Assembly (NCBI GenBank): GCA_015832175.1
Contig: WJXW01000009.1
Span: forward strand, 1,736,001 to 1,800,000
Length of the DNA: 64,000 nt
Direction: 5' to 3'
Origin: Paraphaeosphaeria minitans
Taxonomy: Eukaryota; Ascomycota; Dothideomycetes; Pleosporales; Didymosphaeriaceae
How positions within the stretch are numbered: position 1 is the stretch's first letter; the number at the start of each line of letters is the position of its first letter. Of this stretch, positions 1 to 64,000 are shown one piece after another. A program made the position numbers and the translations under genes. The notes under the pieces are model-generated. The model searched no databases, was not told the origin of the DNA, and saw only the letters and a list, made by a program, of their open reading frames with translations.

Positions 1-2780
1 CCCTTTACCTTACTAAGAGAGTACAGGAAATAGACATATATGTTTACGGAAAAGGAAGGAAAAGCAAACCTACCTAAATATTAACCCTAGGATCTTATAA
101 TAGACCTAGAAGAAGGGAAGACGCCACCCTTTAGACTACTATATAGTAAGACAGAAGAAGAACTCCTTAAAGAACGTAATTTTATTAAGACAAACCTTAA
201 GAAAGGATATATATAACTATTAAAGTTACTAGTAGTAAGCCCTTTTATGTTTGTTAAGAAAAAGGATAAATTAGACAGACTATACGTTAACTACTAACAA
301 CTTAACAACATAATAATAAAGAACTAATATCTACTACTAAACATTATAGAGCTATGAGATTAACTATCTTAAGCTAAGATATTTATAATAATGAATCTAA
401 GAGATAGTTACCACCGTATATAAATTAAGAAAGGTAAAGAATGGAAAACAGCGTTTTGATTACGCTATAAACTATTTGAATATAAGGTTATATCTTTTAG
501 ACTTATAAACGCACTAGTAGCTTTTATAGCACTTATTAATAACGTACTTTGCAAACATCTAGACATATTTATTATTGCGTATATAGATAATATCCTTGTC
601 TTTTCTAAAAATAAATTAGACTACACTAAGCATGTATAGATAGTACTAGAAGCACTAGACAAAGTATACCTTTACATTAAACTTAAGAAATGTAAGTTTA
701 ACGTTAAATAACTTAAATTCCTAGGATATATTATTACTATAGAAGGAATTAAGATGGCACTAAGTAAAGTTAAATATATTAAGAACTGGCTAATACTAAA
801 GATAGCTAAGAACATCTAAGAATTTTTAGGATTCTGTAGATTTAATTAATAATTCATCCAAGATTATATAAAGGTTATAATACCTTTAATAAATTTTACA
901 AAGAAGGACGTAGCCTTTAAATAGATAGATAAGTGCGGAATATTATTCTAACTCCTTAAGACAGTATGTATTATAGAACCTATTCTTGTTTATTTTAGAA
1001 GCGATAAACTACTGTGCTTTAAAATAGACGCTAGCGATCTTACGCTAGGCGCCTGCGCCAAATAAGAATATAATAGTAAATAGCACCTAATTGCCTATTA
1101 CTTATGTAAATTTAATAACGCCAAAACATAATACAATGTATATAATAAAGAACTCTACGCTATTATTAAAGCCTTAAAGCACTAGAGGATTTATGCGCTT
1201 AGTTACTTAACGCTAGAAATCTATATAAATTATAAGAACCTTCTAAGGTTTTTAATAATAAAAGAACTTACGCCATGATAACAAAGATGGTTATAAACTA
1301 TAGGGCAGTATAACTTTAGAATTATCTATGTAGCTAGAAAAGAAAATGGCAGAGTAGACGCTCTTAGCTAACAAAGTAATTTAGTAGGAGAAAAGGCAAA
1401 AACCTTCTCTGCAATCCTTCGCAAAGCTAAAAATAGATCTCTAGAGCTAATAGTAGAACTAAATTAACTTTTAGTAATTAACTAAGAAGTTCTGGAACAT
1501 CTACAGACTAAGATTATCTAACAATACTACAATAACCCTATATATAGACACCTAGGCATCACAAAAACAATGAAACTTATTTAAAGGAATTACACCTTTA
1601 AAGGAATTAAGGAAGCTGTAATAACTTACATCTATAAATGTGCAGAATACTAAAGAAATAAATATAGTACACATCTTAAATATGGAGAGATGTAAGCAAT
1701 CAAAATACTAATAGCACTATAGGAAGACATTACTATAGATTTTGTCACAGGAATTCTAAACTCTAAGGATCTAATAACAGGAATTAAATACGACAGTATA
1801 CTAGTAATAGTCTGCTAACTAACTAAGTATGTTAAGCTTATTCTATGCCTTAAAAGAATAACGGCAAAGGAACTCGCTTTTCTTATTCTAGACAGACTAA
1901 TTAGACACTATAGAATCCTAAAAACAATTATTAGCGACAGAGACAAGCTCTTCACGTTAAATTATTAGATAACGCTTATAGCACTGCTTAGAACAAAACA
2001 AAAGCTATTAACAGCTTACTATCTACAAACGGACGGACAGACAGAACGTACGAACTAAACTATAGAAACGTACCTACGCATCTACTGTAACAGTTAGAAG
2101 AATAACTAGGTTTTATTACTACCTATAGCACAGTTAGCCTATAATAACAAAGTATTAGCAGCATTACGACATACACTATTCTATATAAACTATAGAAGAC
2201 ACCCACATCTCTTTAATTAATAATTTCTTATAACAATTAAAGCAAAAGAAGCTATAGATATAGTAGAAAATATAAAGAAAATACACTAATAACTCTAAAA
2301 GAATCTTAAGAAAGCTTAGCAGCAATTAATTTCATATTAAAATAGAAAATAAAAAATGGCACCTTAGCTAAAGAAGGGGGATAAAGCATATCTGCTTACA
2401 AAGAACCTTTAAACTTAGAAGAAAAAACACAAGAAACTAGATTATATTAAGGTTGGACTATTTTATATTTCTAAGCAAATATTACTAGTGAACTATAAGT
2501 TAGAACTACTGCCAGATGCGAAGATACACCTAGTATTTCACGTATTACTACTAGAACCAGCAGACCCTAATACACTAGTTGAAACCACCTTCTACTACCA
2601 GACTAAGGAAGAAAATAAATTTAAGGTTAAAAGAATTCTAGAATATAATTAGTATAACAACACATACCTTGTTAAGTGGAAAGGTTACCCATATAGCAAA
2701 AACACCTAGGAACTAAAAAACAATCTAGGAAACTATTAGTAAAGGATTAAGGAATTCTATTAGAAACACAAACATACCTA
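1..2780 (+). pseudogene. pol: pol of element A (RT, RNase H, integrase, chromodomain), RIP-inactivated
   Basis: This frame encoded the replication enzymes of a Ty3/gypsy element: reverse transcriptase, RNase H, integrase and a C-terminal chromodomain that in chromoviruses guides integration to heterochromatin. Visible landmarks are the RT active site at 580-591, here Y-I-D-N instead of Y-I-D-D; the RNase H word DASDLTLGA near 1027; the integrase HLGI and paired-Cys zinc region near 1545-1650; and a chromodomain core with KWKGYPYSKNT near 2676-2706. Its Trp codon is intact in this copy. Many Gln and Trp codons elsewhere are TAA/TAG. The frame converges tail-to-tail with the antisense frame that follows. 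It cannot make protein; the family assignment is secure from the domain order. Confidence 0.92.
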
Positions 2781-3257
2781 GGAGGATTATAGTACTAACG
2801 CTATAGTGTCTACTATATTAAGCGTTAACCACATTACTATAGAGTAACTAACAGTCGCTGTAGTAGTAGGATAATTAATAGTATCTGCATTTACATTCTT
2901 ACTATCCACAGTTATTTCCGCAGCTAGATATAACGTCTTCTTATAAGCACACTCTTTAGCCTAAGCTAGTATTTTCTTATTTTGTAACAACCGCACTATT
3001 AGAAGAGACAATGCCTTTTTATCCTTTTTAACCTTCTTCTTGTACTCCTTATAAGTCTTATCTAGTGATAACTAGCTTATGTTCACACACAGACAACTTA
3101 AGTGAACACATTTAGAACACTTTAAACCTAAACCTAGTATAACATAGTAAATAGAATCTTTAAAACTATAATTAATGCAAGGGCTCTCTGCAATAATATT
3201 AGCTTCTTAGATCTCGCGATACAATTAATGTTTTTAAATAGTAAAGTTACTGGGCAT
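2778..3257 (-). pseudogene. Antisense accessory ORF, type 1 (element A)
   Basis: On the strand opposite to pol, an ATG at 3257 opens a 480-bp frame (159 codons) ending at TAG 2778-2780, inside the pol-LTR interval. The N-terminal third has spaced Cys residues, including a K-C-x2-C-x4-C/S-x-C-type cluster. The middle is a Lys/Glu-rich helix likely to form a coiled coil, and the C-terminus is hydrophobic. Only a few codons are interrupted, by TAG/TAA at probable Gln positions. Copies B and K have the same frame with the same start, stop and length. From memory, small fungal proteins combining a Cys-rich motif with a coiled coil look similar, but I cannot name a family. The opposite (pol) frame is also rather open here, so the coding strand is inferred from the conserved start, stop and composition. 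Confidence 0.6.
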
Positions 3258-3367
3258 AATGCTAACAGACGTACTTATAGTAAGTAGGGTTAGTAGAACA
3301 GCTTACGTAACAATAGCTAAGGTCTAGACATATAATTTAGAACAAATCTATAAAAGAAAGGGGATAA

Positions 3368-3797
3368 TATTAGGATCTAAAATCCATATAATAGTAGGAA
3401 GCTGGTTTTGTACCTAGTGGGCGTATAGTAAGGATTGAGCGGGGACTTAATACTAGCTACGCCTTAAATAAAGGAGTTACGTAACTACTCTCTATAGAGC
3501 GCTTAATTACTCTGTGCAAAGTATAATATACGTAACTACTTTATATAGAGCGCTCTCTATAGAGCGCTTCCCACAAAGCAGACTTTGCTTAGTATATAAA
3601 AACGTAAGGATGGACTCTCTATACTTATGTTTAATCTATTTATTAATCTATTGTTTGGATTCTAGTAGACTAAATTATTAACTTATTACACTTTGCAAGA
3701 TACTATTATATTAATAAGACCTTTTACCTTCTGTAAGTACTCCTGCCTAAGAACCAACCTTAACCCTTTAGGACTAGCTACCCTCTTGAATTTAATA
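3368..3797 (+). repeat. 3' LTR of element A (430 bp, U3 type 1)
   Basis: The LTR begins tattagg (RIP form of TGTTAGG) and ends tttaata (TTTAACA). It is preceded by the purine-rich tract aaagaaagggga at 3353-3364, the plus-strand primer. It aligns end to end with the LTRs of B and K. The U3 contains the palindromic words agcgctctctatagagcgct near 3560-3570, upstream of a shared R/U5 block starting agtatata at 3591. Confidence 0.92.
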
Positions 3798-4530
3798 AAA
3801 ACAACCCTATGTTACTTAAGTACAAACTAAATGTTTAGGACTATATAGAACCCCACTAGGCACTAAAAAAAATGTAACCCTATAAAAATAAGGAATTAGA
3901 CTACGTACTAAAGTACTACCTAGACCACCAAAATCCTACATACTAATTCTATATGTGGACGCATTGCGAAGAACTAATATACGTATAATATAAGACAAAG
4001 AAAGAGAAGAACAAGAAATAACCTAGAAGGAAACTACGCTGCAGATAGATGTGGATAGACTACCCTATTACAGCTTACAATAAACACCTCTAGAATAAAT
4101 AATAAATAAAATACTTTCCTTACCTCGCGCTAAAGGGTAACAAATACTATAATATACTTATTAATAAAGACTGTATACAACTGTACTAGTATACGTGCCT
4201 AAACTAAGACTACAAATACTACTATATAGCTAAACGTTTGGACAGCTTTATAAACTACCCTATATAAGAAGTAATAATAGAGCTACTAATTTAACTAGTA
4301 TATAGGAACAGTAAAGACTGCAGAAGGAAAAACAGAAGAACATCCTTATAAGAAGAAGAAGAAAAAGATAATCTATATAAGCTATATACTTAAAAATAAC
4401 AATAGAAGCGGATGCTTAGAAACGTATACTAGGCACCAGAACTCAACTACAACCTATATAAATAGATGTCTTTTTTAGGCCTAAACTTAGACAAGAAAAC
4501 GCCTTTATTAAATTAAATACTATAGTAAGC
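3798..4530 (+). pseudogene. gag: gag of element B, C-terminal part
   Basis: The segment corresponds to the part of Gag after the CCHC zinc knuckle in K. It includes a second Cys/His-rich region around 4060-4270 (spaced Cys and His followed by K-Y-F-P, then a later C-L-N-x-D-x-K-Y-Y word) and an acidic Glu run near 4355-4375. The frame meets the pol frame at the heptamer TTTTTTA at 4471-4477, which sits in the gag frame as T-TTT-TTA. Numerous TAA/TAG stops replace Gln/Trp. The N-terminal half lies outside the window because of the A insertion. Confidence 0.85.
4471..4477 (+). promoter_or_regulatory. Candidate -1 ribosomal frameshift heptamer TTTTTTA (element B)
   Basis: The heptamer is read X-XXY-YYZ in the gag frame and lies where the gag and pol frames overlap. 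The identical heptamer and flanks (atgtc before, ggcctaaac after) occur at the same place in I and K. Confidence 0.6.
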
Positions 4531-7500
4531 ATAGTATTAATTAAGCTACTAGTATAGCTTAAAGGAATATAGGCTTAAGCTCTTATAGACTTAGGAGTAG
4601 GAAGGAACTTTATATTTTATTAGATAGTAAGATAAGTGGGACTTATAATGTTAGAGAAAGAAGTATCCTATATTGTCCATGTTATAAATAGATCCTTGAT
4701 GCCTAAGATACCTCAAATATACTAGGAGGTCACTACCACGATAACAGTCTAAGGACATAGAGAGGAACTTACTTTAGATGTCTTACTAGGATCTAAGTAT
4801 AAGTTAGTCTTAGAATTACCTTAGTTAATAATACATAACCCGCAGATTAACTAGGGTACAAAGAAAATATTATTTAAACGCTGTAATTATGTATTACAAG
4901 TAAAGCCTACGCATTAACTAAAAATAATAGTAGATAAGGGAGTTATTAATAACATAATACCGCGATAGACAGTCGAAAAACAGAAGCACACCTTAGCAGA
5001 CACTAGTAGGAACTACTAGGTTAAGAAGCGCAAGAAGGAGGATAATAGTACACCTCTTACCTTACTAAGAAAGTATAGGAAATAGACACATATATTTATA
5101 GAAAAGGAAGGAAAAGTAAACCTACCTAAATATTAACCCTAGGATCTTACAATAGACCTAGAAGAAGGGAAGACACTACCCTTTAGACCACTATATAGTA
5201 AGATAGGAGAAGAACTCCTTAAAGAACGTAATTTTATTAAGATAAACCTTAAGAAAGAATATATATAACTATTAAAGTTACTAGCAGTAAGCCCTTTTAT
5301 ATTTATTAAGAAAAAGGATGGATTAGACAGACTATACGTTAACTACTAACAACTTAATAATATAATAATAAAGAACTAATATCCACTACTAAATATTACA
5401 AAGCTACAAGATTAACTATCTTAAGCTAAGATATTCATAATAATGGATCTAAGAGACAGTTACCACCTTATATAAATTAAGAAAAGTAAAGAATAGAAAA
5501 CAGCGTTTTAATTACGCTATAGACTATTTAAATATAAGGTTATGCCTTTTAGACTTACAAACGCACTAGTAGCTTTTATAGCACTTATTAATAACGTACT
5601 CTGTAAACATCTAGACATATTTGTTATCGCGTATATGAATAATATCCTTGTCTTTTCTAAAAATAAATTAGACTACACTAAGTATATACAGACAGTACTA
5701 GAAGCACTAGATAAAGTATACCTTTGTATTAAACTTAAGAAATGTAAGTTTAACGTTAAATAACTCGAATTCCTAGGATACATTATTACTATAGAAGGAA
5801 TTAAGATAGCACTAAGTAAAGTTAAATATATTAAGAACTAGCTAATACTAAAGACAGCTAAGAACATCTAAGAATTCTTAGGATTCTATAGATTTAATTA
5901 ATAATTTATCTAAGATTACGCAAAGGTTATAATACCTTTAATAAATCTTATAAAGAAGGACGTACCCTTTAAATAGATAAATAAGTGCAGAATGTTATTC
6001 TAACTCCTTAAAATAGTATGTATTATAGAACCTGTCCTTATTTATTTTAGAAGCGATAAACTACTACGCTTTAAAATAGACGCTAGCGATCTTACGCTAG
6101 GCGCCTACACTAAATAAAAATATAATAGTAAATAGGACCTAATTGCCTATTACTTATGCAAATTTAATAACGCTAAAACATGATATAATGTATATAATAA
6201 AGAACTCTACGCTATTATTAAAGCCTTAAAGCACTAGAGGATTTATACACTTAGTTACTTAACACTAGAAATCTATATAGATTATAAGAACCTTCTAAGG
6301 TTCACAACAATAAAAGAACTTACGCTATAACAACAAAAATAGTTGTAAACTACAGAGTAGTATAAGTTTAAAATTATCTATGTAGCTAGAAAAGAAAATG
6401 GTAGAGCAGACGCTTTTAGCTAATAAAGTAATCTAGTAGAAGAAAAGGCAAAAACCTTCTCTGCAATTCTTTGTAAAGCCAAAAATAGATCTCTAGAGCT
6501 AACAGTAGAACTAAATTAACTTTTAGTAATTAACTAAGAAGTTCTAGAACATCTACAGACTAAGATTATCTAACAATACTACGATGACCCTATATACGGA
6601 CACCTAGGCATCACAAAAACAATAGAACTTATCTAAAGGAATTACACTTTTAAAGGAATTAAGGAAGCTGTAATAACTTATATCTATAAATATATAGAAT
6701 GCTAGAAAAATAAACACGGCACACATCTTAAATATAGAGAGATATAAGTAATTAGAATACTAACAGCACTATAGGAAGACATTACTATAGATTTTATTAT
6801 AGGAATTCTAAACTCTAAGGATCTAACAACAGGAATTAAATACAACAGTATACTAGTAATAGTCTACTAACTAACTAAGTATATTAAGCTTATTCTATGC
6901 TTTAAAAGAATAATGGTAAAGGAACTCGCTTTTCTTATCTTAGATAGACTAATTAGACACTATAGAATCCTAAAAATAATTATTAGTAATAAAGACAAGC
7001 TCTTTATATTAAATTATTAGATAACGCTTATAGCACTACTTAGAACAAAATAAAAGCTATTAACGGCTTACTATCTATAAACAGACAGACAGACAGAACG
7101 TACGAACCAAACTATGGAAACGTACCTACGCATCTACTGTAACAGTTAGAAGAATAACTAGGTTTTATTACTACCTATAGCACAGTTAGCCTATAATAAC
7201 AAAGTATCAGCAGCATTAGGACATACACTATTCTATATAAACTATAGAAGACACCCACATCTCTTTAATTAACAATTTCCTACAACAATTAAAGCAAAAG
7301 AAGCTATAGATATAGTAGAAAATATAAAGAAAATACACTAACAACTCTAAGAGAATCTTAAGAAAGCTTAGCAGCAATTAATTTCATATTAAAACAGAAA
7401 ACAAAAAATAGCACCTTAGCTAAAGAAGGGGGATAAAGTATATCTACTTATAAAGAACCTTTAAACTTAGAAGAAAAAACACAAGAAACTAGATTACATT

Positions 7501-7829
7501 AAGGTTAGACTATTTTACATTTCTAAGTAAATATTACTAGTAAACTATAAGTTGGAACTACCGCCAGATGCGAAGATACACTTAGTATTCTACGTATTAC
7601 TACTAGAACTAGTAGACCCTAATACACTAGTTAAAACCACCTTCTACCACTAGACTAAAGAAGAAAATAAATTTAAGGTTAAAAGAATTCTAGAATATAA
7701 TTAGTATAATAACACGTACCTTATTAAGTAGAAAGGTTACCCACATAGCGAAAACACCTAGGAACTAAAAAACAATCTAGGAAACTGTTAGCAAAAGATT
7801 AAGAAATTCTATTAGAAACATAAACATAC
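4477..7829 (+). pseudogene. pol: pol of element B, RIP-inactivated
   Basis: Same order as K: an aspartic protease with the word A-L-I-D-L-G near 4578, then RT, RNase H, integrase and chromodomain. The RT active site at 5632-5643 reads Y-M-N-N, so both catalytic Asp codons have become Asn by G-to-A transitions. A 73-codon stop-free stretch (5542-5763) covers this site and is only a gap between RIP stops, not an intact gene. The chromodomain Trp near 7730 is TAG. The frame ends tail-to-tail with the antisense ORF at 7830. Confidence 0.92.
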
Positions 7830-8309
7830 CTAGGAGGATTGCAGTACTAACGCTATAGTATTTACTATATTAAGCGTTAACCACATTACTGTAAAGTAAC
7901 CAACAGTCGCTGTAGTAGTAGAATAATTAACAGTATCTATATTTACGTCCTTACTATCTGTAGTTATTTCTGCAGCTAGATACAATATTTTCTTATAAGC
8001 ACGCTCTTTAGCCTAAGCTAGTATCTTCTTATTTTGTAATAACTACACTATTAAGAGAGACAACGCCTTCTTATCCTTTTTAACCTTCTTTTTATACTCT
8101 TTACAAGTCTTATCTAGCGACAACTAGCTTATATTTACACATAGACAACCTAAGTGAATATATTTAGAACACTTTAAACCTAAACCTAGTATAATATAGC
8201 AAATAGAACCTTTAAAACTATAATTAATATAAGGGCTCTCTATAATAATATTAGCTTCTTAGATCTTGCGATACAATTAATGTTTTTAAATAGTAGAGTT
8301 GCTAGGCAT
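7830..8309 (-). pseudogene. Antisense accessory ORF, type 1 (element B)
   Basis: Opposite-strand frame from ATG 8309-8307 to TAG 7832-7830, 480 bp, co-linear with the copies in A and K. This copy is informative: the codon three before the end is CAA (Gln), where A and K have TAA. That identifies TAG as the likely true stop and TAA in the other copies as a RIP change. It has the same Cys-rich N-terminal region and Lys-rich helical middle. It lies between the chromodomain end of pol and the LTR, converging with pol. Function unknown; strand choice is inferred as for A. Confidence 0.6.
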
Positions 8310-8419
8310 AATGCTAACAGACATACTTATAGTAAATAGGGTTAGCAGAACAGCTTACGTAATAATAGCCAAGGTCTAGATATATAATTTAGGACAAATC
8401 TGTAAAAGAGAGGGGATAA

Positions 8420-8849
8420 TATTAAGATCTAAAATCCACATAATAGTAGGAAGCTAGTTTTATACCTAGTAGGCGCGTAGCAAGGATTAAGTGGGGACTT
8501 AATACTAGCTACGCCTTAAATAAAGAAGTTACGTAACTACTCTCTACAGAGCGCTTAATTACTCTATACAGAGTATAACACATATAACCACTCTACACAG
8601 AGCGCTCTCTACAGAGCGCTCCCTATAGAGTAGACTTTGCTTAGTATATAGGAACGCAAGGATAGACTCTCTATACTTATATTTAATCTGTTTATTAATC
8701 TATTGTTTAGATTCTAGTAGACTAAATTGTTAACTTATTACACTTCGTAAGATACTATTATATTAATAAGACCTTCTACCTTCTGTAAGTACTCCTGCCT
8801 AAGAACTAACCTTAACCCTTTAGGACTAGCTACCCTCTTGGATTTAATA
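8420..8849 (+). repeat. 3' LTR of element B (430 bp, U3 type 1)
   Basis: It begins tattaag and ends tttaata, has the same length as the A and K LTRs, and is preceded by the purine tract agagagggga. U3 carries the agagcgctctctacagagcgct palindromic block near 8598. The right end abuts gtccctatagg of the C1 LTR, marking the insertion site. Confidence 0.92.
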
Positions 8850-8913
8850 GTCCCTATAGGTAGGTAGGCCCCCACTTCACCTAGTGCTACTTGTATAATA
8901 AACTATATAAACA
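8850..8913 (-). repeat. 3' LTR remnant of C1 (64 bp)
   Basis: It matches the end of the complete C1 5' LTR and of the C2 LTR (gtccctatagg... to ...aaaca). The remaining ~174 bp lie on the other side of element B, outside the window. Confidence 0.88.
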
Positions 8914-9446
8914 CTAGTAACTTTTCTTTTGTGTAATAGCCTATATTTATTATACACTTCCCTTTCCTGTTCTTTTCTATCTATACAGTTGGCCTTCCCC
9001 TATTAGAACAGGTTGTAGGGTAGGTATAGTGTTACTATGTAGTAGAGGTCCTATTTACACCTACTCTTATATAAATAGGTAGTAATAGCTAACCTACTTA
9101 GTTTTTACCTTACCCTCTTATACAGTAGCAGAGCCGCATTACATAATAAGGCTCTTTCTAGGCATATACTTTATGCGTAAACAGAAAGTAGAATGTTAAG
9201 TAATATAATACTTAGCGCTAGGTCTTAGTAAGTAGGTATAAAAGGATGTCTCCTAGCTCCCCTAAACCCTCTCTCCTTTATCCCACTTTAACGTACGTGT
9301 ACCTTCCTCCCTTCTTACCTTATTCTTTTTAGTGTCCTAGTGTCTAGTAGCTAGTGCTCTGTTACTAGTAAATATGTATAGCTTTTTTATATAATACTAA
9401 TTTTTAATAAGACACATACACATACACACACACTTACTATTATATA

Positions 9447-10112
9447 ATAGCTAATAATATTATTAGTCTATTAGGCGCTAGTGCCCTTACTACTAGTGTC
9501 TTTGTGCTAGTTATTATAGGCTAGACTAGATTACGCATCTAGGTTAACCTCCCCACTAGTTCGCCTAGTATAAGGGCCTTTATATAGAGCCTGGCAGTAG
9601 ATATATAACAAATCCTCTAGAGTATTTTTGTTTTTATTATATAATACTAATAGGTGTAGGATAAAGAGGCTAAAGTGGCCTAGATACCCTTCTAGGATAT
9701 TATTGTGCAAATCCTAGTTAGCACAAACCTCTAGTAGTAGACTACTTACGTTGTATAACGTAAGAGATATTAGTAAGTAGTACTTATCTAGTTACGCGGC
9801 CAAGTTTAAAATAAGTCTTATACTTACTTATACAGCACTACTAATGCTAGTAATTAGGTGTTCCTAGATTATTATGCAATCCTAGGTTATAAGTCTAGAT
9901 TATACAGCGCCTATGTGTAGAAGTTATATAGTGCTTATTGTGAGCGTCGTGCATAGGGGAAGGGGGTGAATATCTTTGTTATATAAAGGGGTAGGTAGGC
10001 CTAGTCTTAAGATATCTAAATTATTAATATAGAAAATATATTCTTTAATGTCTTTATATAATCTCCTATAATATGTTCCCTCTCTTATAATAAAACTATA
10101 ATGTTAAATTAG
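9447..10112 (+). pseudogene. Antisense accessory ORF of copia element C1
   Basis: On the plus strand, opposite to C1 pol, one frame of about 222 codons runs from a probable ATG (now ATA at 9447-9449) to the first of three consecutive TAGs at 10110. All interruptions are TAA/TAG at likely Gln/Trp sites, with none that needs an indel. The predicted product is Gln-rich with hydrophobic segments near the N-terminus and a basic, Tyr-rich C-terminal half. The frame reads equally well in C2 (from 21234). A CA/TA microsatellite just upstream differs by 4 bp between C1 and C2, which argues that the start lies after it. I do not recognise a family. It converges tail-to-tail with pol, whose end is near 10230. 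Confidence 0.55.
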
Positions 10113-10185
10113 TAGTAGGGCTTATATAGCCTAAAAATAAATGTGTCTGTGCGAAGTTGTAGCAAGTTAGACAGAAGAAAAGAAA

Positions 10186-10205
10186 TTTTTTTTTTTTTTT
10201 TTTTT
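10186..10205. repeat. Run of 20 T between pol end and antisense ORF of C1
   Basis: Uninterrupted T20 (A20 on the element's coding strand) in the gap between the converging frames. C2 has a shorter run at the same place (about 25131-25142). It may be a 3'-processing or slippage site; nothing further can be said. Confidence 0.8.
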
Positions 10206-10229
10206 AAAATAGTAAGTGAAATAACAAAA

Positions 10230-13200
10230 GAAATGTTATATAGTAGAGTAGTTACTCTATTATATAGTCCTTGTTAATTCTGTCTACTAAAGCCTTAATA
10301 GTAATGTGTAGTTTATTTATTAAGATTAGTATTTAGAGTGCCTAGTTAGGTGCTTTCTTTGTATAAGTATTAGTAAGATTGTCTTTACTATTAATCCACC
10401 TAATCTCTGTAATTTCCCGTTTTTCGTACAACTCCCTAATTAACATAATGTTAATTATAAGGCGTTTTTTATTTATAGTGCCTAGTTGTATAAGGCATTT
10501 GTATAGGGATTTCGAGTTAGTATAGACTATAATAGGAATTAGGGGGATCTAAAGTGTTTATATAATCTATTAGAGTGTTGTGCTTAATATAATTACATTA
10601 TTAAAACCGCCTACTAGACTATACAATTCGCTTACTAGAACACTTCTAGTTACTCTTTTGCACTTTACTAAGTTCTAGTAGATAATGTTACTACAGATTT
10701 TAAAGTCCTAAGTTATTGTGCGATGTTTCTCTACTAGCACAATAATAAAGCTAAGCTATAAGCTTAGGTCTCTGTTATTAGCAAAAGAGCTATCTATAAA
10801 GATAAACAGCTTTGTGCGACCTAGGTTAAGTAGAATAAATTTTAGTCCTCTTTGTGCATTCTAAATTTGCTAGTTTAAACGCATATTTAGTGCCTTAATA
10901 TTTTCTTCTATTAGTACTGTTGTTTGCGCGGTAATAGACAGGTTAAATATTACTTCTAGTTAGCAAACTAAAGAGATATATACACCTCTTACTTATTATA
11001 TAATATATTAGTGTGTAGCGTCTTTATCCTAGGGATTAATTATGCGAAGGCTTTTAGCCTATCCCTTCTATTCTAGGGTAATAACACTCTAAGTAAGTTA
11101 GATTTTACCTCTATTAAACTTAATTGCCCTATTTTATGTTAAGACGCTTTTATCCTTTGTATAAAACTTTACAGTATAAAGCTACTCCTCTTCTTATTAT
11201 GCGAAGCTTTCTGTAACCACACTAAAGGTGTTATTAGTCTAGAGTCTAGTAATACTAAACATCTCAGGTCCCTTATCTATAATAAGTAGGCATAGGTTGT
11301 ACGTTAACACATATATCCTTAGTTTCTCCTTATAGTAGTTGTAGTATGTCTTAAACTAGTAGAGACCTAATTCTGCTGCGCTATATAGAGGTTGTATAAC
11401 TTACAGAATTGTGTTTAGTAGGAAGAAATCGCGCATTTCTGCTAGTAGTTAGGCGTACAATGTGCGAAGAAGTTTATTAGTAGACTATATATAGGCCTAA
11501 GTAATATCCCTAAGCTTAATGTGCATGTTATATAACTAAATTAGTGTTATAGAAAGAGCTAACAGTAACCTCTAGCTTATACGCTAGATAGTAGGGAATT
11601 ATATAAGAATCTCCTCTTTTTCTTTATCTAAATAGCTAGTAAAGACAAGTCTTAATTTCTTATATAGTTAGGTTGTCTTGCCTTTAATCTCTCGTATAAG
11701 ACGCAGGTTAAAGATACAGCTAGGTTATTTATTAGGGTTATATAATAAGATCTTAAAAGTGCTATTAGTAATAAGGGCATTCATTTCTGCTATATCTAAT
11801 TTTTTAAAGGGCTAGCTAAGTATAGTAATAACACTATTTATACAAAGCTTTAGTGTAAGCTTAAAGTTATCTTTTTCTTTTTAGGTAATAAACTAGATAT
11901 TTAGTCTTTCTAATCTTTGTTAAGCTTTACCTAATTATGCAACTATAGTAGTTTAATCCTTCCTAGATCTTCCCCTTAGCCTTAGCTTTAGGGCTTTAAT
12001 TTGTGCAGCTATAGAAGCATCTACATCCTATAGTTCCTATATACTGTCTTTAGTTACGTAATAGTATAGTTTAACCTATATACAGTGTAGTTTTAGAGGT
12101 TTATTTTTAAGCTCTAGAATAATATCTCTTCCTTTAATACTCTTAATCTTATATAGTTCTTACTATCTCTTCTTTTCTCTCTAGGCTATAACTTCTAAGC
12201 CTAGTAGGAGTGTAAGGGTTCTGTGCGATAATAGGCTATTCTTAGTGTTAATTATATAAGTAACTTTAACTTTGGCTCTATTCTTCTTAAGCATTTTTAT
12301 TGCTTTCTAAACTATATTAGCTTAGGCAATTAGTTCTAGTAAGGGTGGAGAGTCCTTATTAATCCTTAGATAGGCACTAAAGACTAAAAGGGTAGGTACT
12401 ATACTATTAGGCTTAGCTATATTATTTAGTGCCTTTACTACTATTTATAGCACTATTTTGTTATCTATATAACTATTAATCTTAGCTCTTAAAATATTAT
12501 ACGCTTAGCGTAGTAGTATATATACTCTTTTAATCTTGCCTATAGCCTAGTGTGCCTCTACTAGCATTTGCCTATATTCTGCCCTAACTATCTTCGCACG
12601 ATTCTGAAACTTGTTAGAAGCGAAGTTAGTTTCTAAGTTATAGATAATATAATCTAGTAAGCCTTAGTATATATTAATCTAGCATCTTATTAAGGTATCC
12701 TAGGTGTCTTATACAGTTATTAATCTTAGGAATTAGGCTGCCTAAAAGGATGTGTCTATATTAATAACGTATAAGACATCCCTTTTACTAATTCGTACAA
12801 CATTAATAATAATCTTATAGTTAAAGTATAAGTTATCTTAGATAGAGAACTTAAAGTGTCTTAGCACTTAGTTATATAACTAGTAGTAGTAATAGAACTT
12901 CCTTACTTTTTTTAGTATAAAGCTCTCTACTTTATGCCCTACCTAAGTAAGAAGCTTATATAGTCTTTCTGTCTAAGGGTGTCTAAAATAGTAGTGTAAG
13001 CGTTAGAGTTCTGTCTCTATAAAGAAGAGAGCTAATTCCTTATTACTAAGGTTAAAGAAGAGGTAACCCCACTTTTATATAACTAAGACTGTTGTACTAT
13101 TCCTTTATATAATAACATCTAGAATGTTATTAAAGTATACCCTAAGTCTGTTAGCATCTGCTAGCAATAGTAGAAATAGTGTTAGGGAGTTAAGGATATA

Positions 13201-13490
13201 GTAGGTTACTATTCTTATAGGGTTAGTAATTTATACAGTGCCTAGAGATATCTAGGAATCCTGTCCTCTAAAGCTAATATTAGTAAATCCTAGTAACTAG
13301 TCTACTTTAGTAGTTAGGTTTTTATATAAGTAGGCAGTAAGCTGGTCCTTTTCTACTATAGACACTTATACAGCGCCTGTGTCCTAGAGTTCTCTTTAGT
13401 ACTTTGTATAATACTAACTAGCTAAAGTAAATAGTTATATAGGTTCCTCTATATTCTTATTATCCTTGCTATGTTAGATGTCTTCGCTAG
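10230..13490 (-). pseudogene. pol: pol of copia element C1 (protease/integrase/RT/RNase H)
   Basis: The minus strand encodes a copia-type polyprotein. From the gag side (13490) downwards I can read a pre-integrase histidine-rich word and the integrase core region (about 13000-12550), a long linker, RT, and near 10830-10740 the RNase H word L-F-I-F-I-D-S-S-F-A-N-N-R-D typical of Ty1/copia. The order protease-integrase-RT-RNase H is that of Pseudoviridae. Stops are frequent and almost all TAA/TAG. I could not place the RT catalytic Asp pair with confidence. It is interrupted nowhere by insertions, unlike C2. Confidence 0.82.
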
Positions 13491-13496
13491 TTATGT

Positions 13497-15231
13497 GATA
13501 AAGGTAGGTAGTAGAAGTAAAGTATAAAGTAGCCTTCTATACTTCTTGTTTATTACTTTATTAGTCTTATTTATCTTCCTCCTCTTTTATATAATAGTCT
13601 TCTTCCTCTAGCTCTCCTTTAAAGTTAAGGATATATACTTATATATCTATAGTAGAGGGTTTATATTCGTAAAAGTTAGTATACAATAATATATATTGCC
13701 TTTTAGCTTACTAGATATCCCTTAGTAGATAGTTAGTAGACTAGCATCTTTCTTTATAGTACATAAAGCATTTTTACTTCGTGCGAGAGCTTAAACTTCT
13801 AAAGTTACCCCTTCTTTTTAGTCTAAAGGTTAATCTACCTCTAGAGGGGCTAGATTCTCTTATATAATTAGGATTATTATATTATTAATTAGTGTAGTAT
13901 ACCTTTTTACTATCTTAGAAGAACTATAACTTCTTTCTATCTTTAGTAACTTAGAGTAACGTATAAAGGTTACTAAGTAAGTCTTCTACTGTGTTTTTAG
14001 GGTTAAACATAGCTTATTTAAGGTTAGAATAGCTGCGGTATACTTATATAATAGTAGTATATAGTTATAGTTCACTACTAAAGCCTTGTCTAAGAGCCCT
14101 TTAGGCTAAAGTAAGCTTATTAATTATTACTTCTAGGGCCTTATACAATATAGCAGCTAGATTATCCTTTTTATAGCGTTTAAAAGTAAGAGTAGTCTAG
14201 TCTGTCTAGTACTAATTATAATTAACACTAGTGTTAAAGTGCCTATTTAGTCTATTGTATAATTTATCCTATAGAAGTCCTAGTCTAATATTATATAAGT
14301 AGTAGGTACTCACACGATTAGAAAAGATTCCTAGGAAGATGTTTATATACTAGTCCTATAGTATGCCTAGCCTATAGTATAGTTCTCTAAAGACTTTTAC
14401 CTTGTCTATTAAAATGTTATACAGCCTACTAGTGTAGTTATTCTCTTTACTCTAAGCCTTCTAAAAGAGAATAATCTTGTCTAGCTAGATATAAGTATAA
14501 TCTCCTAGTTATTAAGGAGACTAGAAGTGTCTAGCCTCTTTGTATAATGTAGTTTGTTAGGCAAAAGCAGTCTAGGTTTTAGGCTGCTACTACTAGTGTA
14601 GCTCTATATATAGTGTCTCTATCCTCGTATGTATAGGGATAGGCCCTAGCTATGCTCTATATATATATATATTGCCTATAGATAGTGTGGGTTGTATTAT
14701 TAGGATCGTGCGAAGTAGTTTAGGTTATAGTTATAAAGTTATTATGCGAAGGGTCTGTAGCTTATAGTTAAGCTAGAATAGTTTAAAGAGTTTCTTTATA
14801 TAGGTATTCTTTATTATAGAATTAGTAGCGACAAAGCCTTTCTTTATAAGAAAAGCAATAAGCTCTCTTCTTACTATATAACTAATTTTATTAAAAGTTC
14901 TCTTCTTCTAGTTATTAAAATCTTTAGTAAAAGAAGAGATTACCTTTTTACTTTTAAGGCTACTTACGCGATATTACGCAATTATATACACTATATAAGT
15001 GTTTAGCTGTTTTAGAGAAGGGGGTAGGTAGCTATGTAGATTTACTCTATCTACCTAGTACTTTTGTGCAATCTCTCCTCTTAAGGTAATAGCCTTAATA
15101 TTTATTACTTCCTCTACTTATTAAAGCTATATTACTTTAGCTTTATCTTTCTACTAAGGAGGTAGTATTAATTATTATGTAACGTCCTTAAGTTATAGTT
15201 CCTCTAAAAAGTCTCCTAGTCTTAAGGCCAT
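13497..15231 (-). pseudogene. gag: gag of copia element C1
   Basis: The frame starts at ATG 15231 (M-A-x-x-L-G-D-F) and ends in an acidic tract near 13600. It parallels the gag of C3, which can be read over 580 codons. A zinc knuckle lies at about 13741-13775, with K-C-F-x2-Y-Y-K-x2-C-W-S-T after RIP; the second Cys is now Tyr. Ser/Arg-rich sequence precedes it. Gag packages the element RNA. The start is chosen because the same ATG context (MASKLGDF in C3) is present in both copies, about 100 bp downstream of an acgtcgc-rich leader. Confidence 0.85.
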
Positions 15232-15328
15232 ATTATTATTGTCTTTCTTAGTTGTGCGACGTATCTGCGTTTAGTTGTCGCTAGTTCAATTGTGCGACGT
15301 GTTTTTTAGGGTTATGAATATGCTTACT

Positions 15329-15558
15329 ATCTCCTTTCTTTTCTATAGAATAGCTTAGACTAAATTGTGTAACTCTTTATAGATATATGCACTTTGTTTC
15401 TGCTTATTATATAATCTAAAATTTAATCTCTAGTAAAGGTATTATCTCCTTTCTTTTCTATAAAATAGCTTAGACTAGATTATACAACTCTTTATAAATA
15501 TACACACTTTATTTCTGCTTATTATATAATCTAAAATTTAATCTCTAGTAAAAGTAAT
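15329..15558 (-). repeat. Two 115-bp direct repeats in the C1 leader
   Basis: The segment beginning atctcctttcttttctata at 15329 recurs at 15444 with few changes. C3 has the same 115-bp duplication at 22261-22484, so it belongs to the element's 5' leader between LTR and gag. Confidence 0.85.
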
Positions 15559-15645
15559 AATACAGAGCCTATATATCTAGCTTATAGGGCGCTCCGTCTT
15601 TAGACCTTGCTAGTTTATAGTTAATTAGAATTAACTACTAATTAG

Positions 15646-15883
15646 TGTTAGTTTGGCTTAATCTGTAATTAAGTATTTAAGGGTTAATAGTATACTATCG
15701 TGCAAAGGGTAAGAAGTAGGTTTAATTAATTACGTCTAGTCTATTGTACAAAGGGGCACTGAGGGCTTTATAAAGTCTCTGCCTCTTAGCGCTAACCTAA
15801 GTAGTGGGTCCTTGTGTGGGTCCCTATAGGTAGGCAGGCCCCCACTTCACCCAGTGCTACTTGTATAATAAACTGTACGGACA
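15646..15883 (-). repeat. 5' LTR of C1 (238 bp)
   Basis: Plus-strand ends are TGTTAG at 15646 and GGACA at 15883. It is the same length as the C2 LTR. It lacks the internal 74-bp duplication found in both C3 LTRs. Confidence 0.9.
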
Positions 15884-16560
15884 CTTATAGTATATATACT
15901 ATAGCTCTCTTAGGTCGCCTATAAGGTACTATATTACCTAGATAACCTTATCTCTATCTTACACAGATTCTTGTAGTAAGAGGCAAAAGGCCACTTTATA
16001 AAAATAAAAGAATTTATAATACTTCTTAAGGTTCTTACCTCTATATTTAGTAGGGTCTTTAGCTTAAAGTGTACACTTAATATATATTACTATATACACT
16101 ATAGGTGCGTCCCGCTTATATATATTAATAGATAGGATTTTAATATTCTTAGTAGTAGCTGCTAGGTTAGGGGTTTAGCTTATACTTTTAAGTTAAGAGA
16201 TTTTGTCTTCTAAAGTATAAAGTTAATATATAGCGTGAAGCTTATTACGCTTCTTTTTAGTAACTAGGATACGCTACTTAAGTATTAAAGGTAGGCTTAA
16301 GTTACGCGTTACTAGCTCTCCTTCTATATACTAGATAAGAGGGTCTTTACTACTTTTAGGGGCTTTAGGTAAAGTCTACCCCCTACTAGTAGCTTATATA
16401 ACTCTAAGAGCTATCCTTAGACTATTATAGATAAAGTATTATTATATAAAGTCTAGTTATAGGTAATAGTACTTACTTCACACTAGGAAGGACAGTAAAA
16501 GGATAACTCTAGTAATATTAATAGAATAATACTTAGCTTATATAGAGTTAACGCGCGGCG
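15884..16560 (-). pseudogene. gag: Fragment M: gypsy-type gag remnant
   Basis: Minus-strand reading gives a stretch with T-K-Y-R-G-K-N-L-K-K-Y-Y-K-F-F followed by V-A-F and later Y-L-x-G-D, which resembles the capsid region of Ty3/gypsy Gag proteins. No LTR, zinc knuckle or pol belongs to it here. C1 appears to be inserted next to or in it; the right edge near 16560, where copia L integrase begins, is approximate. Assignment rests on a short motif and is moderate. Confidence 0.5.
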
Positions 16561-16599
16561 TAGGTTTTACGCAGCTAGCTTACTTAGCGCACAGACCTT

Positions 16600-18300
16600 C
16601 TATAAGGCTTTAGCGCTAGATACCACAATACCATAACAATATCATGATTTACCTATTACAATATGTACTAGGTCTAAGTAGTTATCTACTTTAGTAGAAG
16701 GTTCTTTATTAACCTTTTTAGTTAACTTGGCCTAGATATAAATAGGATAGAAATCTAGACTAGTTCTAGAGTTATCTAGATCCTTTTTATCTAGTTTAAT
16801 ACTATAAGCGGATTCCTTAAGGGCTAATAGGGCTTTATTATTAATATGCCCTAGTCTATTATGCTATAGTTCTACAGAGTTATTATTAATAACTATTTTC
16901 TCTGTAGAATTAACCTCTTCTTCTCTAGGATTAATTTTCCTAGGAGATAAAGTATTTAGTATTTTACTAGAGGTTTTAAAGTCTGTTTTAGAACTTATAG
17001 CTTTATAGGCTTTAATACCTTCTTTATATTCTCCTTTTATAAGGATATTTCTACTAGGGGATATAACCTCACAGCCTAATCTAGTAAAATTTATATTTAG
17101 ACCTCTTTCTGTAAGTCTATTTTAGCTTATAAGGTTAACACCTAGTTCTAGCACGAATAAAACCTTACTTAAAGTTACTTTCTTACTTGTTTTAGTAAAT
17201 AGGAGTTCTATATTCCTAACCCCTTTTGCTACTATAGAGCTATTAGAATTTTCCTATTTAATAGAGGTATCTGTAGGTTCTAAAGTAGTAAATAACTCTT
17301 TTATATAACAAGTATGTATAGTTGCGTTAGAATCTAGCATAAAGTCTATTTCTTTAGACTTGTTTTTAGGTTTTTTAGTAGTAAGAATAGTCTTTCTATC
17401 TTTTTCTTTTAGAAGAGTATTATTACTACTTTCTTTATTAAACTTTCCCTTTCTAGCCTTATAGTTTTTAGGCTTTTTATTAGGGAATTTATTCTAGTAA
17501 TTAGACTCTATATGTTCCTCTTTACTATAGTAGGAACAAAGGTCTTTTTTACTATTTCCTCTAGTATGTATAGACATTTCTATGTCTTCTTTATCTTCTC
17601 TAGAGTTATTATTATTTACTCTAGGAAGTAGATTACTATTAGTAGAGCCTTTTCTTATAGAACTTAGTCTTCTAGATTTATTAAGGAGTAGGCTTACTAT
17701 AGAATCTAAATCTAGGTCTTCTTCCTTTTTATTATTTATCCTAATAGATTTACTAATAACTGTAATAATGTACTTATAATCCTTACTATTTAGATTGTTT
17801 AGAAGTAGGGCTACTAGGAATTATTTAGGAAAATTAATAGACTTAGCCTTTAGGTTATTTACTAGCCTCTTAAAGCTATTAACGTAGCTTTCTAGATTAT
17901 ATTTATGGCTAGTTAAAGTAGTGTTAATAAGGTTTTTACTTAGTATAAACTTACTACTAAACCCCTTTAGCTTATAAACTTCTTTTAACTTATTCTAAAG
18001 TGTATAGGGATTTGTTATAAACCTAGTTTGTACTAGAGGGCTATTTTCTAAGGAAAGTTTTAAAATACTAGTAGCTTTAGAAGCTTTTTCCTATAGAATA
18101 GCTTATTATTCTAGAGTTAGGTCTTAAATATTACTAGACATAACCTCTAGACAACCCTCTTTAATAAAGTAGACCTCTATTCTAATAGACTAAATTTCGT
18201 AGTTCTTAGAACTACTTAACTTAGGGATTTTAAATAGAGAGTCTCCTATTTTGTCTAGTTTTAATATATATAGACTAGTAGGGTAAATACTTCTCTAACT
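16600..18300 (-). pseudogene. gag-pol: gag-protease-integrase of copia element L, truncated
   Basis: One minus-strand frame reads from near 18300 through a UBN2-like Gag region and a CCHC zinc knuckle near 17540-17500 (C-S-Y-Y-S-K-E-E-H-I-E-S-N-Y-W, with two Cys changed to Tyr). A protease follows with L-D-S-N-A-T-I-H-T-C near 17340 (from D-S-G-A-T), then a pre-integrase word L-Q-H-N-R-L-G-H-I-N near 16860, where integrase begins. The frame fades near 16600. This is the classic Ty1/Tnt1-like gag-PR-IN order. The Asn in DSNAT replaces the catalytic-loop Gly. The 65-codon plus-strand gap at 17582-17779 is only the complement of this gag. Confidence 0.85.
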
Positions 18301-18336
18301 TCTAGATCTTAATAAGCTTCTAGATTAAAATATAGA

Positions 18337-18532
18337 TTTAATTGCCTTATACTTCTTAATTAAGAAGTTATAGGTCTCATAGGGGTTTAATTGCCTTATA
18401 CTTCTTAATTAAGAAGTTATAGGTCTTAGAGTGGTTTAATTGCCTTATACTTCTTAATTAAGAAGTTATAGGTCTTATAGGGGTTTAATTGCCTTATACT
18501 TCTAGTTTATTTTTTAGAAGTTATAGGTCTTA
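18337..18532. repeat. Four 49-bp tandem repeats with a 9-bp-arm palindrome
   Basis: Units start at 18337, 18386, 18435 and 18484, each beginning tttaattgccttata. The first three contain acttcttaa/ttaagaagt, a perfect palindrome; the fourth has a looser inverted pair (acttct...agaagt). They lie in the leader just upstream of L gag and would fold into four consecutive hairpins in the RNA. Confidence 0.9.
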
Positions 18533-19487
18533 TAGGTTTCTAGATTAAACCTTTTTTAGGTATCTAGAATTAAACCCAAAATGCCTTCTTCTCCTTAATT
18601 CCTAGGAGATCTAGGTCTTTTGTCTAGAGATATATAACTTTTCTCTAAACAACCCCTTAATAATCTTCTACTAGATAGAAAGCCTATAATAATAGGTCTT
18701 ATAACTTCTAGAGAATAATTCCTAAGTTCCCTTTTTACTTTTTATAAAGATAACCTTTTCTATCTCTTAATAATAGAGAATAGCCCTAGGTTCTTTAAGG
18801 GAAAAAATGCCTTCCTAGGCGTAAATAGGTTCTACTTTTTAGCGGTAAAACTAGCTTAGGCTAGGCTCTACTAGATTTCCCTTATCTAGAAGAGGCTATA
18901 TAGTAGGGACTATCCTAGGTAACTGTTTTCTACGCAGTTTCTAGAATAATTTAATCCTACTACTACCTTCCTAACACTAGTTAAACGGCCTAGTTTTGTA
19001 TACCTTTAGTTCTAGGAGAAATCACTCTTGTATACACTTTACTCCTAGTTTACCTTATTACTCCTCTATTACTAGAGGTAAGGCAGGCAGGGACGGCTAG
19101 GATAGAACCTTAGAGAATACTAGCCTAACTTATAAAGTAATAGGCCTATTCTCTTTATCCTTTACTAGATAGATAACTATAACTAGGTAAACTAGGCTAG
19201 GCTAGAACGTTTATATAAGCCTCCTAACTCTATATCTCCTAGAGAGGTAGGAAATAGATCTTTCTAATAAAGTATATCTTTCTAGAGATATATAGTCTCT
19301 AGAGTTTTCTTCTAGTAAGGAATTAAACTAAAGGTTATATAACCTAAATAGTTTTTTTCTAGAAATACCATCTTTCCTTATAGGATTAAAATTTACCTTT
19401 TATAGGAAACTCTATAGTAGTTTAAACTAATAGGTAAATACCTAAATAGTACTACTAATAGACTAATACGTAGTAGAAGGCTAGACC
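18533..19487 (-). other. Leader of element L, no coding frame seen
   Basis: About 950 bp between the primer-binding site and the 49-bp repeats. It is AT-rich with RIP signature and several short inverted words, but I see no gene on either strand. Confidence 0.6.
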
Positions 19488-19499
19488 GGGCTCATAACC
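19488..19499 (-). other. Primer-binding site of L, matches tRNA-iMet anticodon loop
   Basis: The minus strand reads ggttatgagccc directly after the LTR end (tttaca). Its complement gggctcataacc contains the CAT anticodon and loop of initiator tRNA-Met. Copia and Ty5 are known to prime from an internal tRNA-iMet fragment, so L probably does the same. Confidence 0.75.
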
Positions 19500-19703
19500 T
19501 GTAAAGAGGAGGTAGAGGCTAGAGGATAAAAGGTAACCTTCTAGACCTTCTAGTACCTTCTCTCCCCTAGTACTAGTTACCTAGAATAGTAGAGACTAGG
19601 GTAATAGAGGGCAGATCGAACGTAGTTAGATAGAGTAATAAAACCTTAGGTATAGGCTTAGAATTGCTATCTAGGATAGAGAGTACACGTAGAAGGTAAC
19701 TCT

Positions 19704-19712
19704 CCTTATATA
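19704..19712 (-). promoter_or_regulatory. TATA-like box in L LTR
   Basis: Minus strand TATATAAGG, about 100 bp downstream of the CRE-like palindrome and about 200 bp before the LTR end. This is a suitable position for the element's transcription start. Confidence 0.5.
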
Positions 19713-19759
19713 CATATAGTAGAGATTCTAGAGTATTCTACTTAGTAATTCTCTACTAT

Positions 19760-19833
19760 CTATAACGTCACCTATAACGTTACCTATAACGTTACCTAGT
19801 ATCCATAGGGCCATGACGTCATTATGACGTTAT
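19760..19833 (-). promoter_or_regulatory. CRE-like cluster in L LTR
   Basis: Three 12-bp units tataacgtcacc/tataacgttacc (19760-19796) are followed by the perfect palindrome TGACGTCA at 19814-19821 and tgacgtta at 19825-19832. TGACGTCA is the known target of CREB/ATF-type bZIP factors. The placement upstream of the TATA word suggests an enhancer. Confidence 0.5.
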
Positions 19834-20100
19834 TATAGAAAGTTCTAGAATATAGAAAATGTAACTCTGGAAACCTTTAAAGGTTACCTATTCCTTATAG
19901 ATAGCCCTAGGGTAGTACTAGCGTAGGCCTATTAGCGTATAAACAGCTTACGCAGCTTTTTATTCCAGAGTTATAGTGTTTATATAGTAGAGTAGTTTTT
20001 ATCTCTAGTAGTAATTAGGTTCTATAGTTATTTCACTAACTTAGCGATATTAGAGGTATTTATTAGGGGATTATTCTAGACTCTATTACATTTCTCTATT

Positions 20101-20459
20101 CCTTTAAATAACTCTTTTCGGGAAGATCTAGAATTTAATATTATAGGCTAGCCTTAAAGAGTAAATAGAACTATAAGTACTAAATATAAAGGATAAATTC
20201 GAGATATTAAGTCTCTATAGGGGGTGTACTACTTATAAGAAGAGTTTTCCTTAGCAGATCTACTTCTTTAGGGTAGTTCCTTTCCTTAAGATTCTTCTAA
20301 AGGCTAGGGCATAGCCCCAGCCCATTATAATAGTTTAGAATAGATTACAAATATAGTATAAGACTAGTATTAGGTAAGTTATTATATATTAGTTTCTATA
20401 GCAGGAGAACCTAGTTTTTAATCTAGATTAGGTGCGTTACTAACGTAATATAGGCTATA
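20101..20459. other. Outer LTR or flank of element L
   Basis: No frame on either strand. It could be the rest of the L LTR or older flanking DNA into which C2 inserted. Confidence 0.5.
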
Positions 20460-20697
20460 TGTAGGTTTGGCTCAATCTGCAATTAAGTATTTAAGGGTTA
20501 ATAGTATACTATTGTGTAAAGAGTAAGAAGTAGGTTTAATTAATTACGTCTTATCTATTATATAAAGGGGCACTAAAGACCTTATAAAGTCTCTGCCTCT
20601 TAGCGCTACCCTAAGCAGTGGGCCATTGTGCGGGCCCCTATAGGCAGGTAGGGCCCTACTTCACTTAGTACTACTTATACAATCTACTATATAGACA
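20460..20697 (-). repeat. 3' LTR of C2 (238 bp)
   Basis: Plus-strand ends tgtagg and tagaca. Same length as the C1 LTR; the 5-bp left flank is ctata. Confidence 0.88.
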
Positions 20698-21233
20698 CTA
20701 GTAACTTTTTCTTTATATAATAGCCTATATTTATTATACGCTTCTCTTTCCTGTCCTTCTCTATCTATATAGTTAGCCTTCCCCTATTAGAACAGGTTGT
20801 AAGGTAGGTGTAGTGTTACTATATAGTAGAGGTCCTATTTACACCTACTCTTATATAAATAGGTAGTAACAGCTAACCTACTTAGTTCTTACCCTACCCC
20901 TTTATATAGTAGCAGAGCTATATTATATAATAAGGCTCTTTTTAGGTATATATCTTATGCGTAAATAAAAGGCGGGGTGTTAAGTAATATAATACTTAGC
21001 ACTAAGTCTTAGTAAGTAAGTATAAAAGAATGTCTCCTAGCTCCCCTAAACTCTCTCTCCTTTATCCTACTTTAATATATATGTACCTTCCTCCCTTTTT
21101 ACCTTATTTTTTTAGTGTCCTAGTGTCTAGTAGCTAGCACCCTATTACTAGTAAATGTGTATAGCTTTTTTGTATAATGCTAATTTTTAATAAGATATAT
21201 ATATATACACACACACACTCTTACTATTATATA

Positions 21234-21852
21234 ATAGCTAATAACGCTATTAGTCTATTAGGCGCTAGTGCCCTTACTGCTAGTGTCTTTGTGTAAGTTA
21301 TTATAGGCTAGACTAGATTATATATCTAGGTTAACCTCCCTACTAGTTTGCCCAGCATAAGGGCCTTTATATAGAGTCTAGTAGTAGAGATATAATAAAT
21401 TCTCTAAAGTATCTTTGTTTTTATTATATAATGCTAATAGGTGTAGGACGAAGAGGCTAGGGTAGCGTAAATGCCCTCTTAGGACATTATTATGCAAATC
21501 CTAGTTAGTATAAACCTCTAGTAGTGGGCTGCTTATATTATATAATATAAGGGATATTAGTAAGTAGTGCTTATTTAGTTATATAGCTAAGTTTAGAATA
21601 AGTCTTGTGCTTACTTATACAGCACTACTAATACTAGTAATTAGGTATTCCTAGATTATTATATAATCCTAGGCTATAAGTCTAGATTATATAGTGCCTA
21701 CGTGTAGAAGTTATACAGTGCTTATTGTAAGCGTTGTGTATAAGAGGGGTAAATGTCTTTGTCGCACAAAGGGGTAGGTAGGCCTAGTTTTTAGATATCT
21801 AAATTATTAATATAGAAAATATGTTCTTTTATGTCTTTATATAATCTCCTAC
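21234..21852 (+). pseudogene. Antisense accessory ORF of C2, split by C3
   Basis: Same plus-strand frame as in C1, opening at a probable ATG (ATA at 21234) and cut at 21852 by insertion of C3. The last ~30 codons continue from 25014. Comparison with C1 shows the two frames stay in register over the whole shared length, with differences that are mostly C/T or G/A transitions. This supports a real former coding frame. Function unknown. Confidence 0.52.
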
Positions 21853-22164
21853 TATCCGTACAGTTTATCGTACAAATAGCACTAAGTGAAATAGGGGCCT
21901 GCCTACCTATAGGGACCCGCACAAGGACCCACTACTTAGGTTAGCGCTAAGAGGCAGAGACTTTATAAAGCCTTGCCTACCTATAAGGACCTACATAGGG
22001 ACCCCCTGCTTAGGTTAGCGCTAAGAGGTAGAGACTTTATAAAGCCCTTAGTGCCCCTTTATACAATAGACAAGACGTAATTAATTAAACCTACTTCTCA
22101 CCCTTTACACAATAGTATACTATTAACCCTTAAATGCTTAATTACAGATTAAGCCAAACTAACA
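21853..22164 (+). repeat. 5' LTR of C3 (312 bp) with 74-bp tandem duplication
   Basis: It begins tatccgtacag (TGTCCGTACAG) and ends ctaaca. Relative to the 238-bp LTRs of C1 and C2, a 74-bp unit (ending ...agagactttataaagcc) is present twice. Confidence 0.92.
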
Positions 22165-22260
22165 CTAATTAGTAGTTAATTCTAATTAACTGTAAACTAG
22201 TAAGATCTAAAGACAAAGCGCCCTATAAGCTAGATGTGTAGGCTCTATATTATTACTTTT

Positions 22261-22484
22261 ACTAGAAATTAAATTTTAGATTATATAATAAGCAGAAATA
22301 AAGCGCGCACATCTATAAAGAGTTATATAATCTAGTCTAAGCTATTCTATAGAAAAGAAAGGAGATAATACCTTTACTAGAGATTAAATTTTAGATTATA
22401 TAATAAGTAGAAACAAAGCGCACACATTTATAAAGAGTCGCATAATCTAGTCTAAGCTATTCTATAGAAAAGAAAGGAGATAGT
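22261..22484 (+). repeat. 115-bp direct repeats in the C3 leader
   Basis: Two copies, starting near 22261 and 22376, of the leader repeat also found in C1 (15329-15558). Confidence 0.85.
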
Positions 22485-22616
22485 GAGCACATTCATAACC
22501 CTAAAAAACACGTCGCATAATTAAACCAGCGACAACTAAACGCAAACACGTCGCACAATTAAACTAGTAATAACTAAACGCAGACACGTCGCACAACTAA
22601 GAAAGATAATAACAAC

Positions 22617-24360
22617 ATGGCCTCAAAACTAGGAGACTTCTTAGAGGAACTATAACCTAAGAACGTTGTGTAACAATTAATACTGCCTCCTTAGCAGAAA
22701 GACAAAGCCAAAGCAATATAGCTTTAATAAGTAGAGGAAGTAACAAATATTAAGGCTATTACCTTAAGAGGAGAGATCGCACGAAAGTACTAGATAGATA
22801 GAGTAGATCTACACAGCCACCTACCCCCTTCTCTAAAATAGCTAAACACTTATATAGTGTACATAATCGCGCAATATCGCGCGAGTAGCCTTAAAAGTAA
22901 AGAGGTAATCTCTTCTTTTACTAAAGATTTTAACAACTAAAAGGAGTGAACCTTTAATAAGATTAGTTATATAATAAAAAGAGAGCTTATTACTTTTCTT
23001 ATAAAGAAAGGCTTTATCGCTACTAATTCTATAATAAAGGACACCTATACAAAGAAACTCTTTAAACTGTTACAGCTTAACTATAAGCTACAGACCCTTT
23101 ACATAATAACTTTGCAACTATAACCTAAACTACTTCGCACAATCCTAATAATACAACCTACACTATCTATAGGTAATATATATATATATAGAGCACAGCT
23201 AGGGCCCATCCCTATATATGCGAGGTTAGAGACACTATATATAAAGCCACACTAGTAGTAATAGCCTAAAACCTAGACTGCTTTTGCCTAACAAACCACA
23301 TTATATAAAGAGGCTAGACACTCTTAGTCTCTTTAATAACTAGGAGATTATACTTATATCTAGCTAGATAAGATTATTCTCTTTTAGAAGGCTTAGAGTA
23401 AAGAGAATAACTACACTAGTAGGCTATATAATATCCTAGTAGACAAGGCAAAAGTCTTTAGAGAACTATACTATAGGCTAGGCATACTACAGGACTAGTA
23501 TACAAATATCTTCCTAGGAATTCTTTCTAATCGTGCGAGTACCTACTACCTACACAATATTAGACTAGGACTTCTATAGGATAAATTGTACGACAGACTA
23601 AATAGGCACTTTAACACTAGTGTTAATTACAATTAGTACTAAACAGACTAGACCACTCTTACCTTTAAACGCTATAAAAGGGATAATCTAGCTACTATAT
23701 TACATAAGGCCTTAGAAGTAATAATTAATAAACTTACCTTAGCCTAAAGGGCTCTTAGACAAGGCTTTAGTAGTAAACTATAACTACACACTACTATTAT
23801 ATAAGCATGCTACAGCTATCCTAACCTTAAATAAGCTATATTTAACCCTAAAAATATAGTAGAAGGCTTACTTAGTAACCTTTATACATTACTCTAAGTT
23901 ACTAAAGATAGAAAGAAGTTATAGTTCTTCTAAGATAGTAAAGAGGTGTACTACACTAATTAATAATATAACAATCCTAATCGCATAAGAGGATCTAGCC
24001 CCTCTAGAGGCAGATTAACCTTTAGACTAAAAAGAAGAGGTAACTTTAGAAGTTTAAGCTCTCGCATAAAGTAGAAATACTTTATATATTATAAAAAAGG
24101 ATACTAGTCTACTAATTATTTACTAAGGGATACCTAGCAAGCTAAAAGGTAATATATATTATTATACGCTAACTTCTACAAACATAAACCCTCTACTATA
24201 AATATATAAGCATATATCCTTAACTTTAAAGAAGAGCTAGAGGAAGAAGACTATTACACAAAAGAAGAAAAAGATAAACAAGACTAATAGAGTAATAAAG
24301 AAGAAGTATAGAAAGCTACCTTATACCTTACTTCTACTATATACCTTTATTGCATAACTA
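22617..24360 (+). pseudogene. gag: gag of C3
   Basis: From ATG 22617 (M-A-S-K-L-G-D-F) a single frame runs about 580 codons without any indel. The interruptions are TAA/TAG at Gln/Trp sites and one apparent TGA near 22948. Near 24078-24112 is the zinc knuckle, originally C-F-x-C-x3-G-C-W-S-T; its Cys codons are now Tyr (TGT/TGC to TAT/TAC). A Glu/Asp-rich tail follows near 24220-24290. Gag forms the particle and binds RNA. The frame remains open across the deletion junction at 24358 into terminal sequence, so the short element could have made a Gag with a foreign tail before RIP. Confidence 0.88.
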
Positions 24361-24701
24361 GGAGCAATCCTTCTATACCTACTTACTAAGACCTAGCGCT
24401 AAGCATTATATTACTTAACACCCCACCTTCTATTTACGTATAGGACACATACCTAGAAAAAGCCTTATTGCGTAATATAACTCTACTACCGTGTAAAGGG
24501 GTAGAGTAAGAACTAAGCAGGTTAGCTGTTACTATCTGTTTACACAAGAGTAGGTGTAAACAGGACCTCTACTACACAGCGACACTGCACCTACCTTATA
24601 ACCTATTCTAATAGGGGAAGGCTAACTATATAGATAGAGAAAGATAGAAAAGGGAAAGTGTATAATAGACATAAGCTATCGCACAAAAGAAAAGTTACTA
24701 G

Positions 24702-25013
24702 TGTCTATACAGTTTATCGTACAAATAGCACTAAGTAAAATAGGGGCCTACCTACCTATAGGGACCCGCACAAGGACCCACTACTTAGGTTAGCGCTAAG
24801 AGGCAGAGACTTTATAAGGCCTTGCCTACCTATAAGGACCTGTATAAGGACCCCCTACTTAGGTTAGCGCTAAGAGGCAGAGACTTTATAAAGCCCTTAG
24901 TGCCCCTTTGTACAATAGATAAGACGTAATTAATTAAACCTACTTCTTACCCTTTGCACGATAGTATACTATTAACCCTTAAATGCTTAATTGCAGATTA
25001 AGCCAAACTAACA
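24702..25013 (+). repeat. 3' LTR of C3 (312 bp)
   Basis: It begins tgtctatacag and ends ctaaca. It carries the same 74-bp duplication as the 5' LTR, as expected for LTRs copied from one template. Confidence 0.92.
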
Positions 25014-25129
25014 CCTATAATGTATTCCCTCTCTTATAATAAAACTATAATATTAAATTAGTAGTAGGGCTTATATAGCCTAAAAATAAATATGTCTGTA
25101 CGAGGTTGTAGTAAGTTAGATAGAAAAGG

Positions 25130-26877
25130 AATTTTTTTTTTTAAAATATTAAGTAAAATAATAAAAGAAATATTATACAGTAGAGTAGTTACTCTATTAT
25201 ATAGTCCTTATTAATTCTGTCTACTAAAGCCTTAATAGTAATGTGTAGTTTATTTATTAAAATTAGTGTTTAGAGTGCCTAGTTAGGTGCTTTCTTTATA
25301 TAAGTATTAGTAGGATTATTTTTGCTATTAATCTACTTAATCTCTGTAATTTCCTGTTTTTCGTAGGACTCCCTAATTAATATAATGTTAATTATAAGGC
25401 GTTTTTTGTTTATAGTACCTAGTTGTACGAGGCATTTATACAGGGATTTTAAGTTAGTATAGACTATAATAGGAATTAGGGGTATTTAAAGTGTTTATAT
25501 AATCTATTAGAGTATTATACTTAATACAATCATATTATTAAAACCGCCTACTAGACTATATAATTTACTTACTAGAATACTCCTAGTTACTCTTTTACAC
25601 TTTACTAAGTTTTAGTAGATAATATTACTATAGATCTTAAAGTCCTAAGTTATTATGCAATGTTCCTCTAGTAGCATAATAATAAAGCTAAGCTATAAGT
25701 TTAGGTCTCTGTTATTAGTAAAAGAGCTATCTATAAAGATAAACAGCTTTATACAACCTAGGTTAAGTAAAATAAATTTTAGTCCTCTTTATACATTCTA
25801 AATTTACCAGTTTAAATATATATTTAGTGCCTTAATATCTTCTTTTATTAGTACTATTATTTGCGCGGTAATAGATACGTTAAACATTACTTCTAGTTAG
25901 TAAACTAAAGAGATATATACACCTCTTACTTATAATGCGATGTATTAGTGTATAGCGTCTTTATCTTAGGGATTAATTGTGCGAAGGCTTTTAGCCTATC
26001 CCTTCTATTTTAGGGTAATAATACCTTAGATAAATTAGATTTTGCCTCTATTAAACTAAATTACTCTATCTTGTGTTAAGACGCTTTTATCCTTTATATA
26101 AAACTTTATAGTATAGAACTGCTTCTTTTCTTATTATATAAAGCTTTCTGTGACCACACTAAAGGTGTTATTAGTCTAGAGTCTAGTAATGCTAAATATC
26201 TTACGTCCCTTATCTATAATAAGTAGGTATAGGTCGTACGTTAATATATACATCTGTAGTTTCTTCTTATAGTAGTTATAGTATATCTTAAACTAGTAGA
26301 GACCTAATTCTACTACGCTATATAGAGGTCGTATAACTTATAGAATTATATTTAGTAAAAAGAAATTATATATTTCTGCTAGTATTTAGGCGTATAATGT
26401 ACAAAGGAGTTTGTTAGTAGACTGTATATAGGCCTAAGTAATGTCCCTAAGCTTAATGTGTATATTGTACAACTAAATTAGTGTTACTAAAAGAGCTAAT
26501 AGTAACCTCTAGCTTATACACTAGATAGTAGGGGATTATGTAAAGATCTTTTTTTTTAATTTTAATAGCTAGTAAAAATAAGTCTTAATTTCTTATATAG
26601 TTAGGTTGTCTTGCCTTTAATCTCTCGTACGAGACGTAGGTTAAAGATACAGCTAGATTGTTTATTAGGGTTATATAACAAGATTTTAAAAGTGCTATTA
26701 GTAATAAAGGTATTTATTTCTGCCATATCTAATTCTTTAAAGGGCTAGCTAGGTGTAGTAATAACACTATTTACACGAAGCTTTAGTGTAAGCTTAAAGT
26801 TATTCTTTTCTTTTTAGGTAATAAACTAGATGTTTAGTCTTCCTAATCTTTATTAAGCTTTACCTAATTATGCGACT
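25130..26877 (-). pseudogene. pol: pol of C2, RNase H and RT part
   Basis: Co-linear with C1 10186-11935. The RNase H word L-F-I-F-I-D-S-S-F is visible near 25750. This piece ends where the solo LTR is inserted (26882, target atag). Heavily stopped by TAA/TAG. Confidence 0.85.
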
Positions 26878-26881
26878 ATAG

Positions 26882-27118
26882 TGTAGTGTAAAGGTTGGCC
26901 TACGATGGAGAATCGGAGAAACATAGGGCCGATTAGCTGTCGTTTAAGATAGCTAATTAGAGAATAGACAAAAGAGAAGGGAGCGCCAACTAGACAAGAC
27001 ACGAAGAGACCTAATGGACAATTAGAGTAGTTGGATTTGTATAATAGATTTTGGATAGGAGAACTCAACTCATTCTTTTATATTCCTCACTCAAGGCAAA
27101 CGCACCTACAATACTACA
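26882..27118 (+). repeat. Solo LTR of the D family (237 bp)
   Basis: It matches the D LTRs in opposite orientation: starts TGTAGTGTAAAGG, ends with the CACCTACAA... word, and is flanked by a 4-bp duplication atag (26878-26881 and 27119-27122). C1 has one uninterrupted atag at this point. No internal sequence is attached, so it probably arose by recombination between two LTRs. It retains more CpA/TpG than its surroundings and is stop-free for 66 codons on the minus strand by chance. Confidence 0.92.
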
Positions 27119-27122
27119 ATAG

Positions 27123-27577
27123 TAGTTTAGTCCTTCCTAGGTCTTCCCTTTGGCCTTAGCTTTAGAGCTTTAATTTGTGCGGGTATAGGAGTATTTATAT
27201 TCTATAGTTCCTATATGCTGTCTTTAGTTGCGTAATAGTATAGTTTAACCTATATATAGTGTAGTTTTAGAGGTCTATTTTTAAGCTCTAGAATAATATC
27301 TCTTCCTTTAATACTCTTAATCTTGTATAGTTCTTACTATCCTTTCTTTTTTTTCTAGGGTATAACTTTAGAGCTAAGTAGGAGTGTAAAGGTTTTATGC
27401 AATAATAGGCTATTTCTAGTGTTAATTATATAAGTAACTTTAACTTTAGCTTTGCCCTTCTTAAGTATTTTTATTACTTTCTAAACTGCATTAGCTTAGG
27501 CGATTAGTTCTAGTAAGGGTAGAGAGTCCTTATTAATCCTTAAGTAGGTACTAAAGACTATAAGGGTAGGTACTATA
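27123..27577 (-). pseudogene. pol: pol of C2, middle piece
   Basis: Continues C1 homology (C1 11945-12400) between the solo LTR and element D. No independent motif beyond co-linearity. Confidence 0.8.
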
Positions 27578-27581
27578 CTAT

Positions 27582-27812
27582 TATTGTGTTGTAGGTGCGT
27601 TTGCCTTAAGTGAGGAATATAAAAAAATGAGTTGAGTTCTCCTATCCAAAATCTATTATACAAATCCAACTACTCTAATTGTCTATTAGGTCTCTTTTGT
27701 GTCTTGTCTGGTTAGCGCTCTTTTACCTATTCCCTAATTAGCTATCTTAAATAACAGCTAATTGGCCCTATGTTTCTCTAATTCTCTATTGTAGGCTAAC
27801 CTTTACACTATA
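27582..27812 (-). repeat. 3' LTR of D (231 bp)
   Basis: Plus-strand ends tattgtgttg and cactata (RIP forms of TGTTGTGTTG and CACTACA). Adjacent polypurine tract on the minus strand at 27813-27830. Confidence 0.92.
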
Positions 27813-28262
27813 TTTTCCTCCCTCTTTTCTAGGCTTAGTCCTTTAAGCCTACTATCTTGCCACCCTTTTAACACCTTATTAGTAGTCACCTTTTAGACCT
27901 ACAATTTCCTTAATCCTTAGCTAGCCACCCTTACCTAATCATCCTACCTGCTAATCTATTGCCTACCTACTACTTATGTCCCTATAATTAAAGTTGTTTA
28001 TTAACTTCTTTATATAGTAGGTAACAATGCAGCGTTAGTCTAATTCTAGGCCTATAATATTACCTTAGCCTCTAGCTAACTAACTATGCCTGATTATCCT
28101 AACTACTAACCTATCGCCTATCTACTACTTATATCCCTATAATTAAAGTTGTTTATAGACCTCTTAGTATATTAGATAGTAATATTGCGGTAATATTCTC
28201 TTATAAACGCTTCTACTAAGCCGCTTAAGTAGCCTGCGCTTAATCTTTAGAGTATATAACTC
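27813..28262. other. D: spacer between LTR and antisense ORF, no gene seen
   Basis: Contains two imperfect direct repeats of about 110 bp (around cctacctactacttatgtccctataattaaagttg, 27962-28002 and 28121-28156). No persuasive frame on either strand. Confidence 0.55.
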
Positions 28263-29758
28263 TAGGATTTCTTCTGCTCTATCTTTCTCCTAACCCTTAC
28301 TTCTACTCTCCTCTCTCTCTTTTAGTCCTTCTAATACCTGTTTAATAACTCTGCTGTAGTTATAGCTGCAGTTAACTACACTTTAGGTAGAATAGCCGCT
28401 TCTAGTGCTAGTGGTAGGAAAGGTAGTAATAACTTAAATAAGTATAGCCCTACTAGTAATATAAAAGCGGACCTCTTTATTTACCCTTTTAAGTCTACTA
28501 AGGAGTATATTATTAAGTAGCATATATTATCCTAAAAACCTTTCGCATCCTATTACTAACTTTTCTAGTTAGGGTAAGGGCTAATTAGCGTGTGAACTAT
28601 AATCTTCTACGTAAACTAGCTTACTTTATCTATAGCCTAGGTATGTAGGGTGTTACCCTAGGTCCTATTCTTTGCACTGCTAGCGTCTATAAGAATAATA
28701 GCTACTTAGACTTTACTATTTAGCACTTTAATATTAGTAATAATAAAGCGGAGACTATTACTAAGTTCTTTAGCTTAGGCACTAGAGAGGCTCTATTAAA
28801 GCGTAGATACTATAATGCTAACATTAATATAGGTATTTAGCATACCGCTACCTTCTTTTATTTTCCTCTTTCTTCTCTAATTAACTATTGCTGCACCTAG
28901 TACTAGAACAAGAGTAGGAAAAGTAAGCTCTATTTTAGTAGTAAATATAGTGTTTCCTATTTAAAAAGTAAGCTACTAAACTAAGGAAAGTGTAATAAGT
29001 GCTAGATAAATAGTAACTATACTTCTTACTCCTTTTATTATAAGTTCTAGTCCTAATTTCCTATTACCTAAGCTAATATCTCTTTCTTTTTAGGCAAGCT
29101 AGCTAACCCTAGTACTAGTCCTTCTATAGATAATATTATTTTAGTTACTAATATCCTTCCTATTAGTATAACCCGCTCTTAGGCTCCTTTTAGCTGCGCT
29201 TCTAAGGCTATTTCTACCCTTAATACTCCTATTCCTAGGGAGCCTATAGAACCCTAATACACTATTACTATAAACTATAGTCTTCTTTCTTTAGCAGCCC
29301 TTTAAGATTATTTCTAAAAGTCTTTTAGAGGTTCTTTCTAGTCTCCTTTTAGTAGTGCTTTATTATTTTAGGGTTTTAGTCCTCTTATTTAAGGGGGTTC
29401 TTATTCTAGCTCTAATTATAGATCGCTTAGTCCTAGATTACCTATACGCCTAGATTTTTCTACTAAAGAGAATGCTCCTCTTTAGCCTTAGCTATTCTCT
29501 TAGTCTACTTATTCCTAGTATTCTTATTCTAGTTCTCTTTTACCTTATTAGCGGTCTATTAATTAGGCTACCTAAAATTGTGCTAGATCTCTTCTTTAGT
29601 CTAAAGTAACTAGGGCCTCTAGCTCTACAGAGCCCTAAACCCTAAATACTTATTAGTCCCGCTGCCACTATAGAGATAATATTACTGTTAATAATAAGGA
29701 GAATAATAATTAGTGCTTTAATATATCTTCCTCCCTCTCTTTTACCAACTGCCTATAG
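28263..29758 (+). pseudogene. Antisense accessory ORF of gypsy element D
   Basis: On the plus strand, opposite to pol, a long frame ends at TAG 29756-29758, close to the pol end (about 29780). It reads in one phase from about 28502 to the end, with only TAA/TAG at Gln/Trp-like sites. The part before about 28500 reads in another phase, so there is one indel, an intron, or a later start. The first half resembles a globular domain (words such as LRKLAYF, GPILCTAS, FFSLGTREAL). Then comes a Cys pair (G-K-C-N-K-C near 28990), and the last third is Ser/Gln-rich and probably disordered. No family recognised. Tail-to-tail with pol. Confidence 0.5.
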
Positions 29759-29769
29759 TTAGCTTTTCT

Positions 29770-32700
29770 AATTCTATATTAGGAAAGAATTAGGCTAGTT
29801 TAACACAATATTAGACTCTAAAGTAGATATATCTTAGTCTGTATTAAAATCTAATACTTCTGCTCTTTTTAAAATAACTACTTTTAGTAAATTACCTTTT
29901 ATCTATATAGGTGGCATAATAGCCTATTAGAGTTCTTTCTTCTACTCTGCCCCTTTAGTTCTTATAAAGCTATTCTTAACTTCTAAGCTAGAATTACTAT
30001 ACTCCTCCCTCTTTTTAACCTCTTAATAGCGTAGTGGTTTTAGCAGCTTTAGTAGTAAGGTCTAAGAGTTAATTAGTAGGTCTTTAGGTACAATCCTTAT
30101 CCTTCCTCTTAGTACCTATACTTTATTATCTAGGGTGTACTAGTAGAAGCGCTTAAGGCAGTTACTATATATAGTATACTAGAATATAGCTCTATTAAGC
30201 TCTTTTAGTTAGTAATATAACTAGCCAGGGTAGTTAATAGAGATTTAGTAAGGGCCTAGCTAGCGATTCCTTATCTTTGCGGCTATTAACTTATCTATAG
30301 CCCTAATTAAATCCTAAACTAGCACTAGGTCTCCTTTGTAAAAGTCTTATTAATAGGCTTTACTAAAATCCTATTACTCTACTCCCTTAAGGCGTATTCT
30401 TCTTAACCTAGATAGCGCCTCTAAAAGTTTATTGCCTCTCTATTCTAACTGCTTAGCCCTTAGGGCAAGTAGATCTAATCAGTTCTCTACCTCTAACTAT
30501 AGTAGGGTCTGCCAGCTTTTAATCGCCAGCTTAATAGGTAGTATAGGTTAAATACTAGTTATTATCTCTATAGGTGCTAACCCTGTGCTTTGTTAAATTA
30601 AAACCCTCTTAGCCTATACTACTATAGGTAAATTACGCTCTTAATTATTTCCTAGCTTTATAAGCGCTGTAATAAGTAATTAGTAACCTTGTTTAACTAG
30701 CCCTTAAGCCTTAGAGTTGTAGGAGGAAGCTTAGATATAGTGTATCCTATAGTGTTTAGCTAGTGCTTTAACCACTAATTTGTTTTTAGGCCCCCTATCT
30801 ACGCTTAGTTAAGGAAACACCCCCTACCTACAGATAATATCCTTATAGAGAAACCTTACAACGCTTTCTAAATCTACTCTAATAAGCGCTCTAGCTTTAG
30901 GCCATCCTAAGGCGTATTCCCTAGTAACAACAAGGAAGGATTTCTAATACTTACTTATAGGCATATAGGTGATATTAATAGTCTATTGTTTAAACAAGGT
31001 CCTAGAGTTACTAATTTTAAGGCTTATCTCTATCTAATTACCTTATTTAGTAGCACAGACAGCATATTTCTTTAGCTTAGTTTAAATTGTCTTAAACTAG
31101 CCCTCCTACTAGAACTAAAACTAGATCGCAGTATTTATAGTCTAGATTCCTTTGTAGTAGAGGTACTAGTAGACCTCCCAAATAAGTGCCTTTTAAACGT
31201 CTAGGTTATTAATTACCCTTTAGATAGTAAGATTTAGAGTTAACTTCTTAAATAGTAGGTTTGCTTTTACAAAAAAGGTTTAGGCCTTCTTTGTCCATAA
31301 AAGGCGGCTTTTCTAGGGTACTAGCCTATTAGGTCTTTTTCTAGATAGTAAGAACCTTACTATCTCTTCTAATTCTTCTAAAAAGTCTTTGCTAAGGATC
31401 TAGGCCTCTTATAAGGTAAATACTAAGCCATTATTATACTTCTCTACTATATAGTCTATAAAGGGACCTAGGTCTTCTTTTAATTCTTCTGGCGCTATCT
31501 ATTCTTTTAGTTAGGGGTACCTTAACAATCTATTAGCAATAATATTTTGTTTTCCTAGCCTATAGATAATTTTAAAGTCCTATAGTAGTATTATACCTAG
31601 CTATCAGTTTATCACTAATCTAGGGAGGTTAGTAGAAGACTAGTTAAGCTATAAAATTAGAGTAGCCGTATCTGTTTTAATAATAAATTAGGTCCTATAT
31701 AGGTATAGCGTAAACTTCTTTAGCGCCTATACTACTACTTTATATTTAAGCTTAGTTAAGTGCCACCTTAATTCTACTTCTAACTATAGTGTACTTTTAA
31801 ACCGCACTAGGTGGCGCTTCCTATCCTCTCCTACTTACTTAATATAGGCTCCTCCTCCTTATAAACTTGCGTCTATATAGACGAAGATCTACCTTCCTAA
31901 TTTATAATTAAGAGTTATTAGAACTAGTGCAGTAGTAATGCTCTCTTTTAGGATATTTATTAATTAGCGCTTAAGATCTCCCTACTTCTATTCTTAGCCT
32001 TTCCTAGTAAGCATGTATAAAGGTTTTACTTTAATAGAAAAGTAGAAGATCTATTAGTAATAGTAAGTGTAAATCCTAATAAACTATTAGACTTCTTCTT
32101 AATTTGTGTATTCTTTCTAGTATAGAATCTTGGCTACTTTCTTATCTTAGGGCAATTAGCTATTAGGCGATACTTTATATCTTACAATTTCTATTTAGTT
32201 TACTCCCTAGAAGGATTTTATTCCTAATATAGTAGCATAGGCCCTCTCTAGGTTAGTAAGTACCCTATCTAGCTGCATAATATGTTCGAGCACAAATTAG
32301 CGTACCCTAGGAAGGGCTTCTTTATCCCTATAGGTTAACTTTAGTCCTGCTAATGTAATATTATTAATAAAGGGTAAAGTATTAGGGAAATACCTCTAAA
32401 GGATTGTTAATATAGCTCTCTAGAAAACTCCTAGTAAATTTATTACACCTTATAGCAGTGTGTAGTGCCTTACTAGGCCTATAGGTGTCTAGAAAGCTAT
32501 TATATCTCTTAAGGCTATATAGAGCGGTATCTAGTTAAACCCTAAAAATAGATTAAACAGAGAGTAGATTGCTCTACCTTTAATCCTCTCTAAAAACTTA
32601 TTAGCTAAGGGTAGGAGATTAGCATCTCTTTCTAAAACTTTATTATAGAACTAGGTGTTATTAATTAATTAGTACCCTTTGTCTTTCTTTGGTACTAGGA

Positions 32701-33950
32701 ACTAGGGGATTTAATATTAGCTGTCGCATATTTTAAGGACTTTTTAGTTAATCTAATCTAAAATCATCTAGTATACTATAGGCACTAGCTTTTTTGGGCA
32801 GTTGAAGCCTCTCACCTCCTAGGCTTTATATAGGATAGTCTAAATCTAGTACAGAGGCATAATATCCTTACTAATAGTTATTATCTTACTAAATTCCTAG
32901 GCTAGAGCTGCCTCCTAATAGAATATTAGCTTATAGATAAGTAAAATTTCTATAGGTTTTAGCTAGTCTCTAACATTTATCTCCTTTAGTTGTTTAGGTG
33001 TTAATTAGTGCCCCCTTCTAAAATCTACATACCTAGGTTTAAACATTCCTAAATATACATCTAGTTAAGGTCCCTAAAAAGCTATCGCAGCTTATTATTA
33101 TTTAATAGCTTTTTCTTTCTAATCTAATCTTCCTACCTCTAATAGGCGGTCTCCTCTTAGGTTATCTATAGGCTAAACTTTATTTGCCACCTTCTTATAC
33201 ATAGTATAGGTAATCCCTAATTACTTAGCTGCTATTGCCTAACGTTCTTGCGCTTATTATCTAATTAATTCTACTTAACTAATTTCCTACTTATCTTCTC
33301 TATCTTCTACCTCTTTATTGCTAAGGTATACACTAATAGGGTAACCCTATAGTAAGTGTACTTCCTCTATAAGTATACCCTTTACATGTTTCCTAAATCT
33401 TTATTACTTGTCTTATAGTTAGAAAGTAGTAGAGTATCTAACCTAAAGAAAGAGACTGTTCTTTTCCTATCTATAGAGGTAACCCTACATAGGCATTAGC
33501 CTATTAGGGTGAAATCTATAGCTAACTAAGCAGCTATCGCAAAAGGGGTGCCTAGGATAATAGGCCTCCTAACGTTTTTTATAATTTTAAAATAAGTAGG
33601 AATTGTAATTAGCCTAACTTTAAGTAGTACACTATAGGCAGTTCCTATATACTTATCTAAATCTCTACTAGCTCCTACTATACCTAATTATTCTTTAGTA
33701 GGTAAGTGGCTCTAATCTTAGTCCTAGATTATAATATTAAGTGCCCTCGTAGTAGTATACCTTATAATATTTAGTTCTAATCCTAAGTTAAGCAGAACCT
33801 CGCAGTAGCTTCTAAGAATAGTAATAAAATAGGTAGGGAGTTTTACTAGAATGCTCTAAACTCCTATCTATTCTTCTAGCTTAGTGCGACTTTAGAGGTT
33901 AACCTTATTAGCTTCTTCCTAATATCTATCCTACACCTCTCTAATACTAT
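29770..33950 (-). pseudogene. pol: pol of gypsy element D (protease, RT, RNase H, integrase)
   Basis: Minus-strand RT is clear. The words V-P-K-K-D-K-G-Y and F-Y-N-K-V-L-E-R-D-A-N-L-L-P-L lie near 32690-32610, then A-I-Y-S-L-F-N-L-F-L-G, then the active site at 32371-32360, which reads F-I-N-N where F-I-D-D is expected; both catalytic Asp are lost by RIP. It is followed by L-E-H-I-M-Q-L-D-R-V-L. RNase H and integrase occupy about 32000-30300, and a conserved tail (R-I-V-P-K-D-L-L, A-I-M-P-P-I) extends to about 29800. This RT type differs from the chromovirus type of A/K. No chromodomain was recognised. Confidence 0.86.
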
Positions 33951-36090
33951 ATTAGGTACTTTGTGCAGCGTTTCCTTATGCAATCTAGTGTAGCCTAGGG
34001 CGTAACTTCTCTATTATTACTTCTAATAGGATAGCAGGTTCTTAAGAGTGGTCCTAACTTCGTTTTTCTATTAAAACTTATTTTTATTGTGTCCCTATAA
34101 AGACATTCCCTAATTTGCTCCTATCTAATTAGTTATTAGGCTCCTTTTCTTTCCTAGAAAGTAGTTGCTAGGCCTTCAAATACAGTTTATCCTAAGAAAA
34201 TATTAATTTAACTATAATACCTCTTACCTCTTAGGTTAGTGCTGCTATTAGGATAGAATTAGTATTTAGGGTGTTAATAAGTGCAACTAGCTCTTTATCT
34301 AATAGAGGAGCGGAGACTATTTAAGTACCCTTCTTTCTGCTAGCAGCTTTAGCTTCTAGTATAGCTTAGATAATACTCTCCTCTATTATCTAAGTAGGTT
34401 TTGAAGCTCTTTAGTTTACTTCTGTAACTACTACTTATAGCACTAATTTATTATTGTTAATTACTAGCAGAGGAGATCCTAGGCGGAATTTTCTAATCTA
34501 TAGCTAGGGATTAATCCTTACCCTTCTTTCTTAAAGGTCTCTTATTTAAGCCACTAACACTAGTTTACTCACTCTAGCCCCTATAACCCTTTTAATACTT
34601 AGTTAGTTCTATTATTCTTATAAGCTCTTTTCTACTACTCTAGTCCTAGCAGCATTTACTTCCTTAGTTATATTAATTTTCTTAGATAGGTAGGAGACCT
34701 CTAATAGGGTAGCGTAGAAGGCTTTAGCCCTTCTTATTACTTCTATCTCTAGCTCCTAGTCTCCCTACTTACTACTTGTTAACCTAAAATGCAATTTAAA
34801 ATACTATTTAATCTCCCTAAGTAGGTACTAGAGCTGTGCATCTTCCTAGGAGCAGGGTATAGGCCCTCTAAATTTCTCTATCTAAAGGTGTTTCAGGCTA
34901 TAGTAGAAGTTGAAAAACTAGCTATTAGTGTTAAAGATTTTATAGTACTAACCTCTTTTAATAAGGCCTTAGCACTAGGGGTAGTCCTTTATAATATGCC
35001 TAGTCTCTCTATAAGTCCTATAAGCCTAGGCTTAATATTCCTAATCGCGAATTACCTAAGTACCTACACTAGGGTTTATAATAGGGTTATAGGAGCTCTT
35101 AAATGTCCTATTATTACGTTCTATATAAAGAGTTAGCCCTATAAGCTTATTAAAAGCGTATTAGTTATTAGCTAGCTTATTAAGAATAAGACTAGCAGTA
35201 GTAGACATAGAAGCCTTCTATTACTTATATTCTTTTATAGTAAAGGTAAGTCCTCCTATCTTTATAATAACCTTTTAGACTTACGCATCTACTTCTTCCT
35301 TATAATTTTTATTTCCTCTTATTCTTATTTCCTCCTGTACTTTAAAGAACTTCCTAGGTAGTAGGATAAGTAGGATTACTAATAAAGTAGCTTTAGAACA
35401 AGCTAGATTTATAGTAACCTATCTCTCCTTCTACTACACAGCCCTAATTGCCTTATCCTAGTCTCTACACTAGCGAAGGAAATTATACATTTCTTGCACC
35501 TAATAGGTGTTTATATTACCTCCTCTTAGGCGACTTTCTATTAGCATTCTATATATAACTATAGTCTTATTGTCTTAGCTAAGACCTCTAAAAAAAAGAG
35601 TCCCTACTTCTATCTACATAATCTATAATTAGGTAAGGGCAGCTTAAGTATAGCTATTAAACTTATAGAAGTAGTTATTTAGTGCGATAAGCTACTAGCT
35701 TACTTTATTAAGCTAGCTCTTAAGGTAGGCTCTAGTTAATTTTTAGTATTCTAAGTCTATTAATAAGTACTTAGAGCAAAGTATCTTCTAGAAGTTTTCT
35801 TAGTTAACTAAAGCGCTTCTATAGGCTAGTAGCTTTACAATATCCCTTTAGTAGGTGCCTAAGTAGAAGTAAGGTAGCTTTTATTTCTTAAGCTCCTTAC
35901 TCTACTCTACTCTTTCTACTTAAAAGTTATAGTCCTCTAGAAAGGTAGTAATATTAATACTACTAAAGCTTAGTGCGTTACTATTGTTTAGGCTTAGAGT
36001 AAACTAAGCCACGTTTCTCTTTTAGGAGAAGCCTCCTATTCCTAGTCCTCTATCTTTAAACTATTTTCTTTTGTCTATGTCTTCTAAAAG
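33951..36090 (-). pseudogene. gag: gag of gypsy element D
   Basis: Minus-strand frame with long coherent stretches: one near 36010-35650 (S-S-I-N-I-T-T-F-L-E-D-Y, then helix-rich sequence) and one near 34800-34560 with Lys/Arg-rich words and A-K-A-F-Y-A-T-L-L-E-V. It lies upstream of pol on the same strand and fills the expected Gag position. I could not see a clear zinc knuckle. The limit with protease (about 33950) is approximate. The 82-codon plus-strand gap at 34888-35136 is the complement of this region. Confidence 0.68.
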
Positions 36091-36359
36091 GTAATTAGTA
36101 ATACCCTAGCTTATCTGGCTAGTGCTACTCTTAGTAAAGGTAGTTAGATAAACAGGGTTATTGCAAAACCTATATAAATCTATTTTATCTTCTTTTCTTA
36201 TTTTTCTTCTGTTGTCTGCTTATTCTTATGTTAGTTTTCTGTCAGCGATTTGGCTTTAGGTATACAGATAATAATCTCGCTTAATAGAATCCTACTACTA
36301 ATACCTTACTTCCCCTTTTGTCCCTAACTTAATTGTTGCTTAGACTAGAATTATTTAGG

Positions 36360-36900
36360 GTCTATTACATTCGCTCTTTCTAGGAGTCTAGTAGCTACTT
36401 AAAGGTTCTTTAGTCTATCACTCTTTCTACCTAATAGCTGCTTAAAAGTTTATTAGTCTATTATTATTTTATTCCTGGGTAACTAATAACTACTTAAAAG
36501 TCTATATAGTCTGTACTAGCACCAGATAGCTGCTCGAAAGTCTATTAGTCTATTGTTGTTTAGTTTCTAGGTAATTAGTGACTACTTAAAAGTCTATTAA
36601 TCTGTCTGTCTAGGCGACTAATAACTACTTAAAAGTCCATACAGTCTGTCTATCTATGTACCTAATAGCTACTCAAAAGTCTATTAGTCTATCGTTGTTT
36701 TGTTTCTAGGTAATTAGTGACTACTTAAAAGTCTATTAATCTGTCTGTCTAGGCGACTAATAACTACTTAAAAGTCTATACAGTCTGTCTGTCTTTATAC
36801 CTAATAGCTACTCGAAAGTCTATTAGTCTTGTCGCTCTATTCCTAGCTATTTAGCAGCTACTTAAAAGTCTACTAAACAGCTTCTATTAGTTCTTTAAAT
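36360..36900 (-). repeat. Degenerate tandem repeats in the D leader
   Basis: Variants of ctacttaaaagtctattagtctgt recur roughly every 50-60 bp, with higher-order units of about 120 bp (for example two near-identical blocks at about 36540-36660 and 36660-36790). They lie between the 5' LTR and gag, where packaging signals are expected. Confidence 0.75.
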
Positions 36901-36959
36901 ACTTGTCGCTATGCTTCTCTATATCTTTTTAAAAGCAGCCCTATGTCCCTCGCCAAAAT

Positions 36960-37190
36960 TGTTGTGTTATAGGTGCGTTTGCCTTAAGTAAGGAATATAA
37001 AAGAATAAGTTAAGTTCTCCTATCTAAAATCTATTATACAAATCCAACTACTCTAATTGTCTATTAGGTCTCTTTTGTGTCTTGTCTAGTTGGCGCTCTT
37101 TTACCTGTTCCCTAATCAGCTATCTTAAACGACAGCTGATTGGCCCTATGTTTCTCCGATTCTCCATCGTAGGCCAACCTTTACACTACA
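36960..37190 (-). repeat. 5' LTR of D (231 bp)
   Basis: Plus-strand ends TGTTGTGTTATAGG and CACTACA. It retains more CpA/TpG than the other D LTR. The 4-bp duplication ctat follows. Confidence 0.92.
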
Positions 37191-37194
37191 CTAT

Positions 37195-38290
37195 TAGGCC
37201 TAGCTATGTTATTTAGTGTCTTTACTGCTATCTATAGCACTGTCTTATTATTTATATAACTGTTAATTTTAGCTCTTAGGATGTTATATACTTAGTATAG
37301 TAATATATATGCTCTTTTAATCTTGCCTATAGTCTAGTGTGCCTCTACTAGCATTTGTCTATATTCTACTCTAACTATCTTTATATAATTCTAAAACTTA
37401 TTAGAAGTAAAGTTAGTTTCTAGGTTATAGATAATATAATCTAGTAGGCCTTAGTATATATTAATCTAGTATCTTATTAAGGTATTCTAGGTGTCTTGTG
37501 TAGTTATTAATCTTAGGAATTAGGCCGCCTAAAAGGATATGTCTATATTAATAATATATAGAATATCCTTTCTACTAATTTGTACAATATTAATAATAAT
37601 TTTATAGTTAAAGTATAAGTTATCTTAGATAAAGCACTTAAAGCGTCTTAGCGCTTAGTTATATAACTAGTAGTAGTAATAGAATTTTTTTACTTCTTCT
37701 AGTATAGAGCTCTCTACTTTATGCCCTACCTAAGTAAGAAGCTTATATAGTCTTTCTGTCTAAGGGTGTCTAAAATAGCGGTGTAGGTGTTAGAGTTCTA
37801 TTTCTGTAAAGAAGAGAGCTAATTCCTTATTACTAAGATTAAAAAAGGGGTAACCCTACTTTTATATAACTAGGACAATTGTACTGTCTCTTTATATAAT
37901 AACATCTAGGATATTATTAAAGTATACTCTAAGTCTATTAGCATCTACTAGTAATAGTAAGAATAGTATTAGGGAGTCTAGAATATAGTAGGTTACTATT
38001 TCTATAAGGTTAGTAATTTATATAGTGCCTAGAAATGTCTAGGAACCCTGTCCTCTAAAGCTAATATTAGTAGATCCTAGTAACTAGTTTACTTTAGTAG
38101 TTAGGTTTTTGTGTAAGTAGGTAGTAAGCTAGTCCTTTTCTACTATAGACACTTATATAGCGCCTATGTCCTAGAGTTCTCTTTAGTACTTTGTACGATA
38201 CTAACTGGCTAAAGTAAATAGTTATATAGGTTCCTCTATATTCTTATTATTTTTACTATATTAGATGTCTTTGCCAGTTATGCAATAAAG
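37195..38290 (-). pseudogene. pol: pol of C2, integrase-side piece
   Basis: Co-linear with C1 12405-13498 and includes the integrase-proximal region. It ends abruptly at the F LTR (38291). The remaining C2 sequence (gag, 5' LTR) is not found elsewhere in the window. Confidence 0.82.
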
Positions 38291-38702
38291 TGTTAAGATC
38301 TAAAGGCTAGGCCTCCTAGGATCTTTATATGTATCTATATTCGTTATTCGAGTGGTACAGCACAAAAGGTTACGTGACCTAATTAGTGTAATTAGAGCGC
38401 TAAGACAACTAATTAGACTAAGCACTTAATATACTAAGTAACTAATTAGTGCTTAATTAGTTTAATTAGAGCGATTAGTCCACTAATCGCTTAAAGTATA
38501 TAGGAACGCGAGGATAGGCTCTCTATACTTATATTTAATCTATTTATTTATCTATTATTTGGATTCTAGCAGACCAAATTATTAACTTATTACACTTTGT
38601 TAAGATACTAACATATTAATAAGACCTTCTACCTTCTATAAGTACTCTTACCTAAGAACTAACCTTAACCCTTTAGGACTAGCTACCCTCTTAGATTTAA
38701 TA
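38291..38702 (+). repeat. 5' LTR of F (412 bp, U3 type 3)
   Basis: It begins TGTTAAGATC and ends tttaata. The right ~210 bp from agtatatagg (about 38495) match the K and I LTRs; the left ~200 bp are different and contain repeats of aattagagcg and taattagt words. Confidence 0.88.
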
Positions 38703-38719
38703 TCTTAAACACCCTTAAC

Positions 38720-40377
38720 ATAAGTACTTTATAAACTTCTACCTCTTCTACAGCTTTAGGTGCCGCTAAGATTACTCCTATAAAGGATAGTAGTAAGGCG
38801 CATAAACCTAATCTCTACTTTAGTAAACAATCTTAAACTAACGTCTAGATTCTCTAGTTAGACCTCTACTTCTTTAACTTAGACAAATCTCTTAAAGATA
38901 AGAAAAAGGTTATTTTTGTAGCAATATACATGTAAAGAAATGCAGGATTATAGGTCTATCCCTATCTTAAAAAGTACCTAGGAATAGACTATAATAATAA
39001 TAACAATAATTACGTAAATAAGCACGCTAATGCAGTTAATATTATTAAGAATTATAAAACTTTAAGAAATGCCTTAAATAACTCTTTAGAATTACTAACA
39101 AAGACTCTATTTTAAAAGTAAAGATTTAGACTATAAGTCAGAAATAATTAGTAGCTAAGTATATAGCTAAGTTTTGTAGGTACGCTATACAGCTTAACTA
39201 GGATAATAAATCTCTTTAGGACATATACAAATAAGGACTTAAATAGAAACTACGCAAAGAACTCTTACGTAGTAGTGCGTAAATTACTAACCTTAAAGAA
39301 CTATATAAAGAAACTATTAGAATTAATAAAGAATAGTTTTTACTGTAATAAAAGCTCTACTAAAACCCTAAGGTAATAAGCTTTAGACAACTAGTAAAAG
39401 TAGTTTATAAGAACCCTATTAGAATTATCTAAAAGTAACAGCCAAGGAACTACTAGAAATACGAACTAATAGAAGATGTCTAGTTTAACTACATAAATAA
39501 AGGAAAAGGAGGAAGGATAGGCCTTAAGCAGCCTAATAAACGCGTTTCTAATAGAATTTAATAACTAATAACTAAGACCTATAAATGCTTTACATGTAGT
39601 AAACTAGGCCACATAGCTAGGAACTATAGATTAAAGAATAAAGTCTATTAAACTAAGTTAAATATACTAACTATTAAGGACTAAGAACCTAATAAAGAAC
39701 AGAAAGTTATTATAACGCTATTTAGTCACTAACGCGTTATACTAGAGTAAAGTAAGTAATTAGATTTACCTAACTTATAACTATACGAAGATCTGGAAGA
39801 TAACTCTAACATATACTATAATACAAAAGATGTAGAAGAGATACTAAAATTTCCTACTCCTTACCTATAAAGTAGGCGGGAAAAAGACAACCCTATATTA
39901 CCTAAGTATAAACTAAATGTTTAAGACTATATAGAACCCTACTAGGCACTAAGAAGGAATATAACCCTATAAAAATAAAAAGTTAGACTATGTACTAAAG
40001 TACTACCTAAACTACTAAAATCCTATATACTAATTCTGTATATAGACGTATTGCAAAGAACTAATATACGCACAATATAAGGCAGAAAAAGAAAAAAATA
40101 AGAAATAACCTAGAAGAAAACTACGCTGTAGATAGATATAGACAGACCACTGTATTACAGCTTATAACAAATACCTCTAGAATAAATAATAAGTAAAATA
40201 CTTTCCTTACCTTACGCTAAAGGGTAATAAATACTATAATATACTTATTAATAGAGACTATATATAACTATACTAGTACACATGTCTAAACTAAGACTGT
40301 AAATACTACTATATAGCCAAACGTTTAGATAGCTTTGCAAACTACCCTACGTAAGAAGTAATAACAGAACTACTAAT
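38720..40377 (+). pseudogene. gag: gag of element F, interrupted
   Basis: A probable ATG (now ATA at 38720-38722) starts a frame that reads through a retrotransposon Gag domain (words V-W/Z-I-L-x-L-D-L-Y-F, K-Y-I-A-K-F-C-R-Y-A). A CCHC zinc knuckle follows at about 39590-39640 (C-F-T-C-S-K-L-G-H-I-A-R-N, last Cys now Tyr), then the Cys/His-rich second half. The codon phase is constant from start to knuckle. It is cut at 40377 by element G. Stops are TAA/TAG. Confidence 0.88.
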
Positions 40378-40572
40378 TGTTGTGGTAAAAAGGGCTCGAA
40401 CTATCACAGGATATTCAGGAGCAGAGTTGTAAAGAATACAAAGAGCTGATTGTAGGAAAGGATGCCAAAAGGGCAGACTATATACAAAAGAAACGAGCCT
40501 CTTGGCAAGAATCCCGTGATCTAAATTAGTGGATCTAGAAAGAATCACAGAAGTGAGTGTTTTACTTTAACA
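40378..40572 (-). repeat. 3' LTR of G (195 bp)
   Basis: Plus-strand ends TGTTGTGG and TTTAACA. A 68-codon stop-free stretch on its minus strand (40342-40548) is incidental and runs out of the LTR into F gag. Confidence 0.92.
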
Positions 40573-40581
40573 CACCCCCTG

Positions 40582-40835
40582 GGTGATCGCTCAAAGCGGA
40601 TCACCTATCCTAAGAAGTAATCTGTAATTGTCTAAATCCTTCCTAAAGATCTTTAAAAAACCGTCTAAAGGCTATTTAAAGATTAAAAAACTATTAAGAA
40701 TCGTTCTTCTAAATCTCCTTATCTTAAGAACAGCGATTCTATCACCCCCTACTTATTGTGATAGTAAAACAATCACTGTTTATCTTTTAAATCACGAATC
40801 CTATCGTGAATTATGTCTAGAATCTCTTCTTCTAG
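40582..40835. repeat. Cluster of six inverted repeats in the G 3' region
   Basis: Hairpins: ggtgatcgc/gcggatcacc (40582-40605); taaagatcttta (40644-40655); agaatcg-ttctt with a bulged partner (40697-40740); ctatcac/gtgatag (40739-40764); tcacga/tcgtga (40792-40809); ctagaa/ttctag (40817-40835). An 83-codon open stretch (40628-40879) overlaps them, but its composition follows the palindromes and it has no ATG. Confidence 0.75.
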
Positions 40836-40879
40836 TAGGTTGGGAGCTCATAAGCGTGGCACAAAGGCCTAGAGCGTAA

Positions 40880-41204
40880 ACGCTTTTGTTCTACTACTCT
40901 TTTCGCTCACTTCCTATTAACTGTAAGGTAATTTCCCCGCTCTTACTAGCCAGCAAGTACAATAGGCAGGCGCGTTTTAATTAGGAAGGAGTAGTAGTAA
41001 GAGAAATAAGTAGTAAGGAAGGAGCGCATTTAGCGCTTAATAATTAGATAGGTAGTAGAGCATATAAGCCCTTTACTAGCGCTTAATCTTCTCTCTTTAA
41101 TCCTTTACTTTTAACGCTTTAACCTCCTATCTAATTTAAGCCTACTAGTTTAAGCTTTTAAATCCTACTACCTTACAGTAGGTTTTCTTCTTCTAATTAT
41201 TACC
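40880..41204. other. G: spacer before antisense ORF, nothing recognised
   Basis: No convincing frame on either strand; a tttag/ctaaa-rich stretch with fairly high retention of gcgc words. Confidence 0.5.
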
Positions 41205-42187
41205 TTACGCTCTTTCTATTGTTTAGAGCTTTACTAACTCTTTTAAATATCTAATAACCTAGCTAAAGCACGCGTAGTAAAAGCTGCAAAAGCTACTAAA
41301 TAAAGCTCCTAATCCTCCTGCTAAGATCCTCCTACTCTACTAGCTCCTCCTACCCTAGCTCTAGGCCCTTAGCGATCGCTTAGTGCTTTTAGACAAGTAA
41401 GCTGCTTAGGCTACTTAAAGGGAGCTCTAGCAGAAAAGAGTAATAGACGCTGCTATAATAACGCTTTAAGCTTAGGTAGGCGCTACTATACCTACTTTAC
41501 TTACTCTTACACTGCTATATATAGGGTTATCCTATTACTTTAGCTAATTTCGCTAATTATTTCTATAGCCAGCCGTATATTTAGACTCTAGCTATAGAGT
41601 TTATCCGCTATTAACTATTAGAGGGTGCTAATATAAGCTTTTATTCTAAGATTTGTTCTAGGTTTAGCTAATACTTTCTACAGGAGAGGCTAATTACTAA
41701 GCTGCGTAAGAGGGTTAAAGTAGCCTTATAAGCTCCTCCTCCTACTAGCAGTTAGGAAGAGTAAGCTTAGTACATAGCTACTATCCCACTCCCTCCCTCC
41801 TAGCTAATCCTTAGTAGAGGATAGGGTAATTACCCTCTTACTCCACCTATTAAGGAGCAGCGTGGTCGCAGCCAATACCCTAATTAAAATAGCTAAATAA
41901 GCGGCCTATTAGCTCTAAAGCAAAGTAGAGGCTAGGCAAGTGCTTCTCCTCCTACTAATTAAAGAAGGGGAAGCTAGGGTAAGCTATCACCTACTACTAA
42001 TTAAAGGAGAGGTAGAGGAGGTAAATAGGGTAAAGAATCACCTACTACAAAGAGGAGGAGAGGAGAAGGATAGGGAGAATCTCCTACTACTAATTATAGG
42101 GGAGATTCTCGCACCCCTGCGATTAAGCAAAGGAAGAAGAGGGTCTACATACTTATAGATAAGCTCTTTAATCTCCTCTTCCTCTAA
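41205..42187 (+). pseudogene. Antisense accessory ORF of copia element G (Gag-like, RG-rich)
   Basis: A long frame opposite to pol. The first part (about 41221-41500) reads in one phase, with Leu/Gln/Lys-rich heptads that look like a coiled coil. From about 41462 a second phase takes over, implying one indel, and continues to TAA 42185-42187. It contains a compact helical domain (A-N-F-A-N-Y-F-Y-S, then E-G-A-N-I-S-F-Y-S-K), a Pro-rich linker and a basic tail with four imperfect S-P-T-T-N-x-R-R-G units near 41950-42090. RG-rich tails commonly bind RNA, so an RNA-binding Gag-like role is possible, but this is inference. All stops are TAA/TAG. It converges with RNase H. Confidence 0.58.
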
Positions 42188-42309
42188 TTCTTATTCTCTC
42201 TTTAATCTTTTCTTCCTTTTCTTTTTCTTTTCTTATTTCTTAGCTCTAAATTAATAATTCTAAGTAGTTAACAGATTGTTTCTCTACTTACCTACTCTTA
42301 TTCTATAAT

Positions 42310-45300
42310 TATTGTGCTCGCATCTTACAGATTCAATAGCCTTTTAAATCTATTAAACTACTAATAAGTAAGAGCCTTTATAAGGCCATCTGCTAGCATT
42401 TCACTAGTTAGAAAATATTCTACTTAAAACAATCCTTTCGTATACTCTTACTATAACTACATATTCTAAATATCTACATGGCGCAGTTAAGTAGTGATTC
42501 TTTCGTTCTTTCTAATCACTAAACAAATAGTTTGAAGATTGTTGTAATAGACCTTCTATAAAGGTCCTAGATCTAGAGTAAGCTTAGTAAAGAATCTCTT
42601 AATCGCTATAGCTTCTTTACTTATATGTTTAAGCGCTAGAAGCTCTACTTCTATTATTAAAGTGGTAATTGTGTTCTATTAAGCTACTTTCTATAGGATA
42701 GCTCCTCTAAACAATAGGATAATATATCCATAGGAAGATCGCCGTAATATTAGATTATTAGCAAATAAGGCATCTCTATATATTAGCAGATTAGGTCCAT
42801 TGTAGCCACCAAAGACTATAGCCTACTATCTAGTTTAATAGAGGTAAAGAATCACACGATTAATAGCAGCAAAGTGTTCTTTACTTAGATTTGTTAGAAA
42901 GTGTAATAGCTTTAACACTACAAAGGCTATATCTAGGCGTAGTATAATCGCTGTGTAGAGAGCTAATCCCACCTCTTCTTAAAAGAGCTTTATTTATTAA
43001 GGAGTAGCTTCTCCTATACTTAGAACAAGATCTTCTGCCAATAGAGGTATAGAAGGGAAGCTCCTAGAGTTTAAAAGGTTAAACTTTTTCGTAATCTTAT
43101 TAATATAGGTATTATGGACTAGAGAAATTAATCTTACTTCTCTATCCCTAATCACTCAAACACCTAGGAACCACTCTACTAGTCCTTTTAATTTAATCTT
43201 ATATTTGTTCGCAATTTTCTTCTAAAAATCCAGGGCTTCTTTCTCTTTACTCTTGTAATAGAGAAGAAGAATGTCGTTAATATAAAATAGAACAATAATA
43301 CTTTAATCACTGTTAAAGAAAAGGCATGGCTCTTCTAGCGAAGCTAAGAGTCTATAAAATCGAAGTGATCCTGTAAATTCCTTATACTAAAGAAGTGGTA
43401 AATCTCTTAAGCTATACAAAGCTTAATTTAATCTTACACACTTTTCTGGCTTTTTAAAACTATTAGGTAATTCACAAGTTACTAGATTGGCAGCTGTAAT
43501 AAAAGCATTTAGAAACGCTCCTACTACATTAAATTATAAGATTTCTAGATCAAATTCTGCTGCTAGAGCTACAGCTAATTAAAAAGATCTTACTACTAGG
43601 GTAGTAGTATAGGTGGAGTAGAGAGTATTCTTTTTTTAAAGATCTCCTTTTACAACAATTCGAGCTTTGCACTTTTTAAAGTATCTATTTTAATTAAACT
43701 TATAGGTAAAGACCTACTTTAAAGGGAGTAGTCGCTCTAACACCTCTAATTATTCAATCTCTGTCTAGGTACCTTTATCTTACAAAGTCGAGATCTCCTT
43801 GTAAGCAGTAAGGAGGAATAGCTTCCTATATAGATAATTATAAAGGTGTTTCTATAGGGTTGGCTTTAGTATAAGCTCATCTCTGTGAGTCTAAGCTGCA
43901 TAAGACGCTCCAGGCGCCTTTCTAAGCATAGAAGCGAATACTATCGCATTTAGTATAATATATTCTTCTTGCTTAGACTAGGCCTCTACTACTCCTAGTA
44001 TAAACATGTGCTCTAATATTACATTAAGATCACTTTAAAGATAATTAGCGATTAGTGCATAAGCACCCAGCTTCTACCTACCCCCTAGCTAATCGTCCTA
44101 ATTATTTTACTTCCTTAATCTTCGCAATAGCAGATAGCGATTTATTAGTTAGTTAATTTCTAGTGCTTTACTACAATTTCGCCTACTTATTCTACTTACC
44201 TCTAGATAGATCTGCCTTCGCCTTTAGCGCGCTAGTGGGTTATCTGCTTTATTTGGCGTAATTAAGTTATCTGCGCCAGGTTAATTAGCAACCCAATTAG
44301 TTTCTACTAATAAATAGGGTATTAAATCCCTAGATTCTGGCGGGCCAGCTCTCCTAGTAGTGTTCTGGTAGCTACCAGATATCTCTTAATTGCTTAACAG
44401 ATTACCCCTAAGATTACCTGGCTCTAGTGTCTGGTTAGGGGTCACAAGTCCTGTGCTTCCTTTCCCACTTAAGCGAATTCTTAGCTACTAGCTGGCTAAG
44501 CCTACAGCTCGCTTAGTAGTAGGTACCTTAGGTTCCTAATTACTTAGCTAGCCTACTTCGCTTTTAATCGCCTAAAGGTCACCTATAGGTCTAGTAGCGG
44601 TTCTTATATACTTATTTATTTTAGGAAGAATATTAAGCGCGTTTTTATACACTTCTCTTAAATCGTTTAGCTCTCCTTCTTAGAGGCTTTCTACTATTTT
44701 TAACACTTCTATCTTTAGAATAGATTGTTCCTCTAATCTTTTATAGAATAAGGACTTATTAAACCTTACGTTTCGTGTGGTAATTACCTAATTAAGCTAG
44801 GGAATCTATATTTAGTAGATATTAGAAGCTTTGTAGCCTACTAGGTATCTAATATGGCCCCTAGGATTTACTTTAAATCCTCTTCTATCTCGCCCAGCTG
44901 CACGCTCCCAATCTAAAGGGTAAGCTTGGCAGCTATAGGCGTAGACAGCACTCTAGTTTAGACAAAGATTGGCTGTCCTATATTGTGTTTTTGCTAGTTC
45001 GAAATAACAAAAATATTGTCTAAACTAAGCATCTAACGTTTTATTAGGTGATTAATAGCCTAATGCTAGGCTAGGAATTATTCCTTAGAGCTAGCATGCC
45101 GCTTATATAATCTTAGGCTAGAGATTTAATGGTAGATTTGCGCTTATTTACATTTTAATTACTTTTATTATAAGCTCCTGGCCTACTCTTTCTATAGCGC
45201 CATTAGGCTCATGCGTATAGGGCGGTGGTCTACTAATTATTATCCCTTCCTAATTAGCCTAAAATTCGTACTAGGATTTCCCTCTCTATAGAAGTGTTGC

Positions 45301-46200
45301 TGTATTATTATCCTAGTAGATTTTTGTAATTTAAAGCTTGTATTTTGTATTAACAAGAGCTAAGAAATCCTGCTATACTCTTATTATCTTAGAAAGCGTC
45401 TTTATTCTAAGATTAAAAACATAAGGTTTCTTACTAAAATCTTCTTTAATTAGCAAAACCTAGTTTTCTCTATTTCAAGCAGTGGGCATATCAAATAGAT
45501 CCTAGGATAATAAGTGAAATGGCCTAGGTAATTGTTCTCTAGGTCTCCTAGAGATTACCTAGGTTACGTGTGTAGTAGCACAGTGCTCGCAATCCTTTCT
45601 TAACATTCTAGTAATCTTTACACCTTAGGCTGCAGTTACTAGAGCTTATAGGGCTCTACTTCCTACATGCCCTGCTTAAAGGTGCTAGAGGTCCTTAGAA
45701 TCCAATCTCTCAATATTAACCCAGGATAATCCTTTAGTGGTCACACTTATAACAGTTAGACAAGAGCAAATCAGCTTATATTATAGGAAAGTAAAGTTAT
45801 GCTCGCATCTTAGGTCTACTAAGACAACGCTTTATTCTAGGCTTCTAATCCTAAAAGTGTAATCCAAACTAAAGTACCAAATCTTTGCTTTCTTTAAAAG
45901 AGCTTCCAATATAATATTTATATAAAAGCCTTCTACTACTCTTACTCCTTAGAGTAGCAGATCTTCTGTAAATCTCCTATTTTTCCTATACAAAGCGTTC
46001 TTAATTAGTCTATCACTAATTCCTAAGATTAGAAGGCTTTGTGTACCTACCTCCACACTCTCATTTAATAATTAAAACGTCCTAGGAACAAGTCTTTCGC
46101 GATCGTTAACTAGGTAAACTGCTACAGCACTATCTAGTATTATACATTCTAACAGAGGATAAGCGTTAGAATGTAGAGTAGAGTAGACACCCAATGCTCC
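42310..46200 (-). pseudogene. pol: pol of copia element G (protease, integrase, RT, RNase H)
   Basis: From the gag side: protease region with L-D-S-A-V-A near 46110; pre-integrase H-L-x-A-G-H-V-G-S-R-A-L near 45690 and a paired-Cys zinc word (K-D-C-E-H-C-A-T-T-H) near 45590; integrase core to about 44700; RT with the active-site word F-I-N-D-I-L-L-L-Y at about 43300-43264, where Y-V-D-D is typical of copia (first Asp lost); RNase H ending with E-Y-F-P-T, M-L-A-D-G-L-T-K-A-L near 42420-42370. Domain order proves Ty1/copia. J is a second copy of this family. Confidence 0.88.
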
Positions 46201-47367
46201 ATTATCTGTAGGCAGATTAAATAGGTTTAGTAGAGTAGCAGCAATACTACTAGGATACTTAATAGTCTTAGTAGAGGATTATTTCTTGTTCTATCCTGCC
46301 TTCGTGATCGCATCACAAAGGTTCGACCACTTAGGCTACTTGAGTTAATTAAGAATTTCTAATTTTTCTTTATTAGTAAGATTAAATAACAATGTTCTAT
46401 CCTAGGGTGATCCGGCTATCGCGGTTTAAAGTCTTCAGCACTCTATTAGTTTCCACCTATAAGCATAGGGCTTATAGGGACAGTTTAGTTGTTTCTTTGT
46501 CTAATTAGATAAACCAGAACTATTGGAGTTAGTAGATTATCTTAATAATCCATTAAAAGTGGCGAATACCCCACTTATTTTATTAGAACTAGATCAGATC
46601 AAATGCTCTTAGACAAGCGCCAAAAATACCTTCTCTAGATTATCTAGCGTAATCTGATTCCGTCCTAGCGTCTTATCCTAGATCAGCTGTTGGTTCATTA
46701 ATTAGGCCTAATCTAGTGCTATACACGCGGCAATTGCATCTAAGAAATCTTAGGTAGTAAGCAGTCTACTAATTTCGCTAATTAAGTAGGTCTTCGCTTT
46801 TTAATAGAGGAGCTGCTATTCTTTAAACCAGGTCTTAGGACTTTGTCTTGCCTACTTAGCCTTCTTAAGATAAGCGCAGTACAAAGCTTAAACATTGTTC
46901 TATATAGCTCCTTTATTTAGTGCGAGATCTTCCTTTAAGAGTTAAATTAGGGACTAAAGCATAGTTTAGCGTGTATTAACTAGAGTGATTATGGCAGGAG
47001 CAAGTAGATTAGGCGATACTATAGCGTTTACCCAAGTCTAGAGATTCTGTATCTTAGTATAGTCTACTTGCCAGTCTAAAACTGCTGCTCTGTATTCCGC
47101 TATTTATAAAGGAAAGCTCTCCTTATCTATTTTATACTCAGCAAGCTCTGCTTTGTATAATTAAATACTCGCCACAGAGGCTATATCCGCAATTAGTAAT
47201 AGTTTCTGTAGGAGTAGAGGTTGTTCTAGCTTTGCGTAATCAATTACTAGAGCGTTAATCGCCTCTAGGTTAATTTAGTTCTAGATTCCTTTTAAGTTTG
47301 CTTAGAATTAAAGCTAGACAAACTAGTAGGGCTAGCTAGCGCAATTAACAAGCTATACTTCTACCAT
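46201..47367 (-). pseudogene. gag: gag of copia element G
   Basis: ATG at 47367 (minus) begins a frame with helical, Ala/Leu-rich sequence (A-I-N-A-L-V-I-D-Y-A-K-L-E near 47255, I-A-E-Y-R-A-A-V-L-D-W near 47090) in the Gag position before protease. J aligns from about 46760 downwards. The boundary with protease is approximate. Stops are TAA/TAG and relatively sparse, consistent with the milder mutation of G. Confidence 0.72.
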
Positions 47368-47481
47368 TTTAATAATTTTTGTGATTAGAAATAGGGGGTT
47401 ATATCGTAGAGAAGTTCTAAATAGAGTGTTGTATAATAATTTAAGCGTTGCTAAGTAAGCAGGAAGAATTGTCCTATGTTC

Positions 47482-47500
47482 TAAGCGCTAGGCTTATAAC
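47482..47500 (-). other. Primer-binding site of G (tRNA-iMet anticodon type)
   Basis: Minus strand gttataagcctagcgctta lies directly after the LTR. Allowing RIP, its complement matches GCGCTGGGCTCATAAC of initiator tRNA-Met, the same region used by L. Confidence 0.65.
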
Positions 47501-47695
47501 TATTATAGTAAAAAGGGCTCAAACTATTACAGGATATTTAGGAGCAGAGTTATAAAGAATACAAAGAGCTGATTGTAGGAAAGGATGCCAAAAAGGCAGA
47601 CTATATACAAAAGAAACAAGCCTCTTGGCAAGAATCCCATAATCTGAATTAGTGGATCCAGAAAGAATCACGGAAGTGAGTGTTTTACTTCAACA
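47501..47695 (-). repeat. 5' LTR of G (195 bp)
   Basis: Plus-strand ends tattata (TGTTGTG) and TTCAACA. Target duplication ctaat at 47696-47700. Confidence 0.92.
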
Positions 47696-47720
47696 CTAAT
47701 TTAACTAGTATATAAGAATA
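47696..47720 (+). pseudogene. gag: 25-bp remnant of F gag between G and H
   Basis: ctaatttaactagtatataagaata matches the K and I gag sequence that should follow the G insertion. It is cut by the H LTR. Confidence 0.85.
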
Positions 47721-48176
47721 TGTTAAATCCAAGAGGGTAGCTAGTCCTAAAGGGTTAAGGTTAGTTCTTAGGCAGGAGTACTTATAGAAGGTAGAAGGTC
47801 TTATTAATATAATAGTATCTTATAAAGTGTAATAAGTTAATAATTTAGTCTACTAGAATCTAAATAATAGATTAATAAACAGATTAAATATAAGTATAAG
47901 AAGCTTATTCTCGCGTTCCTATATACTAAGTAGTCCTACACATCCTAGAATCCTATATGTCCTAGAGTTCTATATGTCCTAGAGTCCTATACGTTCTAGA
48001 GTCCTATGTAGGCGAGTCCTACGCGTCCTAGAGTTCCTATATAGGCGAGGCCTATGTAGTCCTTAGGATCCTTAGGACCTATAACTTGTTATTTAACTAC
48101 TTAGTTAGCTAACTCTAGTAAACTAGTAGTCTAATAAGCTTACGCCCTACTACTTATACATAGCTAGATTCTAATA
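47721..48176 (-). repeat. 3' LTR of H (456 bp, U3 type 2)
   Basis: Plus-strand ends tgttaaatcc and attctaata. The U3 holds five to six imperfect 17-bp repeats of the cctatacgtcctagagt type (47932-48040). Confidence 0.9.
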
Positions 48177-48206
48177 TTATCCTCCCTCTCTAAGTTTAAT
48201 ATCCTT

Positions 48207-48767
48207 ATAAGTTAACTACCTATAAAGTTATTATTTTATTCTATTTAATATTGCTATAGTTAAGCTAATTATCTTAAAAAAGACTATATTTTTATAATAA
48301 TTACCTATTTATACTGCGCTAAGAAGAAATATACTTATTATTTTTTTTCTTTATACTCTTAGTGTACTAACTATATTAGATAAAGAAACTAGAAGTGTAA
48401 GCCTAAAGAGATTCTTTTGCTAAATTATTTAAAAATAGATACTAAAATAGAGAGGTTAGAAAAGTTAGAGGCTAAAGAGAAGGTAAAACTCTATATTAAG
48501 AAAGAGCTAGCTAAAGTAGCTCTCCTTCGCGCCTATTAGGTGTAAGAGAAGATAGCGCGCTTATATAATTAATAAAAGAAATTACGTTAGAAGGAATAAG
48601 AATTGTTTAATTATAGTATAAGTACTATAGATAAGTTAGAAGCGCTTAAGGCGTAGGAAAAGTTAGTGTAGGCTACTATATTAATAAATCTTAACACGCT
48701 ATTAGGCGCTAAGGTAATTAACTAGTCTATTTTATAGGCTAGCCCTTATACTAGTAGTAATTCCTAG
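48207..48767 (+). pseudogene. Antisense accessory ORF, type 2 (element H)
   Basis: Opposite to H pol, a 561-bp frame from a probable ATG (now ATA, 48207) to TAG 48765-48767, with no indel relative to the copy in I. The N-terminal third has many Cys (or Tyr from Cys), including a C-x2-C-x6-C word (C-T-N-x-I-R-x-G-N-x-K-C). It is followed by a long Lys/Glu/Leu heptad region (K-I-E-R-L-E-K-L-E-A-K-E) with strong coiled-coil character. Stops are TAA/TAG at Gln/Trp-like sites. Probably a small zinc-binding coiled-coil protein; function unknown. Confidence 0.65.
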
Positions 48768-48789
48768 GTGCGTTCTAGTTGTTTCTTTA

Positions 48790-49459
48790 TAATTTCTAGC
48801 GTTTAATTATAGAAGTCGTTTATCTATTATTAATAGTTAGATAGGTTTTCCTTAGGTTCCTATGTGTTTTTACTAAAGAAATACCCTTTCTACTTAATAA
48901 GGTATTCTTTAGTGTCTGTGTACGTATTATATACTTATAGGATTTATTCTACTTTAAATTTAGTTTCTTTCTAAGCTTAGTAATAAAAGGTGGTTTTAAT
49001 TAGCGTTTCTAGGTCTACTAGTTCTAGTAGTAATATATGGAATACTAGGTGTATCTTTGCATCTGGCAGTAGTTCTAACTTATAGTTCACTAGTAATATT
49101 TGCTTAGAAATATAAAATAGTCTAACCTTAATATAATCTAGTTTCTTATGTTTTTTCTTCTAAGTTTAAAGGTTCTTTGTAAGTAGATATACTTTATCCC
49201 CCTTTTTTAGCTAAGGTGCCATTTTTCGTTTTCTATTTTAATATAAAATTAATTGCTGCTAAGCTTTTTTAAGATTTTTTTAGAGTTATTAGTGTATTTT
49301 CTTTATATTTTCTGCTATATCTGTAGCTTCTTTTGCTTTAATTATTGTAGGAAATTATTAGTTAAAGAGATGTAGGTGTCTTCTATAGTTTATATAGAAT
49401 AGTGTATGTCCTAATACTGCTAATACTTTGTTATTATAGGCCAACTATACTATAGGTAG
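48790..49459 (-). pseudogene. pol: pol of H, C-terminal integrase and chromodomain
   Basis: Minus strand shows the chromodomain (Y-L-V/x-K-x-x-G, then E-N-L near 48890-48830) and the integrase C-terminal words L-A-Y-N-N-K-V-L near 49440. The upstream remainder is missing at the H/I junction. Confidence 0.82.
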
Positions 49460-50580
49460 TTTAACTACATAAGTAAAGGAAAAAGAGGAAGGATAGGCCC
49501 TAAACAGCCTAATAAACGCGTCTCTAATAGAAGTTAACAATTAATAACTAAGACCTGTAAATACTTTACATATAGTAAACTAGGCTATATAGCCAGGAAC
49601 TGTAGATTAAAGAACAAAGTCTATTAAACTAAGTTAAATATACTAACTATTAAAGACTAAGAACCTAATAAAGAATAGGAAGTTGTTATAACGCTATTTA
49701 GTTACTAACGCGTTACACTAGAGTAAAGTGAGCGATTAGATTTACTTAACTTATAACTATATAAAGATCTAGAAGATAACTCTAACATATACCACAACGT
49801 AGAAGACGTAGAAGAGATACTAAGATCTTCTACTCCTTACCTATAAAGTAGGCGGGAAGAAGACAACCCTATATTACCTAAGTATAAACTAAATGTTTAG
49901 GACTATATAGAACCCTACTAGGCACTAAGAGGAATGCAACCCTATAAAAATAAGAAGTTAGACTATATACTAAAGTACTACCTAAACCACTAAAATCCTA
50001 CACACTAATTTTATATATAGATACATTACAAAGAACCAATATGCGCATAACACAAGGCAGAGAAAAAAGAGAATAAGAAATAACCTAGAAGGAAACTGTG
50101 CTGTAGATAGATATAGATAGACTACCCTATCGCAGCTTGTAACAAACACCTCTAAGATAAATAATAAGTAAAATACTTTTCTTACCTTACGCTAAAGGGT
50201 AATAAATGCTGTAATATACTTATTAATAGAGACTATATACAACTATACTAGTACACGTGTCTAAACTAAAACTATAAATACTACTATATAGCCAAATGTT
50301 TAGACAGCTTTGCAAACTACCCTACGTAAGAAGTAATAATAGAGCTACTAATTTAACTAGTATATAAAAATAGTAAAGACTATAGAAGGAAAAACAGAAG
50401 AATATCCTTATAGGAAGAAGAAGAAGATAATCTACATAAGCTATGTACTTAAGAATAATAATAGAAGCAAATGCTTAGAAACGCATACTAGGCACTAGAA
50501 CTTAACTACAACCTATATAAATAGATGTCTTTTTTAGGCCTAAACTTAGATAAGAAAACGCCTTTATTAAATTAAATACT
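49457..50580 (+). pseudogene. gag: gag of I, N-terminally truncated
   Basis: It contains the CCHC zinc knuckle near 49560-49605 (C-related Y at the first position by RIP) and the second Cys/His-rich region (about 50060-50310). An acidic stretch follows, then the frameshift heptamer TTTTTTA at 50530-50536. Confidence 0.86.
50530..50536 (+). promoter_or_regulatory. Candidate -1 ribosomal frameshift heptamer (element I)
   Basis: TTTTTTA in the gag frame at the gag/pol overlap, identical in sequence and context to B and K. Confidence 0.6.
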
Positions 50581-53500
50581 ATAGTAAGCACAGTATTAGT
50601 TAAGCTACTAGTATAGCTTAAAGGAATATAGGCTTAAGCTCTTATAGACTTAAGAGTAGGAAGGAACTTTATATCTTATTAAATAGTAAGATAAGTAGGA
50701 CTTATAATATTAGAGAAGGAAGTGCCCTACATTATCTATATCGCAAATAGATCCCTAATGCCTAAGACACCTTAGATATACTAGGAGGTTACTACTATAA
50801 TAATAGTCTAAGGACATAGCAAGGAACTTACCTTAGATATCTTACTAGGATCTAAGTATAAGTTAGTCTTAGGATTACTTTAGTTAATAATACATAACCT
50901 ACAGATTAACTAGGGTATAAAGAAAATATTATTTAAACGCTATAATTATGTATTATAAGTAAAGCCTACGCATTAACTAAAAATAATAGTAGATAAGGGA
51001 GTTATTAATAATATAATACCGCAATAGACAGTTAAAAAACAAAAGCACACCTTAGCAGACACTAGTAGGAACTACTAGGTTAAGAAGCGCAAGAAGGAGA
51101 ATAATAGCACACCCCTTACCTTACTAAGAGAGTATAGGAAATAGACATACATATTTATAGAAAAGGAAGGAAAAGCAAACCTACCTAAATATTAACCCTA
51201 GGATCTTATAATAGACCTGGAAGAAGGGAAGATGCCACCCTTTAGACTACTATATAGTAAGATAAGAGAAGAACTCCTTAAAGAACGTAATTTTATTAAA
51301 ATAAACCTTAAAAAAGAATATATATAACTATTAAAGTTACTAGTAGTAAGCCCTTTTATATTTGTTAAGAAAAAGGATGGATTAGACAGACTATACGTTA
51401 ACTACTAATAACTTAATAATATAATAATAAAGAACTAATATCTACTACTAAATATTATAGAGTTACGAGATTAACTATCTTAAGCTAAGATATTCACAAT
51501 AATAGATCTAAGAGACAGTTACTACCTTATACAAATTAAAAAAGGTAAAGAATAGAAAATAGCGTTTTAATCACGCTATAGACTATTTAAGTATAAAGTT
51601 ATACTATTTAGACTTACAAATGCACCAGTAGCTTTTATAGCACTTATTAACAACGTACTCTACAAATATCTAGATATATTTATTATCGCGTATATAGATA
51701 ATATTCTTGTCTTTTCTAAAAACAAATTAGACTACACTAAGCATGTATAGACAGTACTAGAAGCACTAGACAAAGTATGCCTTTGTATTAAACTTAAGAA
51801 ATGTAAGTTTAACGTTAAATAACTTGAATTCCTAGGACACATTATTACTATAGAAGGAATTAAGATAGCACTAAGTAAAGTTAAATATATTAAGAACTAG
51901 CTAATACTAAAGATAGCTAAGAATATCTAAGAATTCTTAGAATTCTATAGATTTAACTAATAATTTATCTAAAATTATATAAAAGTTATAATACCTTTAA
52001 TAAATTTTATAAAGAAAGACGTACCTTTTAAATAGATAGATAAGTGTGGAATATTATTCTAACTCCTTAAGACAGCATGTATTATAGAACCTATTCTTGT
52101 TTATTTTAGAAGTAATAAACCACTGCGCTTTAAAATAAACGCTAGCAATCTTACACTAGGCGCCTACGCTAAATAAGAACATAACAGCAAATAGCACCTA
52201 ATTGCCTATTACTTATACAAATTTAATAACGCCGAAACACAATACAATGTACATAATAAGAAACTCTACGCTATTGTTAAAGCCTTAAAGCACTAGAGGA
52301 TTTACGCGCTTAGTTACTTAACGCTAGAAATCTATACAGATTACAAGAACCTTCTAAAGTTTACAACAACAAAAGAACTTACACTACAATAATAAAGATA
52401 GTTGTAAACTACTAGATAATAGAAGTTTAAAATTATCTATGTAGCTAGAAAAGAAAATAGCAGAGCAGACACTCTTAGCTAACAAAGTAATCTAGTAAAA
52501 GAAAAAGTAAAAACCTTCTCCGTAATCCTTTACAAAGCCAAAGATAGATCTCTAGAACTAACAGCGGAACTAAATTAACTTTTAGTAATTAACTAAGAAG
52601 TTCTAGAACATCTATAGACTAAGATTATCCAACAATACCACGATAACCCTATATACGGACACCTAGGCATTACAAAAACAATAGAACTTATCTAAAGGAA
52701 TTACACCTTTAAAGGAATTAAAGAAGCTATAATAACTTACATCTACAAATGTGTAGAATACTAGAGAAATAAACATAGTATATATCTCAAATATAGAGAG
52801 ATGCAAGCAATTAGAATACTAACAGCACTATAGAAAGATATTACTATAGATTTTGTTATAGGAATTCTAAATTCTAAAGATCTAATAACAGGAATTAAAT
52901 ACAATAGCATACTAGTAATAGTTTATTAACTAACTAAGTATATTAAGCTCATTCTATACCTTAAAAGAATAATAGTAAAGGAACTTACTTTTCTTATCCT
53001 AAACTAACTAGTTAGACACCACAGAATCCTAAAAATAATTATTAGCAATAGAGACAAGCTCTTTACGTTAAATTATTAGACAACGCTTATAGCACTACTT
53101 AGAATAAAACAAAAGCTATTAACAGCTTACTATCTATAAATAGACGGACAGATAGAACGTACAAACTAAACTATAGAAACGTACCTACGCATCTACTACA
53201 ATAGTTAGAAGAATAACTAGGTTTTATTACTACCTATAGCACAGTTAGCCTATAATAATAAAGTATTAGCAGCATTAGGACATACACTATTCTATATAAA
53301 CTATAGAAGACACCTACATCTCTTTAACTAATAATTTCCTATAATAATTAAAGCAAAAGAAGCTATAGATATAGTAGAAAATATAAAGAAAATACACTAA
53401 CAACTCTAAGAGAATCTTAAGAAAGCTTAGTAGCAATTAATTTCATACTAAAACTAAAAACAAAAAATAGCACCTTAGCTAAAGAAGGGGGATAAAGTAT

Positions 53501-53885
53501 ATCTACTTACGAAGAACCTTCAAACTTAGAAGAAGAAACACAAGAAACTAGATTATATTAAGGTTAGACTATTTTACATTTCTAAGTAAATATTACTAGT
53601 AAACTATAAGTTAGAACTACTACTAGATATAAAAATACACCTAGTATTCTACATATCACTACTAGAACTAGCAGACCCTAATACACTAGTTAAAACCACC
53701 TTCTACCACTAGACTAAAGAAGAAAATAAATTTGAGGTTAAAAGAGTTCTAGAATATAATTAGTATAATAATACGTATCTTATTAAGTAGAAAGGTTACC
53801 TACATAGCAAAAACACCTAGAAACTAAAAAACAATCTAGGAAACTGTTAGTAAAAGATTAAGGAATTCTACTAGAAACAACTAGA
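50536..53885 (+). pseudogene. pol: pol of I, RIP-inactivated
   Basis: Protease (A-L-I-D-L-x-V), RT with active site Y-I-D-N at 51691-51702 (second Asp lost), RNase H with the N-A-S-N-L-T-L-G-A word near 52138 (catalytic Asp also changed to Asn), integrase and chromodomain (near 53770-53830, Trp now TAG). Same order and spacing as K. It converges on the antisense frame at 53892. Confidence 0.9.
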
Positions 53886-53891
53886 ACACAC

Positions 53892-54452
53892 CTAGGAATT
53901 GCCATTAGTATAAGGGCTAGCCTATAAAACAGACTAGTTAATTACCTTAGCGCCTAATAGCGCGCTAGGATTTATTAATATAGTAGCCTACGCTAACTCC
54001 TCTTATGCCTTAAGCGCTTCTAACTTATCTATAGTACTTATACTATAATTAAACAACTTTTATTCCTCCTAATATAATTTCTTTTACTAATCGCGTAAGC
54101 GCGCTATCTTCTCTTACGCCTAATAAGTATAAAGGAGAGCTATCTTAGCTAGCTCTTTCTTAATATAGAGCTTTACTTCCTCTTTAGCCTCTAACTTTTC
54201 TAACCTCTCTATTTTAGTATCTATTTTTAAATAATCTAGTAAGGGGATCTCTTTAGGCTCGCACTTCTAGTTTCCTTATCTAATATAGTTAGTACACTAA
54301 GAGTGTAAAAAAGAAAGATAATAAGTATATTTCTTCTTAGCGCAGTATAAATAAGTAACTATTATAAAAACATAGTTTTTCTTAAGATAATTAGCTTAAC
54401 TATAGTAATATTAAATAGAATAAAATAATAACTTTATAAGTAGTTAACTTAT
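53892..54452 (-). pseudogene. Antisense accessory ORF, type 2 (element I)
   Basis: 561 bp from ATA (probably ATG) 54452-54450 to TAG 53894-53892, the same length and register as in H. It shows the Cys-rich N-terminal region, then the charged coiled-coil region rich in K-I-E-R-L-E-K-L-E type heptads, then a hydrophobic tail. It occupies the same slot as the type 1 frame of A, B and K but shares no evident sequence with it beyond general plan. Confidence 0.65.
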
Positions 54453-54482
54453 AAGGACATTAAGCTTAGAAGGGGAGGATAA

Positions 54483-54938
54483 TATTAGGATTTAGCTATA
54501 TATAAGTAGTAGGGCGTAAGCTTATTAGACTACTAGTCTACTAGAGTTAGCTAACTAAATAGTTAGATAATAGGTTATAGGTCCTAAGGGTCCTAAGGAC
54601 CGCATAGGCCTCGCCTATACAGGAACTCTAGAACGCGTGGAACTCGCCCACACAGGACTCTAGGACGTATAGGACTCTAGAACGTATAGGACTCTAGGAT
54701 GTATAGGATTCTGGGATGTGTAGGACTACTTAGTATATAGGAACGCGAGAATAAGCTTCTTATACTTATATTTAATCTATTTATTAATCTATTGTTTAGA
54801 TTCTAGTAGACTAAATTATTAACTTATTATATTTTATAAGATACTATTATATTAACAAGACTTTCTACCTTCTGTAAGTACTCCTGCCTAAGAACCAACC
54901 TTAACCCTTTAGGACTAGCTACCCTCTTGGATTTAACA
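54483..54938 (+). repeat. 3' LTR of I (456 bp, U3 type 2)
   Basis: It begins tattaggattta and ends tttaaca; purine tract agaaggggaggata precedes it. U3 has 17-bp repeats of the ggactctaggacgtata type at 54640-54723. From 54728 it matches the K LTR. Confidence 0.92.
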
Positions 54939-56838
54939 CTACCCAAGATTTCCTAGAAGCAATTGCCGCGCGTATAGCACTAGATTAGGCCTAATTAATA
55001 AACTAACAGCTAATCTAGAATAAGACGCTAGGACAGAATTAGATTACACTAGACAATCTGGGGAAGGTATTTTTAGCGCTTATCTAGGAGCATTTAATCT
55101 AATCTAGTTCTAATAAAATAAGTAGGGTATTCGCCACTTTTAATAGATTATTAAAACAGTCTACTAACTTTAATAGTTCTGGTTTGTCTAATTAGATAAA
55201 GAAATAACCAAACTGTCCCTATAAGCCCTATACTTATAGGTAGACACTAATGGAGTGCTAAAGACTTTAAACCGCAATAGCTAGATCACCCTAGGATAGA
55301 ACATTATTATTTAATCTTACTAATAAAGAAAAATTAGAGATTCTTAATTAACTTAAGTAGCCTAAGTGGTCGAACCTTTGTAATGCGATCACAAAGGCAG
55401 GATAGAATAAGAAACAATCCTCTACTAAGACTATTAAGTATTCTAGTAGTATTACTACTGTTCTACTAAACCTATTTAATCTGCCTACAGATAATAGAGT
55501 ATTAGGTGTCTACTCTACTCTATATTGTAACGCTTATTCTCTATTAGAATGTATAATACTAGACAGTGCTGCAGTAGTTCACCTAGTTAATAATTGCGAA
55601 AGACTTATTCTTAGGACGTTTTAATTATTAAACGAGAGTGTAGAGGCAGGTACATAAAGCCTCCTAATCTTAGGAATTAGTAATAGACTAATTAAGAACG
55701 CTTTATATAGGAAAAATAGAAAATTTATAAAAAATCTGCTGCTCTAAGAAGTAAGAGTAGTAGAAGGCTTTTACGTAAATATTATATTAGAAGCTCTTTT
55801 AAAGAAAGCAAAGATTTAGTACTTTAGTTTAGATTACACTCTTAGGATTAGAAGTCTAGAACAAAGTGTTGTCTTAGTAGACCTAAGATGCGAGTATAAT
55901 CTTACTTTTCTATAATACAAGCTAATCCGCTCTTATCTAATTGTAATAAGTGTGACTACTAAAGGATTATTTTAGGTTAATATTAAGAGATTAGATTCTA
56001 AGGACCTCTAGCACCTTTAAGTAGGGTATGCAGGAAGTAGAGCCTTATAAGCTCTAGTAACTGTAGCCTAAGGTGTAAAGATTACTAGAATGTTAAGAAA
56101 GGATTATAAGCACTGTACTACTACACACGTAACCTAGGTAATTTCTAGGAGACTTAGAGAATAATTACCTAGGCTATTTTACTTATTATTCTAAGATCTA
56201 TTTAATATGCCCACTACTTAAAATAGAGAGAACTAGGTTTTACTAATTAAAAAAGATTTTAGTAAGAAACCTTACATTTTTAATCTTAGAATAAAGACGC
56301 TTTCTAAAATAATAAGAGTGGAGTAGGATTTCTTAGCTCTTATTAATACAAAATATAAGTTTTAAATTATAAAAATCTACTAGAATAATAATACAGCAAC
56401 ACTTCTATAGAGAGGGAAATCCTAGTACGAATTTTAGGCTAATTAGGAAGGGATAATAATTAGTAGACTACCGCCCTATACGCATAAGCCTAATAGCGCT
56501 ATAGAAAGAGTAGGCTAGGAGCTTATAATAAAAGTAATTAAAATGCGAATAAGTGCAAATCTGCTATTAAATCTCTAGCCTAAGATTATATAAGCGGTAT
56601 GCTAGCTCTAAGGAATAATTCCTAGCCTAGTATTAGGCTATTAATTACCTAATAAAATGTTAGATACTTAGTTTAGACAATATTTTTGTTATTTTAAACT
56701 AGTAAAAACATAATATAGGATAGCTAATCTTCGTCTAAACTAGAGTGCTATCTACGCCTATAGCTGCTAAGCTTACCCTTTAGATTAGGAGCGTGTAGCT
56801 AGGTAAGACAGAAGAGGATTTAAAGTGAATCCTAGGGG
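54939..56838 (+). pseudogene. gag-pol: Element J: copia (G family), gag-protease-integrase part
   Basis: Plus-strand homologue of the G minus strand from G position about 46760 to 44860. It contains the C-terminal part of gag, the protease region near 55560 (L-D-S-A-A), the pre-integrase word with H-L-x-x-G-Y-A-G-S-R-A-L near 56010, and the paired-Cys word near 56110. Its start abuts the LTR of I and its end abuts K with target duplication ctata (56839-56843). It is more mutated than G. Confidence 0.88.
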
Positions 56839-56843
56839 CTATA

Positions 56844-57273
56844 TGTTAGGATCTGAAATCCACATAATGGCAGGAAGCCAGTTTTGTACCTAGTGGGCGC
56901 GTAGCAAGAATTGAGCGGGGACTTAATGCCAGCTACGCCTTAAATAAAAAAGTTACATAACTGCTCTCTATAGAGCGCTTAATTGCTCTGTGTAGAGTAT
57001 AACACACGTAACTGCTCTATATAGAGCGCTCTCTATAGAGCGCTCCCCACAAAGTGGACTTTGCTTAGTATATAGAAACGCGAGGATAGACTCTCTATAC
57101 TTATGTTTAATCTATTTATTAATCTATTATTTGGATTCTAGTAGACTAAATTATTAACTCGTTATATTTTGTAAAATACTATTATATTAATAAGACCTTC
57201 TACTTTCCGTAAGTACTCCTGCCTAAGAACTAACTTTAACCCTTTAAGACTAGCTACCCTCTTAGATTTAATA
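56844..57273 (+). repeat. 5' LTR of K (430 bp, U3 type 1)
   Basis: TGTTAGG...tttaata. Contains the imperfect palindrome gagcgctct-ctat-agagcgctc at 57024-57045, upstream of the TATA-like agtatataga at 57067. Confidence 0.94.
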
Positions 57274-57290
57274 TCTTAAACACTCTTAAT

Positions 57291-59175
57291 ATAAGTACTT
57301 TACAAACTCTTACCTCTTCTATAGCTTTAGGTGCCGCTAAGATTACTCCTATAAAGGATAGTAGTAAGGCGTATAAACCTAATCTCTACTTTGGCAAACA
57401 ATCTTAAACTAACGTCTAGATTCTCTAGTTAGACCTCTACTTCTTTAACTTAGACAAACCCCTTAAAGACAAAAAGAAGGTTATTTTTGCAGCGATATAT
57501 ATGCGAGGAGATGTAGGATTATAGATCTATCTCTACTTTAAAAAGTACCTAGGAATAGACTACAATAATAATAATAACAATTACGTAAACAAGTACACTA
57601 ATGTAGTTAACATTATTAAAGATTATAATAACTTTAAGAAATGCCTTAAATAACTCTTTAGAATTGCTAATAAGGACTCTATTACGAAAGTAAAGATTTA
57701 GACTATAACTTAGAAACAATTAGTAGCTAAGTATATAGCTAAGTTTTGTAGGTACGCTATATAACTTAACTAGGACAATAAATCTCTTTAGGATATATAT
57801 AAATAAGGACTTAAATAGAAACTATGTAAGGAACTCTTACGTAGTAGTGCACAAATCGCTAACCTTAAAAAACTATATAAAGAAACTATTAGGATTAATA
57901 GAGAGTAGTTTTTATTGCAACAAGAGCTCTACTAAAACCCTAGGGCAATAAGCTTTAGATAACTAGTAAAAGTAGTTTATAAGAACCTTATTAGAATTGT
58001 CTAAAAGCAATAGCTAAGGAACTACTAGAGATACAAACTAATAGAAGATGTCTAGTTTAACTATATAGGCAAAAGAAAAGGAGGAAGGATAGGCCCTAAG
58101 TAGCCTAATAAACGCGTTTTTAATAGAAGTTAACAACTAATAACTAAGACCTATAAATGCTTTACATGTAGCAAACTAGACTACATAGCCAGGAACTGTA
58201 GATCGAAGAATAAAGTCTATTAAACTGAGTTAAATGTACTAACTATTAAGGACTAAGAACCTAATAAGAAATAAAAAGTTGTTATAACGTTATTTAGTTA
58301 CTAACGCGTTACACTAGAGTAAAGTAAGCAATTAGATTTACCTAACTTATAACTATACAAAGATCTAGAAGATAACTCTAATATATACTATAACGTAGAA
58401 GATATAGAAGAGATACTAAGATCTCCTACTCCTCACCTATAAAGTAGGCAGGAAGAAGACAACCCTATGTTACCTAAGTACAAACTAAATATTTAGGATT
58501 ACATAGAACCCTACTAAGCACTAAAAAGAATGCAACCCTATAAAAATAAGAAGTTAGACTACGTACTAAAGTACTACCTAGACTACTAAAATCCTATATA
58601 CTAATTCTATATGTGGATGTATTGCGAAGAACCAATATACGTATAACATAAGGCAAAGAAAGAGGAGAATAAGAAATAACTTAAAAAGAAACTGCGCTAT
58701 AGATAGATATAGATAGACTGCCCTATTACAGCTTGCGACAAACACCTCTAGAATAAATAATAAGTAAAATACTTTCCTTACCTCGCGCTAAAGGGCAACA
58801 AATGCTGTAATATACTTATTAATAAAGACTACATATAACTATACTAGTATACGTGCCTAAACTAAGACTGCGAATACTACTATATAGCTAAACATTTAGA
58901 TAGCTTTGCAAACTGCCCTATGTAAAAAGTAATAACAGAGCTACTAATTTAACTAGTATATAGAAATAGTAAAGACTGCGGAAGGAAAAACAGAAGAACA
59001 TCTTTATAAGAAGAAGAAGAAGAAAATAATCTATATAAGCTATATACTTAAGAATAATAACAGAAGCGGATACTTAGAAACGTATACTAGACACTAGAAC
59101 TTAACTATAACTTACACAAATAGATGTCTTTTTTAGGCCTAAACTTAGACAAGAAAATGCCTTTATTAAATTAAA
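57291..59175 (+). pseudogene. gag: gag of element K
   Basis: A probable ATG (now ATA, 57291) opens a frame of about 628 codons with constant phase. In order: Gag capsid-like region (to about 57950), basic linker, CCHC zinc knuckle at 58158-58200 (C-F-T-C-x4-D/Y-I-A-R-N-C), then about 320 further residues. The latter include a second Cys/His cluster (D-C-P-I-T-A-C-D-K-H, K-Y-F-P, T-C-L-N-x-D-C) around 58710-58925 and a Glu run near 59010. It ends in overlap with pol. Roughly half of this Gag lies after the usual zinc knuckle, which is longer than typical. TAA/TAG stops inactivate it. Confidence 0.9.
59129..59135 (+). promoter_or_regulatory. Candidate -1 ribosomal frameshift heptamer (element K)
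   Basis: In the gag frame the codons are TCT TTT TTA, giving the canonical slippery form X-XXY-YYZ (T-TTT-TTA). A -1 slip places the ribosome in exactly the phase used by protease, RT and integrase. Confidence 0.65.
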
Positions 59176-62100
59176 TACTATAGTAAGCATAGTATTAATT
59201 AAGCTACTAGTATAGCTTAAAGGAATATAGGCTTAAGCTCTTATAGACTTAGGAGTAGGAAAGAACTTTATATTTTATTAGATAGTAAGACAAGCAGGAC
59301 TTATAATATTAAAGAAAAAAGTACCCTATATTGTCTATGTCGCGAATAGATCCCTAATGCCTAAGACACCTTAAATATACTAGGAGGTTACTACCATAAT
59401 AATAGTCTAAGGATATAGAGAGGAACTTACCTTAGATGTCTTACTAGGATCTAAGCATAAGTTAGTCTTAGAATTACCTTAGTTAATAATATACAACCTG
59501 CAGATTAACTAGGGTATAAAGAAAATATTATTTAAACGCTATAATTATGCATTATAAGTAAAGCCTACGTATTAACTAAAAATAATAGTAGATAAGGGAG
59601 TTATTAATAACATAATACTGCGATAGATAGTTAAAAAACAGAAGCACACCTTAGTAGACGCTGGCAGGAACTACTAGGTTAAGAAGTGTAAGAAAGAGGA
59701 CAACAGCACACCCTTTACCTTACTAAGAGAGTATAGGAAATAAACGCATATATTTATAGAAAAGGAAGAAAAAGTAAACCTACTAGAACATTAACCCTAG
59801 GATCTTACAATAGACCTAGAAGAAGAGAAGACGCCACCCTTTAGACTACTATATAGTAAGACAGGAGAAGAACTCCTTAAAGAACGTGATTTCATTAAAA
59901 CAAACCTTAAGAAAGGATATATATAACTATTAAAGTTACTAGCAGTAAGCCCTTTTATGTTTATTAAGAAAAAGGATAGATTAGATAGACTATACGTTAA
60001 CTACTAATAACTTAACAACATAACAATAAAGAACCAATATCTACTACTAAATATTACAGAGCTATAAGATTAACTATCTCAAGCTAAGATATTTATAATA
60101 ATAGATCTAAAAGACGGTTACCACCTTATATAAATTAAGAAAGGTAAAGAATAGAAAACAGCGTTTTAATTACGCTATAGACTATTTAAATATAAGGTTA
60201 TGCCTTTTAGACTTACAAACGCACTAGCAGCTTTTATAGCACTTATTAACAACGTACTCTGCGAATATCTAGACATATTTGTTATTGCGTATATAGACGA
60301 TATCCTCGTCTTTTCTAAAAGCGAATTGGACTACACTAAGCATGTACAGATAGTACTAGAAGCACTAGATAAAGCATGCCTTTACATTAAACTTAAGAAA
60401 TGTAAGTTTAACGTTAAATAACTTGAATTCCTAGGACACATTATTACTATAAAAGGAATTAAGATAGTACTAAGTAAAGTTAAATGCATTAAGAACTAGC
60501 TAATACTAAAAATAGCCAAGAACATCTAAGAATTCTTAGGATTTTATAGATTTAATCGACAATTTATCTAAGATTACGTAAAGGTTATAATACCTTTAAT
60601 AAATCTTATAAAGAAGGACGTACCCTTTAAATAGATAGATAAGTGTAGAATGTTATTCCAACTCCTTAAAATAGTATATATTATGGAACCTGTCCTTGTT
60701 TATTTTAGAAGCGATAAACCACTACGCTTTAAAACAGACGCTAGCGATCTTACGCTAGGCGCCTACGCTAAATAAGAATATAATAGTAAATAGCACCTAA
60801 TTGCCTACTACTTATGCAAATTTAATAACGCTAAAACACAATACAACGTACACAATAAAGAACTCTACGCTATTGTTAAAGCCTTAAAGCACTAGAGGAT
60901 TTATACGCTTAGTTACTTAACACTAGAAATCTACATAGATTATAAAAACCTTTTAAGGTTCATAACGACGAAAGAACTTACGCTATAATAATAAAGATAG
61001 TTATAAACCACTAGGTAGTATAAGTTTAAAATCATCTATATAGCTAGGAAAGAAAATGGCAGAGTAGACGCTCTTAGCTAACAAAGTAATCTAGCAGGAG
61101 AAAAGGTAAAAACCTTCTCTGCAATCCTTTGCAAAGCCAAAGATAGATCTCTAGAGCTAATAGTAGAACTGAATTAACTTTTAGTAATTAACTAAGAAGT
61201 TCTAGAACATCTATAGACTAAGATTATCCAATAATACTACGATAACCCTATATATAGACACCTAGGTATTATAAAGACAATAGAACTTATTTAAAAGAAT
61301 TACACCTTTAAAGGAATTAAGGAAGCTATAATAACTTATATCTATAAATGTGCAGAATGCCAGAGAAACAAACATAGCACATATCTTAAATATAGAGAGA
61401 TGTAAGCAATCAGAATACTAACAGCACTATAGGAAGATATTGCTATAGATTTTGTCACAGGAATTCTAAACTCTAAGAATCTAATAATAGGAATTAAATA
61501 CAACAGCATACTAGTAATAGTCTACTAACTAACTAAGTATATTAAGCTTATTCTATGCCTTAGAAGAATAACAGCAAAAGAACTTACTTTTCTTATCCTG
61601 GACTAACTAGTTAGACACTACAGAATCCTAAAAATAATTATTAGCAATAGAGACAAGCTCTTTACGTTAAATTATTAGACAACGCTTATAGCACTGCTTA
61701 GAATAAAACAAAAGCTATTAACAGCTTACCATCTATAAACAGACAGACAGACAGAACGTACGAACCAAACTATAGAAACGTACCTACGCATCTACTATAA
61801 CAGTTAGAAGAATAACTAGGTTTCATTACTACCTATAGCACAGTTAGCCTATAACAACAAAGTATTAGCAGCATTAGGACATACACTATTCTATGTAAAC
61901 TACAGAAGACACCTATATCTCTTTAATTAATAATTTCCTACGACAATCAAAGCAAAAGAAGCTATAGATATAGTAGAAAATATAAAGAAAATACACTAAC
62001 AACTCTAAGAGAATCTTAAGAAAGCTTAGCAGCAATTAATTTTATATTAAAATAGAAAATAAAAAATAGCACCTTAGCTAAAGAAGGGGGATAAAGTATA

Positions 62101-62487
62101 TCTGCTTATAAAGAACCTTTGAACTTAGAAGAAAAAACACAAGAAACTAGATTATATTAAGGTTAGACTATTTTACATTTCTAAGCAAATATTACTAGTG
62201 AACTATAAGTTGGAACTACCGCCAGATGCGAAGATACACCTAGTATTCCACGTATTACTACTGGAACTAGCAGACCCTAATACACTAGTTAAAACCACCT
62301 TCTACTACCAGACTAAGGAAGAAAATGAATTTAAGGTTAAAAGAATTCTAGAATATAATTAGTATAACAATATATACTTTATTAAGTAGAAAGGTTACCT
62401 ATATAGTAAAAACACCTAGGAACTAAAAAACAATCTAGGAAACTGTTAGTAAAAGATTAAAGAATTCTATTAGAAATATAAATATAC
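59135..62487 (+). pseudogene. pol: pol of element K, least-damaged copy
   Basis: One phase from the frameshift site to the chromodomain. Landmarks: protease word A-L-I-D-L-G-V-G (59237; the Ser after Asp is Leu); RT with V-M-P-F-R-L-T-N-A and active site Y-I-D-D intact at 60290-60301, within a 73-codon stop-free stretch (60200-60421); RNase H T-D-A-S-D-L-T-L-G-A near 60736; integrase zinc region with H-L-G-I and C-x2-C (61260-61365); chromodomain at about 62375-62440 with its Trp codon now TAG. Stops remain, so it is not functional, but it is the best template for the family. Confidence 0.93.
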
Positions 62488-62967
62488 CTAGGAGGATTAC
62501 AGTACTAACGCTATAGTGTCCACTATATTAAGCGTTAACCACATTACTATAGAGTAACTAACAGTTGCTACAGCAGTAGGACAATTAATAGTATCTACAT
62601 TTACGTTCTTACTATCTATAGTTATTTCTGCAGCTAGACATAATATCTTCTTATAAGCACACTCTTTAGCCTAAGCTAGTATCTTCTTATTTTATAACAA
62701 CCGCACTATTAGGAGAGACAACGCCTTCTTATCCTCTTTAACCTTCTTTTTATACTCCTTACAAGTCTTATCTAGCGACAACTAGCTTATGTTTACACAC
62801 AGACAACCTAAGTAAACACATTTAAAACACTTTAAACCTAAATCTAGTATAACGTAGCAAACAGAACCTTTAAAACTACAATTAATATAAGGGCTCTTTG
62901 TAATAATATTAGCTTCTTAGATCTTGCAATATAATTAATGTTTTCAAATAGTAGAGTTACTAGGCAT
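62488..62967 (-). pseudogene. Antisense accessory ORF, type 1 (element K)
   Basis: ATG at 62967-62965, TAG at 62490-62488, 480 bp, the same as in A and B. The Cys cluster and Lys-rich helix (K-E-Y/x-K-K-K-V-K-E-D-K-K) are readable. There are a few TAA/TAG interruptions, including TAA at 62499-62497 where B has CAA. It lies 110 bp inside the 3' LTR, opposite to pol. No promoter could be defined; transcription would have to start in or near the 3' LTR. Confidence 0.62.
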
Positions 62968-63077
62968 AATACTAACAGACGTACTTATAGTAAGTGGGGT
63001 TAGCAGAACAGCTTATGTAACAATAGCTAAGGTCTAGACATGTAATTTAGGACAAATCTATAAAAAAGAGGGGATAA

Positions 63078-63507
63078 TGTTAGGATCTAAAATCTATATA
63101 ATAGCAAGAAGCTAGTTTTGTACCTAGTAGGCGCGTAGCAAGGATTAAGCGGGGACTTAATACTAGCTACGCCTTAAACAAAGGAGTTACGTAACTACTC
63201 TCTATAGAGCGCTTAATTGCTCTGTGCAGAGTATAACACACATAACTACTCTATACAGAGCGCTCTTTATAGAGCGCTCCCTATAGAGCGGACTTTGCTT
63301 AGTATATAGGAACGCGAGGATAGACTCTCTATACTTATATTTAATCTGTTTATTAATCTATTATTTGGATTCTAGTAGACTAAATTGTTAACTTATTACA
63401 CTTTGTAAGATACTATTATATTAATAAGACCTTCCACCTTCTATAAGTACTCCTGCCCAAGAACCAACCTTAACCCTTTAGGACTAGCTACCCTCTTGGA
63501 TTTAACA
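63078..63507 (+). repeat. 3' LTR of K (430 bp, U3 type 1)
   Basis: TGTTAGG...TTTAACA, preceded by the purine tract aaaaagagggga (63064-63075). The palindromic block is altered (agagcgctctttatagagcgct). Confidence 0.95.
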
Positions 63508-63512
63508 CTATA

Positions 63513-64000
63513 TTAAATACCTAGTAGGCTATAAAGCTTCTAATATCTACTAAATATAGATTCTCTAGCTTAATTAGGTAATTACTATACGAAACGTAAG
63601 GTTTAATAAGTCCTTATTTTATAAAGAATTAGAAGAATAATCTATTCTAAAGATAGAAGCGTTTAAAATAGTGGAAAGCCTCTAAGAAAGAGAGCTAAAT
63701 AATCTAGAAGAAGCGTATAAAGACGCGCTTAATATTCTTCTTAAAATAAATAAGTATATAAGAACTGCTACTAGACCTATAGGTAACTTTTAGGTGATTA
63801 AAAGTAAAGTAGGCTAGCTAAGTAATTAGGAACCTAAAGTACCTACTACTAAGTAAGCTGTAGGCTTAGCTAGCTAGCAGCTAAGAATTTGCTTAAGTAG
63901 GAAAGGAAGTATAGAACTTATAACCCCTAATTAGATACTAGAGCTAGGTAATCTTAGGGGTAATCCATTAAGCGATTAAGAGATATCTGGCAGCTACTAG
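63513..64000 (+). pseudogene. pol: Element J continued: copia integrase region
   Basis: It resumes J after K and parallels G minus-strand 44860 to about 44370, the region after the integrase core. It runs off the window end. Confidence 0.85.

What the first reader, a model, noticed from the sequence alone, without database searches (positions are those of the whole stretch)
1..64000. Every retrotransposon family with a visible 3' end carries an antisense ORF tail-to-tail with pol
In A, B, K (2778-3257, 7830-8309, 62488-62967), H, I (48207-48767, 53892-54452), C1/C2 (9447-10112, 21234-21852), D (28263-29758) and G (41205-42187) an extra frame lies between pol and the 3' LTR on the opposite strand. 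These are two gypsy and two copia lineages. Antisense genes in LTR elements are known in scattered cases; recurrence across unrelated families in one genome is striking. Antisense transcripts or proteins of such elements could restrain copy number or help Gag, but that is inference.
Basis: partly seen in the sequence, partly recalled or inferred. Interest (0 to 1): 0.88.

Follow-up and report, generated by a model that had tools for sequence, protein, structure and literature searches.

The report
Swappable antisense genes in retrotransposons
One mutation-riddled gypsy retrotransposon family in this fungus-like genome carries a small gene on the opposite strand at its 3' end, apparently in two interchangeable versions, but the claim that every retrotransposon family here has such a gene is not borne out.

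Summary
Partly right. The window is RIP-riddled; its longest stop-free run is 108 codons, so no claimed antisense ORF is open. A, B and K are one chromodomain gypsy family with a genuine antisense gene between pol and the 3' LTR: nine metagenome proteins match that frame in each single copy (27 of 27 pairs, 40-57% identity), and six cysteine columns have Zn2Cys6-like spacing. H and I are the same family (same LTR and pol) with a different 3' unit, whose antisense frame shows five of those six cysteines in the same spacing. Each unit has its own repeat array: 31 of 31 ABK and 30 of 30 HI copies. The units were swapped: HI units follow two different pol tails, 16 and 14 of 30 copies. Pol and antisense stops overlap in one CCTAGG. 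G, a copia element, is plausible but unproven. D's frame has the phase of the pol frame's shadow. C's lies on the element's own probable strand. So the support is one gypsy family in two versions plus one candidate, not four lineages. Antisense genes at this place are known (Boty brtn, plant Retand); swappable units of this kind I did not find described.

The parts
57064..63505 (+). Element K, the fullest copy of the chromodomain gypsy family (LTRs 57064-57271 and 63298-63505)
   Evidence: Self-comparison; RT, RNase H, integrase zinc and Tf2-1 SH3 domains above cut-off in one frame, chromodomain match below cut-off near 62366-62471
62488..62967 (-). Antisense gene of K (ABK version), 160 codons with stops
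   Evidence: Homologs by tblastn; Zn2Cys6-like spacing
2778..3257 (-). Antisense gene of A (ABK version)
   Evidence: Homologs by tblastn
7830..8309 (-). Antisense gene of B (ABK version)
   Evidence: Homologs by tblastn
53892..54452 (-). Antisense frame of I (HI version), 187 codons with 17 stops
   Evidence: Cys spacing, no indels in 30 copies, periodicity p 0.058; no homolog found
48207..48767 (+). Antisense frame of H (HI version; element H is on the minus strand)
   Evidence: Inverted copy of I's unit
62487..62492 (.). CCTAGG in which pol stop (TAG 62489-62491) and antisense stop (complement of 62488-62490) overlap; same at 2777, 7829, 53891 and 48763
   Evidence: intact in 25 of 31 ABK and 24 of 30 HI copies
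62281..62478 (+). K-type end of pol (chromodomain tail)
   Evidence: Diagnostic transversions; in 31 of 31 ABK and 16 of 30 HI copies
48775..49000 (-). H-type end of pol (alternative chromodomain tail, about 73% identical to the K tail)
   Evidence: in 14 of 30 HI copies; chromodomain above cut-off in L044 and L061
63198..63290 (.). 14-bp repeat array of the ABK unit next to the 3' LTR
   Evidence: RIP-tolerant motif in 31 of 31 ABK copies
54654..54727 (.). 17-bp repeat array of the HI unit in I
   Evidence: motif in 30 of 30 HI copies
47932..48041 (.). 17-bp repeat array of the HI unit in H
41205..42187 (+). Candidate antisense frame of copia element G (40374-47696, minus strand); unproven
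   Evidence: 19 stops against 28 in its partner frame; convergent with RVT_2 in 23 of 40 copies; no homolog
43060..43734 (-). RVT_2 reverse transcriptase of G
28263..29758 (+). Claimed antisense frame of D: best read as shadow of the minus-strand pol frame
31616..31894 (-). RNase H domain that fixes D's pol strand and frame
9447..10112 (-). Claimed frame of C1 (also 21234-21852 in C2): on the element's own probable strand, not antisense

Best explanation
A, B, K, H and I are copies of one chromodomain Ty3/gypsy family. Between pol and the 3' LTR it carries an accessory gene on the opposite strand for a small protein with a six-cysteine cluster near the N-terminus (Zn2Cys6-like spacing) followed, in the ABK version, by a long predicted helix. 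Two alternative 3' cassettes exist, each an antisense gene plus its own short-repeat array by the 3' LTR, and cassettes were exchanged between elements that share LTR and pol. Shown: position, homology of the ABK frame, cysteine spacing in both, private arrays, mosaic pol tails. Inferred: the protein is a DNA- or chromatin-binding regulator acting on its own cassette's repeats and 3' LTR; exchange came about by template switching in reverse transcription; the gene is transcribed from a promoter in or beside the 3' LTR. D and C have no supported antisense gene; G may have one.
For: Homologs: 9 of 35 candidates, E 4e-40 to 1.5e-11 (mixed query) and 27 of 27 protein-by-copy pairs by tblastn on single window copies, E 5e-45 to 2e-16. 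Mean stops per copy in the ABK frame 8.0 against 13.7-21.4 in the other five (31 copies). Cys pattern only in the ABK and HI antisense frames among 54 frames (15,516 codon columns), reached by 8 and 7 of 5000 column shuffles. Indel events: ABK unit 1 in 14.9 kb against 15 in 10.2 kb of its spacer; HI unit 0 in 16.8 kb against 5 in 8.2 kb. Codon 1 ATG in 25, ATA in 6 of 31 ABK copies. Cassette exchange. Private arrays and CCTAGG.
Against: No Pfam zinc-cluster match in the window frames or the nine homologs. No homolog for HI (0 of 99 candidates), no profile similarity of HI to ABK, no ATG at HI's first codon (ATA in 30 of 30), no Cys seen at HI's third position (0 of 30). Periodicity of ABK and HI is only p 0.074 and 0.058. 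The model of P0004 is poor, mean pLDDT 53. No expression, binding or dN/dS data. The homologs' genomic context is unknown (contigs of 0.6-1.7 kb). The 14-bp motif also turns up at other window places, such as 15339 and 35117.
Confidence: 0.6

Rival explanations
1. By-product: in RIP-mutated DNA a coding frame leaves a stop-poor shadow on the other strand, and the reader saw shadows.
For: Wrong-strand frames with fewer stops than the true frame in 3 of 17 windows of validated frames, equal in 3; D's frame has exactly this phase.
Against: For ABK: protein homologs in that frame, cysteine pattern, indel pattern. The ABK and HI units lie past the pol stop.
Confidence: 0.04
2. Only the ABK unit holds an antisense gene; the HI unit is a non-coding or differently coding 3' end.
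For: No homologs, 16.7 stops per copy against 19.1-23.7 in other frames, no profile similarity to ABK, no ATG at codon 1.
Against: Five Cys columns in Zn2Cys6-like spacing, Tyr at the sixth; no indel in 30 copies; periodicity points to this frame and strand; frame ends in the same CCTAGG.
Confidence: 0.15
3. The antisense transcription itself is what matters: convergent transcripts give double-stranded RNA that silences the element or tunes copy number, and any protein is secondary.
For: Tail-to-tail arrangement with overlapping stops; proposed for plant elements in PMC7264820 (passages).
Against: Conserved protein sequence and cysteines are not needed for RNA effects.
Confidence: 0.2
4. One reading: all families here, gypsy and copia, independently carry antisense genes.
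For: G's + frame has 19 stops against 28 in its partner, is not in pol's shadow phase and lies at a fixed place, RVT_2 at 873-879 bp on the other strand, in 23 of 40 listed copies.
Against: D and C as above; H/I same family as A/B/K; no homolog of G (0 of 5075 candidates) and no periodicity in 13 copies (p 0.56).
Confidence: 0.07

Closest known systems
brtn of Boty-like retrotransposons of Botrytis (Zhao et al. 2011, Virology 417:248; original not held; seen as citation and in passages of PMC8365987, PMC7264820, PMC4227169, PMC5987419)
   Same: Chromodomain gypsy element with an added antisense gene; PMC7264820 lists it among antisense ORFs between pol and the 3' LTR
   Different: Sequence of BRTN not available here, so homology untested; two exchangeable versions with private repeat arrays not seen in the passages read
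Antisense TRP28 ORFs of plant Retand elements (PMC11963269, abstract and passages)
   Same: Antisense ORF between pol and 3' LTR, predicted DNA-binding protein, tandem repeats in the same region in about half
   Different: Plant non-chromovirus lineage; TRP28 domain not found in our proteins by Pfam
Grande gene23, RIRE2 and PvRetro13 antisense ORFs of plants (PMC7264820, passages)
   Same: Position and orientation; nuclear localisation reported for Grande
   Different: No Zn2Cys6-like cluster mentioned in the passages read
Fungal Zn2Cys6 transcription factors of GAL4 type (spacing rule recalled, from no call)
   Same: C-x2-C-x6-C-x9-C-x2-C-x6-C, then a helix in the model of homolog P0004
   Different: No Pfam match; small, borne by a mobile element

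Membership tests
Chromodomain Ty3/gypsy (chromovirus) | RT, RNase H and integrase domains in one pol frame | tested here: met
   K
Chromodomain Ty3/gypsy (chromovirus) | C-terminal chromodomain | tested here: met
   Above cut-off in L044 and L061 (H tail); below cut-off in K (16.2 bits against 25.1); not found in L039 (K tail)
Antisense additional ORF between pol and 3' LTR | Coding frame opposite to gag-pol, past the pol stop, before the 3' LTR | tested here: met
   ABK; HI: supported
brtn (Boty) | Sequence homology to BRTN | not testable with these tools
   BRTN sequence not held; protein search returned no named protein
Zn2Cys6 zinc cluster | Cysteine spacing C-x2-C-x6-C-x5-12-C-x2-C-x6-8-C (recalled) | tested here: met
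   ABK six of six columns; HI five of six with Tyr at the third
Zn2Cys6 zinc cluster | Match to the Pfam zinc-cluster profile | tested here: not met
   Not among the matches; so it is not filed as a member
Retand TRP28 antisense ORF | TRP28 (PF04195) domain | tested here: not met
Ty1/copia (G) | RVT_2 reverse transcriptase | tested here: met
   23 of 40 module copies
LTR retrotransposon superfamily for C | Recognisable pol domain | tested here: not met
   Both strands; sensitivity is limited in RIP-mutated DNA

The most novel reading that the evidence does not exclude
The 3' end of this family is an exchangeable cassette: an antisense zinc-cluster protein gene together with the repeat array that this protein recognises. 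Swapping cassettes, sometimes along with the chromodomain tail, re-specifies how an element is regulated or targeted, so that elements with the same pol and LTR form separate compatibility groups.
Probability: 0.25. Interest if true: 0.72.

Novelty: new variant of a known kind. Interest (0 to 1): 0.5.

Why it matters
The function of antisense accessory genes of retrotransposons is open (so PMC7264820 and PMC11963269, passages). A family with two interchangeable antisense units, each tied to its own repeat array and sharing a cysteine spacing, gives a direct test: does each protein bind its own array? The work also shows a pitfall: stop-poor antisense frames in RIP-mutated DNA can be shadows of the real frame, so frames read by eye overcount antisense genes.

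Tried and rejected
Codon log-odds trained on K pol ranked the pol frame first in D and G but not in the C-side gag, and did not rank the ABK antisense frame first in B or K; not used. Transversions by codon position were too few in the units. Stop counts as proof of strand rejected. hhalign of HI, C, D and G frames with the homologs and three pairs among families: nothing significant; a wider run timed out, and scripts 54 and 93 failed. Protein searches: I 0 of 99 candidates, G 0 of 5075. IMG/VR scan with the ABK family: 220 pattern matches, none confirmed. Solved structures: 4 weak matches, best E 0.039 to a designed helical barrel. The structure model was too poor for a fold search, which was not run. 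For G, a normal fit of my own to the log stop ratios of the 17 overlapping windows favours the antisense strand by about 4 to 1; weak. The claim of 2-5 indel columns in each C copy shrank to 1-2 indel events in each of 6 copies against the window copy, some of which may be the window copy's own.
Full report
SETTING. The window is G000:C9:1736001-1800000 of a 47.45-Mb assembly in 30 contigs. TpA/ApT is 1.83 and (CpA+TpG)/(ApC+GpT) 0.47, the mark of repeat-induced point mutation (RIP); GC per kb is 0.26-0.38. The longest stop-free run in 64 kb is 108 codons.

ELEMENTS. Self-comparison shows one family with LTRs of about 208 bp (3588, 8640, 38495, 47723, 54729, 57064, 63298) that takes in A, B, K, H and I. 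K (57064-63505) has RT, RNase H, integrase zinc and Tf2-1 SH3 domains in one frame above cut-off and a chromodomain match below cut-off near 62366-62471. D (27580-37188, 230-bp repeats) is a minus-strand gypsy by RNase H only. G (40374-47696, 200-bp repeats) is a minus-strand copia by RVT_2 at 43060-43734. C (about 15951 down to 8850) shows no Pfam pol domain on either strand. A purine tract before one LTR of its deleted derivative (21859-25014) suggests that C's sense is the minus strand; a moderate argument.

A, B, K: A REAL GENE. The antisense frame has 7, 7 and 8 stops in 160 codons, the other five frames 10-22; over 31 genome copies the means are 8.0 against 13.7-21.4. A search with this frame found nine metagenome proteins among 35 candidates, E 4e-40 to 1.5e-11 (the query mixed three copies). 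All nine match A, B and K singly by tblastn: 27 of 27 pairs, 40-57% identity, E 5e-45 to 2e-16. In the own genome P0004 gives 136 matches; TGA occurs in 3 of the 136 rows, the other stops are TAG and TAA. Codon 1 is ATG in 25 and ATA in 6 of 31 copies.

CYSTEINES. Allowing Tyr as a RIP product of Cys, I looked for C-x2-C-x6-C-x5-12-C-x2-C-x6-8-C with at least five columns showing Cys in some copy. Of 54 frames of nine regions (15,516 codon columns) two came up: ABK antisense at 27, 30, 37, 47, 50, 57 (six of six) and HI antisense at 34, 37, 44, 53, 56, 64 (Tyr in 30 of 30 at position 44). Column shuffles reach this in 8 and 7 of 5000 (the first run, held repeated copies and gave the same). I had noticed the pattern in both frames by eye before the scan, so the scan measures its rarity and is not a blind test. 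Pfam finds no zinc cluster: it is a spacing, not a membership.

TWO CASSETTES, ONE FAMILY. ABK and HI copies align through pol and part at its end: best alignments of the 30 HI copies to K end at 62460-62507 in 28, at 62046 and 63505 in one each. Homology resumes at the 3' LTR. In the 25 of 30 HI copies with enough pol, 21 transversion columns at 62281-62464 separate K-like from other tails. Over all copies, 31 of 31 ABK and 16 of 30 HI copies have the K tail, 14 of 30 HI copies the H tail. The HI unit thus sits behind two pol tails, and the K tail in front of two units: exchange by recombination at two places. The H tail has a chromodomain above cut-off in L044 and L061; L039, with the K tail, gave no match. 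Each unit has a private array before the LTR: the RIP-tolerant 14-bp motif occurs at least twice in 31 of 31 ABK loci, the 17-bp motif at least once in 30 of 30 HI loci; the foreign motif in 0 of 31 and 2 of 30. The 14-bp motif also occurs elsewhere in the window. Sense and antisense stops overlap inside CCTAGG, in pol phase in A, B, K and I, with CCTAGG at the same place in H; it is intact in 25 of 31 and 24 of 30 copies. CCTAGG is its own complement, so a TAG in it on one strand implies one on the other: architecture, not independent proof of coding.

PERIODICITY AND INDELS. RIP-type variable columns are rarest at codon position 2 and commonest at 3 in known pol, which gives the right frame and strand in both controls (p 0.008 and 0.010); the spacers show nothing (0.82, 0.91). 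ABK and HI give their antisense frame and strand, at p 0.074 and 0.058; C gives the minus strand (0.022); D (0.81) and G (0.56, 13 copies) give nothing. Indel events: ABK unit 1 in 14.9 kb against 15 in 10.2 kb of spacer (10 of 15 at one site in the first count), HI unit 0 in 16.8 kb against 5 in 8.2 kb.

STOP POVERTY MISLEADS. A coding frame in such DNA leaves a partner frame on the other strand, shifted by one base, that is also poor in stops. In 17 overlapping windows of validated frames the true frame has fewer stops in 11, the same in 3, more in 3. D's claimed + frame has the very phase of the pol frame's partner in the RNase H domain, and pol's own frame is about as stop-poor there (31 against 33). 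D is best read as an extension of pol; no domain match in that stretch shows it.

G. The + frame (19 stops, partner 28) is not in pol's partner phase, shows no indel in 12 fetched copies and lies opposite RVT_2 at 873-879 bp in 23 of 40 listed copies. No homolog (0 of 5075 candidates). Undecided, near even odds.

C. The stop-poor frame of 9300-10112 is on the minus strand, the element's own probable sense. Each of 6 copies has 1-2 indel events against the window copy. Not antisense on this evidence.

LITERATURE. Antisense ORFs past pol are known: Boty brtn, Grande, RIRE2, Retand, PvRetro13 (PMC7264820, passages; PMC8365987, PMC4227169, PMC5987419, passages; PMC11963269, abstract and passages). 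In the survey of fungal LTR elements PMC3248453 the word antisense does not occur in the text held (passages only). Searches listed no report of exchangeable antisense units that I recognised by title and abstract; only open-licence papers are searched.

MECHANISM. Most likely the antisense gene makes a small nuclear protein that binds DNA or chromatin at its unit's repeats by the 3' LTR and tunes expression or integration of its own element. The cysteine spacing, the helix (residues 62-117 of P0004, the only confident part of a poor model) and the private arrays point that way. Binding, expression and function are untested.

Noticed in passing
G000 contigs C15, C19, C20, part of C8, and copies on other contigs: Stop-free non-LTR, gypsy and copia reverse transcriptase frames of 1165-1386 codons stand beside heavily RIP-mutated relatives elsewhere; recent arrivals or RIP-poor compartments.
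   Followed up: no
1-8849: A and B stand in tandem sharing one LTR (3588-3795), and B lacks about 1.2 kb of the 5' internal part present in K.
   Followed up: no
21859-25014: An internally deleted derivative of element C (about 3.2 kb, LTRs 95% alike) inserted in C2; perhaps a non-autonomous form.
   Followed up: partly
15328-15556, 18337-18503, 36482-36876: Tandem repeats with units of 115, 49 and 139 bp near element ends.
   Followed up: no
16783-18174 (minus strand): Copia gag and beta-barrel domains in a frame with very few stops (5 per 981 bp), much less damaged than the neighbours.
   Followed up: no
G000, for example C1:460291-461085 and C16:196826-197620: A copia family whose RVT_2 match is split at about profile position 110-120 in many copies, as by a conserved frameshift or short intron.
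   Followed up: no
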